Origin: Actinernus sp. WN-2022
Lineage: Eukaryota > Cnidaria > Anthozoa > Actiniaria > Actinernidae
Reading direction: 5' to 3'
Assembly (NCBI GenBank): GCA_030867875.1
Contig: JAOWCC010000041.1
Location: forward strand, 177,218-241,217
Length of the DNA stretch: 64,000 nt
Shown here: positions 1 through 64,000 of the stretch, in pieces
Layout of the letters: every line of letters begins with the position of its first letter
How positions within the stretch are numbered: the stretch's first letter is position 1
Notes under the pieces: generated by a model
Database searches by the model: none
The model's input: the letters and a program-made list of their open reading frames with translations, nothing else
What the model was told of the DNA's origin: nothing
Translations under genes and position numbers: made by a program

Positions 1-1078
1 GGAGGTAATTTTTTTAGCCTAGATTGGTAAGCAGTACCCCAACTCATTAATCCATAGTTTAAATAAGGGTATACAAGGGTATAATGTCTTAATTTACGGA
101 TAATTCCTATATTTTTTGCTAATTTATTGTTGACATGTTTTATTTGGTGATCCCAATTTAGGTGCTCATCTATATATACACCTAAGTATTTGATATATGT
201 TTTTTGTTCTATTTTGCAGGTTGTTATACTTATATGTGGCGATGTTATTAGCATGTAATTTGTCTTTTTAAAATTAATTGATAATTTATTGGCTGCACAG
301 TAGTTGAGTACATGGGTGAGCTCATCATTAATAACTGTTTCCAATTCACTTAAGTTATTGGATGAATAAAATAAATTGGTGTCATCAGCAAAGATTCTAA
401 ATGAAAACGTTTTTGATGAGTTTGGCAAATCGTTTATATATAAAAGGAAAAGTATAGGTCCTAGAGTAGACCCATGTGGAACACCACATATTACGTTTTT
501 CAAACTAGATTCAGTATTACCAATTTTCACGTACTGTTTTCTATTGTTTAAGTAGCTAGAGAACCATTCATGTGGGACTCCCCGAATTCCATATTTGTTG
601 ATTTTTGCAAGTAGTATGTCATGGTTGATCGTGTCAAAAGCTTTAGAAAAATCGAGGAAAATTCCACAGGTTATTTGTTTTTCATCTATAGCTGTTTTTA
701 GCTTTTCTATGATTTCCAAAATTGCTTGTTCGGTTGAGTGTCCTTTTCTGAATCCAAACTGGTAATTATATAATATTTTTGTTTTTCCAGAAAAAAAAAT
801 ATTTGGTTATACACAAGTCTTTCTAACACTTTACTAAAGGGAGAGAGAATGGCTATTGGCCTATAATTGCCTAGCTCTGTCACAATACCACTCTTAAATA
901 TGGGAGTTATCCTAGATATTTTAAAAATATCAGTTACTATTCCTGTTGATAATGACTCATTGTATATTTTTGTGAATATGATTGATAGGGGCTCACTTGC
1001 AAGCTTAATAAGTTTATTTGGGATATCAATGGATGTTTTATTTTCGTTCAAGGTAGCAAACATTGTAAAAACTTGAGA
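1..1078 (-). pseudogene. LINE ORF2 reverse transcriptase domain, partial
   Basis: The minus-strand reading includes the fingers motif NYRPIAILSPFSKVLERLV near 830-890, then GFRKGHSTEQAI near 730-760, and the palm motif FRIFADDTNLF around 376-405, where ADD is the metal-binding catalytic pair. The C-terminal thumb reads on to base 1. A run of A (about 789-797) coincides with a frameshift that breaks the domain between the first two motifs, and another shift lies between 1,063 and 1,180. The enzyme would copy element RNA at a nicked target. It is non-functional here because of the shifts. Confidence 0.88.
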
Positions 1079-1179
1079 TTCAGTAACAGGTGAGAGGAAA
1101 AAGCTTGAGGATGGTGAGTGAGTGATATACTGAATGGGGTTAATATTATTAGTATTAATTGTGTTAGCTAGAGTTGGGC

Positions 1180-2646
1180 CTACATTAATAAAAAATATAT
1201 TAAATTTCTCAGCAATGTCTGTTTGTTTAGTAAAAACACTATTTCCTTGTATGAACCTCGTAGGGTTCCTCGTAGGGTTCCCTTAGTCTTCCGTTTAATC
1301 AAAGTACCAATAAGTTTCCAAGTTGATTTTAGGTTGTCCTTACATTTTGAAAAATGGATATTGTAGTAATCTTTTTTGCTTTTACTTTTTAGGTGAATGA
1401 GCATGTTAGCATATTGCTTGTATTCATTAATTTTACATGGATTTTTACTAAGGAAATGTGTATGGTACATTTTTTGTTTCCTTTTTATTGATTTTAAGAT
1501 ACCATTTGTAATCCAAGGCTTTGTTAGTTGTTTTTTCTTTGATCGGGAAACATGTTTCATTGGAGCGTGTTTATTGACTATTTTTTTTATTGTGTTAATT
1601 GCATCTGTGGCTTTATCATTTATGTTTATATTTGGTACAAGGATGTCATCCCAGTTAATTAAGTTGATATCATGTAAGAATAGTTCACTATTAAATTTGG
1701 AATAGTCTCTAAAATACAGTTTACCATTTTATTTTATTTTTACTTGGGTATCAATTATACAGAATACTGGCAAGTGATCAGATATACCAATAGTTGCAAT
1801 ACCAGCAGTAATTTGGGAAATTGGAGAATTTGTATAGATATGGTCAATTAATGTTGAGGTATGATCAGTCAATCTTGTTGGTTTAGTGATAATAGGAAGA
1901 AAAGTATTAGTGTAGAGCATGTCTAAATACTCTTCAGTTTGAGAATGCATGTTGTATTTCAGAAAATCAATGTTCATATCACCTAAAATGTAGACTTGAT
2001 AGTTATTAAGGTTTAGTGTTTTAAATATTTTTTCTAGTTGATTAGTAAATTATGTGAGGTTAGAAGTTGGGTGCCTATATATGCATCCAACAATAATGTG
2101 TGATTTATTGTTACCAGGGTCAATTTGCAACCAGCATGATTCCACTAATTCCATATCAAATTTAATATCAGGTCTAGGAATAGTTTTTAAATTATTAGAC
2201 ACGTAGATACCTGCACCACCAGCATGTGTTAGTGATTCGGTGTGAAAAAAGTTGTAAGATTGGATGTCAATATTAGTTACTGAGTTTTCACTTAATTTGG
2301 TCTCTGTTAATGCTAGGATGTCAGGTTTAACATTTAAAGAGTATAATATATCCTCTAGAAGATTTATGTTTTTTTGTAGACTCCTTACATTGCAGTGTAA
2401 CATTGATAGAGATTTTGGTCCAGCTCTAACAAGTGCCTTGTTTAATTTAGAGGTTGAATAGTAGTCGGAGGTTGGCATAGACAACATTAAATCCGGATCA
2501 CTTTCATCGAATTTGTCCGGATTACAAAGTAAACTATATAAATCAAAATCTGAGTTAAGTTTAAAAGACCAGTTGCCAGTCATAGCATTAAATTCCTTAT
2601 CTGATAATGTATAGAATGGGAGATTACTTACTTGATTATCAGCCAT
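1180..2646 (-). pseudogene. LINE ORF2 N-terminus: endonuclease and linker, broken
   Basis: The frame opens at an ATG ending at 2,646. It shows the endonuclease signature LHCNVRSLQKNINLLE, then TETKLSENSV, GGAGIYVSNNL and IVGCIYRHP, and after an in-frame TAA (about 2,050) continues in the same frame with GDMNIDFLKYN and ISDHLPVFCII, whose SDH is the catalytic end of the APE fold. A second stop follows VKIK near 1,729. The linker KPWITNGILKSIKRKQ (1,460-1,510) is typical of the segment between endonuclease and RT. A 12-base direct duplication around 1,255-1,280 gives a repeated GTLR. The protein nicks DNA to prime reverse transcription in live relatives. Confidence 0.88.
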
Positions 2647-2752
2647 GTTAATGTTGACCTGTTGTGCACTTGTGGGTCAAGTGCTGTATACCGATGTACA
2701 TAAATGAAGAAATATTATAATGTTCATAAGTTCAGTTCTAATTAATACTTAA

Positions 2753-2985
2753 TTAATACTGTGCCTGGCTCTCAAGAAAGTTTTCAAACTCCTCATGGGT
2801 TTTGAAGGACAACGGACGAGAAGTATCAGACTCTCGCAGCATGATTCTGCCATTAACCGTCCAAACATATTTAAAATTATGGTATTTCTTGTACGTATGA
2901 ATACGACCAAAGAGGCGTTTTCTGTATGAAGTGAGGCTTTCATTAATATAGAGACAACGAAGACTAGAGCCCGTAAAAGGGCCTT
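2753..2985 (-). pseudogene. LINE ORF1 C-terminal tail
   Basis: One minus-strand frame reads INESLTSYRKRLFGRIHTYK, continues through KYVWTVNGRIMLRESD, and stops at a TAA at 2,753-2,755. Short ORF1 tails of this kind, with a KYVWT.NGRI core, precede the endonuclease ORF in animal LINEs. This match is from memory of the family, so I call it probable. Only about 76 residues remain. Upstream of about 2,985 the frame hits a stop and the similarity ends, which marks the 5' truncation point of the inserted copy. Confidence 0.6.
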
Positions 2986-3998
2986 AAAACCAGCTAATAA
3001 ATCTTATTTTCTATCTATTAAATGGCGCGGCAATCTGAGCGAACTAAGAAAAACGCGATCTTTCATTACCGATTTATTCGAGGCAAGATATGCAGAACGT
3101 CTTTGAAGGACTCTTTATTGACAAGAAAAAAGACAGTGTCCATTCAACGGAAAAATAGCAAGGAAAAATGCAATATTTCCTCGAAGGGCGCTTAATCTAA
3201 ATTTCACTTTCCGAAGGGGGCGCTTAATCTTGGATGGGTGCTTATTCGAGTGAGAGCGCTTACGTTTATTGGACGCGCAACTGTGAAATACCGTACTGAT
3301 GAGGATTGAAAAGTCAGGGGGAAAAAAATGTCAAAGTCAGGGAAAAGTCGGAATTTTATTAATCTGGTCAGGGAAATTCGAAATTTCCTGTTAAAGTCGG
3401 AATTTTATTTTTAGTTTGACACGACGGCCCCTCATGCCTCAAAGTATCTGTGAGGGGAGGCTACAGGTTTTGATGACTTTTATTTTGGACGAAGAATGTC
3501 GAACAGTCTTATTATGGTCGTCAGTGAAAATTGTTTTCTGGTCAGCGAAAAGTCAGGGAATTATTTTTTTCCTGATTGGTTGGCAACCATGCCGATAAAA
3601 TAAAAGTAATCAACAAGAACAATTATAACGTTTTCCACAGTCTGGGCTTTAAACGTTTTTACGGCAAGAGACACTTTGATACATTATGCACCAACCAGTC
3701 TTTATCTATATTCGTTTTGGGGGACGGGCCGGAGTGGGCGCTTAATAAAGGGAGGGAGCTTATTCGAGGAAATACGGTATCATACATGGATCAGAAGAAA
3801 AACGGCGCTTTTAACTATATCTATTTTTGTTATTCTGTAGGGTATTTTATCTTTCAATGTATGAGGATCACAAACTAGCTTGACTACTCGAGTCCATACT
3901 GCGGCAAATCCCTGTGCATGCGTCTCAGTATTAGTGATGGGTGCACGCATGTGCAAATTTCCCGCGCAATTTTTTTACGAAACCAAGACACAGCAACC
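2986..3998. other. Intergenic, no gene recognised
   Basis: There are short open frames but none with recognisable content. Between about 3,310 and 3,570 the phrase GTCAGGGAAA with nearby GGAATTTTA recurs several times, so part of this is a decayed low-order repeat. Confidence 0.5.
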
Positions 3999-4850
3999 AA
4001 AGACACAGGCAAGTTAATGCCCCAGTGCGATGCTGCTTTCTATGTTCACTAAGACTAAATAAAACATTTGACTTAAAATACGGGAGGCTCTTCCAAATTT
4101 ATAAGCAGCTAAAGACACAGGCAAGTCAATGCCCCAGTGCGATGCTGCTTTCTATCTTCACTAAGACTAAATAAAACATTTGACTTAAAATACGAGAGGC
4201 TCTTCCAAATTTATAATCAGCTAAAGACACAGGCAAGTCAATGCCCCAGTGCGATGCTGCTTTCTATGTTCACCAAGACTAAATAAAACATTTGACTTAA
4301 AATACGAGAGGCTCTTCCAAATTTATAATCAGCTAAAGACACAGGCAAGTCAATGCCCCAGTGCGATGCTGCTTTCTATGCACACTAAGACTAATTAAAA
4401 CATGTGACTTAAAATACTCGAGGCCCTTCCTAATTTTTTAGCAGCTTAAGACACAGGCAAGTCAATGCCTCAGTGCGATGCTACTCTCTATATGTACACT
4501 AAGACTAAATAAAACAATATGCGACTTAAAATACTAGAGGCCCTTCCTAATTTATAAACAGCTTAAGACACAGGCAACTCAATGTCCCAGTGCGATGCTG
4601 CTCTCTATATGTACACTAAGACTAAATAAAACAATATGCGACTTAAAATAATAGAGGCCCTTCCTAATTTATGAACAGCTTAAGACACGGACAAGTCAAT
4701 GCCCCAGTGCGATGCTACTCTCTATATGTACACTATGACTAAATAAAACAATATGCGACTTAAAATACTAGAGGCCCTTCCTAATTTATAGGCAGGGAAA
4801 AAGACACAGGCAAGTCAATGCCCCAGTGCGATGCTGCTTTCTATGTAAAC
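3999..4850. repeat. Tandem satellite, eight units of 112-118 bp
   Basis: Units begin with AAAGACACAGGCAAGTCAAT or a close variant at 3,999, 4,111, 4,223, 4,335, 4,447, 4,564, 4,681 and about 4,799. The first four steps are exactly 112 bases; later ones are 117-118 because of small insertions around TATATGTACAC and AACAATATGCGAC. Each unit ends in a TTCC.AATTTATAA segment. The first four units resemble each other more than the last four, so the array seems to have grown in two phases. No coding content. Confidence 0.93.
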
Positions 4851-5938
4851 TAAAACTCTATATTATATAATACTAGTGCCTTATAGAAGCCCTTCGTCCC
4901 ATGCTGCTCGTGCATGGTTCCCGCCATAAACGATTGAGTAAACGAGGCTATTAGCCTAAAACATCTCCGAGACTCGATCATATTTTGTTTGTCACAGGCC
5001 TCTTCCTGGGGTGTTTATAGGTAGGTCACTGGCGTTTGGCGGCTGATGCTTGAATAGCTCATTCTCCCGCGGTAGAATAATAAGTATAAATAAGAATAAT
5101 AAAAAGAATTCTCTTGGTCTTCGACGTCTTGTCCTGCCCTGGATGGCTCACTAAAGCTTGGTAATTTCCCGGTTCGTAATTATTGACCAATGCAACTATT
5201 GCTTCAGCAATCCTCCTAGCTCCAGTGAGGCCAAACAAGGTTCTGTTCAGCGCGAAGTTTTTGCCCGAACCAGTCTTCGGGTACAGACTCCCCATTTTGC
5301 CGCCACCAATACGCCGCATTCACAGAGCGAATTTCGTTCTTGAGATGTTCAAAAGACGTATTCTTCAGAAATTCCAACACTCTTCCCCACGTACGTTACT
5401 TGATAGAGCAAACCAGTGCTTTTTAGCTGTATGGGAGCGAAGCTGGAGCGGGAGATTATTCACATTTATCTCGCCCAAATAACCGGCTGCCCAGCTGACA
5501 GCTGACATTACACAAGGACAAAAACCAGCAAAATAAGCCAGCTTACTTTTAAATTTTCTTTTAATTGTTTTGTTTTTAATCCATGTGATCCATTGCCATG
5601 AGACAGTTCATTCAATTCTTGTTCAAGTTGTCTGAAGAAAAAACCTTGCTTAATGTACTAATTTTAAGAACTGCTGGAATTTAATTTTAAGCTAGCTGCA
5701 ATAGTTTTGTTCAGTTTTCTAGTTTTCGATTGTAAAGTTTATTTTGGAGATGTACAACAGTTAGTTATAAAACAACAAAGAGAGCAGCAAAGAGATAACT
5801 ATTTTATTGTTTTATTGTGCTTGATGAACTGCCTGAAATCAAACTTTGCTTGTGTCAGTGTCTAGAAATTGACCTTTTCCACAGGTTATAGCTATTTCAT
5901 CTGATATCCAGTCGCCTTTCTTTGAGATTTGGCTGTTC
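4851..5938. other. Intergenic, no gene recognised
   Basis: No protein family is recognisable on either strand. Open frames of 60-100 codons around 5,059-5,480 overlap on opposite strands and have no known motif. Confidence 0.4.
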
Positions 5939-6262
5939 AATTGCCCTATATCATTATGACGTCAAATCAAAACAATCTATTGTTTAAACGCTAAGTATCA
6001 CGGTCGTGGGAGGGGGACAAAACAGCAACAACACAAAGGAAATCGCTATCAAATGCATTTTGTAGAACGTAGAATAGCGGTAACAGCCACCAAATACGGT
6101 AAATATTGTGGGATAAACATTGATACAGCTGATATCTGGAAACCAGACAATTCGAAGTTAATTTTTCCTCAGCAGAGCAGATTTAGTTCAAAATTATATT
6201 GGTCATGTCGATTCTGTCCCCCTCATAAACAAGCCGTGACGTCATAATGATATAGGGCAATT
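5939..6262. mobile_element. MITE, 324 bp, with 26-bp perfect terminal inverted repeats
   Basis: AATTGCCCTATATCATTATG at 5,939, running on to TGACGTCA-type sequence at 5,964, is repeated in exact inverse at 6,237-6,262. A second, inner inverted pair (GAGGGGGACA near 6,008 and TGTCCCCCTC near 6,214) extends the arms. No transposase is encoded; the 64-codon open frame inside is not convincing. The size, perfect ends and lack of coding identify it as a miniature inverted-repeat element. The termini include the CRE-like palindrome TGACGTCA. Confidence 0.85.
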
Positions 6263-6396
6263 TAAAGCAGGATTTTTCAAATTTTCACTTGATCTCAAAC
6301 TCAAAGTAAACAAACTCGGTTCACCTGAGAGAACATCTGATTGTCTTTTTCAGTAAATTTCTAAGCCTAAGGGCATATTATAAACAAATAATAATA

Positions 6397-6510
6397 TAGC
6401 ACGATTTGTAGTGATATTTGGCATAAATACATATTTCAAAATTGTTCGTGGCACGATATTAACGAACAGTATTTATGCCAAATATCACTACAAGTACAAA
6501 TCATGCTACT
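6397..6510. repeat. Hairpin palindrome, about 114 bp
   Basis: GTGATATTTGGCATAAATAC (6,411-6,430) pairs with its inverse at 6,469-6,488, and the outer bases AGCACGATTTGTA pair imperfectly with TACAAATCATGCT. A small inner stem TGTTCGT/ACGAACA lies in the loop. It looks like a tiny foldback MITE or the joined ends of one. Confidence 0.75.
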
Positions 6511-7079
6511 AATACTAATTCGACGTTTTACATACGTTTTTCGATATTTACCCTTCCAGTTCGGTTTCTACGCCTTTTCATGAGAAATCATGTTATTCTT
6601 TTGACAGTTTCAACTCGGTTTCCTGTACCCTGCGAGCATTGGTTTTCTAATCTCCTTGCCCTTGCCCAGTTCGGCAGTTGGTTTCCTGAGTCACATCGCC
6701 ATATCTCGGTTTGTAAGTCATATCCATGCAGTTATTCTTTTGGCGATTTCAACTTTTTCTTATTGGTCGATCTCCATACAGTCACACCCAGTCCATTTCA
6801 GTGTTCCAAGTCGATGTTTGACTCCGGAGTCCGGGTTTGACTCTTTTTATAGTACAAAATGGCGACTGGAGAGAAATCCCATTCTCGCTCCCTGTTGAGG
6901 AGGTACTGGAAACGAGAATTAATTTAACGCATGCGCAAAAATGTTGCTGCATGGAACAAAAAAAAACAGCCTGCAGATTTAGACTCGGGCGATCACAGGT
7001 AGCCCGTGTAATCAGGTTTCATTCATATTATTTACTATTATTAGTAAATTAGTAATCAGTAATTAGTAATCAGATACAT
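6511..7079. other. Intergenic, no gene recognised
   Basis: The open frames here overlap one another in different phases and show no domain. Nothing else stands out. Confidence 0.4.
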
Positions 7080-7895
7080 GTGTGTTGGTGAACTTTTTTT
7101 TTATTATTATGCAAACATGACAAAAATTAATTGAGTAATAATAATTTTAATTATAAAAACATTAATATTGAAAACTACAGTTCTAATATAATAATGATAT
7201 CTATACTAAGAATCTCTGCTCACATATACATTGCATGTTCATGTTAATTCAAATCATAAGGGTTTTCAATGTTTTTAAGTTTTAGACTATCAATAATACT
7301 AATATGATTATAATTAATTGCATATTTATGTAAGTTGCATCTGAATCTTAAATTCAGAAACAGTTTACCATCTCAGAGCATCCATGAGCTTTATTTCATA
7401 GCAGACTTCATAGCCATTTCAAAAGGGGTCTACTTAATACAGAATACACATTTGGCATTTAAAAAGATATATATTTAAAAACTTGATTTTAAATGAACAT
7501 GCATGATCATAAGCAGAGATCCTTAGCATTGATATCATTATTATAATATAACTACTATTAATTAAGTGTTTCTTTAATTACATACTGTCTGATTGTTATT
7601 ACTATTATTACTAGGAGTTACCAATGGCTATTATGAAATAGAAGCCACTGGAAATATGTGCTTCATTCCAACATACTTCCCCACATTGCTTTCCTTTCCC
7701 AAATCAATTATTGTACTTACACAGACTGGACTATCACATTCATTCACTGGGCACCTAACCCTTCCCCCTCCTTCCTCAAAACTATTTAGAAAAAAGCTGA
7801 CCCTCTTCCTGCCTTGAATTGATCCCATTAGGTGCATTAGCATTTCAGAGATATACACGATTCACCTCTGAAATAAGATCACATAAAATAATACT

Positions 7896-8826
7896 TCAAA
7901 AACTCATGAATAATTAATGAGCATTTTGTCCAATCAGATGAAGCAAATCAGTCACGTGCATGCTCCTTTATACCTGATAAAATCTCATCATTCTAAAAGT
8001 CCCGCGGAGGGATTTGAATTCTGTCCCAGAGGGAAACGGGGTTAATGATTGAGACAATGGAATTTCTATTGATGTTTCAGCTTTCTCACTGAATTGCTAA
8101 TTAGGATGAACGTTTTATATAAAGAATATTAATGAACATGAAATTTTATATAAAGTTTCATCCTAATTAAGAATTCACTGATAAAGACCCAAAGATAGCA
8201 AAAAGTACACGGAACATAAGGTACCTAGATAATAAATTTTGCACTAAATTTACTAATATCAGCAGACTACCGAGATACACAGATAATATTTTTAAAATGA
8301 AGTTATCCAACTACCATTACTTGTTTACCGAGCCACTGTTTAGTTCCAATTATTAAACCAAACTCAAAGCCGTAAAATAATAAAAACGTGCATTAAACTT
8401 ACATATTTTGTGCCGGAGCCAAAAATTTAGAGTCTGCCGTCATGTCAGTCACATCGCTTTCCAAGTCTTGAACTTTATCGAGGTACACCACGACACCAAA
8501 TCCTTCAAGTGCAGATTCTACTTGCATTGCGAAACGCGGCTTCAAACAACATAGTATGGTAATTTCTTCATTTCATTCCCTTGAGATGTTCGTAATTGCA
8601 GGCGGTGATTACTCGAATATTTTGCATGGCGTTGTGAATACAAAGGTTCAATGGTTCATTAAGTAACCATTCCCTTGAGATGTGCGTCTTTCTTTCATTG
8701 CATTCTTAAAGCGTTTTTGAAGCCGTTTAAAACACTCACAGCACGTGTTTTATCAAGTCTAAAAATTCTCGGGCTTCGCCCTCGAATTTTTAAACTGGAT
8801 AAAACACTGCTGTTCGTGTTTTAAAC
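7896..8826. mobile_element. Insertion inside copy 1, ending in a 102-bp hairpin
   Basis: Copy 2 (27,600-27,650) runs straight through the point where copy 1 is split, so about 930 bases were gained here. A possible three-base duplication TAC flanks it; the exact ends are uncertain. The right end (8,725-8,826) is a palindrome: GTTTAAAACAC at the outside pairs with GTGTTTTAAAC, and the tip is CGGGCTTCGCCC. A 21-base phrase CATTCCCTTGAGATGT.CGT occurs twice (about 8,573 and 8,665). Another weak inverted pair (TTTTATATAAAG with AATTAGGATGAA) lies at 8,097-8,170. Confidence 0.6.
8403..8527 (-). CDS. Possible captured first exon, function unknown
   Basis: On the minus strand an ATG at 8,527-8,525 opens 41 codons that end at a consensus donor, AT|GTAAGT, at 8,402. 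The frame reads MQVESALEGFGVVVYLDKVQ and then acidic residues, and it has the look of real coding sequence rather than random AT-rich DNA. I do not recognise the family, and I see no following exon on the minus strand. It lies inside the inserted segment described above, so it could be a host exon carried by a transposon. Both the coding status and the start are tentative. Confidence 0.3.
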
Positions 8827-10150
8827 AGTACATAAAACAAGCAAATGACAACACATGATCTACCGTGCCTTTAAAATACGTTTACACAATTCATACAAAT
8901 TTCATTTAAAAAATCAAGCTAAGAAAACATGGTCACTTATTATTATTGACGTTTGTTAGATTAGCCTTTCACATCATTTCAGAAAATAATTTTCACTGAG
9001 TGTGCACACACTTCATAAAATTTGTATACTACAGATGTACAGAAAATGGGGCCATACAGGAAATGGCCACTAATTATCTGGGGTATCAAAACCAGAGCCA
9101 TGGCCAGGACTAGCATGCATCTACATTGTACTTATAACCTGAAATAGCCTTATACATGTATAGCCAGCCAGCTACACATACTATAATATTTGTATGTTAA
9201 CATACATTTGTTACTAAAGACATATTTACAGCTACTTTCAAAGTCCAAGCCAGTTACACTGAAAATTAATTAAACCTCTGCATTATGCTAATAATGTAGT
9301 TTAAGTGTTAAACTTCAAATGAAAAGAGGATCATGAAAGAGGAGCTGCCAAGTTTTTCAAACAAATTAACAATTATCTTTGTTATATATAAACTCAGCAA
9401 GATAGTAGAGGTTTCTGCTGCATTAAAAATACATTAAAGTAAATACTTTTTAAAAATAGTTTTAGTCCTTCCTGTTGTACCGTGTTCCAATTAAAAACAG
9501 GTTTACAATTAACACAGTTTATTTTCTAAAATAAAGTATACATGAAAAATGTAGATTTGTTCTCAAAAATGTGCATGTAGTTTGCTATAGAGGCTATTTA
9601 TATCTCTTTCAATTATCTTACACATGTATTTGTTTCACTTTGCTTGTGCTTGGGGAGAATAAAATGAAGATCAAGAGAAGTGATGGTGCTTGAAGAGTCA
9701 GTCTACACAGGCAAACATGCTCCTTTAGTCCAGATATTCAAAACATATTAAGTAAACACTGAGATAACTGGGAAGGGAAAGGTATACTATTGCAGACTTC
9801 CTTTTTGTGGGAAAACAACAAGAAATACTGTTTTGTGTAAAGCAAACAAAGGTTGGTTGAGAAAGTCCACATGCAGGCTCTTGATTTCTTACACCAACCA
9901 CCTCCCTTACAGAACTGCATACAAGTCCCATACAACATAATCAGTGTCACCTCTCTAACATGGATAAAATTAAATGCATTTACGGAAGTGACGTTTTTTA
10001 CGTCACTCGAAGTCCTCGCGGCTACTCGGTGGTGCATCGCGCAGAATGGCCTTTGTTCGAGGGACACTTTGAGATTTTGGACTACATTAAGGTCAACTAA
10101 TTATAATATTAATGAGTTAGAGGATTGCCCTACGATTGGCTTAAATAAAT

Positions 10151-10930
10151 GAGCTTTGGGAGTTGCTTGTCCCTAGCCGATCTCAAACGGAACGAGCTTT
10201 GGGAACTGCTAGTCCCAAGCCGATCTCAAGTGTGAAAGTCAATTCAATAGAAGTTCGTAAAACCAGGTAATGGAATGAAAGAGCCAAACAATAGTTTATC
10301 CACAAAACGACAAAGCCCTTCGGCTTAAACCTCATGCTCTCAATTTTTTCACAGCGTGTTCACATCGCATCGCAAATAAGTCTAAATACAGATTCTAGGA
10401 CATTGTAGCTTTAAAATGAGATGTTATTCAAGCTTATCCGTGCCCTAGAAGTCAAACAAAAACGGATTCACAAAATGACCCACAAAGAAACTGAGCAAGC
10501 TGTGTTCATGCATGACTCACGTCGAAACGGGGAAAAAGCCCGTCGGCAAAACGACAAACAGTGTTCAAACTCTTTCTCAATTTTCTCCCAATCGTGTTCA
10601 AATCGCATCGCAAATAAGTCTGAATACATATTTTTGGAAGATGTAGCTTTATAGTGAAATGTTATTCAAGCTTATCCGTATCCTAGAAGTCAAACAAAAT
10701 CGGATCCACAAAATCACCCACAAAGAAAGTTTAACTGAGCTAGTTGCCGAAGCGGTAAAAAAGCCGGTCGGCAAAACGGCTAGCAGCGTTCCAAGCCGTT
10801 CTCAATTTTCTCCCAGTCGTTTTCAAATCGCGTCGCAAATAAGTCTGAATAATGTAGCTTTAAAATGAGATGTTATTCAAGCTTATTCCTGTCCTAGAAG
10901 TCAAACAAAATCACCCAATGAAACTGAACT
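10151..10930. repeat. Tandem repeats: a 42-bp duplication and a 212-238 bp array
   Basis: GAGCTTTGGGA.TGCT.GTCCC plus AGCCGATCTCAA occurs twice (10,151 and 10,193). After it, units starting ATGTTATTCAAGCTTAT begin at 10,421, 10,659 and 10,871, with a partial unit before the first. Each contains TTCAAATCGCATCGCAAATA and AGTCAAACAAAA. Open frames of about 70-77 codons in the units share sequence only because the DNA is repeated. Confidence 0.85.
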
Positions 10931-12160
10931 GAGAATAGTATAGGCTCGATAAATTGGGGATAATTCCGCTCCAATTCTCAAACATCGGTGTTTTATAACA
11001 CAAACAATTCCCTTAAAGACTGGGATTCCAAATCCCTTTGCTCAAGAAGTACGAAAGTCGGTTGCTTAAAAGTTTACTCATGTGCTAACTGCTGAACTAT
11101 GGATTTATCTACGTCATAACTGCGCAGTTTTGTGTATTTCCCTCGTTCGTTTAAAGAGCTGCAGGAACTTATATCTTTAAAGCAATGGCGATGAACAGGC
11201 TCGGGAAAAGTGCAATCTTGAAACGGAGCTGCGATATTATTATCAGCCATGATAGACTTTTAGAATCAGAATGTTAATAATGTTGAGCTTCTCTTTTCTT
11301 GTGCTAATAAAACTGGTATCCAAGCAACTAAAATGCAGTTGATATATTTAGCTTGCTTTAAAGTTCCCGCTTCGCTTTCAGGATCTTAATCACCTCCCAT
11401 GGGACTCAACACCACGCTACTTGATAATTGTCAATAGATAAATCCGCTTCTACATACATTATCATAAGTGGCACGAAATGCCGTTTTAGTTTAACTTTTT
11501 ACATTTTTTTATCCAAGGTACAGGGTTTTTTCTAACCGTTTGGGAAGCTTGAAGAATCATTTTAAAGCTTATTTTAGGGTCTACAAGAAGCCGATTGAAA
11601 ATGACTTGTGCGTCTTATATTTCAGTAGAAATCGAGATCTGAATATTGGACTGAGCAGTTTTCCATACAAAATTCGGTCAAAACTCGCTTAGATTCAGAA
11701 GGCTAAGGTACAATGGTTTTTGAAAGATACAACTGAGGTCAATAGCTCTACTGATTTATGTGACCTTTAGCTTTAAAAAGCCGATTGAAAATGATTTTTT
11801 CTCCCAAAAATGAAGCTGCGAGAGCGCTTCAAACGTAAGCTAGTGGAAGCGTTTTCGCCATTTTCTTTGTATTTGAATCTCCCGCTCCTCATTAACTGGG
11901 CAATCGTTCAAGTACTTACGGGGACTTAATTATATTCAGAACTGGATATGTCCATTGATTCTGGGCGATGACTTAATTTCTTTATAGGATGCAGAAATGT
12001 GTTTTTCACATATTTCTTGTGTGTGAGGGATTAGTCGTATACAAATTCACGATGAAAGAAAAGGAGTGGAACGCTTTCTTTTCTTTGGAGATTTATTTAA
12101 TTAAGTTAGAACATGAGATAATTTACCGGCGTATGTCTGCCAAACCAAAAATTCGATATT
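10931..12160. other. Intergenic, no gene recognised
   Basis: No domain was seen on either strand. The phrase AAGCCGATTGAAAATGA occurs twice (near 11,590 and 11,778), a hint of an old duplication. Confidence 0.4.
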
Positions 12161-12265
12161 GATGACGTAGCGTGGCCAGGATGTGGTCACGTCATTTGAT
12201 TGGGTGATATATGATAATTAAGTATATTAGTCAATCAAATGACGTGCCAAACCCGCTACGTCATC
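12161..12265. repeat. Imperfect hairpin MITE, about 105 bp
   Basis: The left arm GATGACGTAGCG...GTCACGTCATTTGATTG (12,161-12,202) is the inverse of CAATCAAATGACGTG...CGCTACGTCATC (12,232-12,265), separated by an AT-rich loop. No coding potential. Confidence 0.75.
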
Positions 12266-13026
12266 AGTATGGAATGGTTCGCCTCGAATCGCAGACGTCT
12301 CTCGAGGGACGCGTTTTGATTGTGGCTCCCGATGCTAGACGGCTGTATTCGCAGGATAGCTCACGGCTCAACTTCGAATGGATTCAGAGGCGGTAGGTTC
12401 TGGCTTCATAGCCGCTCCAAGCAACATCGGGCAGAATGGCGCGACACATCCGGGTCTTAAAGATTACAGTACACCGCCAAATTCGAAAATTAATTTGAAC
12501 AGGACGGTCAATTTACAAAGGAAACAGTACAAAATGGCGATAGTGGCTTAAGGTTTGGTTTCTTTTCAACAGGAAAGAAAATCGCTACAAAAAACCAAAA
12601 GGGCGCAAAATATAGATAAGATGATAAACTTCACCATCCTTGAAAAATATTTCACCTAACACGGAACCTCAGGGTTTTTCGTGTGTTTTAAAGGGGAAAT
12701 TTACTACTAGTGATATGCGAGAGCGATTTACGCACAAATAAAAACCTCTTCTAAAAACCAAAAGGGCGCAAAATCATGAACATATCCTGAAGGCCTTTAC
12801 TGCCAAGTTTCAGCGCCAACCGACCACGATTAGTTATATGTTTTGAAGGTTTAATTTCACCTTCATGAAATCTCTCAAAGATGGCTGCTGAAACCTCAGT
12901 TGAATATGCGCGCTTCTACGCTTCAGTTAGTCTGCCTCCGCCTTCTTCAGTTGTTGGCTCCGCCTCCTAAAGACGATATGTTAATATCTCACTGATGCCA
13001 TTTGGAACTGACTGGTCATTCATCTA
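12266..13026. other. Intergenic, no gene recognised
   Basis: Short frames only. A 40-codon frame near 12,271-12,396 is followed by a fair splice donor (GCG|GTAGGT) but has no recognisable partner exon. Confidence 0.35.
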
Positions 13027-13345
13027 GCGCGTCAAAAGCAAATCATAACGTTGTATTCAGAATAATTCAAGCTTCAAATTGAGACGTTGCTCTAGTTCGT
13101 ACGTGCTCTAGAAGTATTTAAAAGCTAAAAAACATCGCCCTGTCGAGTTGGCGGCAAAGTACTTTCAAACTGAAGCTGAGTAAAAGGCAACCGCGACAAA
13201 ACAAATAGCATTAAATAAAAACTATAAACTTACGGCGTCGAAAGCAAATCATAACGTTGTATTCAGAATAATTCAAACTTCAAATTGAGACGTTGCTCGT
13301 GTACGTACGTACTCTAGAAGTATTTAAAAGCTAAAAACATCGCAC
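13027..13345. repeat. Direct duplication of about 105 bp, spaced 208 bp
   Basis: AAAGCAAATCATAACGTTGT and the following 85 bases (TTCAAATTGAGACGTTGCTC, then CTCTAGAAGTATTTAAAAGC) are found at about 13,030 and 13,238 with few differences. Confidence 0.85.
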
Positions 13346-13929
13346 CGGCGATCTCAAAATTATAACTTTCTCCGTTTTATACGATTCATAGGAAGAAAAG
13401 TAAACCAATACGATTCTTTAATTTCTTTAATAAACTAAGCGGCGATTCGAATCATGGATTTAACCCAAAACTTTTACAAAGACAAGGTATCTTAAACTTT
13501 GAATTGATAAGTTCTAAGTCTGTATCTGTGTAATTGGCCCACCAAGGAAATAACAAGATCGAACAGACGAAAGGCTTTGCTTTTGAACTTCAGGGGCAGT
13601 AATGACAAATGGGCTTCTGATATAGCAACATTAGTTAGTGCGATGACCTCCTTTAACGGGCTTTGGGAGTCCACTATTCCCATGAAGCGAGCAGTTGACA
13701 GTGATTGACATGTGTTTCATGTGATGTGGGAGTAGAGTATTCCCAAACCGATTTGTCAAAAGCCAATCACAATCGCTCTCCCGCAGAATTAATAAGTAAT
13801 GGTATAATTATTCCGTCCCGCACTTTAACCTCTCGGCCGTAAGTACATGTCGCCGAGAACAATAGAATTATGCGCGATGATCAAACTCCCAAAGTAGAAC
13901 CATGACCTCATCCACAGAAACAATAGATA

Positions 13930-14400
13930 ACGAAAACCTCACCACGTTAGTCGTGTAATAAAAACATTAGATAATTGAAACCACACTTCACTTTATTCAT
14001 GCATTAAAATAATAGATAATGAAACCCATTTTACTTTATTTATACGTTAAAACAATAAATAATGAAATCCATTTCACTTTATTTCTGCGTTAAAGCAATA
14101 GATAATTAAATCCACTTCACTTTATTCATGCGTTACTACGATACATAACTAAATCCACTTCACTTTATTATTTATGCGTTAGTACGAAACATAACTAAAT
14201 CCACTTCACTTTATTTATGCGTTACTACGATACATAACTAAATCCACTTCCCATTATTAACAATAGAAAAGAGATACCACTTCACTTTATTTATGAGCCC
14301 AGGACAATAGATAATGACGTCATCCTAAGAAAATGTATTCACCCCCTTTAATGAATCACCCCCAAAAATAGACTAATTCGGTTCGTCTCCTACTACTCTC
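13930..14400. repeat. Satellite of 43-47 bp units ending in a foldback-type terminus
   Basis: CACTTCACTTTATTTATGCG with ACAATAGATAATGAAAT or a variant recurs about seven times (phases at 13,987, 14,030, 14,073, 14,115, 14,159, 14,206 and beyond). The right edge, TAATTCGGTTCGTCTCCTAC at 14,375-14,394, resembles the terminus of the large palindrome at 21,265-21,288 (GTAATTCGGTGGCTCTCATA). The array is therefore probably one surviving end of a related foldback element. Confidence 0.7.
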
Positions 14401-15232
14401 GAATCTTGAAGTAAAATTTGATATTAAATACCGCAGCAAGTTAATAAGTTCATGCTAAACTAAACAAAATAGTACATTGTACCACAGTACAAACGCATCA
14501 TAGATTTAAGAAATAGAAAACGTTTACCGTATTCACATAGCTTGATGCAAACACGAGGGGAAGTTTGGGAGGATTCTCAAGTTGTTGTGTAAACCAGGCT
14601 TTTCTTTGTTGTCTCGGTGAGAAGCCTTTATATTCGCTGCCCGGGCCGGACACAGTACTTTTCAGCGATTTTCATATGAACTGACGAACCTCGCGCACAT
14701 GTGGGATGGTTCAAATCATAGCTAATATGCAAACATGACTAACAGGGCAGGGGATATTAACAATTTGAAGGCATTTAACAGCCACCGAGTCGAACAGAAC
14801 TTAACTCCAGACATGCGCAATACCATAACATGGCCCCTTTAATGGTAAACATCTTTGAATGCATATTTAATAACGTGGCCAGTGGGTATTACAACCGCAA
14901 AGTCAAGAATATTTTGTAATTGCGTTTTTAAAACTGAAAGGTTTGCAAAACTATATCAAGGGACATCACATTTTTTTTAAAGATTACAGATACTGAATAT
15001 AGAAGCCGTTGTTTTGCTTGAAAATGTAGGCGCTACCAAGTTTAACTGTAGTCGCTAAAAATCAATTTGTATGGATTTTATCTTCTACGGAACCTTGTAC
15101 TGATAAGGACAATGTCAGAAATCCATCCCACGCGTGCGCATTCGACAGCAAATTAGAGCAATAGACAGATGTCGAGATGCTCAAAATGTTACTGTAGTTT
15201 TTATGGAAGTTTATGTTTGAATTTAAATTATG
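14401..15232. other. Intergenic, no gene recognised
   Basis: No family match was found on either strand. Confidence 0.4.
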
Positions 15233-15354
15233 AGACGGTATTTTAACAAATCTGATGGACTTTGGCAAAAACCATGTTCTGGCCATTGCTTTCATTTTGA
15301 CCAATCAGAGCGAAGGTTTCATTCACAGGAAAAAGTTCCCTCCATACCAACCTT

Positions 15355-16480
15355 GGTAAAGATGAAAATTGTTGGTAAATCCATTTCCCAAGTTTGGGAA
15401 TTGTGAATTACCAAGTTAATACCAACAAATAACAGAATTTTTTTTTTTTAAATTTTCCTGAAATTGGGTTATTGTTGGGAGTCGAACAAAAAAGCTAAAA
15501 TTGGTAAATTTTCAAGTTGGTATTGGGATATTATGTTGGTAAAATGTTGGTATTGTACAAAATCCCCAAATCTGGAAAAATGAAAAACAAATATTTGCTT
15601 TCTACCAAGTCCGGAAGAGTTGGTAAAGTTTTGGTAAACCATTTCCCAATATTGGGAATAATGTAATACCAAGCTAATACCAAGCAAATAACGGAAACAA
15701 TGTTGTGCCAACTTCAGGGAAATTGGTATAATGTTGGTAATAATAATAATAGTCTTTAGCTGGGAAATTTTGAAGTTGGTAATGGGATATTGTGTTGGTA
15801 AAATGTTGGTATTGTACAAAAACCCCAACACTGGAAAAATGAAAAGCAAATATTTGCTTTATACCAAGTTCGGAAGAGTTGGTAAAGTTTTGGTAAACTA
15901 TTTCCCAATATTGGGAAAATGTAATACCAAGCTAATACCAAGCAAATAACGGAAACAATGTTGTGCCAACTTCAGGGAAATTGGCATAATGTTGGTAATA
16001 ATAATAATAGTCTTTAGCTGGGAAATTTTGAAGTTGGTATTGGGATATTGTGTTGGTAAAATGTTGGTATTGTACAAAATCCCAAAAACTGGAAAAATGA
16101 AAAGCAAATATTTGCTTTATACCAAGTCCAGAAGAGTTGGTAACGTTTTGGTAAACTATTTCCCAATATTGGGAATAATGTAATACCAAGTTAATACCAA
16201 GCAAATGACAGAAACATTGCTATGCCAACTTTAGGGAAATTGGTATATTGTTGGCAATAATAATAGTCTTTAGCTGGTAAATTTTCAAGTTGATGTTGGC
16301 CGCCCCGATATGTTTATGGAATAATGCTGGCATTGTACAAAATCCCTAAAAAATAGAAAAATAGAAAGCACAATTTTGGTTAATTTCAACTCTGAATAAG
16401 TTGCATTGTTGGTAAACCATTACGCAATCATGGGAATTATTTTGTATCAAGTTAATACCAAACAAATAATAGAAACAATG
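15355..16480. repeat. Subterminal array A, about four units of 258 bp rich in TTGGTAA
   Basis: TGTTGGTAAAATGTTGGTAT starts at 15,534, 15,793 and 16,051, steps of 259 and 258, with a diverged fourth unit near 16,310. Every unit also has the palindrome TTCCCAATATTGGGAA, ATACCAAGCTAATACCAAGC and a TAATAATAATAGTC run. TTGGTAA or its inverse appears many times per unit. Long open frames on both strands here are only a by-product of the repeat. Confidence 0.92.
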
Positions 16481-16747
16481 TTGTCTCTCCCTTTCGATTT
16501 TCCCAATGCTAAGGTTCTTGCAAGTGGTAGATCACTCTCCTTCTTTACCTCCTTCATGTAGTCTTTTTTAAGGAAGACAAGCATAATGGTTTCAGCTGAT
16601 ATCAGGGGTCATTGTTTTGTTGCTATGCATCAATCTCAATAGGTGCTAGATTTTCCACAGTCTCCGAGGTCAAGTCCAAATTTTATCCACGCTATATCCA
16701 CTTACAAAACTACGAACTCTGAATCTCTGACGAGACCTGAAACAACC

Positions 16748-16891
16748 ATGGGGGCTGATCAAAGCCAGGTCCCGGCTATTATAAATCCACAGATCGAATT
16801 GGAACTATCGCACGGTTTCAGTTCATGGCACGTAAAGGAACCACCTTGGACCGATTTACTTGGAGTATTCTTTAATGGGAGATTTAAATGA
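16748..16891 (+). CDS. Short open frame with strong start context, unknown
   Basis: ACCATGGGG gives a near-ideal Kozak context at 16,748, followed by 47 codons and TGA. The product begins MGADQS, which fits the N-myristoylation pattern MGxxxS, and contains ELSHGFSSWHVKEPPWTDLL. Codon use looks coding-like, but I know no family that matches and no splice partner is evident. It sits inside the 9-kb composite element, so it may be a captured host fragment. It could equally be chance. Confidence 0.25.
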   Translation: MGADQSQVPAIINPQIELELSHGFSSWHVKEPPWTDLLGVFFNGRFK

Positions 16892-17369
16892 GCCTTTTGA
16901 CGACAGATTTGATAGTAAACATAAACGGATTGATTATCTTTCTTATCTTCAAAACGTACAATTTGGGGTTTTCACGTTGTGTTCTTGCAGACAACGGTTG
17001 AAATGTAGGCGACTGCGTGTATTTATTGTGTTTTGTAATTTTAATTACAAAAAATGCTATTGTTTTATGCTGTCGTCGTAGACGTTGCCGTCGTGGTCGT
17101 TGACCATCGTTGCAGGGAACTTATTAAAGCAACTGTTAGTTCCGATTTAAATTGTATTTTTTTCGTAAATGAAGAGTTTATAGTTATACACTGTATAATT
17201 GCTTTTGTGTTACTTTCCTTCCAGGAAGGATTATCAAGAAATAATTATATCCTGTCAAAGAATATCAAAGGAAACACTTTTTACACATAGGAATCACCTG
17301 GACAGTTTTCCATGCAATGATTAAAGCTAGGTCATCACTTTTTTATGTCAGTATTTTTGCAAGACTGTA
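16892..17369. other. Composite element interior, nothing recognised
   Basis: No domain, repeat or RNA gene could be identified. Confidence 0.35.
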
Positions 17370-17835
17370 AAGTGTAATAATAGACCAGTTCGTGGTAAAT
17401 TCAGACATTTTGAAAGGGGTGCAAACATAGCGCGAAATACAGTGCTTGTATGGGAATCGATGGGAATCCGATGCCAAATAAAATCTGTAAAATTGAATTT
17501 ATGAAATATTCTTCTGATAAAAACTACCAGGTAAAACATTAACATATCGAAATTTGAGGGTTTTAGCTGTGCTGGGAAGCGTACAATCGTATTTTCAGTT
17601 TTCCATACATTGTCTGTAAATTTTCATGCGGAATTTTATAGACAAATGTATGGAAAACTGCACTCTTCCCGGCAAAGCTACATCCCTCAAATTTCGATCA
17701 GTTAATCTTTTACCTGGTATCTTAAGTTTGTATCTTAAGAATATTTCAGAAATTCGATTTTACGGATTTTATTTGGCATCAGATTCCCTTTCAAAATGTC
17801 AGAATTTACCGCGAACTGGTCTATTATACCACTTT
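17370..17835. mobile_element. MITE with long imperfect inverted arms, about 465 bp
   Basis: The outer sequences AATAGACCAGTTCGTGGTAA (17,379-17,398) and its near-inverse TTACCGCGAACTGGTCTATT (17,806-17,825) form the ends. Similarity continues inward through GACATTTTGAAA, GGCATCAGATTCCC and ATTTGAGGG to the centre near 17,605, where TCCATACATTGTCTGT faces ACAAATGTATGGA. No coding content. Confidence 0.82.
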
Positions 17836-18576
17836 TTATGATAAGTGTATGCTAATAATAAATGTTTAGTTTGTTAACACTGACCAGTTATCCACAAAGG
17901 CATTTTATACAATATACGGTTTATATACAATAAAAAAAATGTTCCTAGGTTTCTTTTATCTGTGGATTTGATCCTTTGGGCTAAAATTTAGCAGCTGTGG
18001 TTTATTTTATCCCACATGTTTTTGCTTCACGTACGAAGATCGGTTACACATGTTTCCCCATTTGTTATAACCTTGGGGTCTCTTAGATTGGATTAAGAAA
18101 GCACTACTCTACATGTAGATCAAAATAATATAGGAAAACATTTAGTCTGGATTTGACAGTTCAACTGCAGAATACAATGCCACTTGGTCATTAATAATTC
18201 ATTTTCTCACATTTTCATACAATTAAACTTTTAAGAACCTAACCCCAAAATAAAAAAAAGCCTAACAATTTTAAACCTAAAATCATTCATAGAACGTTAT
18301 TCACACCTGAACTATGATGGTGAATTTAGCAAAGTTTACAAACGATCTTTTAAGTGGCACTGCAGTGGTATTGTATGCTGCAGTTTTGCAAACAGTTATA
18401 TTAGCTCCTTCATAATAATTATTATTGTATACATGCAGAAGATTTTGAGCTTAGCTGTTTGTACTAACTGGCCAGGCCAGAGTTACCCTGGTCTGACCAG
18501 CATGGTCAGGATGTTATCCTCATAACTCTGGCCAGGCCGGAGTAACTCTGGCCTGGCCGGAGTTTACCCTGGTCTG
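17836..18576. other. Composite element interior with GGCCAGGCC-type short repeats
   Basis: The stretch 18,470-18,576 repeats CTGGCC(A/T)GGCC and ACCCTGGTCTG several times. Similar words flank the right end of the palindrome at 21,295-21,420, so this is the target region of that insertion. The rest shows nothing. Confidence 0.45.
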
Positions 18577-18582
18577 GCCACA

Positions 18583-21288
18583 AGTAGTATGAGAGGCACC
18601 GAATTACCCCCCTTTTTGTGGTTGTTTCTCATTAACGTGTGGTGGTTTGTGGTGGTATCTCATTAACGTGTGGTGGTAGGTATGACGTCACAGTTCTATT
18701 GTTTGAAGCTCATGAATAAAGTGGTGCGCTATGCTAATTTTTGCGGCGCGCTCATTAATTCAATGACGTCACAGTTCTATTGTCTTAGACTCATGAATAA
18801 AGTGCGGTGGTTTCTCATTATCTATTGTCTTTCCGCATGAACAAAGTGCGGCGCGCTCATTATCTTTTGTTCCTTTGGATGAGGTCATTGATCTATTCGG
18901 GCATGTTTGGGCAAAGCCTATTGTTTGGGATCGTCTGTAAAACCAGGAGCCGTCGGCCCTGAACACATTCAAGAAATTGAGTAGCAACAAGATGGAAGTC
19001 ATCTAAAATCCATTCGAAGTTGAATGAAAAAAGTAAAACATATCTCGCAATATCTAAACCCCTTCGTAGCGTAAATAGTAAAAACAAACTACTCGTGATA
19101 GGCTCTAAACTGTCTTTATTATTTTCCTTTACTGACAGTTAATAACTCATAAGATAATTGTATACAAAATCCGGTATGGTTCATTAGATCAACTCTGCTG
19201 TTGTTATTAGAGATTAGCGATAACTGAAGGGCCTATTGTTTTGAGGAAAACTCTTATGATGCAAATTCTTCTCTAAAACTGAACTATAATTACCATACGA
19301 ATATAAACAAACCACCAGATAATTAAACAAAGTTTATTCAATCTCAAAAACACCAATTTTAAAAAACAGTTTGTTTTCCTTATCCTCGCGGAGTTGATAA
19401 CTTTCTTATTTCTCAGTTCTTGGGTTGATATAATATACCATGTTACAAGATTACACTGATTTATGTTTCATTGATTTTTTTCTTGTTGACAAATGCTACA
19501 GACAGTTGTGTTTTTACCGAGGAGAGGAAAATCAATGACCTAGGTAGTCTGGTCTAGTCTAAAAACTCTACTTTAGCTATCATTTTCTAGTCTAGAAATT
19601 GTATTATTTTCTAGTCTAGCCGTTCTAGATTACAAAGTATCTAGTCTATAAACTCTAGAAAGTCTTGCTAAACTACACACAACACTCACAACGCCCGCCG
19701 CCCATCAACGCCTGCAACACCCTCCTCCTCCTCCTACCTCATCCTCATCCTCCCGCCTCCTCCTCCTCCCGCCTCCTCCTCCCTCCACCGCCTCCTTCTC
19801 CTCCTCCTCCTCCCGCCTCCTTCTCCTCCTCCTCCCGCCTCCTCCTCCTCCTCCCTCCTTCTCCTCCCTCCTTCTCCTCCTCATCGCTAGTCCAAAGCTT
19901 CCTTATATTACAGAAAATATCTGGACAACCGAAAGTGTAACAGAAAATTTTCTTATGTTAGAGAAAATATCTGGACAACTGAAAGTGTAACATAAGGAAG
20001 CCTTGGGGTAGCGATGAGGAGGAGAGGGAGGAGGAGGAGGAGGAGGAGGCGGGAGGAGGAGGAGAAGGAGGGAGGAGAAGGAGGGAGGAGGAGGCGGAGG
20101 AGGAGGTAGGAGGAGGAGGAGGGATGAGGAGGAGGGTGTTGCGGGCGTTGACGGGCGGCGGGCGTTGTGAGTGTTGTGTGTAGTTTAGCTAGACTTTCTA
20201 GAGTTTATAGACTAGATACTTTGTAATCTAGAATGGCTAGACTAGAAAATAATACAATTTCTAGACTAGAAAATGATAGCTAAAGTAGAGTTTTTAGACT
20301 AGACCAGACTACCTAGGTCATTGATTTTCCTCTCCTCGGTAAAAACACAACTGTCTGTAGCATTTGTCAACACGAAAAAAATCAATGAAACATAAATCAG
20401 TGTAATCTTGTACCATGGTATATTATATCAACCCAAGAACTGAGAAATAAGAAAGTTATCAACTCCGCGAGGATAAGGAAAACAAACTGTTTTTTAAATT
20501 GGTGTTTTTGACATTGAATAAACTTTGTTTAATTATCTGGTGGTTTGTTTATATTCGTATGGTAATTATAATTCAGTTTTAGAGAAGAATTTGCATCACA
20601 AGAGTTTTCCTCAAAACAATAGTCCCTTCAGTTATCGCTAACCTCTAATAACAACAGCAGAGTTGATCTAATGAACCATACTGGATTTTGTATACAATTA
20701 CCTTATGAGTTATTAACTGTAAAGGAAAATAATAAAGACAGTTTAGAGCCTATCACGAGTAGTTTGTTCTTACTATTTACGCTACGAAGGGGTTTAGATA
20801 TTGCAAGATACGTTTTACTTTTTTCATTCAACTTCGAATGGATTTTAGATGACTTCCATCTTGTTGCTACTCAATTTCTTGAATCTATTCAGGGCCGACG
20901 GCTCCTGGTTTTACAGACGATCCCAAACAATAGGCTTTGCCCAAACATGCCCGAATAGATCGATGACCTCATCCAAAGGAACAAAAGATAATGAGCGCGC
21001 CGCACTTTGTTCATGCGGAAAGACAATAGATAATGAGAAACCACCACACTTTATTCATGAGTCTAAGACAATAGAACCGTGAGGTCATCGAATTAATGAG
21101 CGTGCCGCAAAAAATAGCATAGCGCCGCAAAAATTAGCATAGCGCACCACTTTATTCATGAGCTTCAAACAATAGAATCGTGACATCATACCTACCACCA
21201 CACGTTAACGAGATACCACCACAAACCACCACACGTTGATGAGAAACCACCACAAAAAGGGGGGTAATTCGGTGGCTCTCATACTACT
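18583..21288. mobile_element. Foldback element: 2.7-kb near-perfect palindrome with 6-bp target duplication
   Basis: The left arm 18,583-19,906 is the inverse of the right arm 19,992-21,288, with only a few mismatches per hundred bases by eye; the spacer is 85 bases. The ends are AGTAGTATGAGAG and CTCTCATACTACT. GCCACA stands directly outside both (18,577-18,582 and 21,289-21,294), a likely target-site duplication. Each arm contains TGAATAAAGTG/CATTATCTATTGTC satellite words, a CTAGTCTAGA-rich patch, and a (CTC)n or (GAG)n tract (19,712-19,885 and 20,010-20,130). The spacer holds two copies of AGAAAATATCTGGACAAC. Mirror-image open frames in the two arms are not genes. Confidence 0.88.
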
Positions 21289-21294
21289 GCCACA

Positions 21295-21944
21295 GTTACC
21301 CTGGTTTCCCTGAATATTTATCCTCTTGCTACCCTGGCCACTGTGCTAGCCTGACCCCGGCTTTGAGGCCAGCCGGCTTTGACTGGGGATTTCCCCGGTC
21401 AGGCCAGGTACTTTATGCAAGGGTTAATCAGAACAGTGAGATATGTTCAATCTTCACAGAGACTGTATTAATATTGTGAAGACCTGTGAGTTAATTAAAC
21501 ATCTGCATGGTTTTGTGTACTTTTTATTGTTTCCAATTACAAATTAAATGATGAGCTTTTTCCAAAATACTTATCTTGATCTGTTGCCAACTGCATAACT
21601 TCTAGATGCAGAGTAGATCTTGTTGTTTAAATAACCGGTGGTTGTAGTTTAAAACTAGATAGTCATATAGTTATGAGACGTGGTATTTTAAAATTGTTAA
21701 GCATTGGTATTTAATCTGTCGAGAATGTAATGTTGATAATATTGCTTTGCTTTATGAAGTTATTTAACACGAAAACATTATTTTTTCTTTATTTTCCATA
21801 ACTTGACATGTTTACATTATTATATACATGTAGTTACAAAAATGTTAAAGATATATATGCCTGTAAAATACAAAATAAAACAAAGTTTATACTGTTATAA
21901 TTATTGTTGGCAGTCAATTAAGTTATGATGTCTTACCATTCTGA
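21295..21944. other. Composite element interior, AT-rich
   Basis: The GC-richer GGCC words end near 21,420; after that the sequence is AT-rich with no recognisable feature. Confidence 0.4.
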
Positions 21945-22800
21945 AATTGGTAAAAAAACAATACTTACCAACAACTGTGATATTTCCCAATATCATTTTT
22001 TTAAATACTAACTACATTACCAGGTTTTTACCAAATACTGACATTGGTAATAAGTTTCTGAAATTGGTAAAACTTTGGTAAAAACCCATACTTACCAACA
22101 ATTTATATATTTCCCAATATTGGAATTAATTGGGATTTTAGTATTACCAACTACATTACCAGGTTTTTACCAATTTCTGACATTGGTAATAAGTTTCTGA
22201 AATTGGTAAAACTTTGGTAAAAACCCATACTTACCAACAATTTATATATTTCCCAATATTGGAATTAATTGCGATTTTAGTATTACCAACTACATTACCA
22301 GGTTTTTACCAATTTCTGACATTGGTAATAAGTTTTTGAAATTGGTAAAACTTTGGTAAAAACCCATACTTACCAACAATTTATACACTTCCCAATATTG
22401 AAATTAATTGGGATTTTAGTATTACCAACTACATTACCAAGTTTTTACCAATTTCTGACATTGGTAATAAGTTTCTGAAATTGGTAAAACTTTGGTAAAA
22501 ACCCATACTTACCAACAATTTATATATTTCCCAATATTGGAATTAATTGGGATTTTAATATTACCAACTACATTACCAACCTTTTACCAATTTCTGACTT
22601 TGATAAAATGTTTTTAAAACCATATTCCCAAAGTCATGACCTTGGTAAAGAGATTGGTAATTTTGTTGGTAAATCTAAAATTTCCAACAATCTTGATGTT
22701 GGGAAAAGTTCTTTTTTCCCAAGTTCGGGAATTTCTTGGGATTTCAGGACTTCCCGATGTTTTACCAACATTTTCCCAAAGTTGGTATGGGAGGGATTTT
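21945..22800. repeat. Subterminal array B, 139-bp units rich in TTGGTAA/TTACCAA
   Basis: AACCCATACTTACCAACAAT begins at 22,083, 22,222, 22,361 and 22,500, exactly 139 bases apart, with a diverged unit before and another after. Units include TTCCCAATATTGGAATTAAT and ACTACATTACCAGGTTTTTA. The word set is the same as in array A at the other end, although period and order differ, so both probably serve the same element. Confidence 0.93.
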
Positions 22801-22819
22801 TCCCTGTGATTATTAGAAA

Positions 22820-24175
22820 ACTGAGGTATGCGTTTAATGTCTAGTGGAGCCTGAAGGTGAAGCCAAATGGCGCACGATACCAACTGACTTGATATCGCTT
22901 TGGAATTTTCGGCATTTCTGAATTATTTTCCGAAAAGAGAAAGGCATTATTATCCTTCGTTTCCCGGAAGGACCTTGGCCACCACAGCTGCATCTATAGG
23001 CGACGATCAGGTCGAGAATTGAGCGAGGAGATATTATGTAGCCTTCTACAACTTCTACAGATCGCCAGAATCACGCACTTTCATGCAGTGCAGAATATGT
23101 TCTACAGCTTCAAACTTATAGAAACAGAACGTGCAGAAACATGTTGTCCTCAGACGTGTACCGGGAAAATCTGATAGGAAGCGCTATCGATATCGCGATG
23201 TTTGTGAATCTACATGCGGGTTTTGGAAAATCATAATCTTCCTCGACCGCTTAGTTGCCATAAATCTAATGTCGTTTAAAATGCAAAATCTGTATTTTGA
23301 CAGGCAGTGAACACACATACTGAGTATGTCATGGTAATAGTTTCACGACATTTGGACAAATATTTATGTTTGCAGAATTTTTAACACACTTTATTTTGAC
23401 AATTTTGCTGTTCTATAAAAAGCTGAAATATCTTAGCTTTTTCGCCTTAGGAAGACTCAATCTTTCATGGAATGGCATGACATTTCTACAGGAGTGAACA
23501 CATATAGTGAATATGTCATGGTAAAAGTTGAATTACATTTGCCTAAATATTTATGTTTTCAGAATTTGGAACAGTCTTGATTTTGAGACTAATTGTAAAG
23601 TACAACAAATCCGGTGGTTAGATCAGTGTTGTGACCATGCGCTTGAAATACTGTACGAAAAATCCTGTTTAAAAAGTTACTGCTGCCCAAAGAACCAGAG
23701 CAGCTCAATAGGATAGGGTTATGAGAAATCGACAAAAGTTTGAAGCTGTAAAGCATAAGAATTCTGCAGTGCATGAAAGTGCGTGATTCTGGCGAGCCGT
23801 AGAAGGCTACATAATTTCTCCTCAGACACTCAATTCTCGACCTGGTCGTCTCCTATAGACCTATCACACGCGGCGACCATCTTGAATTAAACCTATTGTT
23901 AATGCTTACCCAGCCTCGGTTAAACACGTTTGAGACCGAGGCTGGGTAAGCATTAACAATAGGTTTATTCCAAGATGGCCGCCGCGTGGGATAGGCTAAT
24001 AGATGCAGCTGTGATGGCCAAGGTCCTTCCGGGAAACGAAGGTTAATATTGCCTTTCTCTGTTCGGGAAATAATTCAGAAATACCGAAAGCCTTGTTCGC
24101 AGCCATATCAAGTTCGTTTGTAGCTTCTGCCATTTGGCTCCACTAGACATTTCACGCATACCTCAGTTCTCTAAA
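22820..24175. mobile_element. Inverted-repeat element of about 1.35 kb within the composite's right end
   Basis: The ends are TAGAAAACTGAGGTATGCG (22,824) and CGCATACCTCAGTTCTCTA (24,156-24,174). Arms of 300-400 bases follow, matching through GTCTAGTGGAGCC, CGTTTCCCGGAAGGACCTTG, GCAGCTGCATCTAT, AGAATTGAG and CAGAATCACGCACTTTCATG. The centre holds two copies, about 190 bases apart, of CA.TGAGTATGTCATGGTAA plus AATATTTATGTTT.CAGAAT (near 23,310 and 23,495). No transposase is evident. Confidence 0.82.
23853..24000. mobile_element. Hairpin MITE nested in the right arm, about 148 bp
   Basis: The left arm of the host element runs from CGACGATC to GCATCTATAGG without a break, whereas the right arm is interrupted here. 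The insert is nearly all stem: AACCTATTGTTAATGCTTAC and CCAGCCTCGGT reappear in inverse after a short CACGTTTGA loop. Both ends carry a CCATCTTG/CAAGATGG word next to GCGGCG, a YY1-type motif. Confidence 0.82.
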
Positions 24176-24302
24176 AATGAAACCTTCGCTCTGATTGGTC
24201 GAAATGAAATGACGTCAGGCACACGGTTTCTACCAAAGTCCATCAGATGGGGAGGGGGAGGAAGTGAGAGCGGAGAACCTCATACCGTCTGAAAATCAGG
24301 CT

Positions 24303-24530
24303 AGGGTGGCGCAGTGGTTAAGCGTTTCGCCACTTACATTTGCTTCCCAGATTCGATCCCCGGAGGCGGCGCTAAATGTGAGTTGAATTTGTTGGTATCT
24401 CGCCCTTGCTCCGAGGGTTTTTCTCCGGGTCCTCCGGTTTTTCTCCCTCCACAAAAAACACAAAAAACCAACACACTAAATTCCAATTCGATCTGTAATT
24501 TAGCCGGATCCTAGGATCAGCTCCTATAGT
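24303..24530 (+). mobile_element. tRNA-derived SINE, copy 1
   Basis: The head has a Pol III A box, TGGCGCAGTGG (24,307), and a B box, GATTCGATCCC (24,350), 43 bases apart. The body then reads TGTGAGTTGAATTTGTTGGT, CTCCGGTTTTTCTCC and AATTCGATCTG. The same modules in the same order occur at 30,598-30,830, which defines a family. The head folds only partly as a tRNA, so it is not a working tRNA gene. Confidence 0.85.
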
Positions 24531-26129
24531 TGTTTCAGTCCCATTAGAAATTCAGAGTTTTTTTATTTCTAAACTTCCCAAGCTTTAATACAAAGCTACC
24601 AGCTTTCACTTATGGCCTCAATGTTTAGTGTAATATCTTTACTTTGAGTTGCTACCATGGTTCCTCTGATCAACTTTTTGGTATAAAAATGGAGCGGTTG
24701 TTGTTTTGCCCCGATCAATTATATTAGTTCAAAGGACGTTTTATCACGTAAATGTGTCCAAATAAGGCCTCACATTTTACTCACGCTTACTGATAAAGAA
24801 TACCATTGTTTTAGGGTTAGGGTTTTTAGTATTTTAGGGGTAGGCTATTGTTTGGGTAACCAATAACATTTCAGGTTGCAAACGGTGAAGTCTGCCCCAT
24901 AAATATGAGTAATTTTGAGGTTTCTGTACAGCCGCAACTTGGAGTCCAGTAAACATTAATTATCTTCTTACCCCTCTTTGCCTTCTTACCCCTCTTTGCC
25001 AAAGCCGTTCGTCCGTCATTACTCGCTCGATTTTCCTGTAAAAGCTTGATAACTTGTAGATTCTTAGTAGCTATATGATTGCTTGTATTGATTTTCAATA
25101 TAAGAACTCTTTTTATTGAAGTAAAAATATATGCGTGAATCCATTGAAAAACTTATGTTCAAAATTATCATGATTGGTTACCTCTAAGAACTCTCTGTTC
25201 TCGCTAAAATGATGATGTACGAAGGGATTTCTAAGTGGTCTATTCCATAATGACAATTCTTCTGGATTATTTGCCTAAAGTCGTAGTGAATTATGAAAGT
25301 TGTGCCTAAATATGTAGTGAAATTTAGCTGAAATAACTGAGAAATCTGAGTTCTTCGAGTCTACCATGACTTAACTCCAAACACACAGCTAAGGCATGTT
25401 TTACGACAGAATGCCATAGTTGTAAGTCTTTCTGCTGAACTGAGAGCCTTAATACATGTCTGCTAATATGGGGAAAGCTGAAGAAGATCAATTTGACGGC
25501 AGATACCCTCACTTAGCTTTTAAATGAGGGAATACCAAGCGGTAGACTCACAGTGAATAACAATGTAACAAGAGAAAACCAGAGAAAAAGAGCGCCTGAG
25601 GTCAGCATGCCCCAAGCTGACAGGCGGTATTGCATAATTTTACGCCCTGCCCACAATGGAGTAGATTTCTGACAATGACTACTGCTTACAGAAATGGAAA
25701 AGCACAATATTTGTTGTTCCTATAGGCTATGTAATGAATCATCGTCAATTATAGCAGCTTGATAATGAAATGTACGCGTTTATGATTAGTATAAAACTTT
25801 TCCCAGGTAAAGCTGAATACATGGTCTTTACAATAAGGATTTTTTTGATATATATTCTTCACGTTTATGAGATTTTTAATTTGCAAATTTGCCTTTTACA
25901 TTGGTTCCGGAAGAAGTGTTTAACCCTTGAGCCCCAAGGGCTTTGAACTGATTTTTGGCTCTTTCTAGACAGCAACAAACCCTCCCCCCTAAGAAAACTG
26001 TAGTCACTGTTACCATGGAACTTTCAACTGACTTATAATAATGGGGGCTCAAAGTTTTTTGTCGGCCATTTTGGATATGTTGACGTCAGATCTCTACGGA
26101 GCTGGAGGGAAGTTTGTTTGGGTGCATAC
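24531..26129. other. Intergenic, no supported gene
   Basis: A 17-base duplication TTCTTACCCCTCTTTGCC lies at 24,964-25,000. On the minus strand around 25,513-25,707 is a hydrophobic stretch resembling a membrane helix (LFLWFSLVTLLFTVSLPLG), interrupted by a stop; I could not support it as a receptor. Nothing else was recognised. Confidence 0.4.
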
Positions 26130-29100
26130 AGAATCAGGAAATTGTACAATTTTTCACTTGATTTGGTCGTTATGGTATCATATCTGCATTTTGACGAAAT
26201 AGTTGATTGTTTTAGCAATGTGAAGAAAACGATTTTTAATTTTGTTTTAAAATGAAGTGTTACATGTAAAAAACTTAATATGTTATAATTGTTCTGTTTT
26301 CAGAAAGTACATAGTTGTAATAGAATGCCTTTGGTAGAGCAGTTTTGTTTTCATTTAATTTTGTTCATGTTAGAAGAGGAGCGACAGTAATTATATAGTG
26401 TGGGACTTGTGTTGATTCTGTAAGAGGTGGCTGGTGCCTACATGTGGACTTTGTCACCCAAGCTTTGTGTTTGCTAGCTTTAAACGAAACAGTACTTCTT
26501 GCTGTTTTCCCAGAAAAAAAGGAAGCTTGCAATAGTATACATTTCCCATCCTAGTTCCTTCAGTGTTTACTTGATGTTTTTGAATATCTGGACTAAAACA
26601 GCAAAGGGGCATGTCTACTTGAGAAATGGAGACTCTTCAAGCACCATCACTTCTCTTGATCTTCATTTTATCCTCCCCAGGCATGCAAGCACAAGCAAAG
26701 TGAGATAAATATACATGTGTAGGATAATTGTAAGATATAAATAGCCTCCATAGGAAACTAGATATACATGTATGAGAACAAATATACATTTTTTCATGTA
26801 TACTTTATTTGAGACAATAAACTGTTAATTGTAAACCTGTTTTTAATTGTTACACGGTAAAACAATGAAGGACTAAAAAGATTTTTTTAAAGTATTTGCT
26901 TTAATGTTTTTTTAAATGCAGCAGAATCCTCTATATTGCTGAGTATATAATTTCCCACAAAAGTGAAACCTATATTCTAAAAGTTGAAACTGTTTACACG
27001 TATCTCTCTTTTTTCATTTGCCTAATGGTTACAAATCTACATAATTTGTACAGGAATCCATAAGCAATTACATATAATCAAATTGTTTGTTAATTTGTTT
27101 GAAAAATGTGGGGGCTTCCTTTTTTCATGATCCTCTTCTTGGAGTTACACAGAAACTACATTATTAGCATAATGCAGAGGTTTCATTAATTTTCAGTGTA
27201 CCTGGCTTGGACTTTGAAAGTAGCTGTGGATTTGCCTTTAGTAATAAATGTAATTTACAATACAAATATTATAGTATGTGTAGCTAGTTTTACATGTAAA
27301 TAGCTATTTCAGGCTAAGTGCAATGTAGATGCATGCTGGAGCTGGAGCTCTGGTTGTAGCCAGGTTATTTTGAAACCCCTGTTAATTAGTGGCTATTTTG
27401 TGTATGGCCCCATTTTCTGTGCATCTGTAGTATACTTATTTTATGACTTGTGTGATTAATTTTAAGTGAAGATTATTTTCTGAAATTATGTGAAGGCTAA
27501 TCTAAGAAACATGTCAATATTAATAAGTGTATGTTTTTTCTCAATTTGATTTTTTAAATGAAATTTGTATGAATTATGTGAAATAATTTTAAAGGTACTG
27601 TGAATCATGTGTATGTCGTGCTTGTGTTTTATATATTATTTTATGTGAACTTATTTCAGAAGTGAATCATATGTATATGTTTGAATTGCTAATGCCCTTA
27701 ATGGGATCATTTTAAGGCAGGAAGAGGGTCAGCTTTTTTCTAAATAGTTTTGAGGAAGGAGGGGGAAGGGTTAGGTGCCCAGTGAATGAATGTGATAGTC
27801 CAGTCTGTGTAAGCACAATAATTAATTTGGGAAAAGAAAGCAATGAGGGGAAAGTATGTTGGAATGAAGCACATGTTTCCAATGGCTTCCATTTTATAAT
27901 AATATTAACAATCAGACTGTGTAAGTAAAGAAATAATTAATTAATAATAGTTCTATTATAGTAATGATATCAATGCTAAAGCTCAGGGATGCTCTGAGAT
28001 GGTATTTTTTTCTGAATTTAAGGTTCAGATGCAAATATGTAATTGACTATAATCATATTAGTATTATTGAAAGTATTATTATTTTATATCAGTCTAAAAT
28101 TTAACTTAAAAGAATTAAAAACCCTTATGATTTCAATTAACATTAACATGCAATGTAAGTGTGAGCAGAGATTCTTAGTATTGATATCATTATTATATTA
28201 GAACTGTTGTTTTTAATATTAATATTAATATTTTTATAATTAAAATAATATCATTATTAGTCAATTAGTTATTTTGTCATGTCTTGCATTTAAAAAATAT
28301 GTTCACCAACACATATGTATCTGATTGTTAATGTTAGTATTATGAATAAAACCTCATTGGAATTAATCTCCCTAGCCATCACAAGTTTCCTTTCCCAAAT
28401 ACATTACCAAACTATATAAACTGAATGAAATATTACATTCTTTCAATCAACACCTACAATGTTACCCTTCTAAACTCAAAATGTGAGTTACAACATCAAC
28501 ACACATGATTTACCTCTAATTAAATTTTATAGAATCGATTTGCATATATTAAGACAATTATTTAATATTCACATGTTTCATAGATTTAAAGTACATACTA
28601 CATACATGTTCTTGGTTTTGGTAGAGAATAAGGATCAAGAGAAGTGATGGTGCTGAAGAGTATACATTTCTCAAGTCTTCCATATACTCATTTGTGTATG
28701 GGTCCAACTAATTATTTTGTTCTTTTCTACAGTAAAAATAAACATTTTTAAAACACTTATAGTCTCAAATAATGAGAAAGTATAGATGAAAACTATATAG
28801 TTAACATTGGTATTTATATGCTCATAGTTTGTTATATTTGCCTGACTTTGCTTTTGCTTGGGGAGAATAGAGATCAAGAGAAATTATTGTGTTTGCATGA
28901 AGTCTGCATTTCTCGACAAGTAATCTGTATAACCAGGTGATCATTTACAATTTCGGTCCAGATATTCAAAACCAGTAAACAGACACTGAGTCATTTGGGA
29001 AGAGAATCACGTTTACTATTTTAGAGAAAAATCAGCAAAACCAGAAGTACTGCTTCTTTGTTTGATCTGCATAAAATGTGCAAAGCCAACACAAAGCTTG

Positions 29101-29450
29101 GGTAAGAAAGTCCACATTCAGGCTCTTCATTTCATAAACCAACCACCTCTCTTACAGAACTGCACAAAAGTCCCACACAATATCATTAGTGTAACTCCTC
29201 TTCTAACATGAACACAATTAAATGAACACAAACCTGCTCTGCCAAAGGCATTCGATAACAACTAGGTTTTATTGTTGGCTTTCTGAAAACAGAACAATTA
29301 TAACATATTGTCTATAACATGTAACACTTCATTTTCAAACAAATTAAAAATCATTTACTTTACATTCGTAAAACAATCAACTATTTCGTCAAAATACCGA
29401 TGTGATACCATAACCAAATCAAGTGAAATGTTATACAAGTTCTTGATAAT
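26130..29450 (-). mobile_element. Long non-autonomous element, copy 2, with inverted arms
   Basis: The left arm (26,130-26,730) is the inverse of the right arm (about 28,610-29,450): CATTTTGACGAAATAGTTGA faces TCAACTATTTCGTCAAAATA, TGCCTTTGGTAGAGCAG faces CTGCTCTGCCAAAGGCA, and the AGATCAAGAGAAGTGATGGT block sits in both. Arm identity is roughly 80-85% by eye. The interior (26,730-28,340) matches 7,080-9,600 in inverse. No coding frame is conserved. I take the arms to be long terminal inverted repeats of a non-autonomous DNA transposon. Confidence 0.72.
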
Positions 29451-30597
29451 AGCTCTGTACATTTACTTACAGTCTTTGGTAATGCGGATTGTTGTTCCAG
29501 GATTTCTACTGCTGTAAAGTGTAGACAGTCTAGTCACTAGACACTACTGACTACTGTAACTTCAAATGCTTCGTTTGAAAAATGGTATGAAAATATCGAA
29601 TATGGTATTATATATGTTGAAAACCATTACCTTCTTGGTTCTCTACCGAAGTATAGAGCTTATATATTCACAAGTTTCCTTATTTTTGGCGTTTTTCCAG
29701 TTGCATATGAACATTTCGAAATGCTTCTTGAAGACAGAGTTGAACGAGCAATTGTAGCATTTTTGCTGTGAACTGGATTATGTGTTATTTGAGTTCAGAG
29801 AAGTCACTGAAGAATATCAGTCCATGGTGTGAAGTAATAAAGTAATCGTGGTATTTCTTGAGCTGTGAGAGGTCCCTGGAAAAGAGCTACCAATTCACTC
29901 CCGCTCAGCGGCCATCTTGATTCACTTTTAATAAAGTGCCTAGTGCGCATGCCCTCCGGTTTTTCCGCTTTGTCCAAAGCAAGTAACCAGTAATAATGCC
30001 ATATGGCACTCTTGGAAGTGAAAGGTTTAACTCTGAACTGGCCCCTGCGATAACTCGCGATTTTCAAGCTTTTATCGTGTCATCCCAACATCTCGCATAC
30101 GTTATTTCGGCAGCAAACACATAGAAATATGCAGTCTAATTATTCACTGTATATTAAATAGTTTTTGGATGAGGTAGAGAGTGATATCAAAAACTGTCAA
30201 GTCCAAGTCCTATTGTACGATCTCCGCGGTTTCGATTGTTCAATACTACATTAATCTAAAAGAAGTGGTAGGTCTATGAATAACGAATGACCGAATTGAT
30301 TGTACAAATCTTGCAACTAGATATCAAGTGATTAGGATCACACAAGATTTTTAGCTTTGTAGTTTGGAAAACGGTATTTTCGGGGCTAGCTGTCTTTCGG
30401 AGTAATTCGTGACCTATCTATCGTGACTCCGTGAAGTAGCACACTGAGGTAGCTCAATTTTTGGTAATTGTTAATCGCGTTATAAGAGTTTGTTTGGGTT
30501 TGTCGCCAGCAAAAAAAATGGAAAACGTTTCGCTGCTCTTTTGAGTGGTTTCGTATTCAGAATTTTTATCCCTAAGTAGCACAAGGGGTGAGCAGCC
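29451..30597. other. Intergenic, no supported gene
   Basis: An 87-codon minus-strand frame at 29,804-30,067 has no recognised domain. A GCGGCCATCTTG word at 29,907-29,918 matches the YY1-type motif noted in the hairpin MITE. Confidence 0.35.
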
Positions 30598-30830
30598 AGG
30601 GTGGCGCAGAGGTTAAGCGCTTCGCCTCTCACCTCTCTGGCACAGGTTCGATTCCCGAACGCCACATGTGAGTTGAGTTTGTCGATATCTCTCCCTTGCT
30701 CTGAGGAATTCTCCGGGTTCTCCGGTTTTCTTCCCCCCCCCCCCTAAGAAAACAACACGCTAAATTACAATTCGATCTATGGTGTAGGCGGGTCCTGACT
30801 TTGATCAGCCCCGATGATTGGTTCAGGCAA
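30598..30830 (+). mobile_element. tRNA-derived SINE, copy 2
   Basis: The A box TGGCGCAGAGG (30,602) and B box GGTTCGATTCC (30,645) have the same 43-base spacing as copy 1. The shared body continues TGTGAGTTGAGTTTGTCGAT, CTCCGGGTTCTCCGGTTTTC and AATTCGATCTATG. A run of about 13 C at 30,734 is specific to this copy. It lies upstream of the secreted-protein gene in the same orientation. Confidence 0.87.
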
Positions 30831-31471
30831 CCGTTAACAAATCGTTGTTAGAGGTACATTTACCTACAGTTATAGTCTTGAAGTATGGCTGTCACAAAGT
30901 GTGACTTTTGGCGGTTGTCTGTTCCCACCTTTGTTGAATGACATTTATCTCTCAACACCTCATTGAGATAAACGGATTAGTGATTATCGCGATACTTGAA
31001 TAAATGGCCACGCTCGTGGCAAATTAATCCCAAGCTGGGTGGTGTCGCGTAGTTGATGTCTTCATTCACCAAACTGAGCTTGACGCTGCCATACAAAGCA
31101 CATTTCACACATAGATGGTGTGACTACACAGTAGCTTTTCTGGGCGCAACATAAAAGTAATGTAGTCTCATGACACCCAAGTCATGATGCGATTAGATTC
31201 GTGAAAGCATGATATATCATCAGTTTTCGTATGTCAGTTTAACGCTTCGAAAGCCCTTCTCAGGCTATCGTGCTTGTTGAGAAATCTTCACCAAAATTTA
31301 CGGTGAAGAAAAGCAGTTTGACTAATTCCCCTAGATACATGTTAAATGCAAAAACAATACTTTAAATAATGCCTTTAAAACGTACCCAAGTTAATTTTAG
31401 GCATACATTGTATCTAGACATTGGTATCAAAGCTGTGAAAGGAACATCGTTTACCACTTTTGTTTCAGGGA
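30831..31471. other. Upstream region of the WAP-FN3 gene
   Basis: A pyrimidine tract ending TTTTGTTTCAG at 31,468 directly precedes exon 1. This suggests that a 5' untranslated exon lies further left. I could not identify that exon or a promoter. Confidence 0.35.
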
Positions 31472-31544
31472 ATGCAGGGAACACAGGTCTGTCTTACTGT
31501 TGTGCTCCTCATCCTAAGTTCAAATTTACACAAGGGAAACTCCG
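31472..31544 (+). CDS. WAP-FN3 secreted protein, exon 1 (signal peptide)
   Basis: The ATG at 31,472 opens 24 codons beginning MQGTQVCLTVVLLILSSN: a short polar start, a hydrophobic core and small residues, as in a classical secretion signal. The exon ends TCCG|GTAAAT, a good donor, in phase 1. All later junctions in the gene use the same phase. The acceptor-like TTTCAG three bases before the ATG suggests a non-coding leader exon upstream. With the exons below, this encodes an extracellular, multidomain protein. Confidence 0.75.
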
Positions 31545-32320
31545 GTAAATAATCACTTTCTTCGAAAAATTGAAAGACAAAAATATTAAGCAGCATTTGG
31601 GTGATCCAAGAGATGTTTTACGTCTAGTATAGATTCATATACAGCGTTTATGTTTTTAATTCGTTCATAATAACCTTGATACATTTCTATTTCAAACATC
31701 TCAAGCGTTAGTTGATGGAAAAGGCATCTCATTGGTAGTTATAATTGTCATTATGATTGTCAGAATTGATTATTACGCAAGGAGCAGTGTTTACATCTTA
31801 TAAGAGGTTGTAAAAGTTTAATGGCAATTAAAGTGGCTGAAAGAGTGGTCAACGTGTAGGTCAATATTCGGATAGACGCAGCCAGTTAGACTACCGTAAT
31901 TTACACTCTATTTGGAATTTCTAACCAGGTCAAAGACCTGACAGAAATGCAGAGTAGCACATGCAGTATATAAATTGAAATATTTAACAATTATTCACCT
32001 CAATGTCGGTGAGTAGTGGTGGATATTTACCTCGCCGCCTATACCACACATTAGTGAATAGCCAGCACCAAAAAGTTCTTTTATTTTCTGTCAGATGGAC
32101 AAAATCTCGCGCGAGGTGATCGCTGCTTCGCTCGGAGGTGAATATGAAATCATATTTACTGTTTGAGTAGCCAATCAGAGCGCGCGAAAAGTGATATTTA
32201 CTGGTGTGGTATATACTAAATATAGTTATAACAAAATATACACATGTATCATGACGTTTATCTCAATGATATCGGCCGACACATACAAGGAGTTTTCGAA
32301 ATCTATTATAACATCCACAG

Positions 32321-32461
32321 GAATCTGCCCAAGGTATCCACCAGCAGCAGAATGTCCCCCAGAACCAGACGATGAGTGCCACAGGGACGATGAGTGCGCA
32401 ATATTGCATCCAGGCAGAGGTTTAAAGTGTTGTTTGGAGGGATGTGATTTGATTTGTGTAT
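32321..32461 (+). CDS. WAP-FN3 secreted protein, exon 2 (WAP four-disulfide core)
   Basis: The acceptor CCACAG|GA joins phase 1 from exon 1. The 47 codons hold exactly eight cysteines in the WAP spacing: ICP, AEC, DEC, DEC, KCC, GC and IC. The donor is GTGTAT|GTAAGT. WAP domains (whey acidic protein, elafin, anosmin-1) are small disulfide-locked modules that often inhibit serine proteases or bind matrix partners. A WAP module placed before FN3 repeats is the arrangement of anosmin-1. The cysteine-rich box that precedes WAP in vertebrate anosmin was not seen. Confidence 0.9.
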
Positions 32462-32529
32462 GTAAGTATCGATTGAAACCATTTTATAGATCACACCTGT
32501 ATCGGTGGCCAACATAACGATGTCGTGAT

Positions 32530-33715
32530 GGGTGTAGTGTTCTGAGAATCTTCCGAGTAATCGAGACGAAGCGAGAGCGTAGGCTGATACGTGCCTTTAG
32601 TTGTGTTATGTAGGGAGCGCTGGATGCGTTCAGACGTTTCTAGTGAGGGAGTCCGTATCTGTATTAAGCGACATTGTTGTGTGTGGGGGGAGGGTGTGGG
32701 TGTGTGGTATGTGTACGTTTTCCGGGCTACGGGGTGGGGCCTTGCTCGGTCCGAGGTTTGTGTGGGCAGTCCACTGCGGCGTGACGCATTTTAATGGACC
32801 TTATGTATAAACACGGGCCACAAAGAGATGTTTCTCGAATACTCCTTCAACCCTTGTCACAGTTGTTGGACTGGAAGGCCCCATAATAGCGTACGGGGGT
32901 GACCTTCCTAGTGTTACACTAGCTCCGACGCTGACTGACTCGAGGTGTGGAATCTTGCGGATGACTCGAGCGTGTAGGTCGTCGAAGGCGTTGTACTCCA
33001 TTGTACTTGGCCGCGCTTTATCTTTTTCAGGATCGTCTTGTGACCGTATTTTTCATATTTTCTAGGTCTCCTAAGTGACGCAAGCGACCGGTTCGCTCAG
33101 GTTCTCGGATAAGCCCAGAAACAATTATTTCGAGCTCGCCAGTCATACGTTGCTGATAGGAACGTTCGGCAAATGTAAACTCTTGTGTGCTTGGCAAAGC
33201 ATTCAAGAGATCCTCATGAGGCCAGAAGACATAATGTGATACTAAAACGGATGCCTTGCGTGCCAGACCGCTCCTCAATTTCTTACCTGCGATTTTTGAA
33301 TCGGCTTTCTTTATTCTCGTCAATAATTTCTTATGATAAAATTATTCTTCAAGGGATTCGTCGCTGGACTCGCCTGGAATCGGTGCCTTCGTCCGAGAAT
33401 TCTTGGTTATGGAGTTCTAGTTTGGCGATCTGGCGATCAACCTTATGCTCTAGCGACTTGACAGCTCTGAGATCTGTGATAGTTGGGTCATGTTTCTTGG
33501 CGTGGGCCGTGTCGTTGCACTCAGGTTTTAACGAATTCTGAATGACTTTTAAGCCTTCTAGAGCGGTGATTATCCCCTCCAAAGTCACGTGAGGCTTTAG
33601 GAACTTTGCAGGCAGGACAAAGGGATTTTCTTACCTTGGTGAATGATCGGCCATCTTGGAAGGGCGTAATGTTCGATAATGTTCGAACACGTTCAATAAT
33701 GGAGGTGTACAATCA
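32530..33715 (-). pseudogene. Gag-like retroelement remnant in intron 2
   Basis: Two minus-strand frames, shifted relative to each other, give a coiled-coil-like region (TDLRAVKSLEHKVDRQIAKL at 33,349-33,588) followed by a basic segment and LVSHYVFWPHEDLLNALPST, QEFTFAERSYQQ (33,027-33,323). I recall similar proteins, a coiled coil then a basic region then a WPHE-type motif, as first ORFs of animal retroelements, but the family is uncertain. Frameshifts mark it as dead. The GC-richer DNA at 32,530-32,800 may be its downstream part. Confidence 0.45.
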
Positions 33716-33949
33716 TGAGCAGTGTTCAACCTAAGTCACCGAGCAATACGAAACCTATGCTAACCGGATGGAAGATCACGTTATGATATCACGTCTGATG
33801 ATAATTGACATTTATGTACAACTACATAATTAACCAAATTATCCATTACTCCTCGTTAACTTAGTAATATTTATTCTGCTCCTCCTTTTTCCTATTTAAA
33901 AAAATCATCTCTCAAGAAGTTAAAAACTTTCCACTGAACTATTTTTCAG

Positions 33950-34291
33950 TGCCGATCCCAGTTCCTCCAACAAGTTTTCCACAAAACATCAGCGTTATAA
34001 CTATTAACACTACATCGCTGCTCGTGAAGTGGACTCCGTTACCAAAAGTACACCAGAAGGAAGATTTCAAAGGGTACAAGGTGTCTGTAAAGAGAACAGG
34101 AGACCAAAAGAGACCAGAAAACCAGAAGACAGAAGGAGACAAAAAGGATACTCATCCCAAAGTTGTTAATAGTACAAGCATTGTGTTGAGTGACCTTTAC
34201 AAGTGCACCGATTACCTAGTGACGGTGCTTGCTTACAATCGCGATGGGGACGGGCCAATGTCCCCATCAGTCAGCTTCAAGACGAATAAAG
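33950..34291 (+). CDS. WAP-FN3 secreted protein, exon 3 (FN3 domain 1, type A)
   Basis: The exon is TTTTTCAG to AAAG|GTAGCG, 342 bases, phase 1 at both ends. It encodes one complete fibronectin type III domain: PPTSFPQNISVITINTTSLL, the B-strand Trp in VKWTPL, and the C-terminal YLVTVLAYNRDGDGPMS with the tyrosine-corner Tyr. A lysine- and glutamate-rich insert (KRPENQKTEGDKKD) lengthens the C-C' loop compared with exons 7 and 11, which are otherwise its closest relatives. FN3 modules act as spacers and binding surfaces in extracellular proteins. Confidence 0.93.
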
Positions 34292-34808
34292 GTAGCGTGT
34301 AGTATGAATACTACATTTATTGACTGACAATTATTTCACTAAAGTAAATCTAAGACCACGGCCAAAACTATTGGAACGGCCCCCTATTCCCCCATCTCAA
34401 TGTTGAGTAACCAAATGGTAAAGGAAAACGTTCGCATCTCACAACATTTAATATGAGTGAGGGGTTGTCACATGAGTCTCGGTGTTCATCTAGTTTTGTC
34501 CATTGTTGTAGCTTATTTAACCTGTTAGTTGGATAATACTGTAAAGAAAATAGAAAAGTCAAGTCATAACAATTTAATATGTTACACAGAACGTTTTTAA
34601 TTATTAGATTACTCGATTTAATCAAACGTAGAACTAGGGGATAGTAATTCGTAATAGCGTTTAATTTCAGACACGTTTAATTTCATACACAATCAATAAA
34701 GTGCTAGCTCATATCTAGATGACACAATGTGTGTGAGATGCAAGCAAGCCTAGGTAAGATTGTGTGTTAATTTAGGTCCTAACAAATTTATTTTTAACCT
34801 ATAATCAG

Positions 34809-35108
34809 ACATACCTGGTGTACCATCCATTACTAACAACGAAAAGGAGCAACCTGGATGCAGTATTCATTTGAAATGGAAGCAGCCTTACAACAACAAT
34901 TGCCCTGTCGATATGTACAGTATGTACTACAGATTGGTGCAGTCCAGTGAGAGAAGCAGTCCTTGGTTTGTAGTGAACACGACTCACAACAATTACGAGC
35001 TGTTGCTTCAGTGTGACAAGTTTTATGATTTCATGGTTCGTGCCTCTAATGCCAAGGGGATATCTGAAGTTAACTATTATAAGAAAAGAAGAATAAAAAC
35101 TGGCAAAG
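34809..35108 (+). CDS. WAP-FN3 secreted protein, exon 4 (FN3 domain 2, type B)
   Basis: The exon is AATCAG to AAAG|GTAGGC, 300 bases, phase 1-1. The FN3 domain contains three cysteines (GCSIHLKW, NNCPVDMY, LQCDKFYDF) at positions conserved in exon 8 but absent from the other FN3 exons. The core reads IHLKWKQPY, then YDFMVRASNAKGIS. Two of the three cysteines could bond; the partner of the third is unknown. The domain is shorter between strands than type A. Confidence 0.92.
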
Positions 35109-35437
35109 GTAGGCAGTCAAAATTATTTCACCCATCTTCAAGAAAGGAAACTGAAATAAGATCTTGAAAGACAAAATAGACAACAAGTAAAGCATAAGAA
35201 ACATTTATTTACTTACAAGGGTCTGTGATCAACTAACGTCTTTAAAACGGAACCATTAGCAACTAATATGTGGCGCCTTTCGGGGATGATTCAGCTGAAA
35301 ATGCTTAAACAAACATTCACTATCTTATGACCTTGCTGAACAATTTCGATCAAGTAGAGTCTTGATTATTTTGCCCACTGATCCAGGTCAATAAGATCGA
35401 CCCACTGATTCAGCCGCTTTTATATGTGGGGAAGAGT

Positions 35438-35478
35438 GCAGGCTCTGACGTAGGGCTAGCGCTCGAAACGTCAGCTGC
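35438..35478 (+). ncRNA. Hammerhead-ribozyme-like motif, probably a decayed Penelope or retrozyme remnant
   Basis: CTGACGT (35,445) lies where the conserved CUGANGA belongs. GGGC/GCTC with loop TAGC forms stem II (35,453-35,464), and GAAA (35,465) follows. ACGT is a two-base-pair stem III of the dimer type, GTC (35,470-35,472) is the cleavage triplet, and GCAG(G)CT pairs with AGCTGC as stem I. One core position (T where A is required) differs, so cleavage would be weak or lost. Similar motifs are known in Penelope-like elements and retrozymes. Confidence 0.45.
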
Positions 35479-35634
35479 TAGTCGCTTCCCAAGGCGGTTA
35501 GCATACCTTAATCGACTTTTAGGTGATCAGAACAAAAGGCGTTTAAACTATGATTTGTTTGATGTCGAAAAATAAGTTATATTATTAGAAAAGCTGGCCG
35601 TAATCTGCCTGATACGCTTTTATTTCGACAACAG

Positions 35635-35985
35635 ATAAAGTGGGAAAGGGTAAAATCCTTTTACGCAAGACATCAACCACATCTAAAAGTATTGGCCTAA
35701 CTTGGGCTGTCCAGCAGCCAAATACGACGAACATGACGAAAGATGAGATCCTCACCAATAACTCTGTTAACTACACGGAGTCAAGACCTTTGTCATTCTA
35801 TCGTATTGACTATGAAACCACTGGCGGATTAAAGTGGAATAAAACATTCCAGGGTGATAGAGACGAGTTGACAGGTCTACAGCCGTATACCATATACCGT
35901 GTTGTGGTGACAGCCCTTGGTGACAAAACTGGTAATAAAAACATGCTTACATCACTGCCCGTCTTCCTTTACACAGATGAAGAAG
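35635..35985 (+). CDS. WAP-FN3 secreted protein, exon 5 (FN3 domain 3, type C)
   Basis: The exon is ACAACAG to GAAG|GTAAGA, 351 bases, phase 1-1. The frame shows the B-strand SIGLTWAVQQ and the tail LQPYTIYRVVVTALGDKTGN, both FN3 landmarks. A long, N-glycosylation-rich insert (NTTN, NNSVNYT) lies between them. The nearest relative in the gene is exon 9, which is shorter by 81 bases. It ends in the acidic TDEEG, a linker seen after several of these domains. Confidence 0.9.
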
Positions 35986-36218
35986 GTAAGAGATTGATTA
36001 TAGCTATCCATCGATGTTTTAAAATGTCGATGTTAAGAAAAAAAAGCAACCCAAACTGACAATTTGACATGAAAACACGCACCGTTATTAAGAAAAATGT
36101 GAAAGAGAAGAACAGGTTAACTTAACTTAGAAAAGTAATAAATGACAAACAAATATGAGAGACAACTTCAAAAGAAATAATTATGTTATATTGGTATGTT
36201 TCTTTATCTTGTGTGCAG

Positions 36219-36527
36219 TTCCGAGTGTTCCTGTTCGTATCAAGTTACTAAAGAAGACATCGACAAGTATTCGTATTTCCTGGACTCTAATCGACGACAG
36301 GTCGTTCCAAGGAATTCCTGTTGGTTATGCTGTCCAATATAAAAAGGTTGAATCGCAAATGAATTCTGGTATATATCAGATGATCGAAATGTTTAGCAAA
36401 GAGGTGAATGAGACGCTAATAGAAGATCTGCATCCCTTTACGACATATATGATTGCAGTAGTTGGACGGACGGCGAAAGGCTTGGGCCCTAGCGGCCTAG
36501 AAATCAACGTTACGACAGACGAAGAAG
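36219..36527 (+). CDS. WAP-FN3 secreted protein, exon 6 (FN3 domain 4, type D)
   Basis: The exon is TGTGCAG to GAAG|GTGATT, 309 bases, phase 1-1. The reading is a canonical FN3: VPSVPVRIKLLKKTSTSIRI, SWTLIDD, then VGYAVQYKK and LHPFTTYMIAVVGRTAKGLG. It closes the first A-B-C-D block. Exon 10 is its closest match (VPSAPAHL, LKPFTKYSIEVCGFTKKGNG). The following intron is 6.5 kb and holds a complete but broken retroelement. Confidence 0.93.
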
Positions 36528-37264
36528 GTGATTTAAAACCTCATTGTAACATGTCAGTAAACTATTCATATTAATTTTAAGTCAATATTAGCATACATAT
36601 ACAGAAACATATAAAGGTAAACATAAAAATACACACACATACATAGGAATAGTGCCTTTATTTTCCAATTTGTACCTATAGAATGAAGGAAAATGTATTT
36701 TGTGTCCAAAATATGTTTAGCAACAGAAACATAAAACGTGTAAGAGCTCTATAAACAGTTTCTAAAATCTTTTTATAGTGCACACGTATCTGCTCTTAAT
36801 GAGTACATGATTTAATTTATGACAGCTATTCTTCCTTGTTGTATTCTCTGGTAATGTGTTGTACCCAGTCTAGCCGTTTGATTTCCTTCATTTCCGTTTT
36901 ATGGAACTTTTAATGGAGATGCATATTTATAGTTGTTTATGCCTTCCCCCTTCCTTCAAAGCGTAATACCCAAAGTGCTGCATTCACTGAGCCTGTTTGC
37001 TGGGCAAGATACTATAACTCACATACAGGCATGATTTGGAGAAATATCGCTATGAGCCAAAGCCCATAGCCGCTTTTAATAAAAATGACCATTTCAATAG
37101 TAATTAGTTACTTATTTACAAATGTTGATCTAATCATTTTTTTGCCCAGTAAAGGTGAGGGCAAGGAAAACGCCAAAAGCATCACGATGAAAGAAGTGAT
37201 GCTGCCCCACCCCAGGCGAATGCAGTACTGGCAAATGTCTCATGTTGATAATATGATATTAATG

Positions 37265-37660
37265 GCCTACTGGTTGCCCCTTCCAACCATTTAGTAGAAA
37301 ATAAACAATAGAATACTGATTGCTACTGGCCTAACAGAACGGTTGCCCTTGCTAACCATTCAGTATAAAATAGATGATAATATAATTGCTACTGCCCTAC
37401 CTAACCATTTAGTAAAATAATAGATACTCCAATACGAATAACGTTGCAAGTAGCCTATAGCTAATAGACTGGTTGCCCTTGCTAACCATTCACTATAAAT
37501 TCTATAATATTGTCATGGCTTATAATTACTAGCCCAATAGAATGTAAGGTTACCACTGCTAACCAATTATTTGGACTAAGATAATAATATTGAAAACTAG
37601 TTATAAATCAAGTGGTTGCCTTAATGTGCTAACCATTTTCTGGGGTACGTAATAATAAAT
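37265..37660. repeat. Degenerate array, about six units of 66-78 bp, 3' of the recombinase gene
   Basis: ACTGGTTGCCCTTGCTAACC followed by ATT.AGTA.AAATA recurs near 37,270, 37,340, 37,391, 37,470, 37,548 and 37,613, with growing divergence. It lies just downstream of the recombinase stop on the minus strand, so it is probably the element's 3' untranslated region. Confidence 0.75.
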
Positions 37661-37753
37661 CCTACATTACAGTGTCACCTTTGCACTAATGGCCCTCATC
37701 AAGACCACTGTTTTATATAACTTGGCAGTAGGCAGACATGAATACGGAGAAGT

Positions 37754-38667
37754 TTAAGAAGCCAAACTAGAGACACGGATGTATTTTTGGAAGGCATTAG
37801 ACTTCCAACGCCCTAGAATTCTAATTTGTGCATCAGACATCCCCAGATCTGCAGCATGGGAGGCAGTTCCAATTCGAAAACTGTGTCCTTTGTAACGAGA
37901 GGGATCGAGTCCACAATGCTTAACATCCATAGAAAGCTGATCAGTGAAATTCACCCGATAAACTAGTGTGCCACCCACATCTACAAAAAGAGGACCAGGT
38001 GTTCTACCCCTCCTGGACAGATATTACAGGATTAGTTGGACCGGGCAAGAAACGGTCTGACGAGTTATTACTAACGAGAAGGGGCGTTGATTATAGTTAT
38101 GCTTGAAATCACGAAATGTGATTGTCAAAGCTGTAACTTCATTAGCTTGATTAAAAACTTTTGTCAGTTGATTAAGCTATAGAGGAGGAGTTGACACCTG
38201 CTGAGCTGTTGAAGTTAGTTCACCAACTCGTAGAAATGCAAAAAATGCCAGAGCACAAATAGCTTTAAATTGACATATTTGATATGGAGAACCAGCAAAT
38301 TGAGGTGCAGAGTTCACTAATCTAAATTTGGTAATCGGCTATCGAAACCTACACTTAGCTTTCCATAGCCTTTAAGCATTTGACTGATGTAAAATATTTT
38401 TGTGCGATCTGGGAAACCACCCAGCTTATGTGAGTAACCTAATGCAGAGATATAAGTATTCACCTTTGAAGGAGCGTAATGACGGTCAAACATGAAAGCT
38501 ATGAAAAGGCCCAATGTGGGTGATGCAATTGGTAATGTGAAAGCGAAAGAATTAGTTCTGAAAATGGTGTACAAGAACTCATTAAAGAGTCTCCATGCCC
38601 GCCTATAAGTTGGGATGGACGACGGTTGCAGGCTAGACTGCAACAACTTCGAAACTATAGCTGCCAA
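37754..38667 (-). pseudogene. Tyrosine recombinase of the DIRS/Ngaro-like element
   Basis: The N-terminal part (38,667-38,317) carries PTYRRAWRLFNEFLY, the SAM-like core-binding region. After a frameshift the catalytic half has FFAFLRVGEL (first Arg), KGHSFRIGTASHAA (His and second Arg) and LGRWKSNAFQKYIR (the Tyr nucleophile), so all four R-H-R-Y residues are present. The enzyme integrates circular element DNA in live copies without a target duplication. Only the frameshift between about 38,317 and 38,280 breaks it. Confidence 0.88.
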
Positions 38668-39024
38668 TTGCGGGGCTGCAGATGCTGGGGGATGTCTGTT
38701 GGATTGGAGTTCATGTGTGCTGGTGCCAGTAGTTTGAAGGCCTGCACCTGTCAGCGAGATAATGCCTCAGCCAAGGTATTCCGGATACGAGGAATGTGCT
38801 TTGCCTTAAAAACTATGTTATATTTCAAACAAACTAGCACCACATTACGGACGAGCAACATAAGAAATTTGTCCTTGCATGATTGCTTGTTGATGACATG
38901 TCAAGGGTCTCGTTATCCCTAAAAAAATACAACGATTCTTCAGGTTATGCATCAGTAAACAACTTGAGCTTTTCAGAACTGTACCAGGTATCATCAAGAA
39001 AAAATGTCTCCCATTCAAGTCAGA

Positions 39025-40369
39025 CTAAAAGGAAAGCCACACATTGAGGTCTTCTTTAACTTCCTTCTTGAGTCTAATGAAGTGGTATGGTGCCTGAATA
39101 CCTATTGTGAGGTCAATCAATCTAGGTAAAAATGCTCGACATGATACAATAACGGAACAAGCAAAATTTAACAAGCCTGTTAATGATTGAATCTCTTTTA
39201 GTGTAACATTTTTGGGGTGAAGAAATTCTGATAGGGCTTGAATGCATTTGTCAATCTTGTCACGAGGTAGGCGTGCTTCCAACGTGATTGAGTCAAGTTC
39301 GATGCCAGCAAATGAAAGTGTTGTGGAGGGGCCACATGTTTTTTTTCCTGTGCTATGGGAATGCCCAGATAGCTACATAAAGTTAGAAATATATCTAACT
39401 GGACCTGACAAAACTGAACAGTAGGAGCCACTATGAGAAAATCATCCAATAAATGTAGTATACTATTAATCTTGAATGCTTATCTGGGCAATCCATTCCA
39501 CTGCGGTTCTAAATGGTATAGTAGCAACTGTCTAGGTTATTACTAGTTTCGGATTACCTGTGTCCCGACCCATAAGCCTCATCGGGGCGGGCGAACACGA
39601 GGGTTCAGGATTCCGCGACAAGGTTGTACCTTTTCTTATTGGTCAACATTAATTGCAAGATTTATACCATCATTAAGTACTCTAAAGATTCATTTCAACT
39701 GTAAGTTACGGTCATGGAAATGAGAGGCAAGTAAAGTGTTGATTTAACTGTGGAAAAGCGTCTTCATTCAACCTCGTTCGTGATAACAAAAACAACTACG
39801 GCAAACATACGGCTACGGCGAACCCTCGCACGGCTACAGCGGTACTGAAGGTTTCGAATGTTTTACAAGCAGTGGAACATCCCATGGGCATACACCGATC
39901 ATAATAATATAGTCCCCGCCATTGGATATCCAGGAAATTGTAATCCTGAGCGAATCGGTATGATACGGAAGGCATTTTTAATGTCAGTTTTTGACAGAAA
40001 ACAGCCAGGGCCCTCAGACTTAATAAGGCCAATTGCATCGGCAATGTTACCATATGACACCCTGTTGTGATCAGAGGATATGCCATCATTAATCGATGAT
40101 CCTTTGGGAAAGGGTAAATGGTGGATCAACCGAAATTCGCCATGTGACTTCTTGGGAACAAGCCCGAGAGGAGAAACCCTGAGAACAGAGAAATGTGGGG
40201 ATTGGAAAGGACCAGCCATCCTATGAGCATCGAGTTCCTTTTTTAGCTTAGTATCAACTATCTCTGGGTGCTGTATTGCCGAAATTAAATTATTGGCTTT
40301 GAATGTGTGCCTAGGGCCCTCATATTGCAGACGAAAACCATTAGTAAAGCCAGAAGCCAGGAAATCCAC
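39025..40369 (-). pseudogene. Reverse transcriptase / RNase H of the DIRS/Ngaro-like element, interrupted
   Basis: The frame shows FSVLRVSPLGLVPKKSHGEF, FRLIHHLPFPKGSSIND and KTDIKNAFRIIPI (the first catalytic Asp), then MGCSTACKTFETFS. It is cut by a 336-base insertion (39,508-39,843) and resumes with HLLDDFLIVAPTVQF, which carries the catalytic DD. The connection region follows (IQSLTGLLNFACSVIVSCRA). GCGGT flanks the insertion on both sides. Besides the insertion, the frame is broken at several points downstream. Confidence 0.88.
39508..39843. mobile_element. 336-bp insertion in the RT gene, 5-bp target duplication GCGGT
   Basis: GCGGT stands at 39,503-39,507 and again at 39,839-39,843. 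Removing the insert with one GCGGT brings the two halves of the RT frame back into phase, so these are the exact ends. The insert has no terminal inverted repeat that I can see and no long frame. A GGTTCGCCG word near the minus-strand start recalls a Pol III B box, so a SINE is possible. Confidence 0.7.
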
Positions 40370-40372
40370 AGT

Positions 40373-41491
40373 TTACTGCTCATACCCAGACAAAAGAAAA
40401 AGAAAATGCTCAATTATTACGGGCGTTGGAAGGTCGTGACTTGCCAACCAGGGGAGGTTTGTTCGAAAATAGCTTTGAACCACGAAAATTACATTTTGTG
40501 ACTGGATGTGCACCATCACATTTGAAGCACGAATGCTTAAATTGGCAGCCAGAACAGGGCGAACCCCCATGGTACTTGTAACAATACCCCGGTGGAGAAG
40601 CAGGGCGTCCAAATCTGTTAGGGTTAGCATTGCCTGACTGCATGGGGCCCAGATTGTGGTTAAACTGGGGGCTACGATTCTGTGGATACTGAGACCGAAG
40701 CCACAGTTCAACATGTATATCTCACCAGGGTAAGGCACTGGCTTAAAAAAAACGAAAGTTATCATCATAAAAATGCCAATGTTGTCCCCTGATGGCCAAG
40801 TCCCTAATAATGTCACCATATTTCATGAGGGCTGGTTCCTCATTAGGATATTTGGAGGTGTAAACTCCGACAAAGATATGGAAGGCGGCCATCCAAACAT
40901 CAATTGTACTAATCTTTTTAGGCCTGCTGGATGGTTCTAGTGAGAGACATGGTGCATTGCCCCGTTCGGCGTTGCTAATACAAATCAGGATTTTTTTTTT
41001 ATCCAGCATAGGACTTCCCAGAAGAGAGCCAAAATCAGTGTAATCACCATTCCATATCTTTGCCTGGAGTTTAGATGAGATCCTGGCAATGTGCTCACCT
41101 GACATGGCAAAATGTGCAGCATCTACAGAGCCTTGTACAATAGATGCTGCAAATGTCCCTGGGTAATTGGCAAAGCCCCGAGGGGGACAACCGAAATAGC
41201 TATAGCTGCTGCATCAGCCTCTGGACTGATATAGGGAAGTGGCAGAGAAGCAGCACTTGTTGAGGTACCAGACGAATTGGTGACTGGCGGTGCAAGTCTC
41301 TTTGCCACTTCCTCCGTAACTGTGGAGACCAGGCGGTCGAAGAAGCCTGGAGGAAAGGAGAATGCTGGGGCTGAGGTGGGCGGCTGAAGCTCGACAACTG
41401 ATTCCACCGATGGAATAGTGGACTGTGCGGGTATTGATACTGGTTCGAGTGCTGGTGTAGCACACCGTACACTTCGAATAGGCCTTGCCAC
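40373..41491 (-). pseudogene. Gag-like protein of the DIRS/Ngaro-like element
   Basis: The N-terminal part (41,491-41,123) is rich in Ser, Pro and Val with PGFFDRLVSTVTEEVAKRLA. After a shift comes MSGEHIARISSKLQAKIWNG and TIDVWMAAFHIFVGVYTSKY (41,105-40,743). A further shifted segment has CYKYHGGSPCSGCQFKHSC and CFKCDGAHPVTKC (40,643-40,410), a zinc-knuckle-like cluster. It would package element RNA. At least two frameshifts separate the parts. Confidence 0.8.
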
Positions 41492-41719
41492 CAGTGCCTA
41501 TTTGGCCCTAACAGATAGGCGTTTCAGTCGTTGGGATCGCTAGGGAGGCATGCTGCAACACAAAAATTTCCGGAGAAGAGGCAGAAACATAGCCCACGAA
41601 TAACAATTGATGAACAATAGAGTGATTGTTGTTGGCAGAATAGAAGAAATAAGTGGCAGGTCCAAGCCATGGCAGACAATGTCTGCCGCACCAGCAAGTC
41701 CCTATGTGCCACAATAAAG

Positions 41720-41915
41720 AATAATTCGAGGTCCGTACCCTCTAGAGAACTAATTCTCCAAAACATAATAATTCGAGGATCGTACCCTCTGATCTGGAGA
41801 ACGAATTCCCCAATACATAATTCGAGGATCGTACCCTCTGGAGAACGAATTCCCCAATACAAAATAATTCGAGGATCGTACCCTCTGAAGAACGAATTCC
41901 CCAATACATAATATA
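41720..41915. repeat. Four tandem units of 46-49 bp between hydrolase and gag
   Basis: ATTCGAGGATCGTACCCTCT with GAGAACGAATTCCCCAATAC starts at 41,724, 41,771, 41,820 and 41,866. ATTCGAGG...CCTCT and GAACGAATTCCCC make each unit partly self-complementary. It may be part of the element's leader region. Confidence 0.85.
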
Positions 41916-41968
41916 ACACACATTAACGATCAATAAATGAATACAAATGAGATACAAATGAGGTTCCC

Positions 41969-42575
41969 CTATAGATATTGACCCGATTGAATCAGGTGAA
42001 CACCATCTTTTGACAGGAAACCTTGGGAAAGATCATTGATCTTTTTATGGGACCACCAGAAACCATTAGGCAGAGGCTCCAGCACAACATTAAAATAATG
42101 ATTTAGCGTGTCGGCGCGGGCATTGAAATTTGAGAAGAACGCATGGTCTTGGGGAGTGCCACGCGGGAGCTTCGCAAACGGCAATCACGCTAACTGAAAA
42201 TCGCTCTCGCATCAAGCAAACGAAATCCTCGATCGCGGAACCGACAGTCTCGGGCCTCGTAGCACCCGATAAATCGTTGGTGCCAATTTCTAAAATGATA
42301 ATATCGGGGGAAATGTGCGAGATCACACCAAGGTCATATTCCTCTAGTGTTGGAACAGTACGCCCTCCAACACCGAACATATGAACGTTCACTGTCCCAA
42401 GTAATTTAATATTACAGTCTGTGCGAGCATCAAAGCACGATTGCAAATTCTGTTGCAGCCGCTTTACAAAGGAATGGCCGAGAATAAGGACTGTTGGAAT
42501 GTTAATTGCCATGTTAATGTAGTATGAATGGTAGCGTGATAGCGTGCCGTAGGCGTACAAATAGGCGTGAATCAA
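41969..42575 (-). pseudogene. SGNH/GDSL hydrolase linked to the DIRS/Ngaro-like element
   Basis: Minus-strand motifs appear in family order: VLILGHSFVKRL (block I, catalytic Ser), GVGGRT (block II Gly), LEIGTNDLSG (block III, G.ND) and, after a frameshift near 42,130, FLSKDGVHLIQSGQY (block V, Asp..His). SGNH enzymes cleave esters on lipids or sugars. Some Ngaro-type and LINE elements carry such a domain for an unknown reason. Here it lies upstream of gag, separated by the small array. It could instead be the remnant of a different element. Confidence 0.82.
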
Positions 42576-43008
42576 AATGTCTCAATTAAGGATGAAACAT
42601 CGCGACAAAAATAAGATAAACTTAATCATAAAGTTGTATTGTCCCTCATATGAATAATGATACACAACAGGGGAGTGTGAAATAAACGAACAATTTTCTT
42701 ACCTTGTTATAATTATTTTCACACGTCCTCTCTCGATGAGAAATCAAAGAGAATGACTGACAAACAACCGCCAAATGTCATATGATCATTCTGTATCCCA
42801 TATAGGGTGGTCCATTATAATGACACTTGTAACCCCAAGGAGCCTACAATATGGCATTGTGTATGAAATACCAAGCATTTAATAATTAAAGTCAGAAGGA
42901 GGAAGGCATAAAATTCCTATTCGCAAGCAAATATTTTATTTCTCTATGTGGCTTTTGTACTTTCATGTCACGGTGCATGCACTAACAATTTCTGTTGTCA
43001 ATTTCAAG

Positions 43009-43299
43009 TGCCAAGTAAATCACCACAAGATATACGAGTAGCTGCTGTCACCCCCACATCGGTGTTCCTGAAATGGAATCAAGTACCACTTAGTCATCGA
43101 AATGGTAAAATTATCAAGTACGAGGTAGAATACAAGAAAACTGGCGAAAAAGAACCCAAGCTTAAAGTGGTACCAGCTAACACAATAGCTCTTGTACTGC
43201 GCAATCTCAGTCCGTGCACAGAGTATCAGGTCGATATTTTCGCTTTCACGTCTATAGGAAGAGGGCCGTCCGCATCTAAGAAGATAGTTACTTCTAAAG
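43009..43299 (+). CDS. WAP-FN3 secreted protein, exon 7 (FN3 domain 5, type A)
   Basis: The exon is ATTTCAAG to AAAG|GTAATA, 291 bases, phase 1-1; the acceptor ends AAG rather than the usual CAG. The frame VPSKSPQDIRVAAVTPTSVF, LKWNQVPLSHRNGKIIKYEV and LSPCTEYQVDIFAFTSIGRG is a standard FN3 domain. NGKI..Y after the Trp strand is shared with exon 11 and makes both the A type. It opens the second four-domain block. Confidence 0.93.
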
Positions 43300-44459
43300 G
43301 TAATAAAATAGACAAATAGTTGTAAATATTTGTTATCCTATTTAACTCGTGGATGCGCGCAAGCGCAGAAACGAGTTGTTGGGGTTACGGGAAGGCGTGT
43401 CACTGACATAAAAACCCTATTACGCCACTGTTACATGTGATTTTTTCCGCTGTGATCTTGATTTGTATTTTTGTGAAAAGTGCGTCGTCTACCTTCGCCA
43501 TGTGTGAATGGTCTTTCCCGATACATACCGAAGACGACAAGGTATGTATAAATGGAGTTTTCAAAGAATTTGGAGGAAAAACGAAGCAGCTCTTCGTCTG
43601 TAGTTGATGTTGTTCAATTTAAACACAGGGTTCCTGTTTTAATCAAACCATTGATAAATTTATTTTATAAGTATATTATTATTCATTATATGCTGCTAAA
43701 TAATTTATACTTGTGAGACAGACGAGCTGCTGAGAAGAAGAACAGTTCATTTATAAATCGCAAGGCCAATATAATGAATACGAAATCAATTCACTTTCTG
43801 ACATAATGAGACCTTTATTTATAACACGAGGATTACCCTCAATGCTAGCAGAGGTTTCTCATCTTTTTTATCCTTTTCCCTGGGGCATTCCCCTGTTCGG
43901 TTTTCATTGTGTCGTTCTTGGACTGACTGAAATGGGAACAATCTAATTACAAATGCCTTATTTCCATCATTGTAAACGATAAACAGCTATATCCAGGCTA
44001 TGGATGCAAGATTTCCAACAGCTGTTAAATGAATCACCGGCAAGTATTAAGAATATGTTCGTCGCTTAGATAAATTGATCCTAAGGTTCAAACTTTACCA
44101 TGCCCATGTTTTGCTGAAGGCAATGAGCTTTATAAATGATTTATTGGAATAAACTATAACTATAAAACCATACCTCAGATGGATTTAACTGCATTTATTC
44201 GTGAAACAAATTTGCGCGAAAAGATGTACGTTTAGTAGATGTCACACTTCGGTCACACCGTTCACGGATCAAAATAAAAAGACGGAATCTAGTTTCAACA
44301 AGAAAAAAACAAAATTAGTCCGCTGCTGTAATCAAATATCATTTGCAACTACTTAGAACTACTTAGACATGTCAATAGGGTTTTTAACTCAACTAAAAAG
44401 GAATCAACGAGCCAGAAAACGTTTTCGTATCACAGAGGAACGAATAAAAAGATATTTAG

Positions 44460-45275
44460 TAAATTACGAGGAACAGCGGATATTGCGTGGTTCATATTCC
44501 TAGTATCGAGGATGCTGGTGGGATCGTTAAGGAAAAGGAACCACATTTCCCAACGAACTTTTGTAGTGTTTTAATAGGGATTAATTTGAATCGTAGGATT
44601 TCCTTTCGAAGACAGGAGAACTTCTGAATTCGTGTCGTCAGGTAAGACGACGGACCTTCTAATGGAGACACAGAAAGCCTAGAAATGCAACCTGTTATAA
44701 AGGGGTTATCTGAGATTTCTTGAAGTCGAGCGTGTAATCAAAAGAGATAAGAATATACGTGGAGATGCAATCTGCATCCAAAGCTGCCAGGGAGTTAGCT
44801 TCATCCATGATATGATGGGATCTAGGGTATAGGCTATAAACTCTCTGACATGTTCGTCATCTATATACTATGACAGAAGAACACCTAGAGACCTGATATA
44901 ATTTGTGCCTACTAAGCCAATGGTTTGGTGTAGATAAGCGGATAATTTCTATCCAAACGGCAGGGTAAGGGATGTAAAATACCAAGTATCCCATTGGAAA
45001 GAAGCGCAATTGCTGGCTATCATCCGTCCAGGAGTTTATAGTCATAGTCTGCCTTTTCATCATGTGTCGTTTGGACACCAGCATCTAGTTTGAAAGGTTT
45101 CTCAGAAGTCCAGAAGTTAGTATGGCACAGATCGAGGCAAAGTCTAGGTTTTGTAGGCTCAACGGTTAATGGTAGTACGATGAATGGGGAAGTCACGGGA
45201 CCACACATATCTAAAGGTATCACGGCACCTGAAGTAATTCTGGATAGAAGTAACCCTTGAATCTGTACCAATTAG
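44460..45275 (-). pseudogene. Reverse transcriptase remnant in intron 7 (DIRS-like)
   Basis: Minus-strand pieces read SPFIVLPLTVEPTKPRLCLD (45,271-45,020), then GTNYIRSLGVLLS, a stop, and YIDDEH (near 44,855-44,905), and FKLIPIKTLQKFVGKCGSFS near 44,560. YIDD is the catalytic palm motif. The pieces fall in order but in different frames with several stops. The motif style is that of DIRS-type RTs, and it is a separate, older copy from the one in intron 6. Confidence 0.65.
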
Positions 45276-45319
45276 ACATGGGTCATGCCTACCAACAACT
45301 CGAGTTAAGCTATTTACTC

Positions 45320-45510
45320 AAAGATACTGTTCCAGTATAACAGACTTCCTTGTGGAATGTCAAGTGCACCCGGTATTTATCAGAGAGTGGTGGAACACCT
45401 CTTACAGGGAATATATTATGTAGTAGTTAGAGTATACATATTGCGGTGTCTGATGAAAATAGAGAAGCATACATCACAAATCAAGTTCTAGACAGACTTT
45501 TAATAGTTAT
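45320..45510 (+). pseudogene. Gypsy-type reverse transcriptase fragment
   Basis: One frame reads YNRLPCGMSSAPGIYQRVVE, then HLLQGIYYVVVRV. This is the segment before the catalytic YVDD box in Gypsy RTs (..RLPFG.SSAP..FQR..). Downstream the frame drifts with substitutions where the DD pair should stand. Only about 50-60 residues survive. Confidence 0.65.
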
Positions 45511-45639
45511 ACACCGTTAATAGTTATACACCGTAGTTCGATGGCTACTGGCTTCATTCCGATAGCTATAAAATTCATAAAACAAATATCTGAAAACCTA
45601 TTGATACTGTTACATCTATGTCACATAATTAATTATTCT

Positions 45640-46190
45640 TTCTATACAGGAATTGTGGGGTCCCTCAGCAATCCATATTAGGATCAGTCCTGTTTCCTAT
45701 TTACATAAATTAAGTATACTATTTCACTAGGATAATCAATTTGTTGATTACATTATCTATTGGCATAAGAGCATTAATAAGTTACAGTGTTATATACAGC
45801 GGTACAGTTTTATATGGAGGAATCAGACTTCCTCCTCAATTTTAATGCCACTATTTATTATTCAACGCACATTGCGAGTCATGACTAATTTCCCTTCTAG
45901 AGCTTCTAGCAAACGTATTTCAAATTAATGTAATTAATAAGCAACAACTTGATAAATTAGCTTATCAATATCAAAACAATTTGCTGCCTGAAATCTTCTC
46001 CGACTACTTCAAGCTCAGTTCGACAGTATACAGCTACAACACACGTTCACTTGCTAATCAAAATCTATATTTCCCAAAATGTCGTCTGAATCATAGTAAG
46101 GTTAGTGTCAAATATTCTGCAGTTGCTAATTGGAAACATTACCTCTGATCTAGAGGTAAAACATATCCAACGTTACAAATGTTTAGACAA
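45640..46190 (+). pseudogene. LINE reverse transcriptase remnant, C-terminal half
   Basis: CGVPQQSILGSVLFPIYIN at about 45,654 matches the conserved CGVPQGSILGP.LF..YIN box of LINE RTs. From 45,915 a second piece reads YQNNLLPEIFSDYFKLSSTV, YSYNTRS and later VKYSAVANWKHYL, the usual C-terminal segment of CR1/L2-like RTs. The palm motif between them is lost. It inserted in the sense orientation of the host gene, upstream of exon 8. Confidence 0.75.
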
Positions 46191-46339
46191 AAGTAAACAG
46201 ATATCCGCTCACCTGTTTTAAAGTTAATCTATGTAATTTGTCTGTTCTAGCATGTACATGTTCTACCTTAAGCATTTGAACATTTAGGAGTACAATGAGT
46301 GGATCAGTTACAGTGTTCTTCTCATGCTTACATTTCCAG

Positions 46340-46642
46340 CTCTTCCGAGCAGCCCATATGTAACCAACACTGAGCTTCAAGTGGACAAGTGTAAAATCAA
46401 GTTGAAATGGACCTATCCTAAAGGCACTGCATGTCCTATCACGAGTCAGACAATATACTACCGACAGGTTCACTCCATGATCAGTCATACAGATTGGTAT
46501 GTCGAAACAATACGAGATGCACATACAAGGCAGCAAGAACTGGTTCTGATGTGTAACTCGTTCTACGACTTTATGATGACTGCATCCAATGATGTGGGAG
46601 AGACGAAAAAGGACAAGAGAAAATTGCGAACAATTTTGATCG
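46340..46642 (+). CDS. WAP-FN3 secreted protein, exon 8 (FN3 domain 6, type B)
   Basis: The exon is TTTCCAG to ATCG|GTAATA, 303 bases, phase 1-1. KCKIKLKWTYPKGTACPITS and LMCNSFYDFMMTASNDVGET repeat the three cysteines and the FYDFM..ASN.. ending of exon 4, three bases shorter than this exon. The two are clearly paralogous, more similar to each other than to adjacent domains. The fold is FN3, with the B-strand Trp present. Confidence 0.92.
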
Positions 46643-47526
46643 GTAATACTTTTATTTGTTGAAATTTAGAAAAGTTTTGACATTTTGTATCTCATCGTTG
46701 TTGCCAAGCAAGAGCAAGAGATCCGATATCATTACGTCCGACTACGAGTACGGCGTTTACTATGGGTATGACCTTTAGAATCAAAATATCTCACTCGCAA
46801 GGAAAGTAGGGTGCTCTGTCAAACAATGCTAGAGAAACGAGAACTAGCTACCAAGAGTATTTCTTCATGTAACTTCTTAAAGTGGAACGTTGCACTCGTA
46901 CTCGATACAGTGACTCAACAGATGACCTTATAAATCAAATAAATGCCGTCATTCAATAGTAACATACCTTCAAACCAAATTATCATTTTTTAAATCTGCA
47001 TTATTTTTCATTCCTTAAAACTCGTGATAAACAGGATTTTTCATGAAGTACAATACAACCAAGACCCAACCTGTAATTGGTGAAATTAATATTTTCTCTT
47101 ACTTTCTTGGTGTATCGGCGTAAACTAAAACACAGTTAATGATGTTAGCAAGGACGGTTCAACCAACAATAGAACCAATCGTTAGCTTAATCCAATGGCT
47201 TCTAAACAAGCAATATTGAGAGCCAGGAGCAATTTTACTCTTATGCCTTAAGTCTGGAAATATTATCGGTACCATCGCTTGAAAGTAGATTTAGCGATCC
47301 CTACGGTCGCCGGAGAGTGCTGTTATTTGTGATCGCTACGATCGCTGAAGAGTGGTTTCCATATGACCGCTACCATTAAATATTACTTTCTCCGGGGGAT
47401 GGGAATCGGGCTTTAGCGATTTTCCTTGTAATCATTATCGGGAATAGTATGTTTGGATTATTAAAAGACATGAGGTTTTAAACAAAATCTTACGCGTATA
47501 AGGTTGTTGCTCTTAAATAGGTTCAG

Positions 47527-47796
47527 CATATACGGAAAGCGGAATGGTAAAGGCAACTATGAAGAGCTCGCAAAGTATTCTGGTAGAATGGAAGTCTCGC
47601 GAACTAGCTGGTGGGTACGAGATTATTTACAAAGATAGCACAAATACCTCCCGCAAGTTCGTCAACGGTTCTTCTTCTAGAAGGTACTTGCTAGAAGGAT
47701 TAAAAAAATTCACCGACTACGAAATCACAGTCATGTCAGTAAAAAGTGGCGGAAACGAACTGATTGGAGTTGATAGCAGCAAAACAGACGAAGACG
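47527..47796 (+). CDS. WAP-FN3 secreted protein, exon 9 (FN3 domain 7, type C)
   Basis: The acceptor is GGTTCAG at 47,526; the donor is GACG|GTGAGA. The exon is 270 bases, phase 1-1. The frame reads MVKATMKSSQSILVEWKSRE, then YEIIYKD and LKKFTDYEITVMSVKSGGNE. It is a compact FN3, missing the long insert of exon 5 but sharing the S.SI...W start and the acidic TDEDG end. Its poor acceptor context (a weak pyrimidine tract) could make it a skippable exon; skipping would keep frame. Confidence 0.85.
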
Positions 47797-48845
47797 GTGA
47801 GATAACAACTTTATTATTGTATGTTTTCTTTTTCCTCCTCTATCTAGAAATTGAAAAAGGTTCAATGTTCCCAGTGTGTTATGGATTTCTGTACCTTTCA
47901 CGCTACCGAAGTATTTTTCAGAGAGGCACTGTAAATATGAAAAATCACTAAAATGAAATAGGGTAAAACTAAAAGTTACTAATACAATACGTACTAACTG
48001 TATATAAAAAGGTGGAAAATGAAAAACGATCAACAAATGGCATGGAAACAAATGGATTGGCAAGATAATTGCTATAGGTTTGGACGTAAATGGTGATAAT
48101 GATCGTATAGATTGAACATCGAAATCTAAACTATTAAAGTCCTACTATGCCTGGTGCATAAGTAGTTTTACTCCAGTTTGTTTACTGTGCGACTACTGTA
48201 ACTGGGGTCACTTAGACAACGAGAGGCAATCACATTGCAGAACGGAAACAAAGCATTCCAACTTACGGTTATTTTATTCACTCAGTGTTGACTACAGGAC
48301 AATAACATTTCAATTTGCTCGAGCTTCGATCCGTTAAAAGGCAAATTTGATGGAATATAATAGATTTGAAGTTGAAGTCTTTTGAATGAAGAAAATCGTG
48401 TGGATATGCCAGGATTTCTAAGTTGTAATGCAATGTGGTTAGTTCTCGTTGTCCTCATGTGGCCAGTAAGTCGCACTGTAAGCAACTTTATTATACATAT
48501 CACGAAAATTTTATTGCATAAAGCCCGTGCGTAAAAATCTATCTCTTATATTTTTACAGCGATACGTCCAATCACCATCGCGTATAGCTTTTTCACATGT
48601 GAAAATATATAACCAATCAGCAAAAAGAAAATAGCGACTCAACCAATGAGATTCGTGTGTGCATGTGAATGGCACTCGAATGGCTTTTCGGTTTGCTTTT
48701 GAAAATTGGCTAAAGGTTGCGAAGGCTCTTCTCGCTTTGTTTCTTGTGACTGCTCTTAGATGAATTTCTAGATCAACAAAATAACACAAATACACTTAGC
48801 AAGACACAGAGAAATATTTCATTATTGAAAAGGTTTCTGACTTCA

Positions 48846-49984
48846 AACGATGAGCCGAAGGATATAGAAGATATTCACGCAAAACATTAGGCCCACTACA
48901 TCGCTACTTTTATGCTTCAAGTTAGAAAACAAGACGGAGACGAAAACAAGCCTACAATGCTCAGATCTTTTATTTCCAGTTTTGATCGGTACCTTCGAAA
49001 CAATGACTATCCTACAACTATAATACAAGGAAAAGAGTTCAGAAAAACAAGAGATATTCTGGTGGCTCAGCAAAAAGAGCTAAAGAAGGAAGGGAAAGGA
49101 AATACACCAAACGCAGCTCGTAGTCTAACTGAAGAAGAGGTTGACGTTCTTTACAGTCACAATTAACTCGGTTGTTCCAGTTCAGAGTCCGTCGTCAACA
49201 CAGTATGGTTCAACAATACACATTACTTTGGACTAAGGGGCTGTCAAGAGCACATAGATATGAAATGGGGCGATATTGAGCAGAAAACGACAACAACCGC
49301 CGTTGAATACCTGGAATACATCGAAAGACAGACCAAGACCAGGCCCGGAGCTGATCCAGAGGTTTGTCGCAAAGTGAAGCCAGAACGTTTGCTGTCAAAG
49401 GCAGTGAAAGAGATCCTTTCATAGCTTATCTACTCTACGCTACTAAGAGGCCACATGACATGAAAACTCCGGAAGTCCTTTTTATTTGGCCATTAATCAC
49501 ACTAAAAATATAAAAAAAATTAAACCCTGGGTTAAGTCAGCTCCAATGGGTGTTAACAAACTAAACTTGCTCATGAAAATAATGGCAGGGAAAGCTGGAT
49601 TAAACACGGAAAACAACGATTCAGAAATTCAATGACGAGGGAATGCCTCCAACGCATATCATGCAAATCTCCGGTCGCAAGAATGTTCAGAGTTTGAATA
49701 ATTATAGCAGCTTCTCTGAAAGACAAAAGAGAAATATCTCGGATATTTTGAGCCACCCTGGGCCATCTTCGGGTTTTCAGACAAGCATTGCCAATACACG
49801 AGTACACGAGTCATCATTACGGCAGCCCTTGCTTCTTTTTCACGGTGCTTCTATTCAAGGAGGGACATTTAATATCTCCGTCAGTGCCTTAAAACAAAGT
49901 CCTACGTTGTCATTGCTGACTACTAGTTCTCCAAAGTCAACAAAGCCATGTTGTCGCTATGTGATTGAATCTGATAGTGACTGA
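48846..49984 (+). pseudogene. Crypton-type tyrosine recombinase (KIAA1958/DUF3504-like), decayed
   Basis: One reading gives FMLQVRKQDGDENKP, SFISSFDRYLRNNDYPTTII and ARSLTEEEVDVLYSHN (48,900-49,166), then YFGLRGCQEHIDMKWGDI, and finally MPPTHIMQISGRKNVQSLNN (49,643) with a GGTFNISV tail. These are the core-binding and catalytic segments of Crypton-derived recombinases such as KIAA1958, ZMYM and QRICH1 relatives; G.KNVQSLNNY carries the tyrosine. In that motif the usual His (GHK) reads GRK here. Stops and shifts interrupt it. It lies without introns inside intron 9. Confidence 0.8.
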
Positions 49985-50129
49985 ATTGAATCTGACTGCA
50001 AACTAATTAAAGGTACATTTTAAACACTTTTATCAACATGCATTACCAAATGTGTTCTACTTCTAGCAATGTTTTGATGAGATAAAGGCAATATCAAAAT
50101 CATTTATTCTCGTGTGATGTATAATAAAC

Positions 50130-50215
50130 AGCAAGTGGTTTGTATGAGTTTTATTCACTCGTTGTGAAGCTTGAGAACACAGCTCGTGAATAAAAACCCG
50201 TACACCCCACTTGCT
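50130..50215. repeat. Hairpin MITE-like repeat, 86 bp
   Basis: AGCAAGTGG...GTTTTATTCAC pairs with GTGAATAAAAAC...CCCACTTGCT across a short loop that includes AAGCTTGAGAACACAGCT. It lies in intron 9, 230 bases before exon 10. Confidence 0.7.
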
Positions 50216-50444
50216 ATGAAGTAATCTCTATAGATGGTATATCTTGGCATTATATGTTTTCATACAAACTCAATAAATACATTTAAGGAACAAAAAGAAA
50301 AATAGTGGGTTTGTTGAAATTAGTATTATGTAGCAATATTGAAAGAACAACACTGAAGGTGTATCTGTTGAGGTTGAAAACTAAACTAAAAATTAACATG
50401 CAAAATTAATGATACATATGTATGTCAAATGTATTTTTTTCTAG

Positions 50445-50741
50445 TTCCCAGTGCACCAGCACATTTATCAGTTCTCAGGACGGAATCAAACACCATTTAT
50501 CTTCGTTGGAAGAAGATACAACATGAGTCTATCAATGGTATATTGTTAGGTCATCGCGTTTTCTTCAGGAAATCAAACTACTCTCGAGATCCTAATAACA
50601 TTACGACGGGACCTCAGTGGAGTGAAGCAATTCTGAGTAACCTCAAGCCATTTACAAAGTACTCCATAGAGGTATGTGGATTCACCAAGAAAGGAAATGG
50701 AAAAAGGAGTAAAGAACTTGTTGTACAAACAAGAGAAGGCG
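50445..50741 (+). CDS. WAP-FN3 secreted protein, exon 10 (FN3 domain 8, type D)
   Basis: The exon is TTTTTCTAG to GGCG|GTAAGT, 297 bases, phase 1-1. VPSAPAHLSVLRTESNTIYL, RWKKIQ, ILLGHRVFFRK and LKPFTKYSIEVCGFTKKGNG make a full FN3 domain, closest to exon 6. It completes the second A-B-C-D block. The next intron is 5.6 kb and holds a Gypsy element. Confidence 0.93.
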
Positions 50742-51239
50742 GTAAGTATGAAATATCGCATAACTCAGTCAAGTAAATTGTTGGCTATTAAGGGGTTTTG
50801 AGTGAGCTGCAAAAGTGCAGCAATTATCTTTCATTTCCCAGAGGAAATTAATACTCCAAATACAAGAAAAAATCAAGAATACGAAGGGGCTTTAATGTTT
50901 TGAAACTTTTGTAATGTTTGTCAGCGAAATCACACGAGCTATTATATGTAACTCAACCTTTACTCGTACATGACTAAAACTACAACGTATACAAAACGTC
51001 CGAGCCCATGTAGCCTTATCACGTGACTCTACAGACCAATCATAACACATAACACTCCTTTCTCCCTAGGGAAAATAAGTCCTAATAAGGAGAACAATGT
51101 TCAAATTTCCTTGAATCACATCTGTTCAATCAGACGTTCTCGGGGCTTCCTAGATATATGTGGGTACCGCTTTCTGCTTCAGGTACAGGTTCCTTGGCTT
51201 GTTTCTCTGGTAATGTAGTGGAAAAACTAGGTGTTGCAG

Positions 51240-51642
51240 GTGAGTGGGTATAGTCACTTGTGAAGGCTTCTGGATTCGAAGGTATTACGTGATGTGATAG
51301 AACTGGTTCCTCTGTAGTTTCTGTTGTTTGTGGTTATATCAGGTTCCAGATAGATCCTTCAGCTGATCTATGTGTAACTTCCACATATTATCTTCGACCT
51401 GCACACGATAGGTAACTGGGCCAAGTGTCTTGATTCTTCCTAAAATCTGAAACCAGTACCGGGTCTCTCACACTGAACTCTCTTCTCGGTGCACTTCCCT
51501 TCCACTTTGTTAGCTTAGCTACTTTCTTCCTAAGGTCTGGACGTAATAAGTGTAGCCTGGAGCGCAGTCTGCGATTCATGAGTAACTCTGCAGGTGTACA
51601 TCCAGTTACTGTGTGTGGCGTGGTGCGATACTTATGCATCAA
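51240..51642 (-). pseudogene. Gypsy integrase C-terminal part
   Basis: LMHKYRTTPHTVTGCTPAEL then LLMNRRLRSRLHLLRPDL is the standard segment after the catalytic Glu of Gypsy integrases. It continues through REFSVRDPVLVSDFR into the region contacting target DNA. It is separated from its catalytic core by the 1.75-kb insertion. Confidence 0.85.
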
Positions 51643-52295
51643 TCAGCGGCTTCCCCCTGGGGCCGACCCCCGGGGACCCTGGGGGATTTGTCCAAACGCC
51701 CATTCAAACCTTATCTAATCCCCCTGGGTATGGGGCAGGAGATTGTTGACAAATTCCCTCCCTCTGGGGCAAATATAATGGGTCCCTGTAATATACGTTA
51801 ACAAATATCAGTTACATATCACCTATAGATCTTTGCAGTAGTAGCACACAAATGATGCCAGTTGCTCGCCCCTCTTCTTGCTAATCTTTACACAGGAGCC
51901 ATGGTACCAGATGAAGCAGCTGGGCCCTCGTTTGTCACACTGGATCATGAAACTATAGACGATCACAATGACCTTTTAATGTATATAATGTTACACGTTG
52001 ATGCAAAATGCAGTAATAGATATTTATGTTTTAAAAGACCATTTTCGGAGAGTTTTAATACCCTTCTTCTGGACCTCTACAAAACCACCACGTCTCATCA
52101 TCATCATGCTGCTCGTCTGGCACGGCAGTCTTGGCTCTTGCTTCTTTGTAAGGAATAGAAAAGAAATCAATCGACACTAGTGTTTTGAAAGACAACTGAA
52201 ATACTGTGTGATTGTTGTACAGACCTGCCATTTGAAATCTACTGAAATCTACAAAAGCCATATTCAAGTAAAGTACCTTGTCTTTTTCTTGTTTG

Positions 52296-53390
52296 CTATC
52301 GTTTTCCGGCTGCTTTGTTCGCACCTGCCTTACGTCGTTGTGTTATTACCTCCAAATGTTCTTTCCACATTTGTATACTATCAATATCTAGAAGATGTGT
52401 CTTCGCTAATTCTTCCACGTCATAGTTGTAGGCCTTGAATGCAGCCTCCAGAGCATCTTTCGGTGGTACTTTCATGTACATGCTGTTTCCTTGGTGTTTG
52501 CGATAATGTTCTAAATTATCATTAGGTTCCAAAAAATGCCCAGTACAGGTTCCAATGCATTTTGTGCATGGCCCATCCCATGGTTTAGTGACATCTGGAA
52601 TTGGGAGTGGTAAATAGGACAAAAGGGGACCACCTTCATACCAGCAAGGTTCTTCATCAGGCTTACAAGCTGAACACACACGATCAGGGCAGTCCTCCTT
52701 ATAACATAGTAGTAACTGAAACAAGTAATTACTTGTTAGTCCCTTGACCATATGCCGTTCTCGAAGACTCCATATCTCCTCAAAATGCTCATACAACTGT
52801 GGGTGACTCGTCCTTAATTGTTGTTTTGCCTTTTGTGATCCCTTTAGAAGTGTATCCAGATATGGCCGCCGTTCCTGGAGTTTTTTGGCAAAATCATCCT
52901 TACTTCCTTTGAACAGAATAATTTGTGATTCTCGAAAGGGTGTTCCATTACACTTATTAATGTATACGTCAGCAGCAGTTTGAAGATTTCTCTCAAGCTG
53001 TTCATAGTTAATACCACCATTAACATCAAAGTTTGACCCATGTATAGTTGATGGTATGAACATATTTGAGTGACCCATACTCAAGCAACCATTCTGTAAC
53101 TCGACTCGATTGAGATAAGAGGAACCATTGCATCTTGAACTGATTAGTGTGCAGACCTTTCCTAGTTCTAAGTGCCGTTCTGTTGCTAAGAACTGGACTT
53201 CGAGATGTGCAGGTCCCTCGTCACCAGCACCATCAACTCGAATGCAATCAATAAGGGTTTTGTCCATTCGGCATTCAAAGTCAGGCTTCGTTTGTAACAT
53301 ATATATATATCTGCCATATGCTGTGCGGGGTTTTGAGGATAAATCATCTGAGGCTTTTACCATCCCTGCTGACATTTGTGCTGATGTCAT
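52296..53390 (-). CDS. Unknown Cys-rich protein, open frame inserted in the Gypsy integrase
   Basis: The open frame starts at 53,465, but its first 25 residues (KIERPVRTFKQAMKEE) are Gypsy integrase; from about 53,390 the sequence is foreign. The remaining 364 residues have no stop. They contain DFECRMDKTLIDCIRVDGAG, HSNMFIPSTI, NKCNGTPFRESQIILFKGSK, then a cysteine cluster (CYKEDCPDRVCSACKP, CTKCIGTCTGHFLEP) suggestive of zinc binding. I do not know the family; I have a faint impression of similar uncharacterised cnidarian proteins. Its lack of decay inside a dead element suggests recent arrival. It could be a transposon ORF, perhaps with a missing N-terminus, or a retrocopy. Confidence 0.55.
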   Translation of the reverse strand: MTSAQMSAGMVKASDDLSSKPRTAYGRYIYMLQTKPDFECRMDKTLIDCIRVDGAGDEGPAHLEVQFLATERHLELGKVCTLISSRCNGSSYLNRVELQNGCLSMGHSNMFIPSTIHGSNFDVNGGINYEQLERNLQTAADVYINKCNGTPFRESQIILFKGSKDDFAKKLQERRPYLDTLLKGSQKAKQQLRTSHPQLYEHFEEIWSLRERHMVKGLTSNYLFQLLLCYKEDCPDRVCSACKPDEEPCWYEGGPLLSYLPLPIPDVTKPWDGPCTKCIGTCTGHFLEPNDNLEHYRKHQGNSMYMKVPPKDALEAAFKAYNYDVEELAKTHLLDIDSIQMWKEHLEVITQRRKAGANKAAGKR

Positions 53391-53882
53391 CTTCTCGGGA
53401 AGAGTATCTGATTCTTCTTTCATGGCTTGTTTGAAGGTTCTTACTGGCCGTTCTATTTTCACCAAGGATGGTATGGCGCACTGAGTATCTGCCTGATGTT
53501 GTTCGACTTCAGGAACCCATTAAACTCTTGTTGCTACAAATTGAGGGCCATTATCAGATACCAATTCTTCGGGCAGCCCATGTTTAGCAAACACCGAACG
53601 TAGGGCTTGTACTGTGGCTTCAGCAGTTGTAGAGGATATACCCAGCACGTCTAACCATTTGAACTTGGCATCGATAATAACTAGGAAAGACTCGCCGATA
53701 AATGGACCATAATAGTCAACATGTACTCTCTGCAAGGGGCGGTGTGGCCAGATACATGGGTTGTCCGAAGTTACAGCTGTTTTATCATTCATTGTTTGAC
53801 AGGTTTCACAGTCCCTCACCATCTGTTCAATTCCGCTGTCCAGTTTTGGCCACCATACGTGCAGCCTAGCTAATGTTTTCAT
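53391..53882 (-). pseudogene. Gypsy integrase zinc-binding and catalytic core
   Basis: RDCETCQTMNDK is the end of the HHCC zinc motif. HVDYYGPFIGESFLVIIDAK carries the first catalytic Asp, LVSDNGPQFVAT the second, and IERPVRTFKQAMK the Glu, so D-D-E is complete. The frame shifts between 53,520 and 53,465, and the C-terminus is displaced by an insertion. Confidence 0.87.
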
Positions 53883-53899
53883 CCTTACTAGTCTATGCC

Positions 53900-54755
53900 A
53901 AGATGATTGAAGTATAGCTCATGTTTCATGATGTTTCTTTGGGATTACTACTCGTGTACCTTCAGCACGCATCCGTCTTCCACTGTGAGTTCATTTGTTT
54001 TTATGTAATACATCTCCAGGTTAGCCGGAAATTCCTATTTATAAGGCCATCCTTGAAGAGGGAAGTGCACTACCCTGGACAGTACTGGGTCGCGAGCTGT
54101 ATCATCTCGAAGATGTCTGGCATTTACTGGCACTCTAGCTACTTCGACCTAGTTTACCTCTTCCGCTTCTTCTTCCCAAAAGCTTGTGTTTTCAGTGGCT
54201 TTACGTGGTAGCCTGTTAAATGCATCGGCACTAGTATTCTGCTTGTATGCGCGGTACTTAATATCAAACTGGTATGCGGAGAGCTGTATTGTCCATCTTT
54301 GTAGTCATGATGCAGCTAAGGGTGATATCCCTTTCCTGGTACAAAACAGGAACGTTAGAGACTGGTGGTCCGTCAACAACGTGAATCTACGGCCATACAG
54401 GAACTGCTGGAACTTACAAAGATAATTGCCAGTGCTTCTTTATCAATGACTTAGTAATTATTGTCTGCGTTGGTTAATGATCGTGAGTCATAAGCAATTG
54501 GACGTTCATTCCCCTCGGCAGTGATATGTGATATCATCGCTCCCAGTCCCACTGGTGATACGTCTGTGCTAACTGCACTTTCAACTTGGGGTTATAGTGA
54601 ACTAACACTCTGGATGGGGCCAGAGTGTCTTTTAGTTTTTGAAACGAATCTGTACGCTCTTGACTCCAACACCACTTTGTACCCTTTGTTAGTAGCTGGT
54701 TTAGTGGACTAACCAAGATGGACATATTCGGAATGAACTTCCTTATGACTCCACG
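53900..54755 (-). pseudogene. Gypsy RT thumb and RNase H
   Basis: SPLNQLLTKGTKWCWSQERT with FQKLKDTLA (54,534-54,725) is the RT-to-RNase H connection. From about 54,425 the minus strand reads FLYGRRFTLLTDHQSLTFLF and YQFDIKYRAYKQNTSADAFN, the usual RNase H and post-RNase H segment, with scattered stops between. Confidence 0.8.
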
Positions 54756-55147
54756 CTATACAAGAGAAAAAGAAGCTGGTCGTGATTTCTCTGTCACAGC
54801 TGGAACAAATTACCTGTAAGCCTAAGACTCTCCGCCTCTGTCAATATTCTTACGTCTGCCCTTTACAAGCATTTTCGCACCTTTCAAAAAAGCTTCGAAC
54901 AGTTCACTACATTTTTAGATACACAATTTATCCTTAGTTAACTTGGTAATGTTGATCCTTCTTAATGTATACATTTATATATCTTGTAAATATGTAATTT
55001 TAGCTTAACTTAGTATAGTCTTATTATATGTCCTTATCGTAATATGTCTTTCATGTGTTGTCCTGCGAGGGCCACGAGTTTATTAGTGCTTTGTACTATT
55101 TAGTGTTACCCTCTTGAAATAAAGTTGATTGATTGACTGATTGATTG
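54756..55147 (+). mobile_element. LINE 3' end with TGAT-type tail, inserted in the Gypsy RT
   Basis: The Gypsy frame stops at about 55,148 (FLGLVNYY) and resumes at about 54,755 (IRKFIPNMS). The insert ends AATAAAGTTGATTGATTGAC plus TGATTGATTG, a polyadenylation-like signal with a short microsatellite tail, as in CR1/L2-type LINEs. Its first part still resembles the last codons of a LINE RT. The copy is about 390 bases, strongly 5' truncated. Confidence 0.7.
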
Positions 55148-56150
55148 GTAATAGTTCACTAATCCTAGAAATGACAGAAGCTCAGTTTTTTTCTGCGGCT
55201 CACGTACTTCCAGTATAGCTTGCACCTTCTTTGGAGATAGATGGATTCCATGGTGGTCAACTACAAAGGCAAAATACTCCACTTGAAGCTGCATAACGAC
55301 ACATTTTGACTTCTGGAATTTGACTTCAGACAAATCAAATTTCCTGAATGTCTGATGTAAGTTCTCAACATGTTGTTCGTTATATACTCCTGTGATGATC
55401 AAATAATCTAGTATCCCACCAGCATGACTTACACCATCCAGCATCTTGTCTATGATCTGTTGGAAAATGGCCGGTGCAGCTGCAACTGCAAATGGGAGTC
55501 AGTATACCGGTTCAACCCTAAGTGGGTGGTTGTGGTAATAATAGAGATTTCTAGTACTACCTGTTGGTAGGCGTTAAGTAGATCTAATTTAGTTAATAGC
55601 TGTCCCTCATTAACTTTGGTAAACAGTTCCTCCGGTGTAAGCATTGTTACTCGTGTACAACTAGGTATGGATTTAAAGTTACCTTAAAATCTCCACAAAT
55701 CCTAACTGTCCCATCAGGCTTCAGCAACGGGTATAATAGGTGTAGCCCTATCTGAACTCTCTACTTTCTTCAATACCCTGTCTTTTTGTAATCTTTGCAG
55801 CTCTGCTGCGACCTTTTCTTTCAGAGCATAAGGTACTGGACGGGGCTTGAAATACTTTACTTTGAACTTAGCAGTAACCCCTTTGATGGTATATCATTTA
55901 CCATCGAACAGTCATATCTGTGTTGGGTACTGTTGAATCACATCTTCTAACTTGGGTGTAGGCTGGTTTGTCTGGTGAACTTTGCTAAGTTCTTTCCAGT
56001 CCAATTTGATTTTGGAAAGCCAATTCTTCCCCATCAGGATGTTCCATCAATGCTGACAATCACAGGTAGATCTGCTTCTTGGGAATGATACTGAACATGA
56101 ACTGTGATTTCTCCAAAATTTCCAACATTTCCATTACTTCACGCCGTGAG
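55148..56150 (-). pseudogene. Gypsy protease end and reverse transcriptase
   Basis: From the right, the minus strand shows NWLSKIKLDWKEL (protease end), then FKPRPVPYALKEKVAAELQR and ATPIIPV (RT start, about 55,720-55,870). TKLDLLNAYQQVVLE (about 55,575) carries the first catalytic Asp, and DYLIITGVYNEQHVENLHQT follows, where the usual YIDD box reads LDYLI. ILEVREPQKKTELLSFLGLV precedes the break. Stops and shifts occur throughout, and the palm motif is mutated, so the enzyme is dead. Confidence 0.83.
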
Positions 56151-56394
56151 GGTACCTGAAGGCTTTTCCTACGTTCGATCGTCAATTTCGAATATGGCGT
56201 CACCGATGTCCTAGATTTTCTTGATTTACTTGTTTCCCTTCGACGTTTTATTAAGCATTGCAAATAATGAAAGAATCAAACATGATTCATCTTCATAGAA
56301 AGCCTTAAGTTTATTTTAAGGTCGACGAAGCTTTTTTTTTATAAATAGGCATACTAGTTCCGATAAACATTAACACTGCCATTCTTCTCTGTAG

Positions 56395-56688
56395 TTCCCA
56401 GCATGGCTCCACAGGGTTTGAATGTGACTGTATTGAATTCTACAAGTTTGTACATTGAGTGGCATCCAGTCCCCGTGGGATATCGTAATGGAAAGATATT
56501 AACTTACATCGTGTACAACAGAGGCGAACAGTCACTAACAACCGTTCCTAACAATGGTTCAACAACTATACACACTACTTTGAGAAATTTAAGGCCGTAC
56601 GTCACTTACAACATAAGCATCGCTGCCAAGACCAGGGCAGGAAAAGGTATCAAATCACTGGGAGTCATTGCACGAACAACGGAAGACG
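56395..56688 (+). CDS. WAP-FN3 secreted protein, exon 11 (FN3 domain 9, type A), last exon seen
   Basis: The exon is TCTGTAG to GACG|GTAAGT, 294 bases, phase 1-1. VPSMAPQGLNVTVLNSTSLY, IEWHPVPVGYRNGKILTYIV and LRPYVTYNISIAAKTRAGKG form a canonical FN3 domain with YRNGKI shared with exon 7, so it is type A and begins a third block. The donor is strong and no stop is reached, so the gene must continue past the Polinton-like insertion, beyond the window. The transmembrane segment or tail, if any, is not visible. Confidence 0.92.
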
Positions 56689-56748
56689 GTAAGTATAAAG
56701 TGTTTTATGCAAAGGACTATTTACACGGTATAAATATTACTTACAACT

Positions 56749-57613
56749 GTCGCATGCAATAGGACATTTGCATGATGACGTCGCATACAACAACTACCAG
56801 AACTCTTTGCGCGAATCCTTTTGTTCTTCTAATTTGGACCATTGTCTTGGAATTCTCAAAGGAGTTTAAAAATCTGAATGACAAAAACAATTCGACAAGG
56901 ATTCTGGTAGTTGTAGTAAAATGACGCCAAAATGAAAAGTACCATTCACACTCAAACAACACGCTTTTCGCTCACAACACACGAAATTTATATGCTAGTC
57001 GTATCGGTTTTTTAATCAATTATTTTTCGTTTCCACAATTAAACAACCTCTTCATTAGGTTTTCGGTTTCCTCGACCGTAAAACTCGTCGACTCTCTCTA
57101 TTTTTGTTTTATATCGAGTGACTGCGTTGATGAATTGTATTTACTTTTCCGTCGTTTTGAAATGATCGTCCCCCAACCCTCCCCTCAGTAGAACATTGGT
57201 ACAAAATACGTTATTTCTATTGTTCTCAACTACTGCTGTGTTGCACGATTGTGTTGATTGCGTTATATGCAAGTTGTAGGGTTGATTTATACCAAGCAAT
57301 CCGTGTTGTAAGCTAATGGGCCTTTTGCAGGAATACAATCATGTAGTTGTACTGCGTGGCAAAAAATCTTAATTCGTATATTTAAAGGCACTTGTACGAG
57401 ATCGGTAGTGTTATTAGCAAAACCTGTTTGTAAATGCTATTTTCCACCTCCAATCGATTGTCGATCTTTCTAAATCAGCGCTTTTAAAGATAGCTTGCCG
57501 TACAGCATCCATGGCAACGCGTTTCCCATGGGGATTACGAGCTCAATTCATTCGCTAACGACGTATTATATCAGCTCGTGACTGTTTCCTGCAAAAGTCC
57601 TATTGTATGCGAC
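56749..57613. mobile_element. Non-autonomous DNA transposon, about 865 bp, in intron 11
   Basis: GTCGCATGCAATAGGACATT (56,749) faces AAGTCCTATTGTATGCGAC (57,595-57,613) as a terminal inverted repeat of about 25 bases with two mismatches. An inner inverted pair, ACAACTACCAGAA.. (56,789) and AAGGATTCTGGTAGTTGT (56,898-56,915), is an additional hairpin. It lies 60 bases past the exon 11 donor. No transposase is encoded. Confidence 0.72.
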
Positions 57614-57922
57614 AAAGTTGTACTTTGTAAATCGGCCTTAAGTTCCTGTCTTTTTATTGTCTATTTATCGTGGGACTAAGGGGCTAATCGGATAGGTAAG
57701 GGATTTCATTCCAAAAGAAACAGCTATAGCAACACATAATTCAGCCTTGGTTTGATTATTGCGATGTGGTCTGCTGTTATTATTGTTGTGTTCAGTTGGG
57801 TTATGGCGGGTTGATCGTGCAGTCACGGTGGGCACAAATGACCCTCAAGTCGCTCACGTTGCTATATTTTAAAAATCAGTAAATGATGAGCATATAGTAT
57901 ATCGACACGCGCAAGGTAGAAG
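57614..57922. other. Left flank of the Polinton-like block
   Basis: No terminal repeat of the large element could be fixed here, and no gene is visible. Base composition rises in GC from about 57,900. Confidence 0.35.
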
Positions 57923-60900
57923 ATGGTCACCCTCGAAGAATTACGTGCGCAAGCAAAGCAATTTGGGTTGCGAGGTACTTCGAAGTTCGACAAAGCCAAG
58001 CTCGCCCAGACAATAGCTGAGGCTCGCTCTCTCGAATGGGAGAATAGGATCGAACGAGCCGATCGAACAGGTAGGTTCCCAGCTCTTCGTGGCGATCCTG
58101 AAAATCCCCACAAAAGAGCTCAACGTGCACGCGAAAGTCAACAGTTGAATGAGGAGATCACAGCAAGTCTAAGGGCAAAGGCTGATAAAGAGAGGTCCAT
58201 AGCGGATCCTCGAAGACGTTTGCCCCACAAACACCGAGCCTTCCGACGGTTCCTGCAAGAGCCTCGTAGTGAGCCACTTCCACGGAGTCTAGCTCGAGAG
58301 GCAGGTGCTATTCTCGATGAGAGAGATGGAATGCTCGAGGGAGTGGAGATAGGCCGCCGTACTATCCAGTGGCGCTTCTTCCAAGGTGTGGCAGGAGATT
58401 TGACCCCTAGGATCATGGAAAAGTTAGTTGCAAAGGTAACCACCAGCTTCTACCTGCGCTACAGCTACACCTATCGCATTCGCAATGTCAACGACGGGCG
58501 TGTGATGCTATTCTCCAAGACTGTCCCCGGCTCTCCATGGTTGAATGTCCTAGGCAATGCAGAGGAGTGGATCAATAGTACAGAGACAGCTCGTTTGAAT
58601 CCCGACAACATCAATCGTCCAAATACCCAATGGGCCTTCGTGCGTTGGATCTACGTGGATGTCAAAGTCGTGATCGATCGTCAGCCTCTGTTGGGAACAG
58701 GCCCACTGCCCCAATGGCTTCGCCAGAAAAAAGGAATGATTGCCCTTGATCGATATGGTGACAACCTATGTCTTTGGCGCTGCCTTGCCGTATGCAAAGG
58801 AGCCCGTGCAGACAAGTGCAACGCCTCGGCTCGGGAACTTGCCCAGGACTTCTATCGCCTGACAGCGCCCACGCAAGACGTTCCCAGGACTTCCTTAGAC
58901 CAGCTGGAGGAAGTCGAGTTGCACTTTGGAATCGGCATTTGGGTATACGAACCCACGGAGGATGGCGTTTGGCATCTGACGCGGCGTGCAGCCCACTACA
59001 AGCATGCAATGACGATTGGGCTGTATGCCGGACATGCTTCTATATCAAGGACATCAAAAAGCTAGGGCACGTCTACGCATGCAACGATTGTGGACAACGG
59101 TTTACGAAAACCTCAGACCTCCAACGCCACGCAGATCGTTGCAGTCGTGGCGAAACAAAGATTGTTTGCCCCGGAAAAGTAATTGCAGTACCCTAGTCGG
59201 CATACGAAAAAGCATTCTGGCCAGAGAGTGATTCCAACAAAGCCAGCAAAGCCGCTCTACGCTGGTTGAAACGCGAAGCCGAAAGGATTGGGCAACACAT
59301 TCATCACGCAGCTTGTGGACATGGCGGAGAGCATTGGATCGAAGGAGCAGCGGTTGATGGCTACGAACCTCTTTCGAAAACCATCTTCCAATTTCATGGA
59401 TGCTATTTCCATGGCTGCCCGGAATGCTTCCCTAGGGAAACGAGGCTCTATCGCAAGACCTGCAAAAGAACCGAGAGTCTACGTGAGGCAGGTTACGTAG
59501 TTGTGGAGGCTTGGGGCTGCTCTACGAAGAAGACAAACGAACTGGTCCCCACGCCAACACAAACTGTCTATCCACACGCCAAAGTGTACGACTTCGAAGC
59601 CTATCTCGATACAACGAAAGGAAGACAACCAACGGACCGATTGACCATCGAAAACGTCCACGTCCCAGTATCCGTTTCCATAGCGGACACGTACAACCGA
59701 ATACCAACCCATATCTGTCGACGCGATCCAAAAGAACTCGTAGCCGCCTTTGTCGAAGAACTCCAACGAAGAGCGAAAGCAATCCGAGAAGTCGTTGCGG
59801 AACGGTTCTGCCCCGAGACACCTGAATTCTCCTTCGACACCCTATCGAAGGAACAACGGATGAGAATCGACGAATAGGTCAACCAAGTTCCCGTTCTAGG
59901 CTTCAACTCTGGCAGGTACGATCTCAATCTGATTAGGAACTACTTTGTCGAAACCATCGCCGACACCTGTAAGAAGGTCAGGGTCGCAAAGAAAGCCAAT
60001 ACCACTATGTTTCTCTTGACTCCCGATTTCCGTTTCCTCGATGTGATGAACTACCTTGGACCCGGAACTTCTTACGAACGTTGGGTCGCCGCATACGGCT
60101 GTGATCTGCGGAAAAGCTTCTTCCCATATGAGTGGTTTGATTCTCCCGATAAGCTGGACCACGTCGGACTGCCAGACTATCCGGAGTGGGGATCGAAGCT
60201 AAAAGGGCAACACCTACTATCTAGGTCAGAGTTCGAAGACTGCAAGCGCACCTTTCGCGACAAAGGAATGGAGACCTTCGCAGATTGGTTGCGGTACTAC
60301 AACGACCTAGACGTAGTTCCATTCCTAGAGGCACTCGAAAAGATGCGAGATTTCTACCACGAGAAGGGAGTAGACATGCTGAAAGACGCAGTGTCCATCC
60401 CAGGAGTCTCGCTACAGTTCCTGCTTCGAGGTAGTGTAGAACGGGGAGCTGAGATGTACGCTCCATGCGAGGAAGCTTACCACATGCTGAAAGGCGCTGT
60501 CGTGGGAGGTCCAAGCATAGTGTTCACCAGACGCCACGAAGCAGGAGTGACTAAGATTCGTAGTCATCAGGGTGGAACCAAGGTGTGTCGCAAAGTTCTT
60601 GGATACGATGCCAACGCCCTATATCTTTCTACCATGGAATTCGAAATGCCTTGTGGAAAAGAAAAGGTTGTGCACTATGACGAACCAGGTCCAGCCGCCG
60701 AAGGCTTTGTCGAACGTCTACGTAGTGGAATGTGGTTTGGATATGCAGAGGTAGATATCGAGATACCAAAAGAATTGTGGAAGGAATTTGAGGAGATGCC
60801 ACCCTTCTTCTACAACAAGAAAATCCCCAAGGAAGCAATCTCTCCAGAAATGATAGCCTACCTCGCAAGGACAGGTAGAAAGCGAAGTGAGGAAAAGAAG

Positions 60901-61851
60901 CTAGTTGGGAGTCTTTCTGGAAAGAGGTTGCTGCTCTACGAGCCTCTCCTCTTTTGGTACATCGATCATGGCGCAGTGATCACTGCTGTCTACCGCACGA
61001 TAGACTACGAACCTAAGGCAATCTTCGGATGGTTCGTGGACCAAGTCACCGAGGCGCGACGCACGGGAGACGTAGACAAAAGTAAAGCCTTGCTGGCAGA
61101 GGTGTTCAAGCTACTGGGAAACAGCGCCTATGGAAAGTTGATCGAAGACTTGGGACGCCAAACTAATGTCACCTATACCAAAGACGAGAAGAGTGTGGAC
61201 AAAGCTTTGCGGAGTGCTTGGTTCGAAGACCTGGAAGAGATTGGCGAGGCATACGAACTCGAGAGTAGAAAGGCCCAGATCCGAATCAAACGCCCTTTCC
61301 AAGTAGGCATCGCTGTGTACCAGCTCGCAAAGCTGCGTATGCTCGAGTTCTACTACGACTTCCTCGATAAGTACATCGCCCGCGAGGACTTCGAATACAT
61401 CCAGATGGACACGGACAGCGCGTACATTGCCATCTCTGGAAACAGCATCGACGAAGTCGTACGATCAGACCTACGAGAGGATTTCGCAGCCCACAGAAAA
61501 TAATGGCTAGCTTGGGACAAGTGGAGCAGTCGTACCCCAGGACTCTTCAAACTCGAATTCGAAGGACAGCGCGCCATTGCCCTATGCTCGAAAGCCTACT
61601 ACGTCGACACGGGTGGTAGCAGGAAGTATTCCACCAAAGGTATGTCTAGGCGGCACAACGACGTTTCGTGGGCTCGATTCGAAGCAGCCCTCCAGGGTAG
61701 TATCGACATGGCGAAGAACCGAGGCTTCCGACTATTGCCAGAAGGTATGGCAACCTACGAACAGCAGAAGCTTGGGCTATCGGCTTACTACGACAAAAGA
61801 TACGTTCTTCCCGATGGAATCCACACCGAGCCAATAGAGTACGCTGTCTAG
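57923..61851 (+). pseudogene. Protein-primed family B DNA polymerase, Polinton type, broken
   Basis: About 1,300 codons. The N-terminus (VTLEELRAQAKQFGLRGTSK) resembles a SAP or Rho-N DNA-binding motif. YGDNLCLWRCLAV (about 58,760) resembles an OTU-type cysteine motif, and CNDCGQRF..LQRHADRC (59,075-59,140) is a C2H2 finger. Exonuclease motifs: YDFEAY (59,587), NSGRYD (59,905), YYNDLD (60,295). Polymerase motifs: YDANALY (60,604), KLLGNSAYGK (61,108) and DTDS (61,408). All catalytic residues are present. Damage consists of a frameshift near 59,030 and in-frame stops at 59,194 (TAG), 59,875 (TAG) and 61,501 (TAA). The enzyme replicates the element using a protein primer. The final TAG is at 61,849. 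Confidence 0.9.
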
Positions 61852-62900
61852 CGTCTGGGTACGAACAGAATTCCGTTTGGTGGTAGTTCCGTATCCCTAG
61901 GAACGACTTGTAGCTCTTCACGAACGAATCCACGTTTGGGTGCGTCCTTCTCCCCTTCTCGCTTCGCAAGGTAGTACAGCACAGGCTGTCCCGAAGATAC
62001 TACACTTCGCGAAATAACACATATCTGTAAACTCCACACAGGATCAGTAGCTCTACGTTTTTCACCCCCTTCCAATTCTCCTGGTGCATAGAGATATCGA
62101 ACCAGAACGTCGAATGGTAGGCGCTCTTCTCTCAATCCAACGGTGCGCGAATACGTAGGAGTCTTTAGATTTACTTGTTGCGTCACTACAGAATTCGAAG
62201 GCTCCTTTCCTGTAAGTCGAGTCACCTCACTGTTCAGGGCTTTGATAACCATTGGTAAACGAACTACCCATTCTCTACTACGCGCATCCGAGCCTTCCGA
62301 AGTAAGTACCATCTCTTGTGCATATTGATATCCAAACAATCTCTCTGCTAATGTCCTATTCGCTCGTTCGACGAAGCTTTGCGCTCTATGATTACCAGCC
62401 TCGCCTCGTTGAACTTTCGTACCATGTAGTTCTAGCGTTTCAGACATACTCCCCATGAATTCTCTACCAGGATCTACTTGCAGCGTCTTTGGCCATTCGA
62501 GTGGACTACGCTTGTAGATTCGTTCGAATGCCGCAGCAACTTCGCCACTATCTTTCGAAGCTAAAGGTTCGGCTTCTTTGTATCGAGAAGCTACATCGAT
62601 TACTACTAAAGCGTACTTGTATAGCTTTCGTCCACGCCCAGGTCGATCGTGTGGTAAGAATATCAAATCAGCTTGGTGGACTTCATTTGGTTTCGATACA
62701 GTCCAATGCGGACGTGGAATGTGTTTTGGTGGTGGTAGATATACTTGCCATATAGATTGCTTTTCCAACCAACTCTTAGCTACGTCTTCCGATGCTTTCG
62801 CTGCTACCGATAGCTTGTCAATTGCAGCGTGACCTTTCCAGTAGCCCATAGGACCATAGAAGATGTTTGCAAGTTTAGCATCCATTATACGTCTATGCAT
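61848..62900 (-). CDS. Polinton-type integrase, retroviral DD35E family, intact
   Basis: 350 codons from the ATG at 62,900 (the frame is open to 62,948, but that part is only T-rich leader). The N-terminal helix region reads LANIFYGPMGYWKGHAAIDK, then VAKSWLEKQSIWQVYLP. The catalytic residues are D in HQADLIFLP (62,667-62,669), D in QVDPGREF (62,472-62,474) and E in FVERANRTL (62,367-62,369); the last two are exactly 35 residues apart. The basic C-terminus (LAKREGEKDAPKRGFV) may be chromodomain-like but was not resolved. The enzyme inserts element DNA into chromosomes. It converges on the polymerase gene; the two stop codons overlap in CTAG. Unlike the polymerase, it has no visible damage. 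Confidence 0.92.
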   Translation of the reverse strand: MHRRIMDAKLANIFYGPMGYWKGHAAIDKLSVAAKASEDVAKSWLEKQSIWQVYLPPPKHIPRPHWTVSKPNEVHQADLIFLPHDRPGRGRKLYKYALVVIDVASRYKEAEPLASKDSGEVAAAFERIYKRSPLEWPKTLQVDPGREFMGSMSETLELHGTKVQRGEAGNHRAQSFVERANRTLAERLFGYQYAQEMVLTSEGSDARSREWVVRLPMVIKALNSEVTRLTGKEPSNSVVTQQVNLKTPTYSRTVGLREERLPFDVLVRYLYAPGELEGGEKRRATDPVWSLQICVISRSVVSSGQPVLYYLAKREGEKDAPKRGFVREELQVVPRDTELPPNGILFVPRR

Positions 62901-62949
62901 TCTAGCCTTCAACAGATGAAAAAAAGAAAAGAATAAGAACCTATCCAAC

Positions 62950-63345
62950 CGGTCCTTATTCCTTTCTTTTTTCTTTTTATCTTTTTTTTCTTTCTTTTTT
63001 TTTTCTTTTCCTCTTTCTTTTTTTTTTTAGTAGTGACCAAGTAGTATCTGGTAGCCTAGTAGTTGCCTAGTAGGTGCCTAGTAGTAGTACCTAGTACGTT
63101 CCTAGTAGCACCTAGTACGTTTCTAGTACGTTTCTAGTACATATCTAGTTGCCTGCTAGTTGCCTAGTAGTTGCCTAGTAGTTGCCTACTAGTCGCCTAG
63201 TAGCAGTACCTAGTACGTTCCTAGTAGCACCTAGTACGTTTCTAGTACGTTTCTAGTACGTATCTAGTTGCCTACTAGTTGCCTACTAGTTGCCTACTAG
63301 TTGCCTAGTACGTTTCTAGTAGCATCTATAACCATCTACTAATAG
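62950..63345. repeat. Polypyrimidine tract followed by a CTAG-rich minisatellite
   Basis: From 62,960 to 63,029 the plus strand is almost all T and C. Then words such as CCTAGTAGTTG, CCTAGTACGTT and TCTAGTACGTT repeat to 63,345. A higher-order unit of about 119 bases is visible: AGTACCTAGTACGTTCCTAG begins at 63,086 and 63,205. It lies between the integrase start and the end of the next minus-strand gene, so it occupies the integrase promoter region. Confidence 0.9.
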
Positions 63346-63385
63346 CGTATCCAGCGCCTAGCATTCCACACCGACGTAGAGCAAC

Positions 63386-64000
63386 TCACCAGTCTTCTGA
63401 TTGTTTGAGGGGTCGGTAGTAGTCAGATAAGCGGGGTTCTTTCATTCCTTCGAGCCGTTTAAGCGCCTTACGTAACTTATCGGATTGCACGAAGGCTTTG
63501 TTGGTGTCTCTTTGAACGTTGTATTCGTCGCGTTCAAGACCTTCCTGGTTTTCGAACCGACCTTTCTCTACATCGACTTCTTTGCATGATTCGCTTTCGC
63601 GCGTCAACTCTCTCTGCTGAGCTTCTCTAGCGAGTTTGTTGCTTAACGCTAGTGCCCTTCCGGCTGGCAACGCGCTTTGGGTCTTTTACCTTAATCGGTA
63701 CGGTCGTCGGAGGATTCGCAGTTATCTGATCAGTCTGTCCTTCATCTTGATTCGGTATAGTAAGTACTAACGAAGGTTCAACAGGTGTACCAGCAGAGAC
63801 TACTCGATGGGTACGTGGGAGTGGGGCCCGTGGCAACACGATCGTCGTCGTATAGGCGTTCTTCGAAATTGGGTAGTACATTTCAACCAATATATTGCAT
63901 ATACCACCCAATGAAGCACCTATGAAAGCCGCTATGGCGCCTGTTCCGGTAGATGTGATGACGTCCTTAGCGAACGCGCTTTCGACCCCAACGTTTCTCC
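63386..64000 (-). pseudogene. Polinton-linked gene of unknown function, frameshifted, runs off right edge
   Basis: From the edge the minus strand reads SAFAKDVITSTGTGAIAAFI, then GASLGGICNILVEMYYPISK, a Gly/Ala-rich hydrophobic stretch that could be a membrane helix, and a Pro/Thr-rich region. Near 63,640-63,690 the frame must shift to continue with NKLAREAQQRELTRESESCK and a charged, probably helical tail ending LSDYYRPLKQSEDW and a stop at 63,386. I do not recognise the family. The two parts may be one broken gene or two short neighbours; the upstream start lies outside the window. Confidence 0.5.

Follow-up and report, generated by a model that had tools for sequence, protein, structure and literature searches.

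Exons and domains of the window gene

The window, i.e. the whole 64,000-nucleotide stretch of Actinernus sp. DNA that was analysed, carries eleven exons (31472-56688) that join into 992 residues, with no stop and every junction in phase. As the first-pass annotation had proposed, this product consists, in order, of a signal peptide, a WAP domain and nine FN3 domains, although the signal peptide was recognised by eye and three of the FN3 exons score below the Pfam cut-off (20.8 bits for WAP, 25 for fn3). The gene is cut by the contig end 3' of exon 11. The features are given below, with tree support where it applies.

31472..31544, + strand: exon 1, start codon and signal peptide, 24 aa, phase 1 out; GT donor, hydrophobic core read by eye
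32321..32461, + strand: exon 2, WAP four-disulfide core, eight cysteines, class 1-1, fast-evolving; PF00095 23.8 bits, pooled dN/dS 3.2
33950..34291, + strand: exon 3, FN3-1, type A, fast-evolving; fn3 55.4 bits, pooled dN/dS 4.4
34809..35108, + strand: exon 4, FN3-2, type B, three cysteines; fn3 24.7 bits, with exon 8 100/100
35635..35985, + strand: exon 5, FN3-3, type C; fn3 24.1 bits, with exon 9 77/91
36219..36527, + strand: exon 6, FN3-4, type D; fn3 38.1 bits, partner exon 10
43009..43299, + strand: exon 7, FN3-5, type A, opens the second block; fn3 56.1 bits
46340..46642, + strand: exon 8, FN3-6, type B, three cysteines; no fn3 match, known by its likeness to exon 4
47521..47796, + strand: exon 9, FN3-7, type C; fn3 35.8 bits
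50445..50741, + strand: exon 10, FN3-8, type D; fn3 45.3 bits
56395..56688, + strand: exon 11, FN3-9, A-like, final exon of the window gene on the contig; fn3 53.7 bits, 98% identical on C635

All exons have a GT donor and each of exons 2-11 has an AG acceptor. The annotation had placed all eleven exons in class 1-1; this holds for exons 2-11, exon 1 being the start exon, which leaves in phase 1. In the Pfam scan, which covered exons 2-11, the fn3 cut-off was passed by exons 3, 6, 7, 9, 10 and 11, exons 4 and 5 fell narrowly below it, and exon 8 was matched by a DSCAM-type FN3 model alone, below its cut-off.

The FN3 exons had been sorted by the annotation as A (3, 7, 11), B (4, 8, with three cysteines), C (5, 9) and D (6, 10), and this sorting is the best among the 1260 ways to split nine domains as 3+2+2+2; the optimum is reached by 288 of 362,880 orderings, which is the symmetry class of the partition. 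Among the nine domains, an offset of four gave a mean shuffle Z of 13.4 and other offsets 3.5-8.8. The tree of these domains, which had been suggested as a check, groups positions four apart and recovers exactly A (63/75), B (100/99), C (71/59) and D (57/75), a fit matched by 0 of 200 label shuffles. We prefer the tree that includes paralogues because these shorten the branches, although its support is modest and long-branch warnings persist: B (100/100) and C (77/91) were again recovered, and the free tree united neither A nor D, although neither was rejected (single A clade, p 0.393). With distant outgroups alone, A and C were broken up and the cassette order was not resolved, and when FN3-10 to FN3-12 (see below) were added, A and D were split and FN3-10 fell beside B (86/78). 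As the annotation had supposed, a four-exon A-B-C-D block was probably duplicated. This single duplication would have given FN3-1 to FN3-4 and FN3-5 to FN3-8 before the family spread.

Its further proposal that a third copy had been started did not stand so well. A third block could have begun with exon 11 and then had its B, C and D exons lost or diverged, as the nearest relative of exon 11 is exon 7 (40% identity) and a single A clade is compatible with the data. However, the tree with paralogues groups the exon 3 and exon 7 rows together (86/78) with exon 11 outside, and a cysteine before the T.Y motif is common to all nine exon 3/7 sequences and missing from both exon 11 sequences. The B-type exon predicted to come next did not appear: no B-like exon was found in the stretch of C635 examined downstream of exon 10. 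We therefore regard a third block as improbable, and a single duplication as the better account.

Continuation of the gene on a close copy

A close copy on C635 (exons 7-11 96-100% identical to the window, WAP 74%, exon 3 86%) continues in frame beyond exon 11:

C635:18111458-18136177: FN3-10 to FN3-12, transmembrane exon and tyrosine-kinase exons

The composite of window and C635 exons encodes 1726 aa with 0 stops, each junction being AG/GT and in phase, and has a stalk of twelve FN3 domains, with none of B type among FN3-10 to FN3-12. The transmembrane exon, entered in phase 1 and left in phase 2, fits FN3-12 exactly to the phase-2 kinase exon K1; a hydropathy scan and reading by eye found in C635 a single transmembrane-like segment with a basic stop-transfer sequence after it, giving the composite a receptor architecture, i.e. 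signal peptide, ectodomain and one transmembrane helix. The C635 kinase scores 220 bits against PF07714, has intact catalytic motifs (GQGAFG, VAVK, HRDLAARN, DFG and APE) and is split by a long insert, which makes up most of a 195-residue exon. C635 exons 12-15 were matched in the same order in a paralogue (48-66% identity). The kinase sequence was traced as far as WSFGVVLWEIMTM, and the remaining C-lobe exons, beyond WSFGVVLWEI, were not found in the 48 kb of C635 examined. As the window's own copy stops at the contig end, we infer its kinase from the copies, and exons 1-11 would then make up the outer portion of a receptor tyrosine kinase on the cell surface.

The family has about 17 loci in the Actinernus sp. 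assembly. A 77-residue kinase query, the first five residues of which are intron translation, gave 18 matches at 79-100% identity (next best 62%), and 16 of the 18 were paired with a cassette. Since a kinase lies downstream, on the same strand, of each of the 16 detected cassettes that no contig end interrupts, we read the family as one of receptor tyrosine kinases. One member, copy U, has a stop codon in exon 10. Of the 18 kinase matches, that of copy U and that at C1312:82027740 contain a TAG, which may belong to an intron at the match edge. The distance from exon 10 to the kinase exon, up to about 72 kb in some paralogues, would suit two adjacent genes, i.e. a secreted WAP-FN3 protein followed by a separate receptor kinase. 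However, there is neither a stop nor a phase mismatch from exon 1 to K5, FN3-12 and K1 are joined exactly by the transmembrane exon, and 16 of 16 pairings lie on one strand; we consider two genes very improbable and a single receptor gene the appropriate reading.

The annotation had taken the locus for an anosmin-like gene, derived from an ancestral WAP plus four-FN3 gene by duplication of the FN3 block, with a third copy begun; it would then be a secreted relative of anosmin-1. Anosmin-1 resembles the window gene in having a signal peptide, WAP and FN3 domains in the same order, the WAP domain here has eight cysteines, as expected of anosmin-1, and the two A-B-C-D blocks would suit such a gene. 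In PMC3580776, anosmin is described as a secreted protein with a cysteine-rich region, four FN3 domains and a histidine-rich end. The gene described here differs in lacking the cysteine box, in having nine FN3 domains in the window and twelve in the composite (against four in Anosmin-1 and three in C. elegans KAL-1), and, judging from the C635 copy, in having a membrane anchor and kinase, which follow in phase; the absence of any B-type domain among FN3-10 to FN3-12 also argues against the proposal. No cysteine-rich exon was found between signal peptide and WAP when the intron between exons 1 and 2 was read in three frames. PF17869 gave no match across the genome, but none in the controls either, which makes this search uninformative. 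Of the cnidarian kinase relatives considered below, P0145 weakly matches the anosmin cysteine box (13.7 bits, cut-off 29), which slightly favours the anosmin reading, and P0162 does not match it. No anosmin-named protein occurred among the best 120 of 139 homologues, and a search with exons 1-6 gave no match at E <= 10 among 7429 candidates, which counts for little because the search needs shared short words. The 992-residue product itself retrieved generic FN3 proteins, the best being a Montipora 'PTPRQ-like' protein with many repeats (581 bits, 26% identity). We rejected membership of the anosmin family, as the cysteine-rich region is absent, the number of FN3 domains differs and, on the C635 copy, a membrane anchor and kinase stand where a secreted, histidine-rich end would be expected, and the anosmin reading is left with hardly any credibility beside that of a receptor kinase.

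Apparent exchange and fast change of the distal tip

In two of the three paralogues examined a TSP1 exon stands at the position of WAP (PF00090 28.5 and 21.7 bits, cut-off 21.6), its splicing to exon 3 being putative; the paralogue at 71.73 Mb had neither WAP nor TSP1 within 3 kb of exon 3. A TSP1 search recovered the query's own copy alone, so that any TSP1 exons of other paralogues are too different for such a search. The genome-wide WAP family search omitted the window's own WAP and is uninformative on WAP absence in paralogues; this absence rests on the search that recovered the five close copies and other WAP loci, in which 85 of 567 candidates were scored. The outermost module thus appears to differ between family members, with either WAP or TSP1 at the distal position.

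The close copies differ by 1-3% around exons 7-10 (window versus C635, 294 of 12282 aligned bases). Pooled dN/dS among them was 3.2 for WAP and 4.4 for FN3-1, from pairs that are not independent (copies B and T share one WAP sequence) and with few silent changes; FN3-6 had zero replacement changes, its protein being identical in all five close copies. Between the window and C635 the ratio of replacement to silent changes was 16.8:2.2 in WAP and 18:0 in FN3-1, i.e. 34.8:2.2 in exons 2 and 3 together against 13:8 in exons 7-11 (Fisher p 0.0028 on rounded counts). The distal tip, i.e. WAP and FN3-1, seems to be under diversifying selection.

The replacement excess might instead have arisen because extra copies decayed or exchanged sequence with other WAP genes by gene conversion. 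The stop codon of copy U points this way, as do similar WAP exons at C235, C790 and C1312:178 Mb, given that tandem copies can swap sequence, and a silent difference in WAP alone of up to 0.083 in some pairs (few changes), which is above that of the surroundings. However, decay is expected to give a ratio near 1 as opposed to the 3-4 observed, the window-C635 ratios above exceed 1 without copy U, the eight WAP cysteines are intact in five of five copies, and silent sites of WAP and FN3-1 in that pair (about 2 of 106 differing) are no different from the surroundings of exons 7-10 (p 1.0). We find decay or conversion unlikely, though still deserving some weight, and favour diversifying selection.

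Kinase relatives and a proposed working

The C635 kinase forms one tree group (89/89) with cnidarian orphan receptor tyrosine kinases from Pocillopora (P0145, P0154, P0187), Oculina (P0148) and Nematostella (LOC5507990, P0162), which are 51-58% identical to it over 13-14% of the query and also have a kinase insert. P0145, P0148 and P0162 have FN3 domains too, but the outer part of P0145 and P0162, a cysteine-rich N-terminus with FN3, is unlike the WAP/TSP1 tip; from the Pfam accessions we take the outer part of P0154 to be CUB and that of P0187 to be Ly6/uPAR with a C-type lectin. No WAP accession occurs in the Pfam lists of kinase homologues among the best 120 of 736 matches.

Among solved structures, an EGFR entry with two kinase copies came first, with FGFR, CSF1R, RET and VEGFR among the best. 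The kinase tree has a wider group (98/96) that holds the C635 kinase, FGFR-like, VEGFR, FLT3 and a Ret-like row, and the group with the Ret-like row has support of 89/80; by tree group and by the insert between its halves, the kinase resembles the split kinases of the RET/FGFR/VEGFR type. Cadherin or immunoglobulin ectodomains are typical of RET, FGFR, VEGFR, CSF1R and FLT3, as their Pfam lists also indicate, in contrast to WAP/TSP1 and twelve FN3 domains here. The ROS/Sevenless, Tie, insulin and Eph receptors are receptor kinases with FN3 domains, none of which has a WAP or TSP1 tip to our knowledge; the ROS-like, insulin-type and Eph rows lie outside the 98/96 group, and the Tie-like row lies inside it without adjoining the C635 kinase.

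The best explanation of the locus, to which we give a probability of about 0.9, is that it encodes the N-terminal portion of a type I receptor tyrosine kinase from a family of ~17 loci, with a single A-B-C-D duplication that predates the family and a presumed recognition tip. In such a receptor the long FN3 stalk would carry a replaceable recognition tip, and ligand binding at the tip would cluster receptors, so that the clustered kinases could phosphorylate one another and also tyrosine residues in the insert and tail. Diversification of the tip may be a response to a partner that changes or is polymorphic, e.g. a pathogen or prey protease, or an adjacent cell, and kinase output would stay constant while the tip changes. 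More tentatively, and with the odds against it, the family might constitute a cnidarian recognition system, in which tandem and dispersed kinases share a constant twelve-FN3 stalk and an exchangeable WAP/TSP1 tip, the tip and first FN3 domain diversifying strongly. If so, the receptors could discriminate pathogens, prey or non-self tissue and signal through one common kinase output.

Receptor kinases are familiar chiefly as conserved receptors that act in development. A multigene family in which the tip is swapped and evolves fast while stalk and kinase are constant is more reminiscent of a repertoire for immunity or recognition. It would offer a testable case of exon shuffling altering receptor specificity while leaving the signalling engine unchanged. 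No receptor tyrosine kinase that bears a WAP tip is known to us, and none appeared in the titles and abstract openings among the literature matches listed, which is not proof of absence. The portion of PMC8874799 consulted, which makes no mention of a kinase domain, lists EMI, EGF, SEA and ZP domains besides WAP and FN3 in UMODL1/olfactorin, which like the window gene combines WAP and FN3 in a single extracellular protein.

Exons of the window gene and its predicted kinase half

The first-pass annotation had placed eleven exons of a WAP-FN3 gene in the window, and these were upheld when splice sites, phases and translation were examined one exon at a time. Exons 2-11 are of class 1-1, and all eleven joined encode 992 residues without a stop. 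Pfam matches above cut-off were obtained for WAP in exon 2 and for fn3 in six of the nine remaining exons; exons 4 and 5 fall slightly under the fn3 cut-off, and exon 8 was identified solely through its resemblance to exon 4.

The C635 copy, a close copy of the gene on another contig, supplies FN3-10 to FN3-12. FN3-12 is followed by a transmembrane exon that includes a basic stop-transfer, and kinase exons come next, carrying in order (i) the P-loop and VAVK lysine, (ii) alpha-C and the hinge, (iii) a 195-residue stretch that is mostly insert, (iv) HRDLAARN, DFG and APE, and (v) the start of the C-lobe. A composite chain, with exons 1-11 from the window and exon 12 onward from C635, runs from exon 1 to the fifth kinase exon over 1726 residues with no stops and all junctions in phase. 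The kinase scores 220 bits in Pfam. Its best solved-structure match is an EGFR entry in which a kinase is present twice; FGFR, CSF1R, RET and VEGFR entries come next. With a transmembrane segment and catalytic motifs in this composite, the window gene is a predicted receptor tyrosine kinase.

The annotation's further claim, that the gene is anosmin-1-like, did not survive. Anosmin-1 is a secreted protein whose defining features in PMC3580776 are a cysteine-rich region, WAP, four FN3 domains and a histidine-rich end; the present gene departs from it in three of these four features and has, in the composite with C635, transmembrane and kinase exons after FN3-12.

In a tree of 28 kinases, the kinase fell in a group (support 89/89) with orphan receptor kinases from cnidarians plus an unnamed metagenome protein, and a Ret-like row adjoined this group (89/80). 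The closest named kinases in the tree are cnidarian; their ectodomains differ from the WAP/FN3 one. In two orphan receptors, P0145 (Pocillopora) and P0162 (Nematostella), the N-terminus before FN3 is cysteine-rich; the sole listed Pfam match of the P0145 piece is the anosmin cysteine box at 13.7 bits (cut-off 29), and P0162 gave no match to this box. An ancient link between anosmin-type ectodomains and cnidarian receptor kinases is possible.

Linkage of cassette and kinase

A query of exons 7-10 found FN3 exon cassettes on C1128 (two), C1254 (two), C635, C1312 and C1706, and a query of exons 1-6 placed exons 3-6 adjoining them. At the 12 diverged loci (ten on C1312, two on C1706), exons 3-6 were complete and in order at ten and exons 7-10 in order at 11; with the exon 1-6 query, C1312:82.2 Mb gave no exon-3 match and C1312:83.56 Mb matched exons 3 and 4 only. 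There are at least 17 cassettes, the window's being truncated by the contig end. A 77-residue kinase query (residues 1-5 being intron translation) gave at least 18 matches at 79-100% identity, the next best being 62%. All of these counts are lower bounds because candidates were only partly scored (106/774, 85/567 and 150/216). A kinase of the family lies downstream on the same strand for all 16 uncut cassettes, ∼18-72 kb past exon 10 where exon 10 was located. Family kinase exons with no cassette detected upstream occur at C635:17930960 and C1312:82881763 of the assembly searched (G000).

The five close copies may include alleles; two of them, B and T, have identical WAP and nearly identical E3 exons. 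In another, copy U (L017, C1254:353378-356674), exon 10 is interrupted by a stop, and the kinase match of this copy (C1254:316211) contains a TAG, possibly intronic at the match edge; copy U is probably broken or an assembly error.

Possible exchange of the distal tip and probable selection on it

With 85 of 567 candidates scored, the five close copies were the only family members at which a WAP exon was detected upstream; the other WAP loci lay elsewhere in the genome. When the 3 kb upstream of E3 were read, two of three C1312 paralogues had a TSP1-matching exon in WAP's place (PF00090, 28.5 and 21.7 bits, cut-off 21.6; class 1-1 from splice sites read in the sequence), and the third had neither WAP nor TSP1 within that distance. 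The reading frame survives swapping of class 1-1 exons, so the simplest reading is that the tip, putative TSP1 exons included, would have been exchanged by exon shuffling. Further WAP exons, sharing 54-73% identity with that of the window, lie at C790:6.28-6.30 Mb, C235:24660317 and C1312:178473414, and the tip exon may have come from such a locus.

Within the searches made, an ectodomain of WAP or TSP1 plus twelve FN3 domains with an internal four-domain duplication had no match elsewhere; the twelve were traced on the WAP-bearing C635 copy only, the TSP1 paralogues being covered for exons 3-10. The family fits the general picture drawn in PMC8662651 of ectodomains shuffled on conserved tyrosine kinases across animals; a term search of its main text returned no WAP.

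The close copies diverge by 1.0-2.9% over 12-13 kb aligned around exons 7-10 (mostly intron, exons included; gaps ignored, some bases double-counted from overlapping neighbour loci). Replacement and silent changes were counted in E2, E3 and E7-E11. WAP showed as many as 19.8 replacement versus 1.2 silent changes per pair over 47 codons, with a pooled dN/dS of 3.2 across the ten pairwise comparisons of the five copies, of which two are identical in WAP, and all eight cysteines were retained. FN3-1 showed as many as 18 versus 0, with a pooled dN/dS of 4.4 (six pairs of four copies, without copy U). The ratio was 0.50 for E7, 0.96 for E9, 1.13 for E10 (few changes) and 0.32 for E11 (one pair), and E8 had no replacement change across ten pairs. 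Between the window and C635, replacement to silent changes were 34.8:2.2 in the distal exons versus 13:8 in exons 7-11 (Fisher p 0.0028, rounded counts). Relative to the exon 7-10 surroundings, with site numbers as rounded estimates, distal replacement was higher (p 5e-11), distal silent change not different (p 1.0) and exon 7-11 replacement lower (p 0.006). These counts are strong though not final evidence for diversifying selection on WAP and FN3-1, because the pairs have shared ancestry and were compared by simple counting.

Mobile elements and a separate FN3 array

Mobile-element features of the window
37754-42581, minus strand, intron 6: mobile-element-like ORFs, by eye of tyrosine-recombinase retroelement appearance
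49167-49424, intron 9: DUF3504 match, 36.3 bits
51388-55683, minus strand, intron 10: Gypsy-like retroelement, by eye
57920-63026, both strands, at the contig end: Polinton-like element, ORFs with Pfam matches

Two scanned pieces of the intron 6 ORFs gave no Pfam match. The DUF3504 match is probably another mobile element. Within the Gypsy-like element, 53520-53918 matched an integrase zinc finger above cut-off and an integrase core slightly below. The Polinton-like ORFs matched viral-type DNA polymerase B (PF03175, 42.7 bits, plus strand) and an integrase core (PF00665, 40.9 bits, minus strand). Elsewhere in the assembly, densely packed FN3 exons at C1312:151.21-151.36 Mb, ∼31-40% identical to the query and mainly to exon 10, are a separate FN3 gene array.
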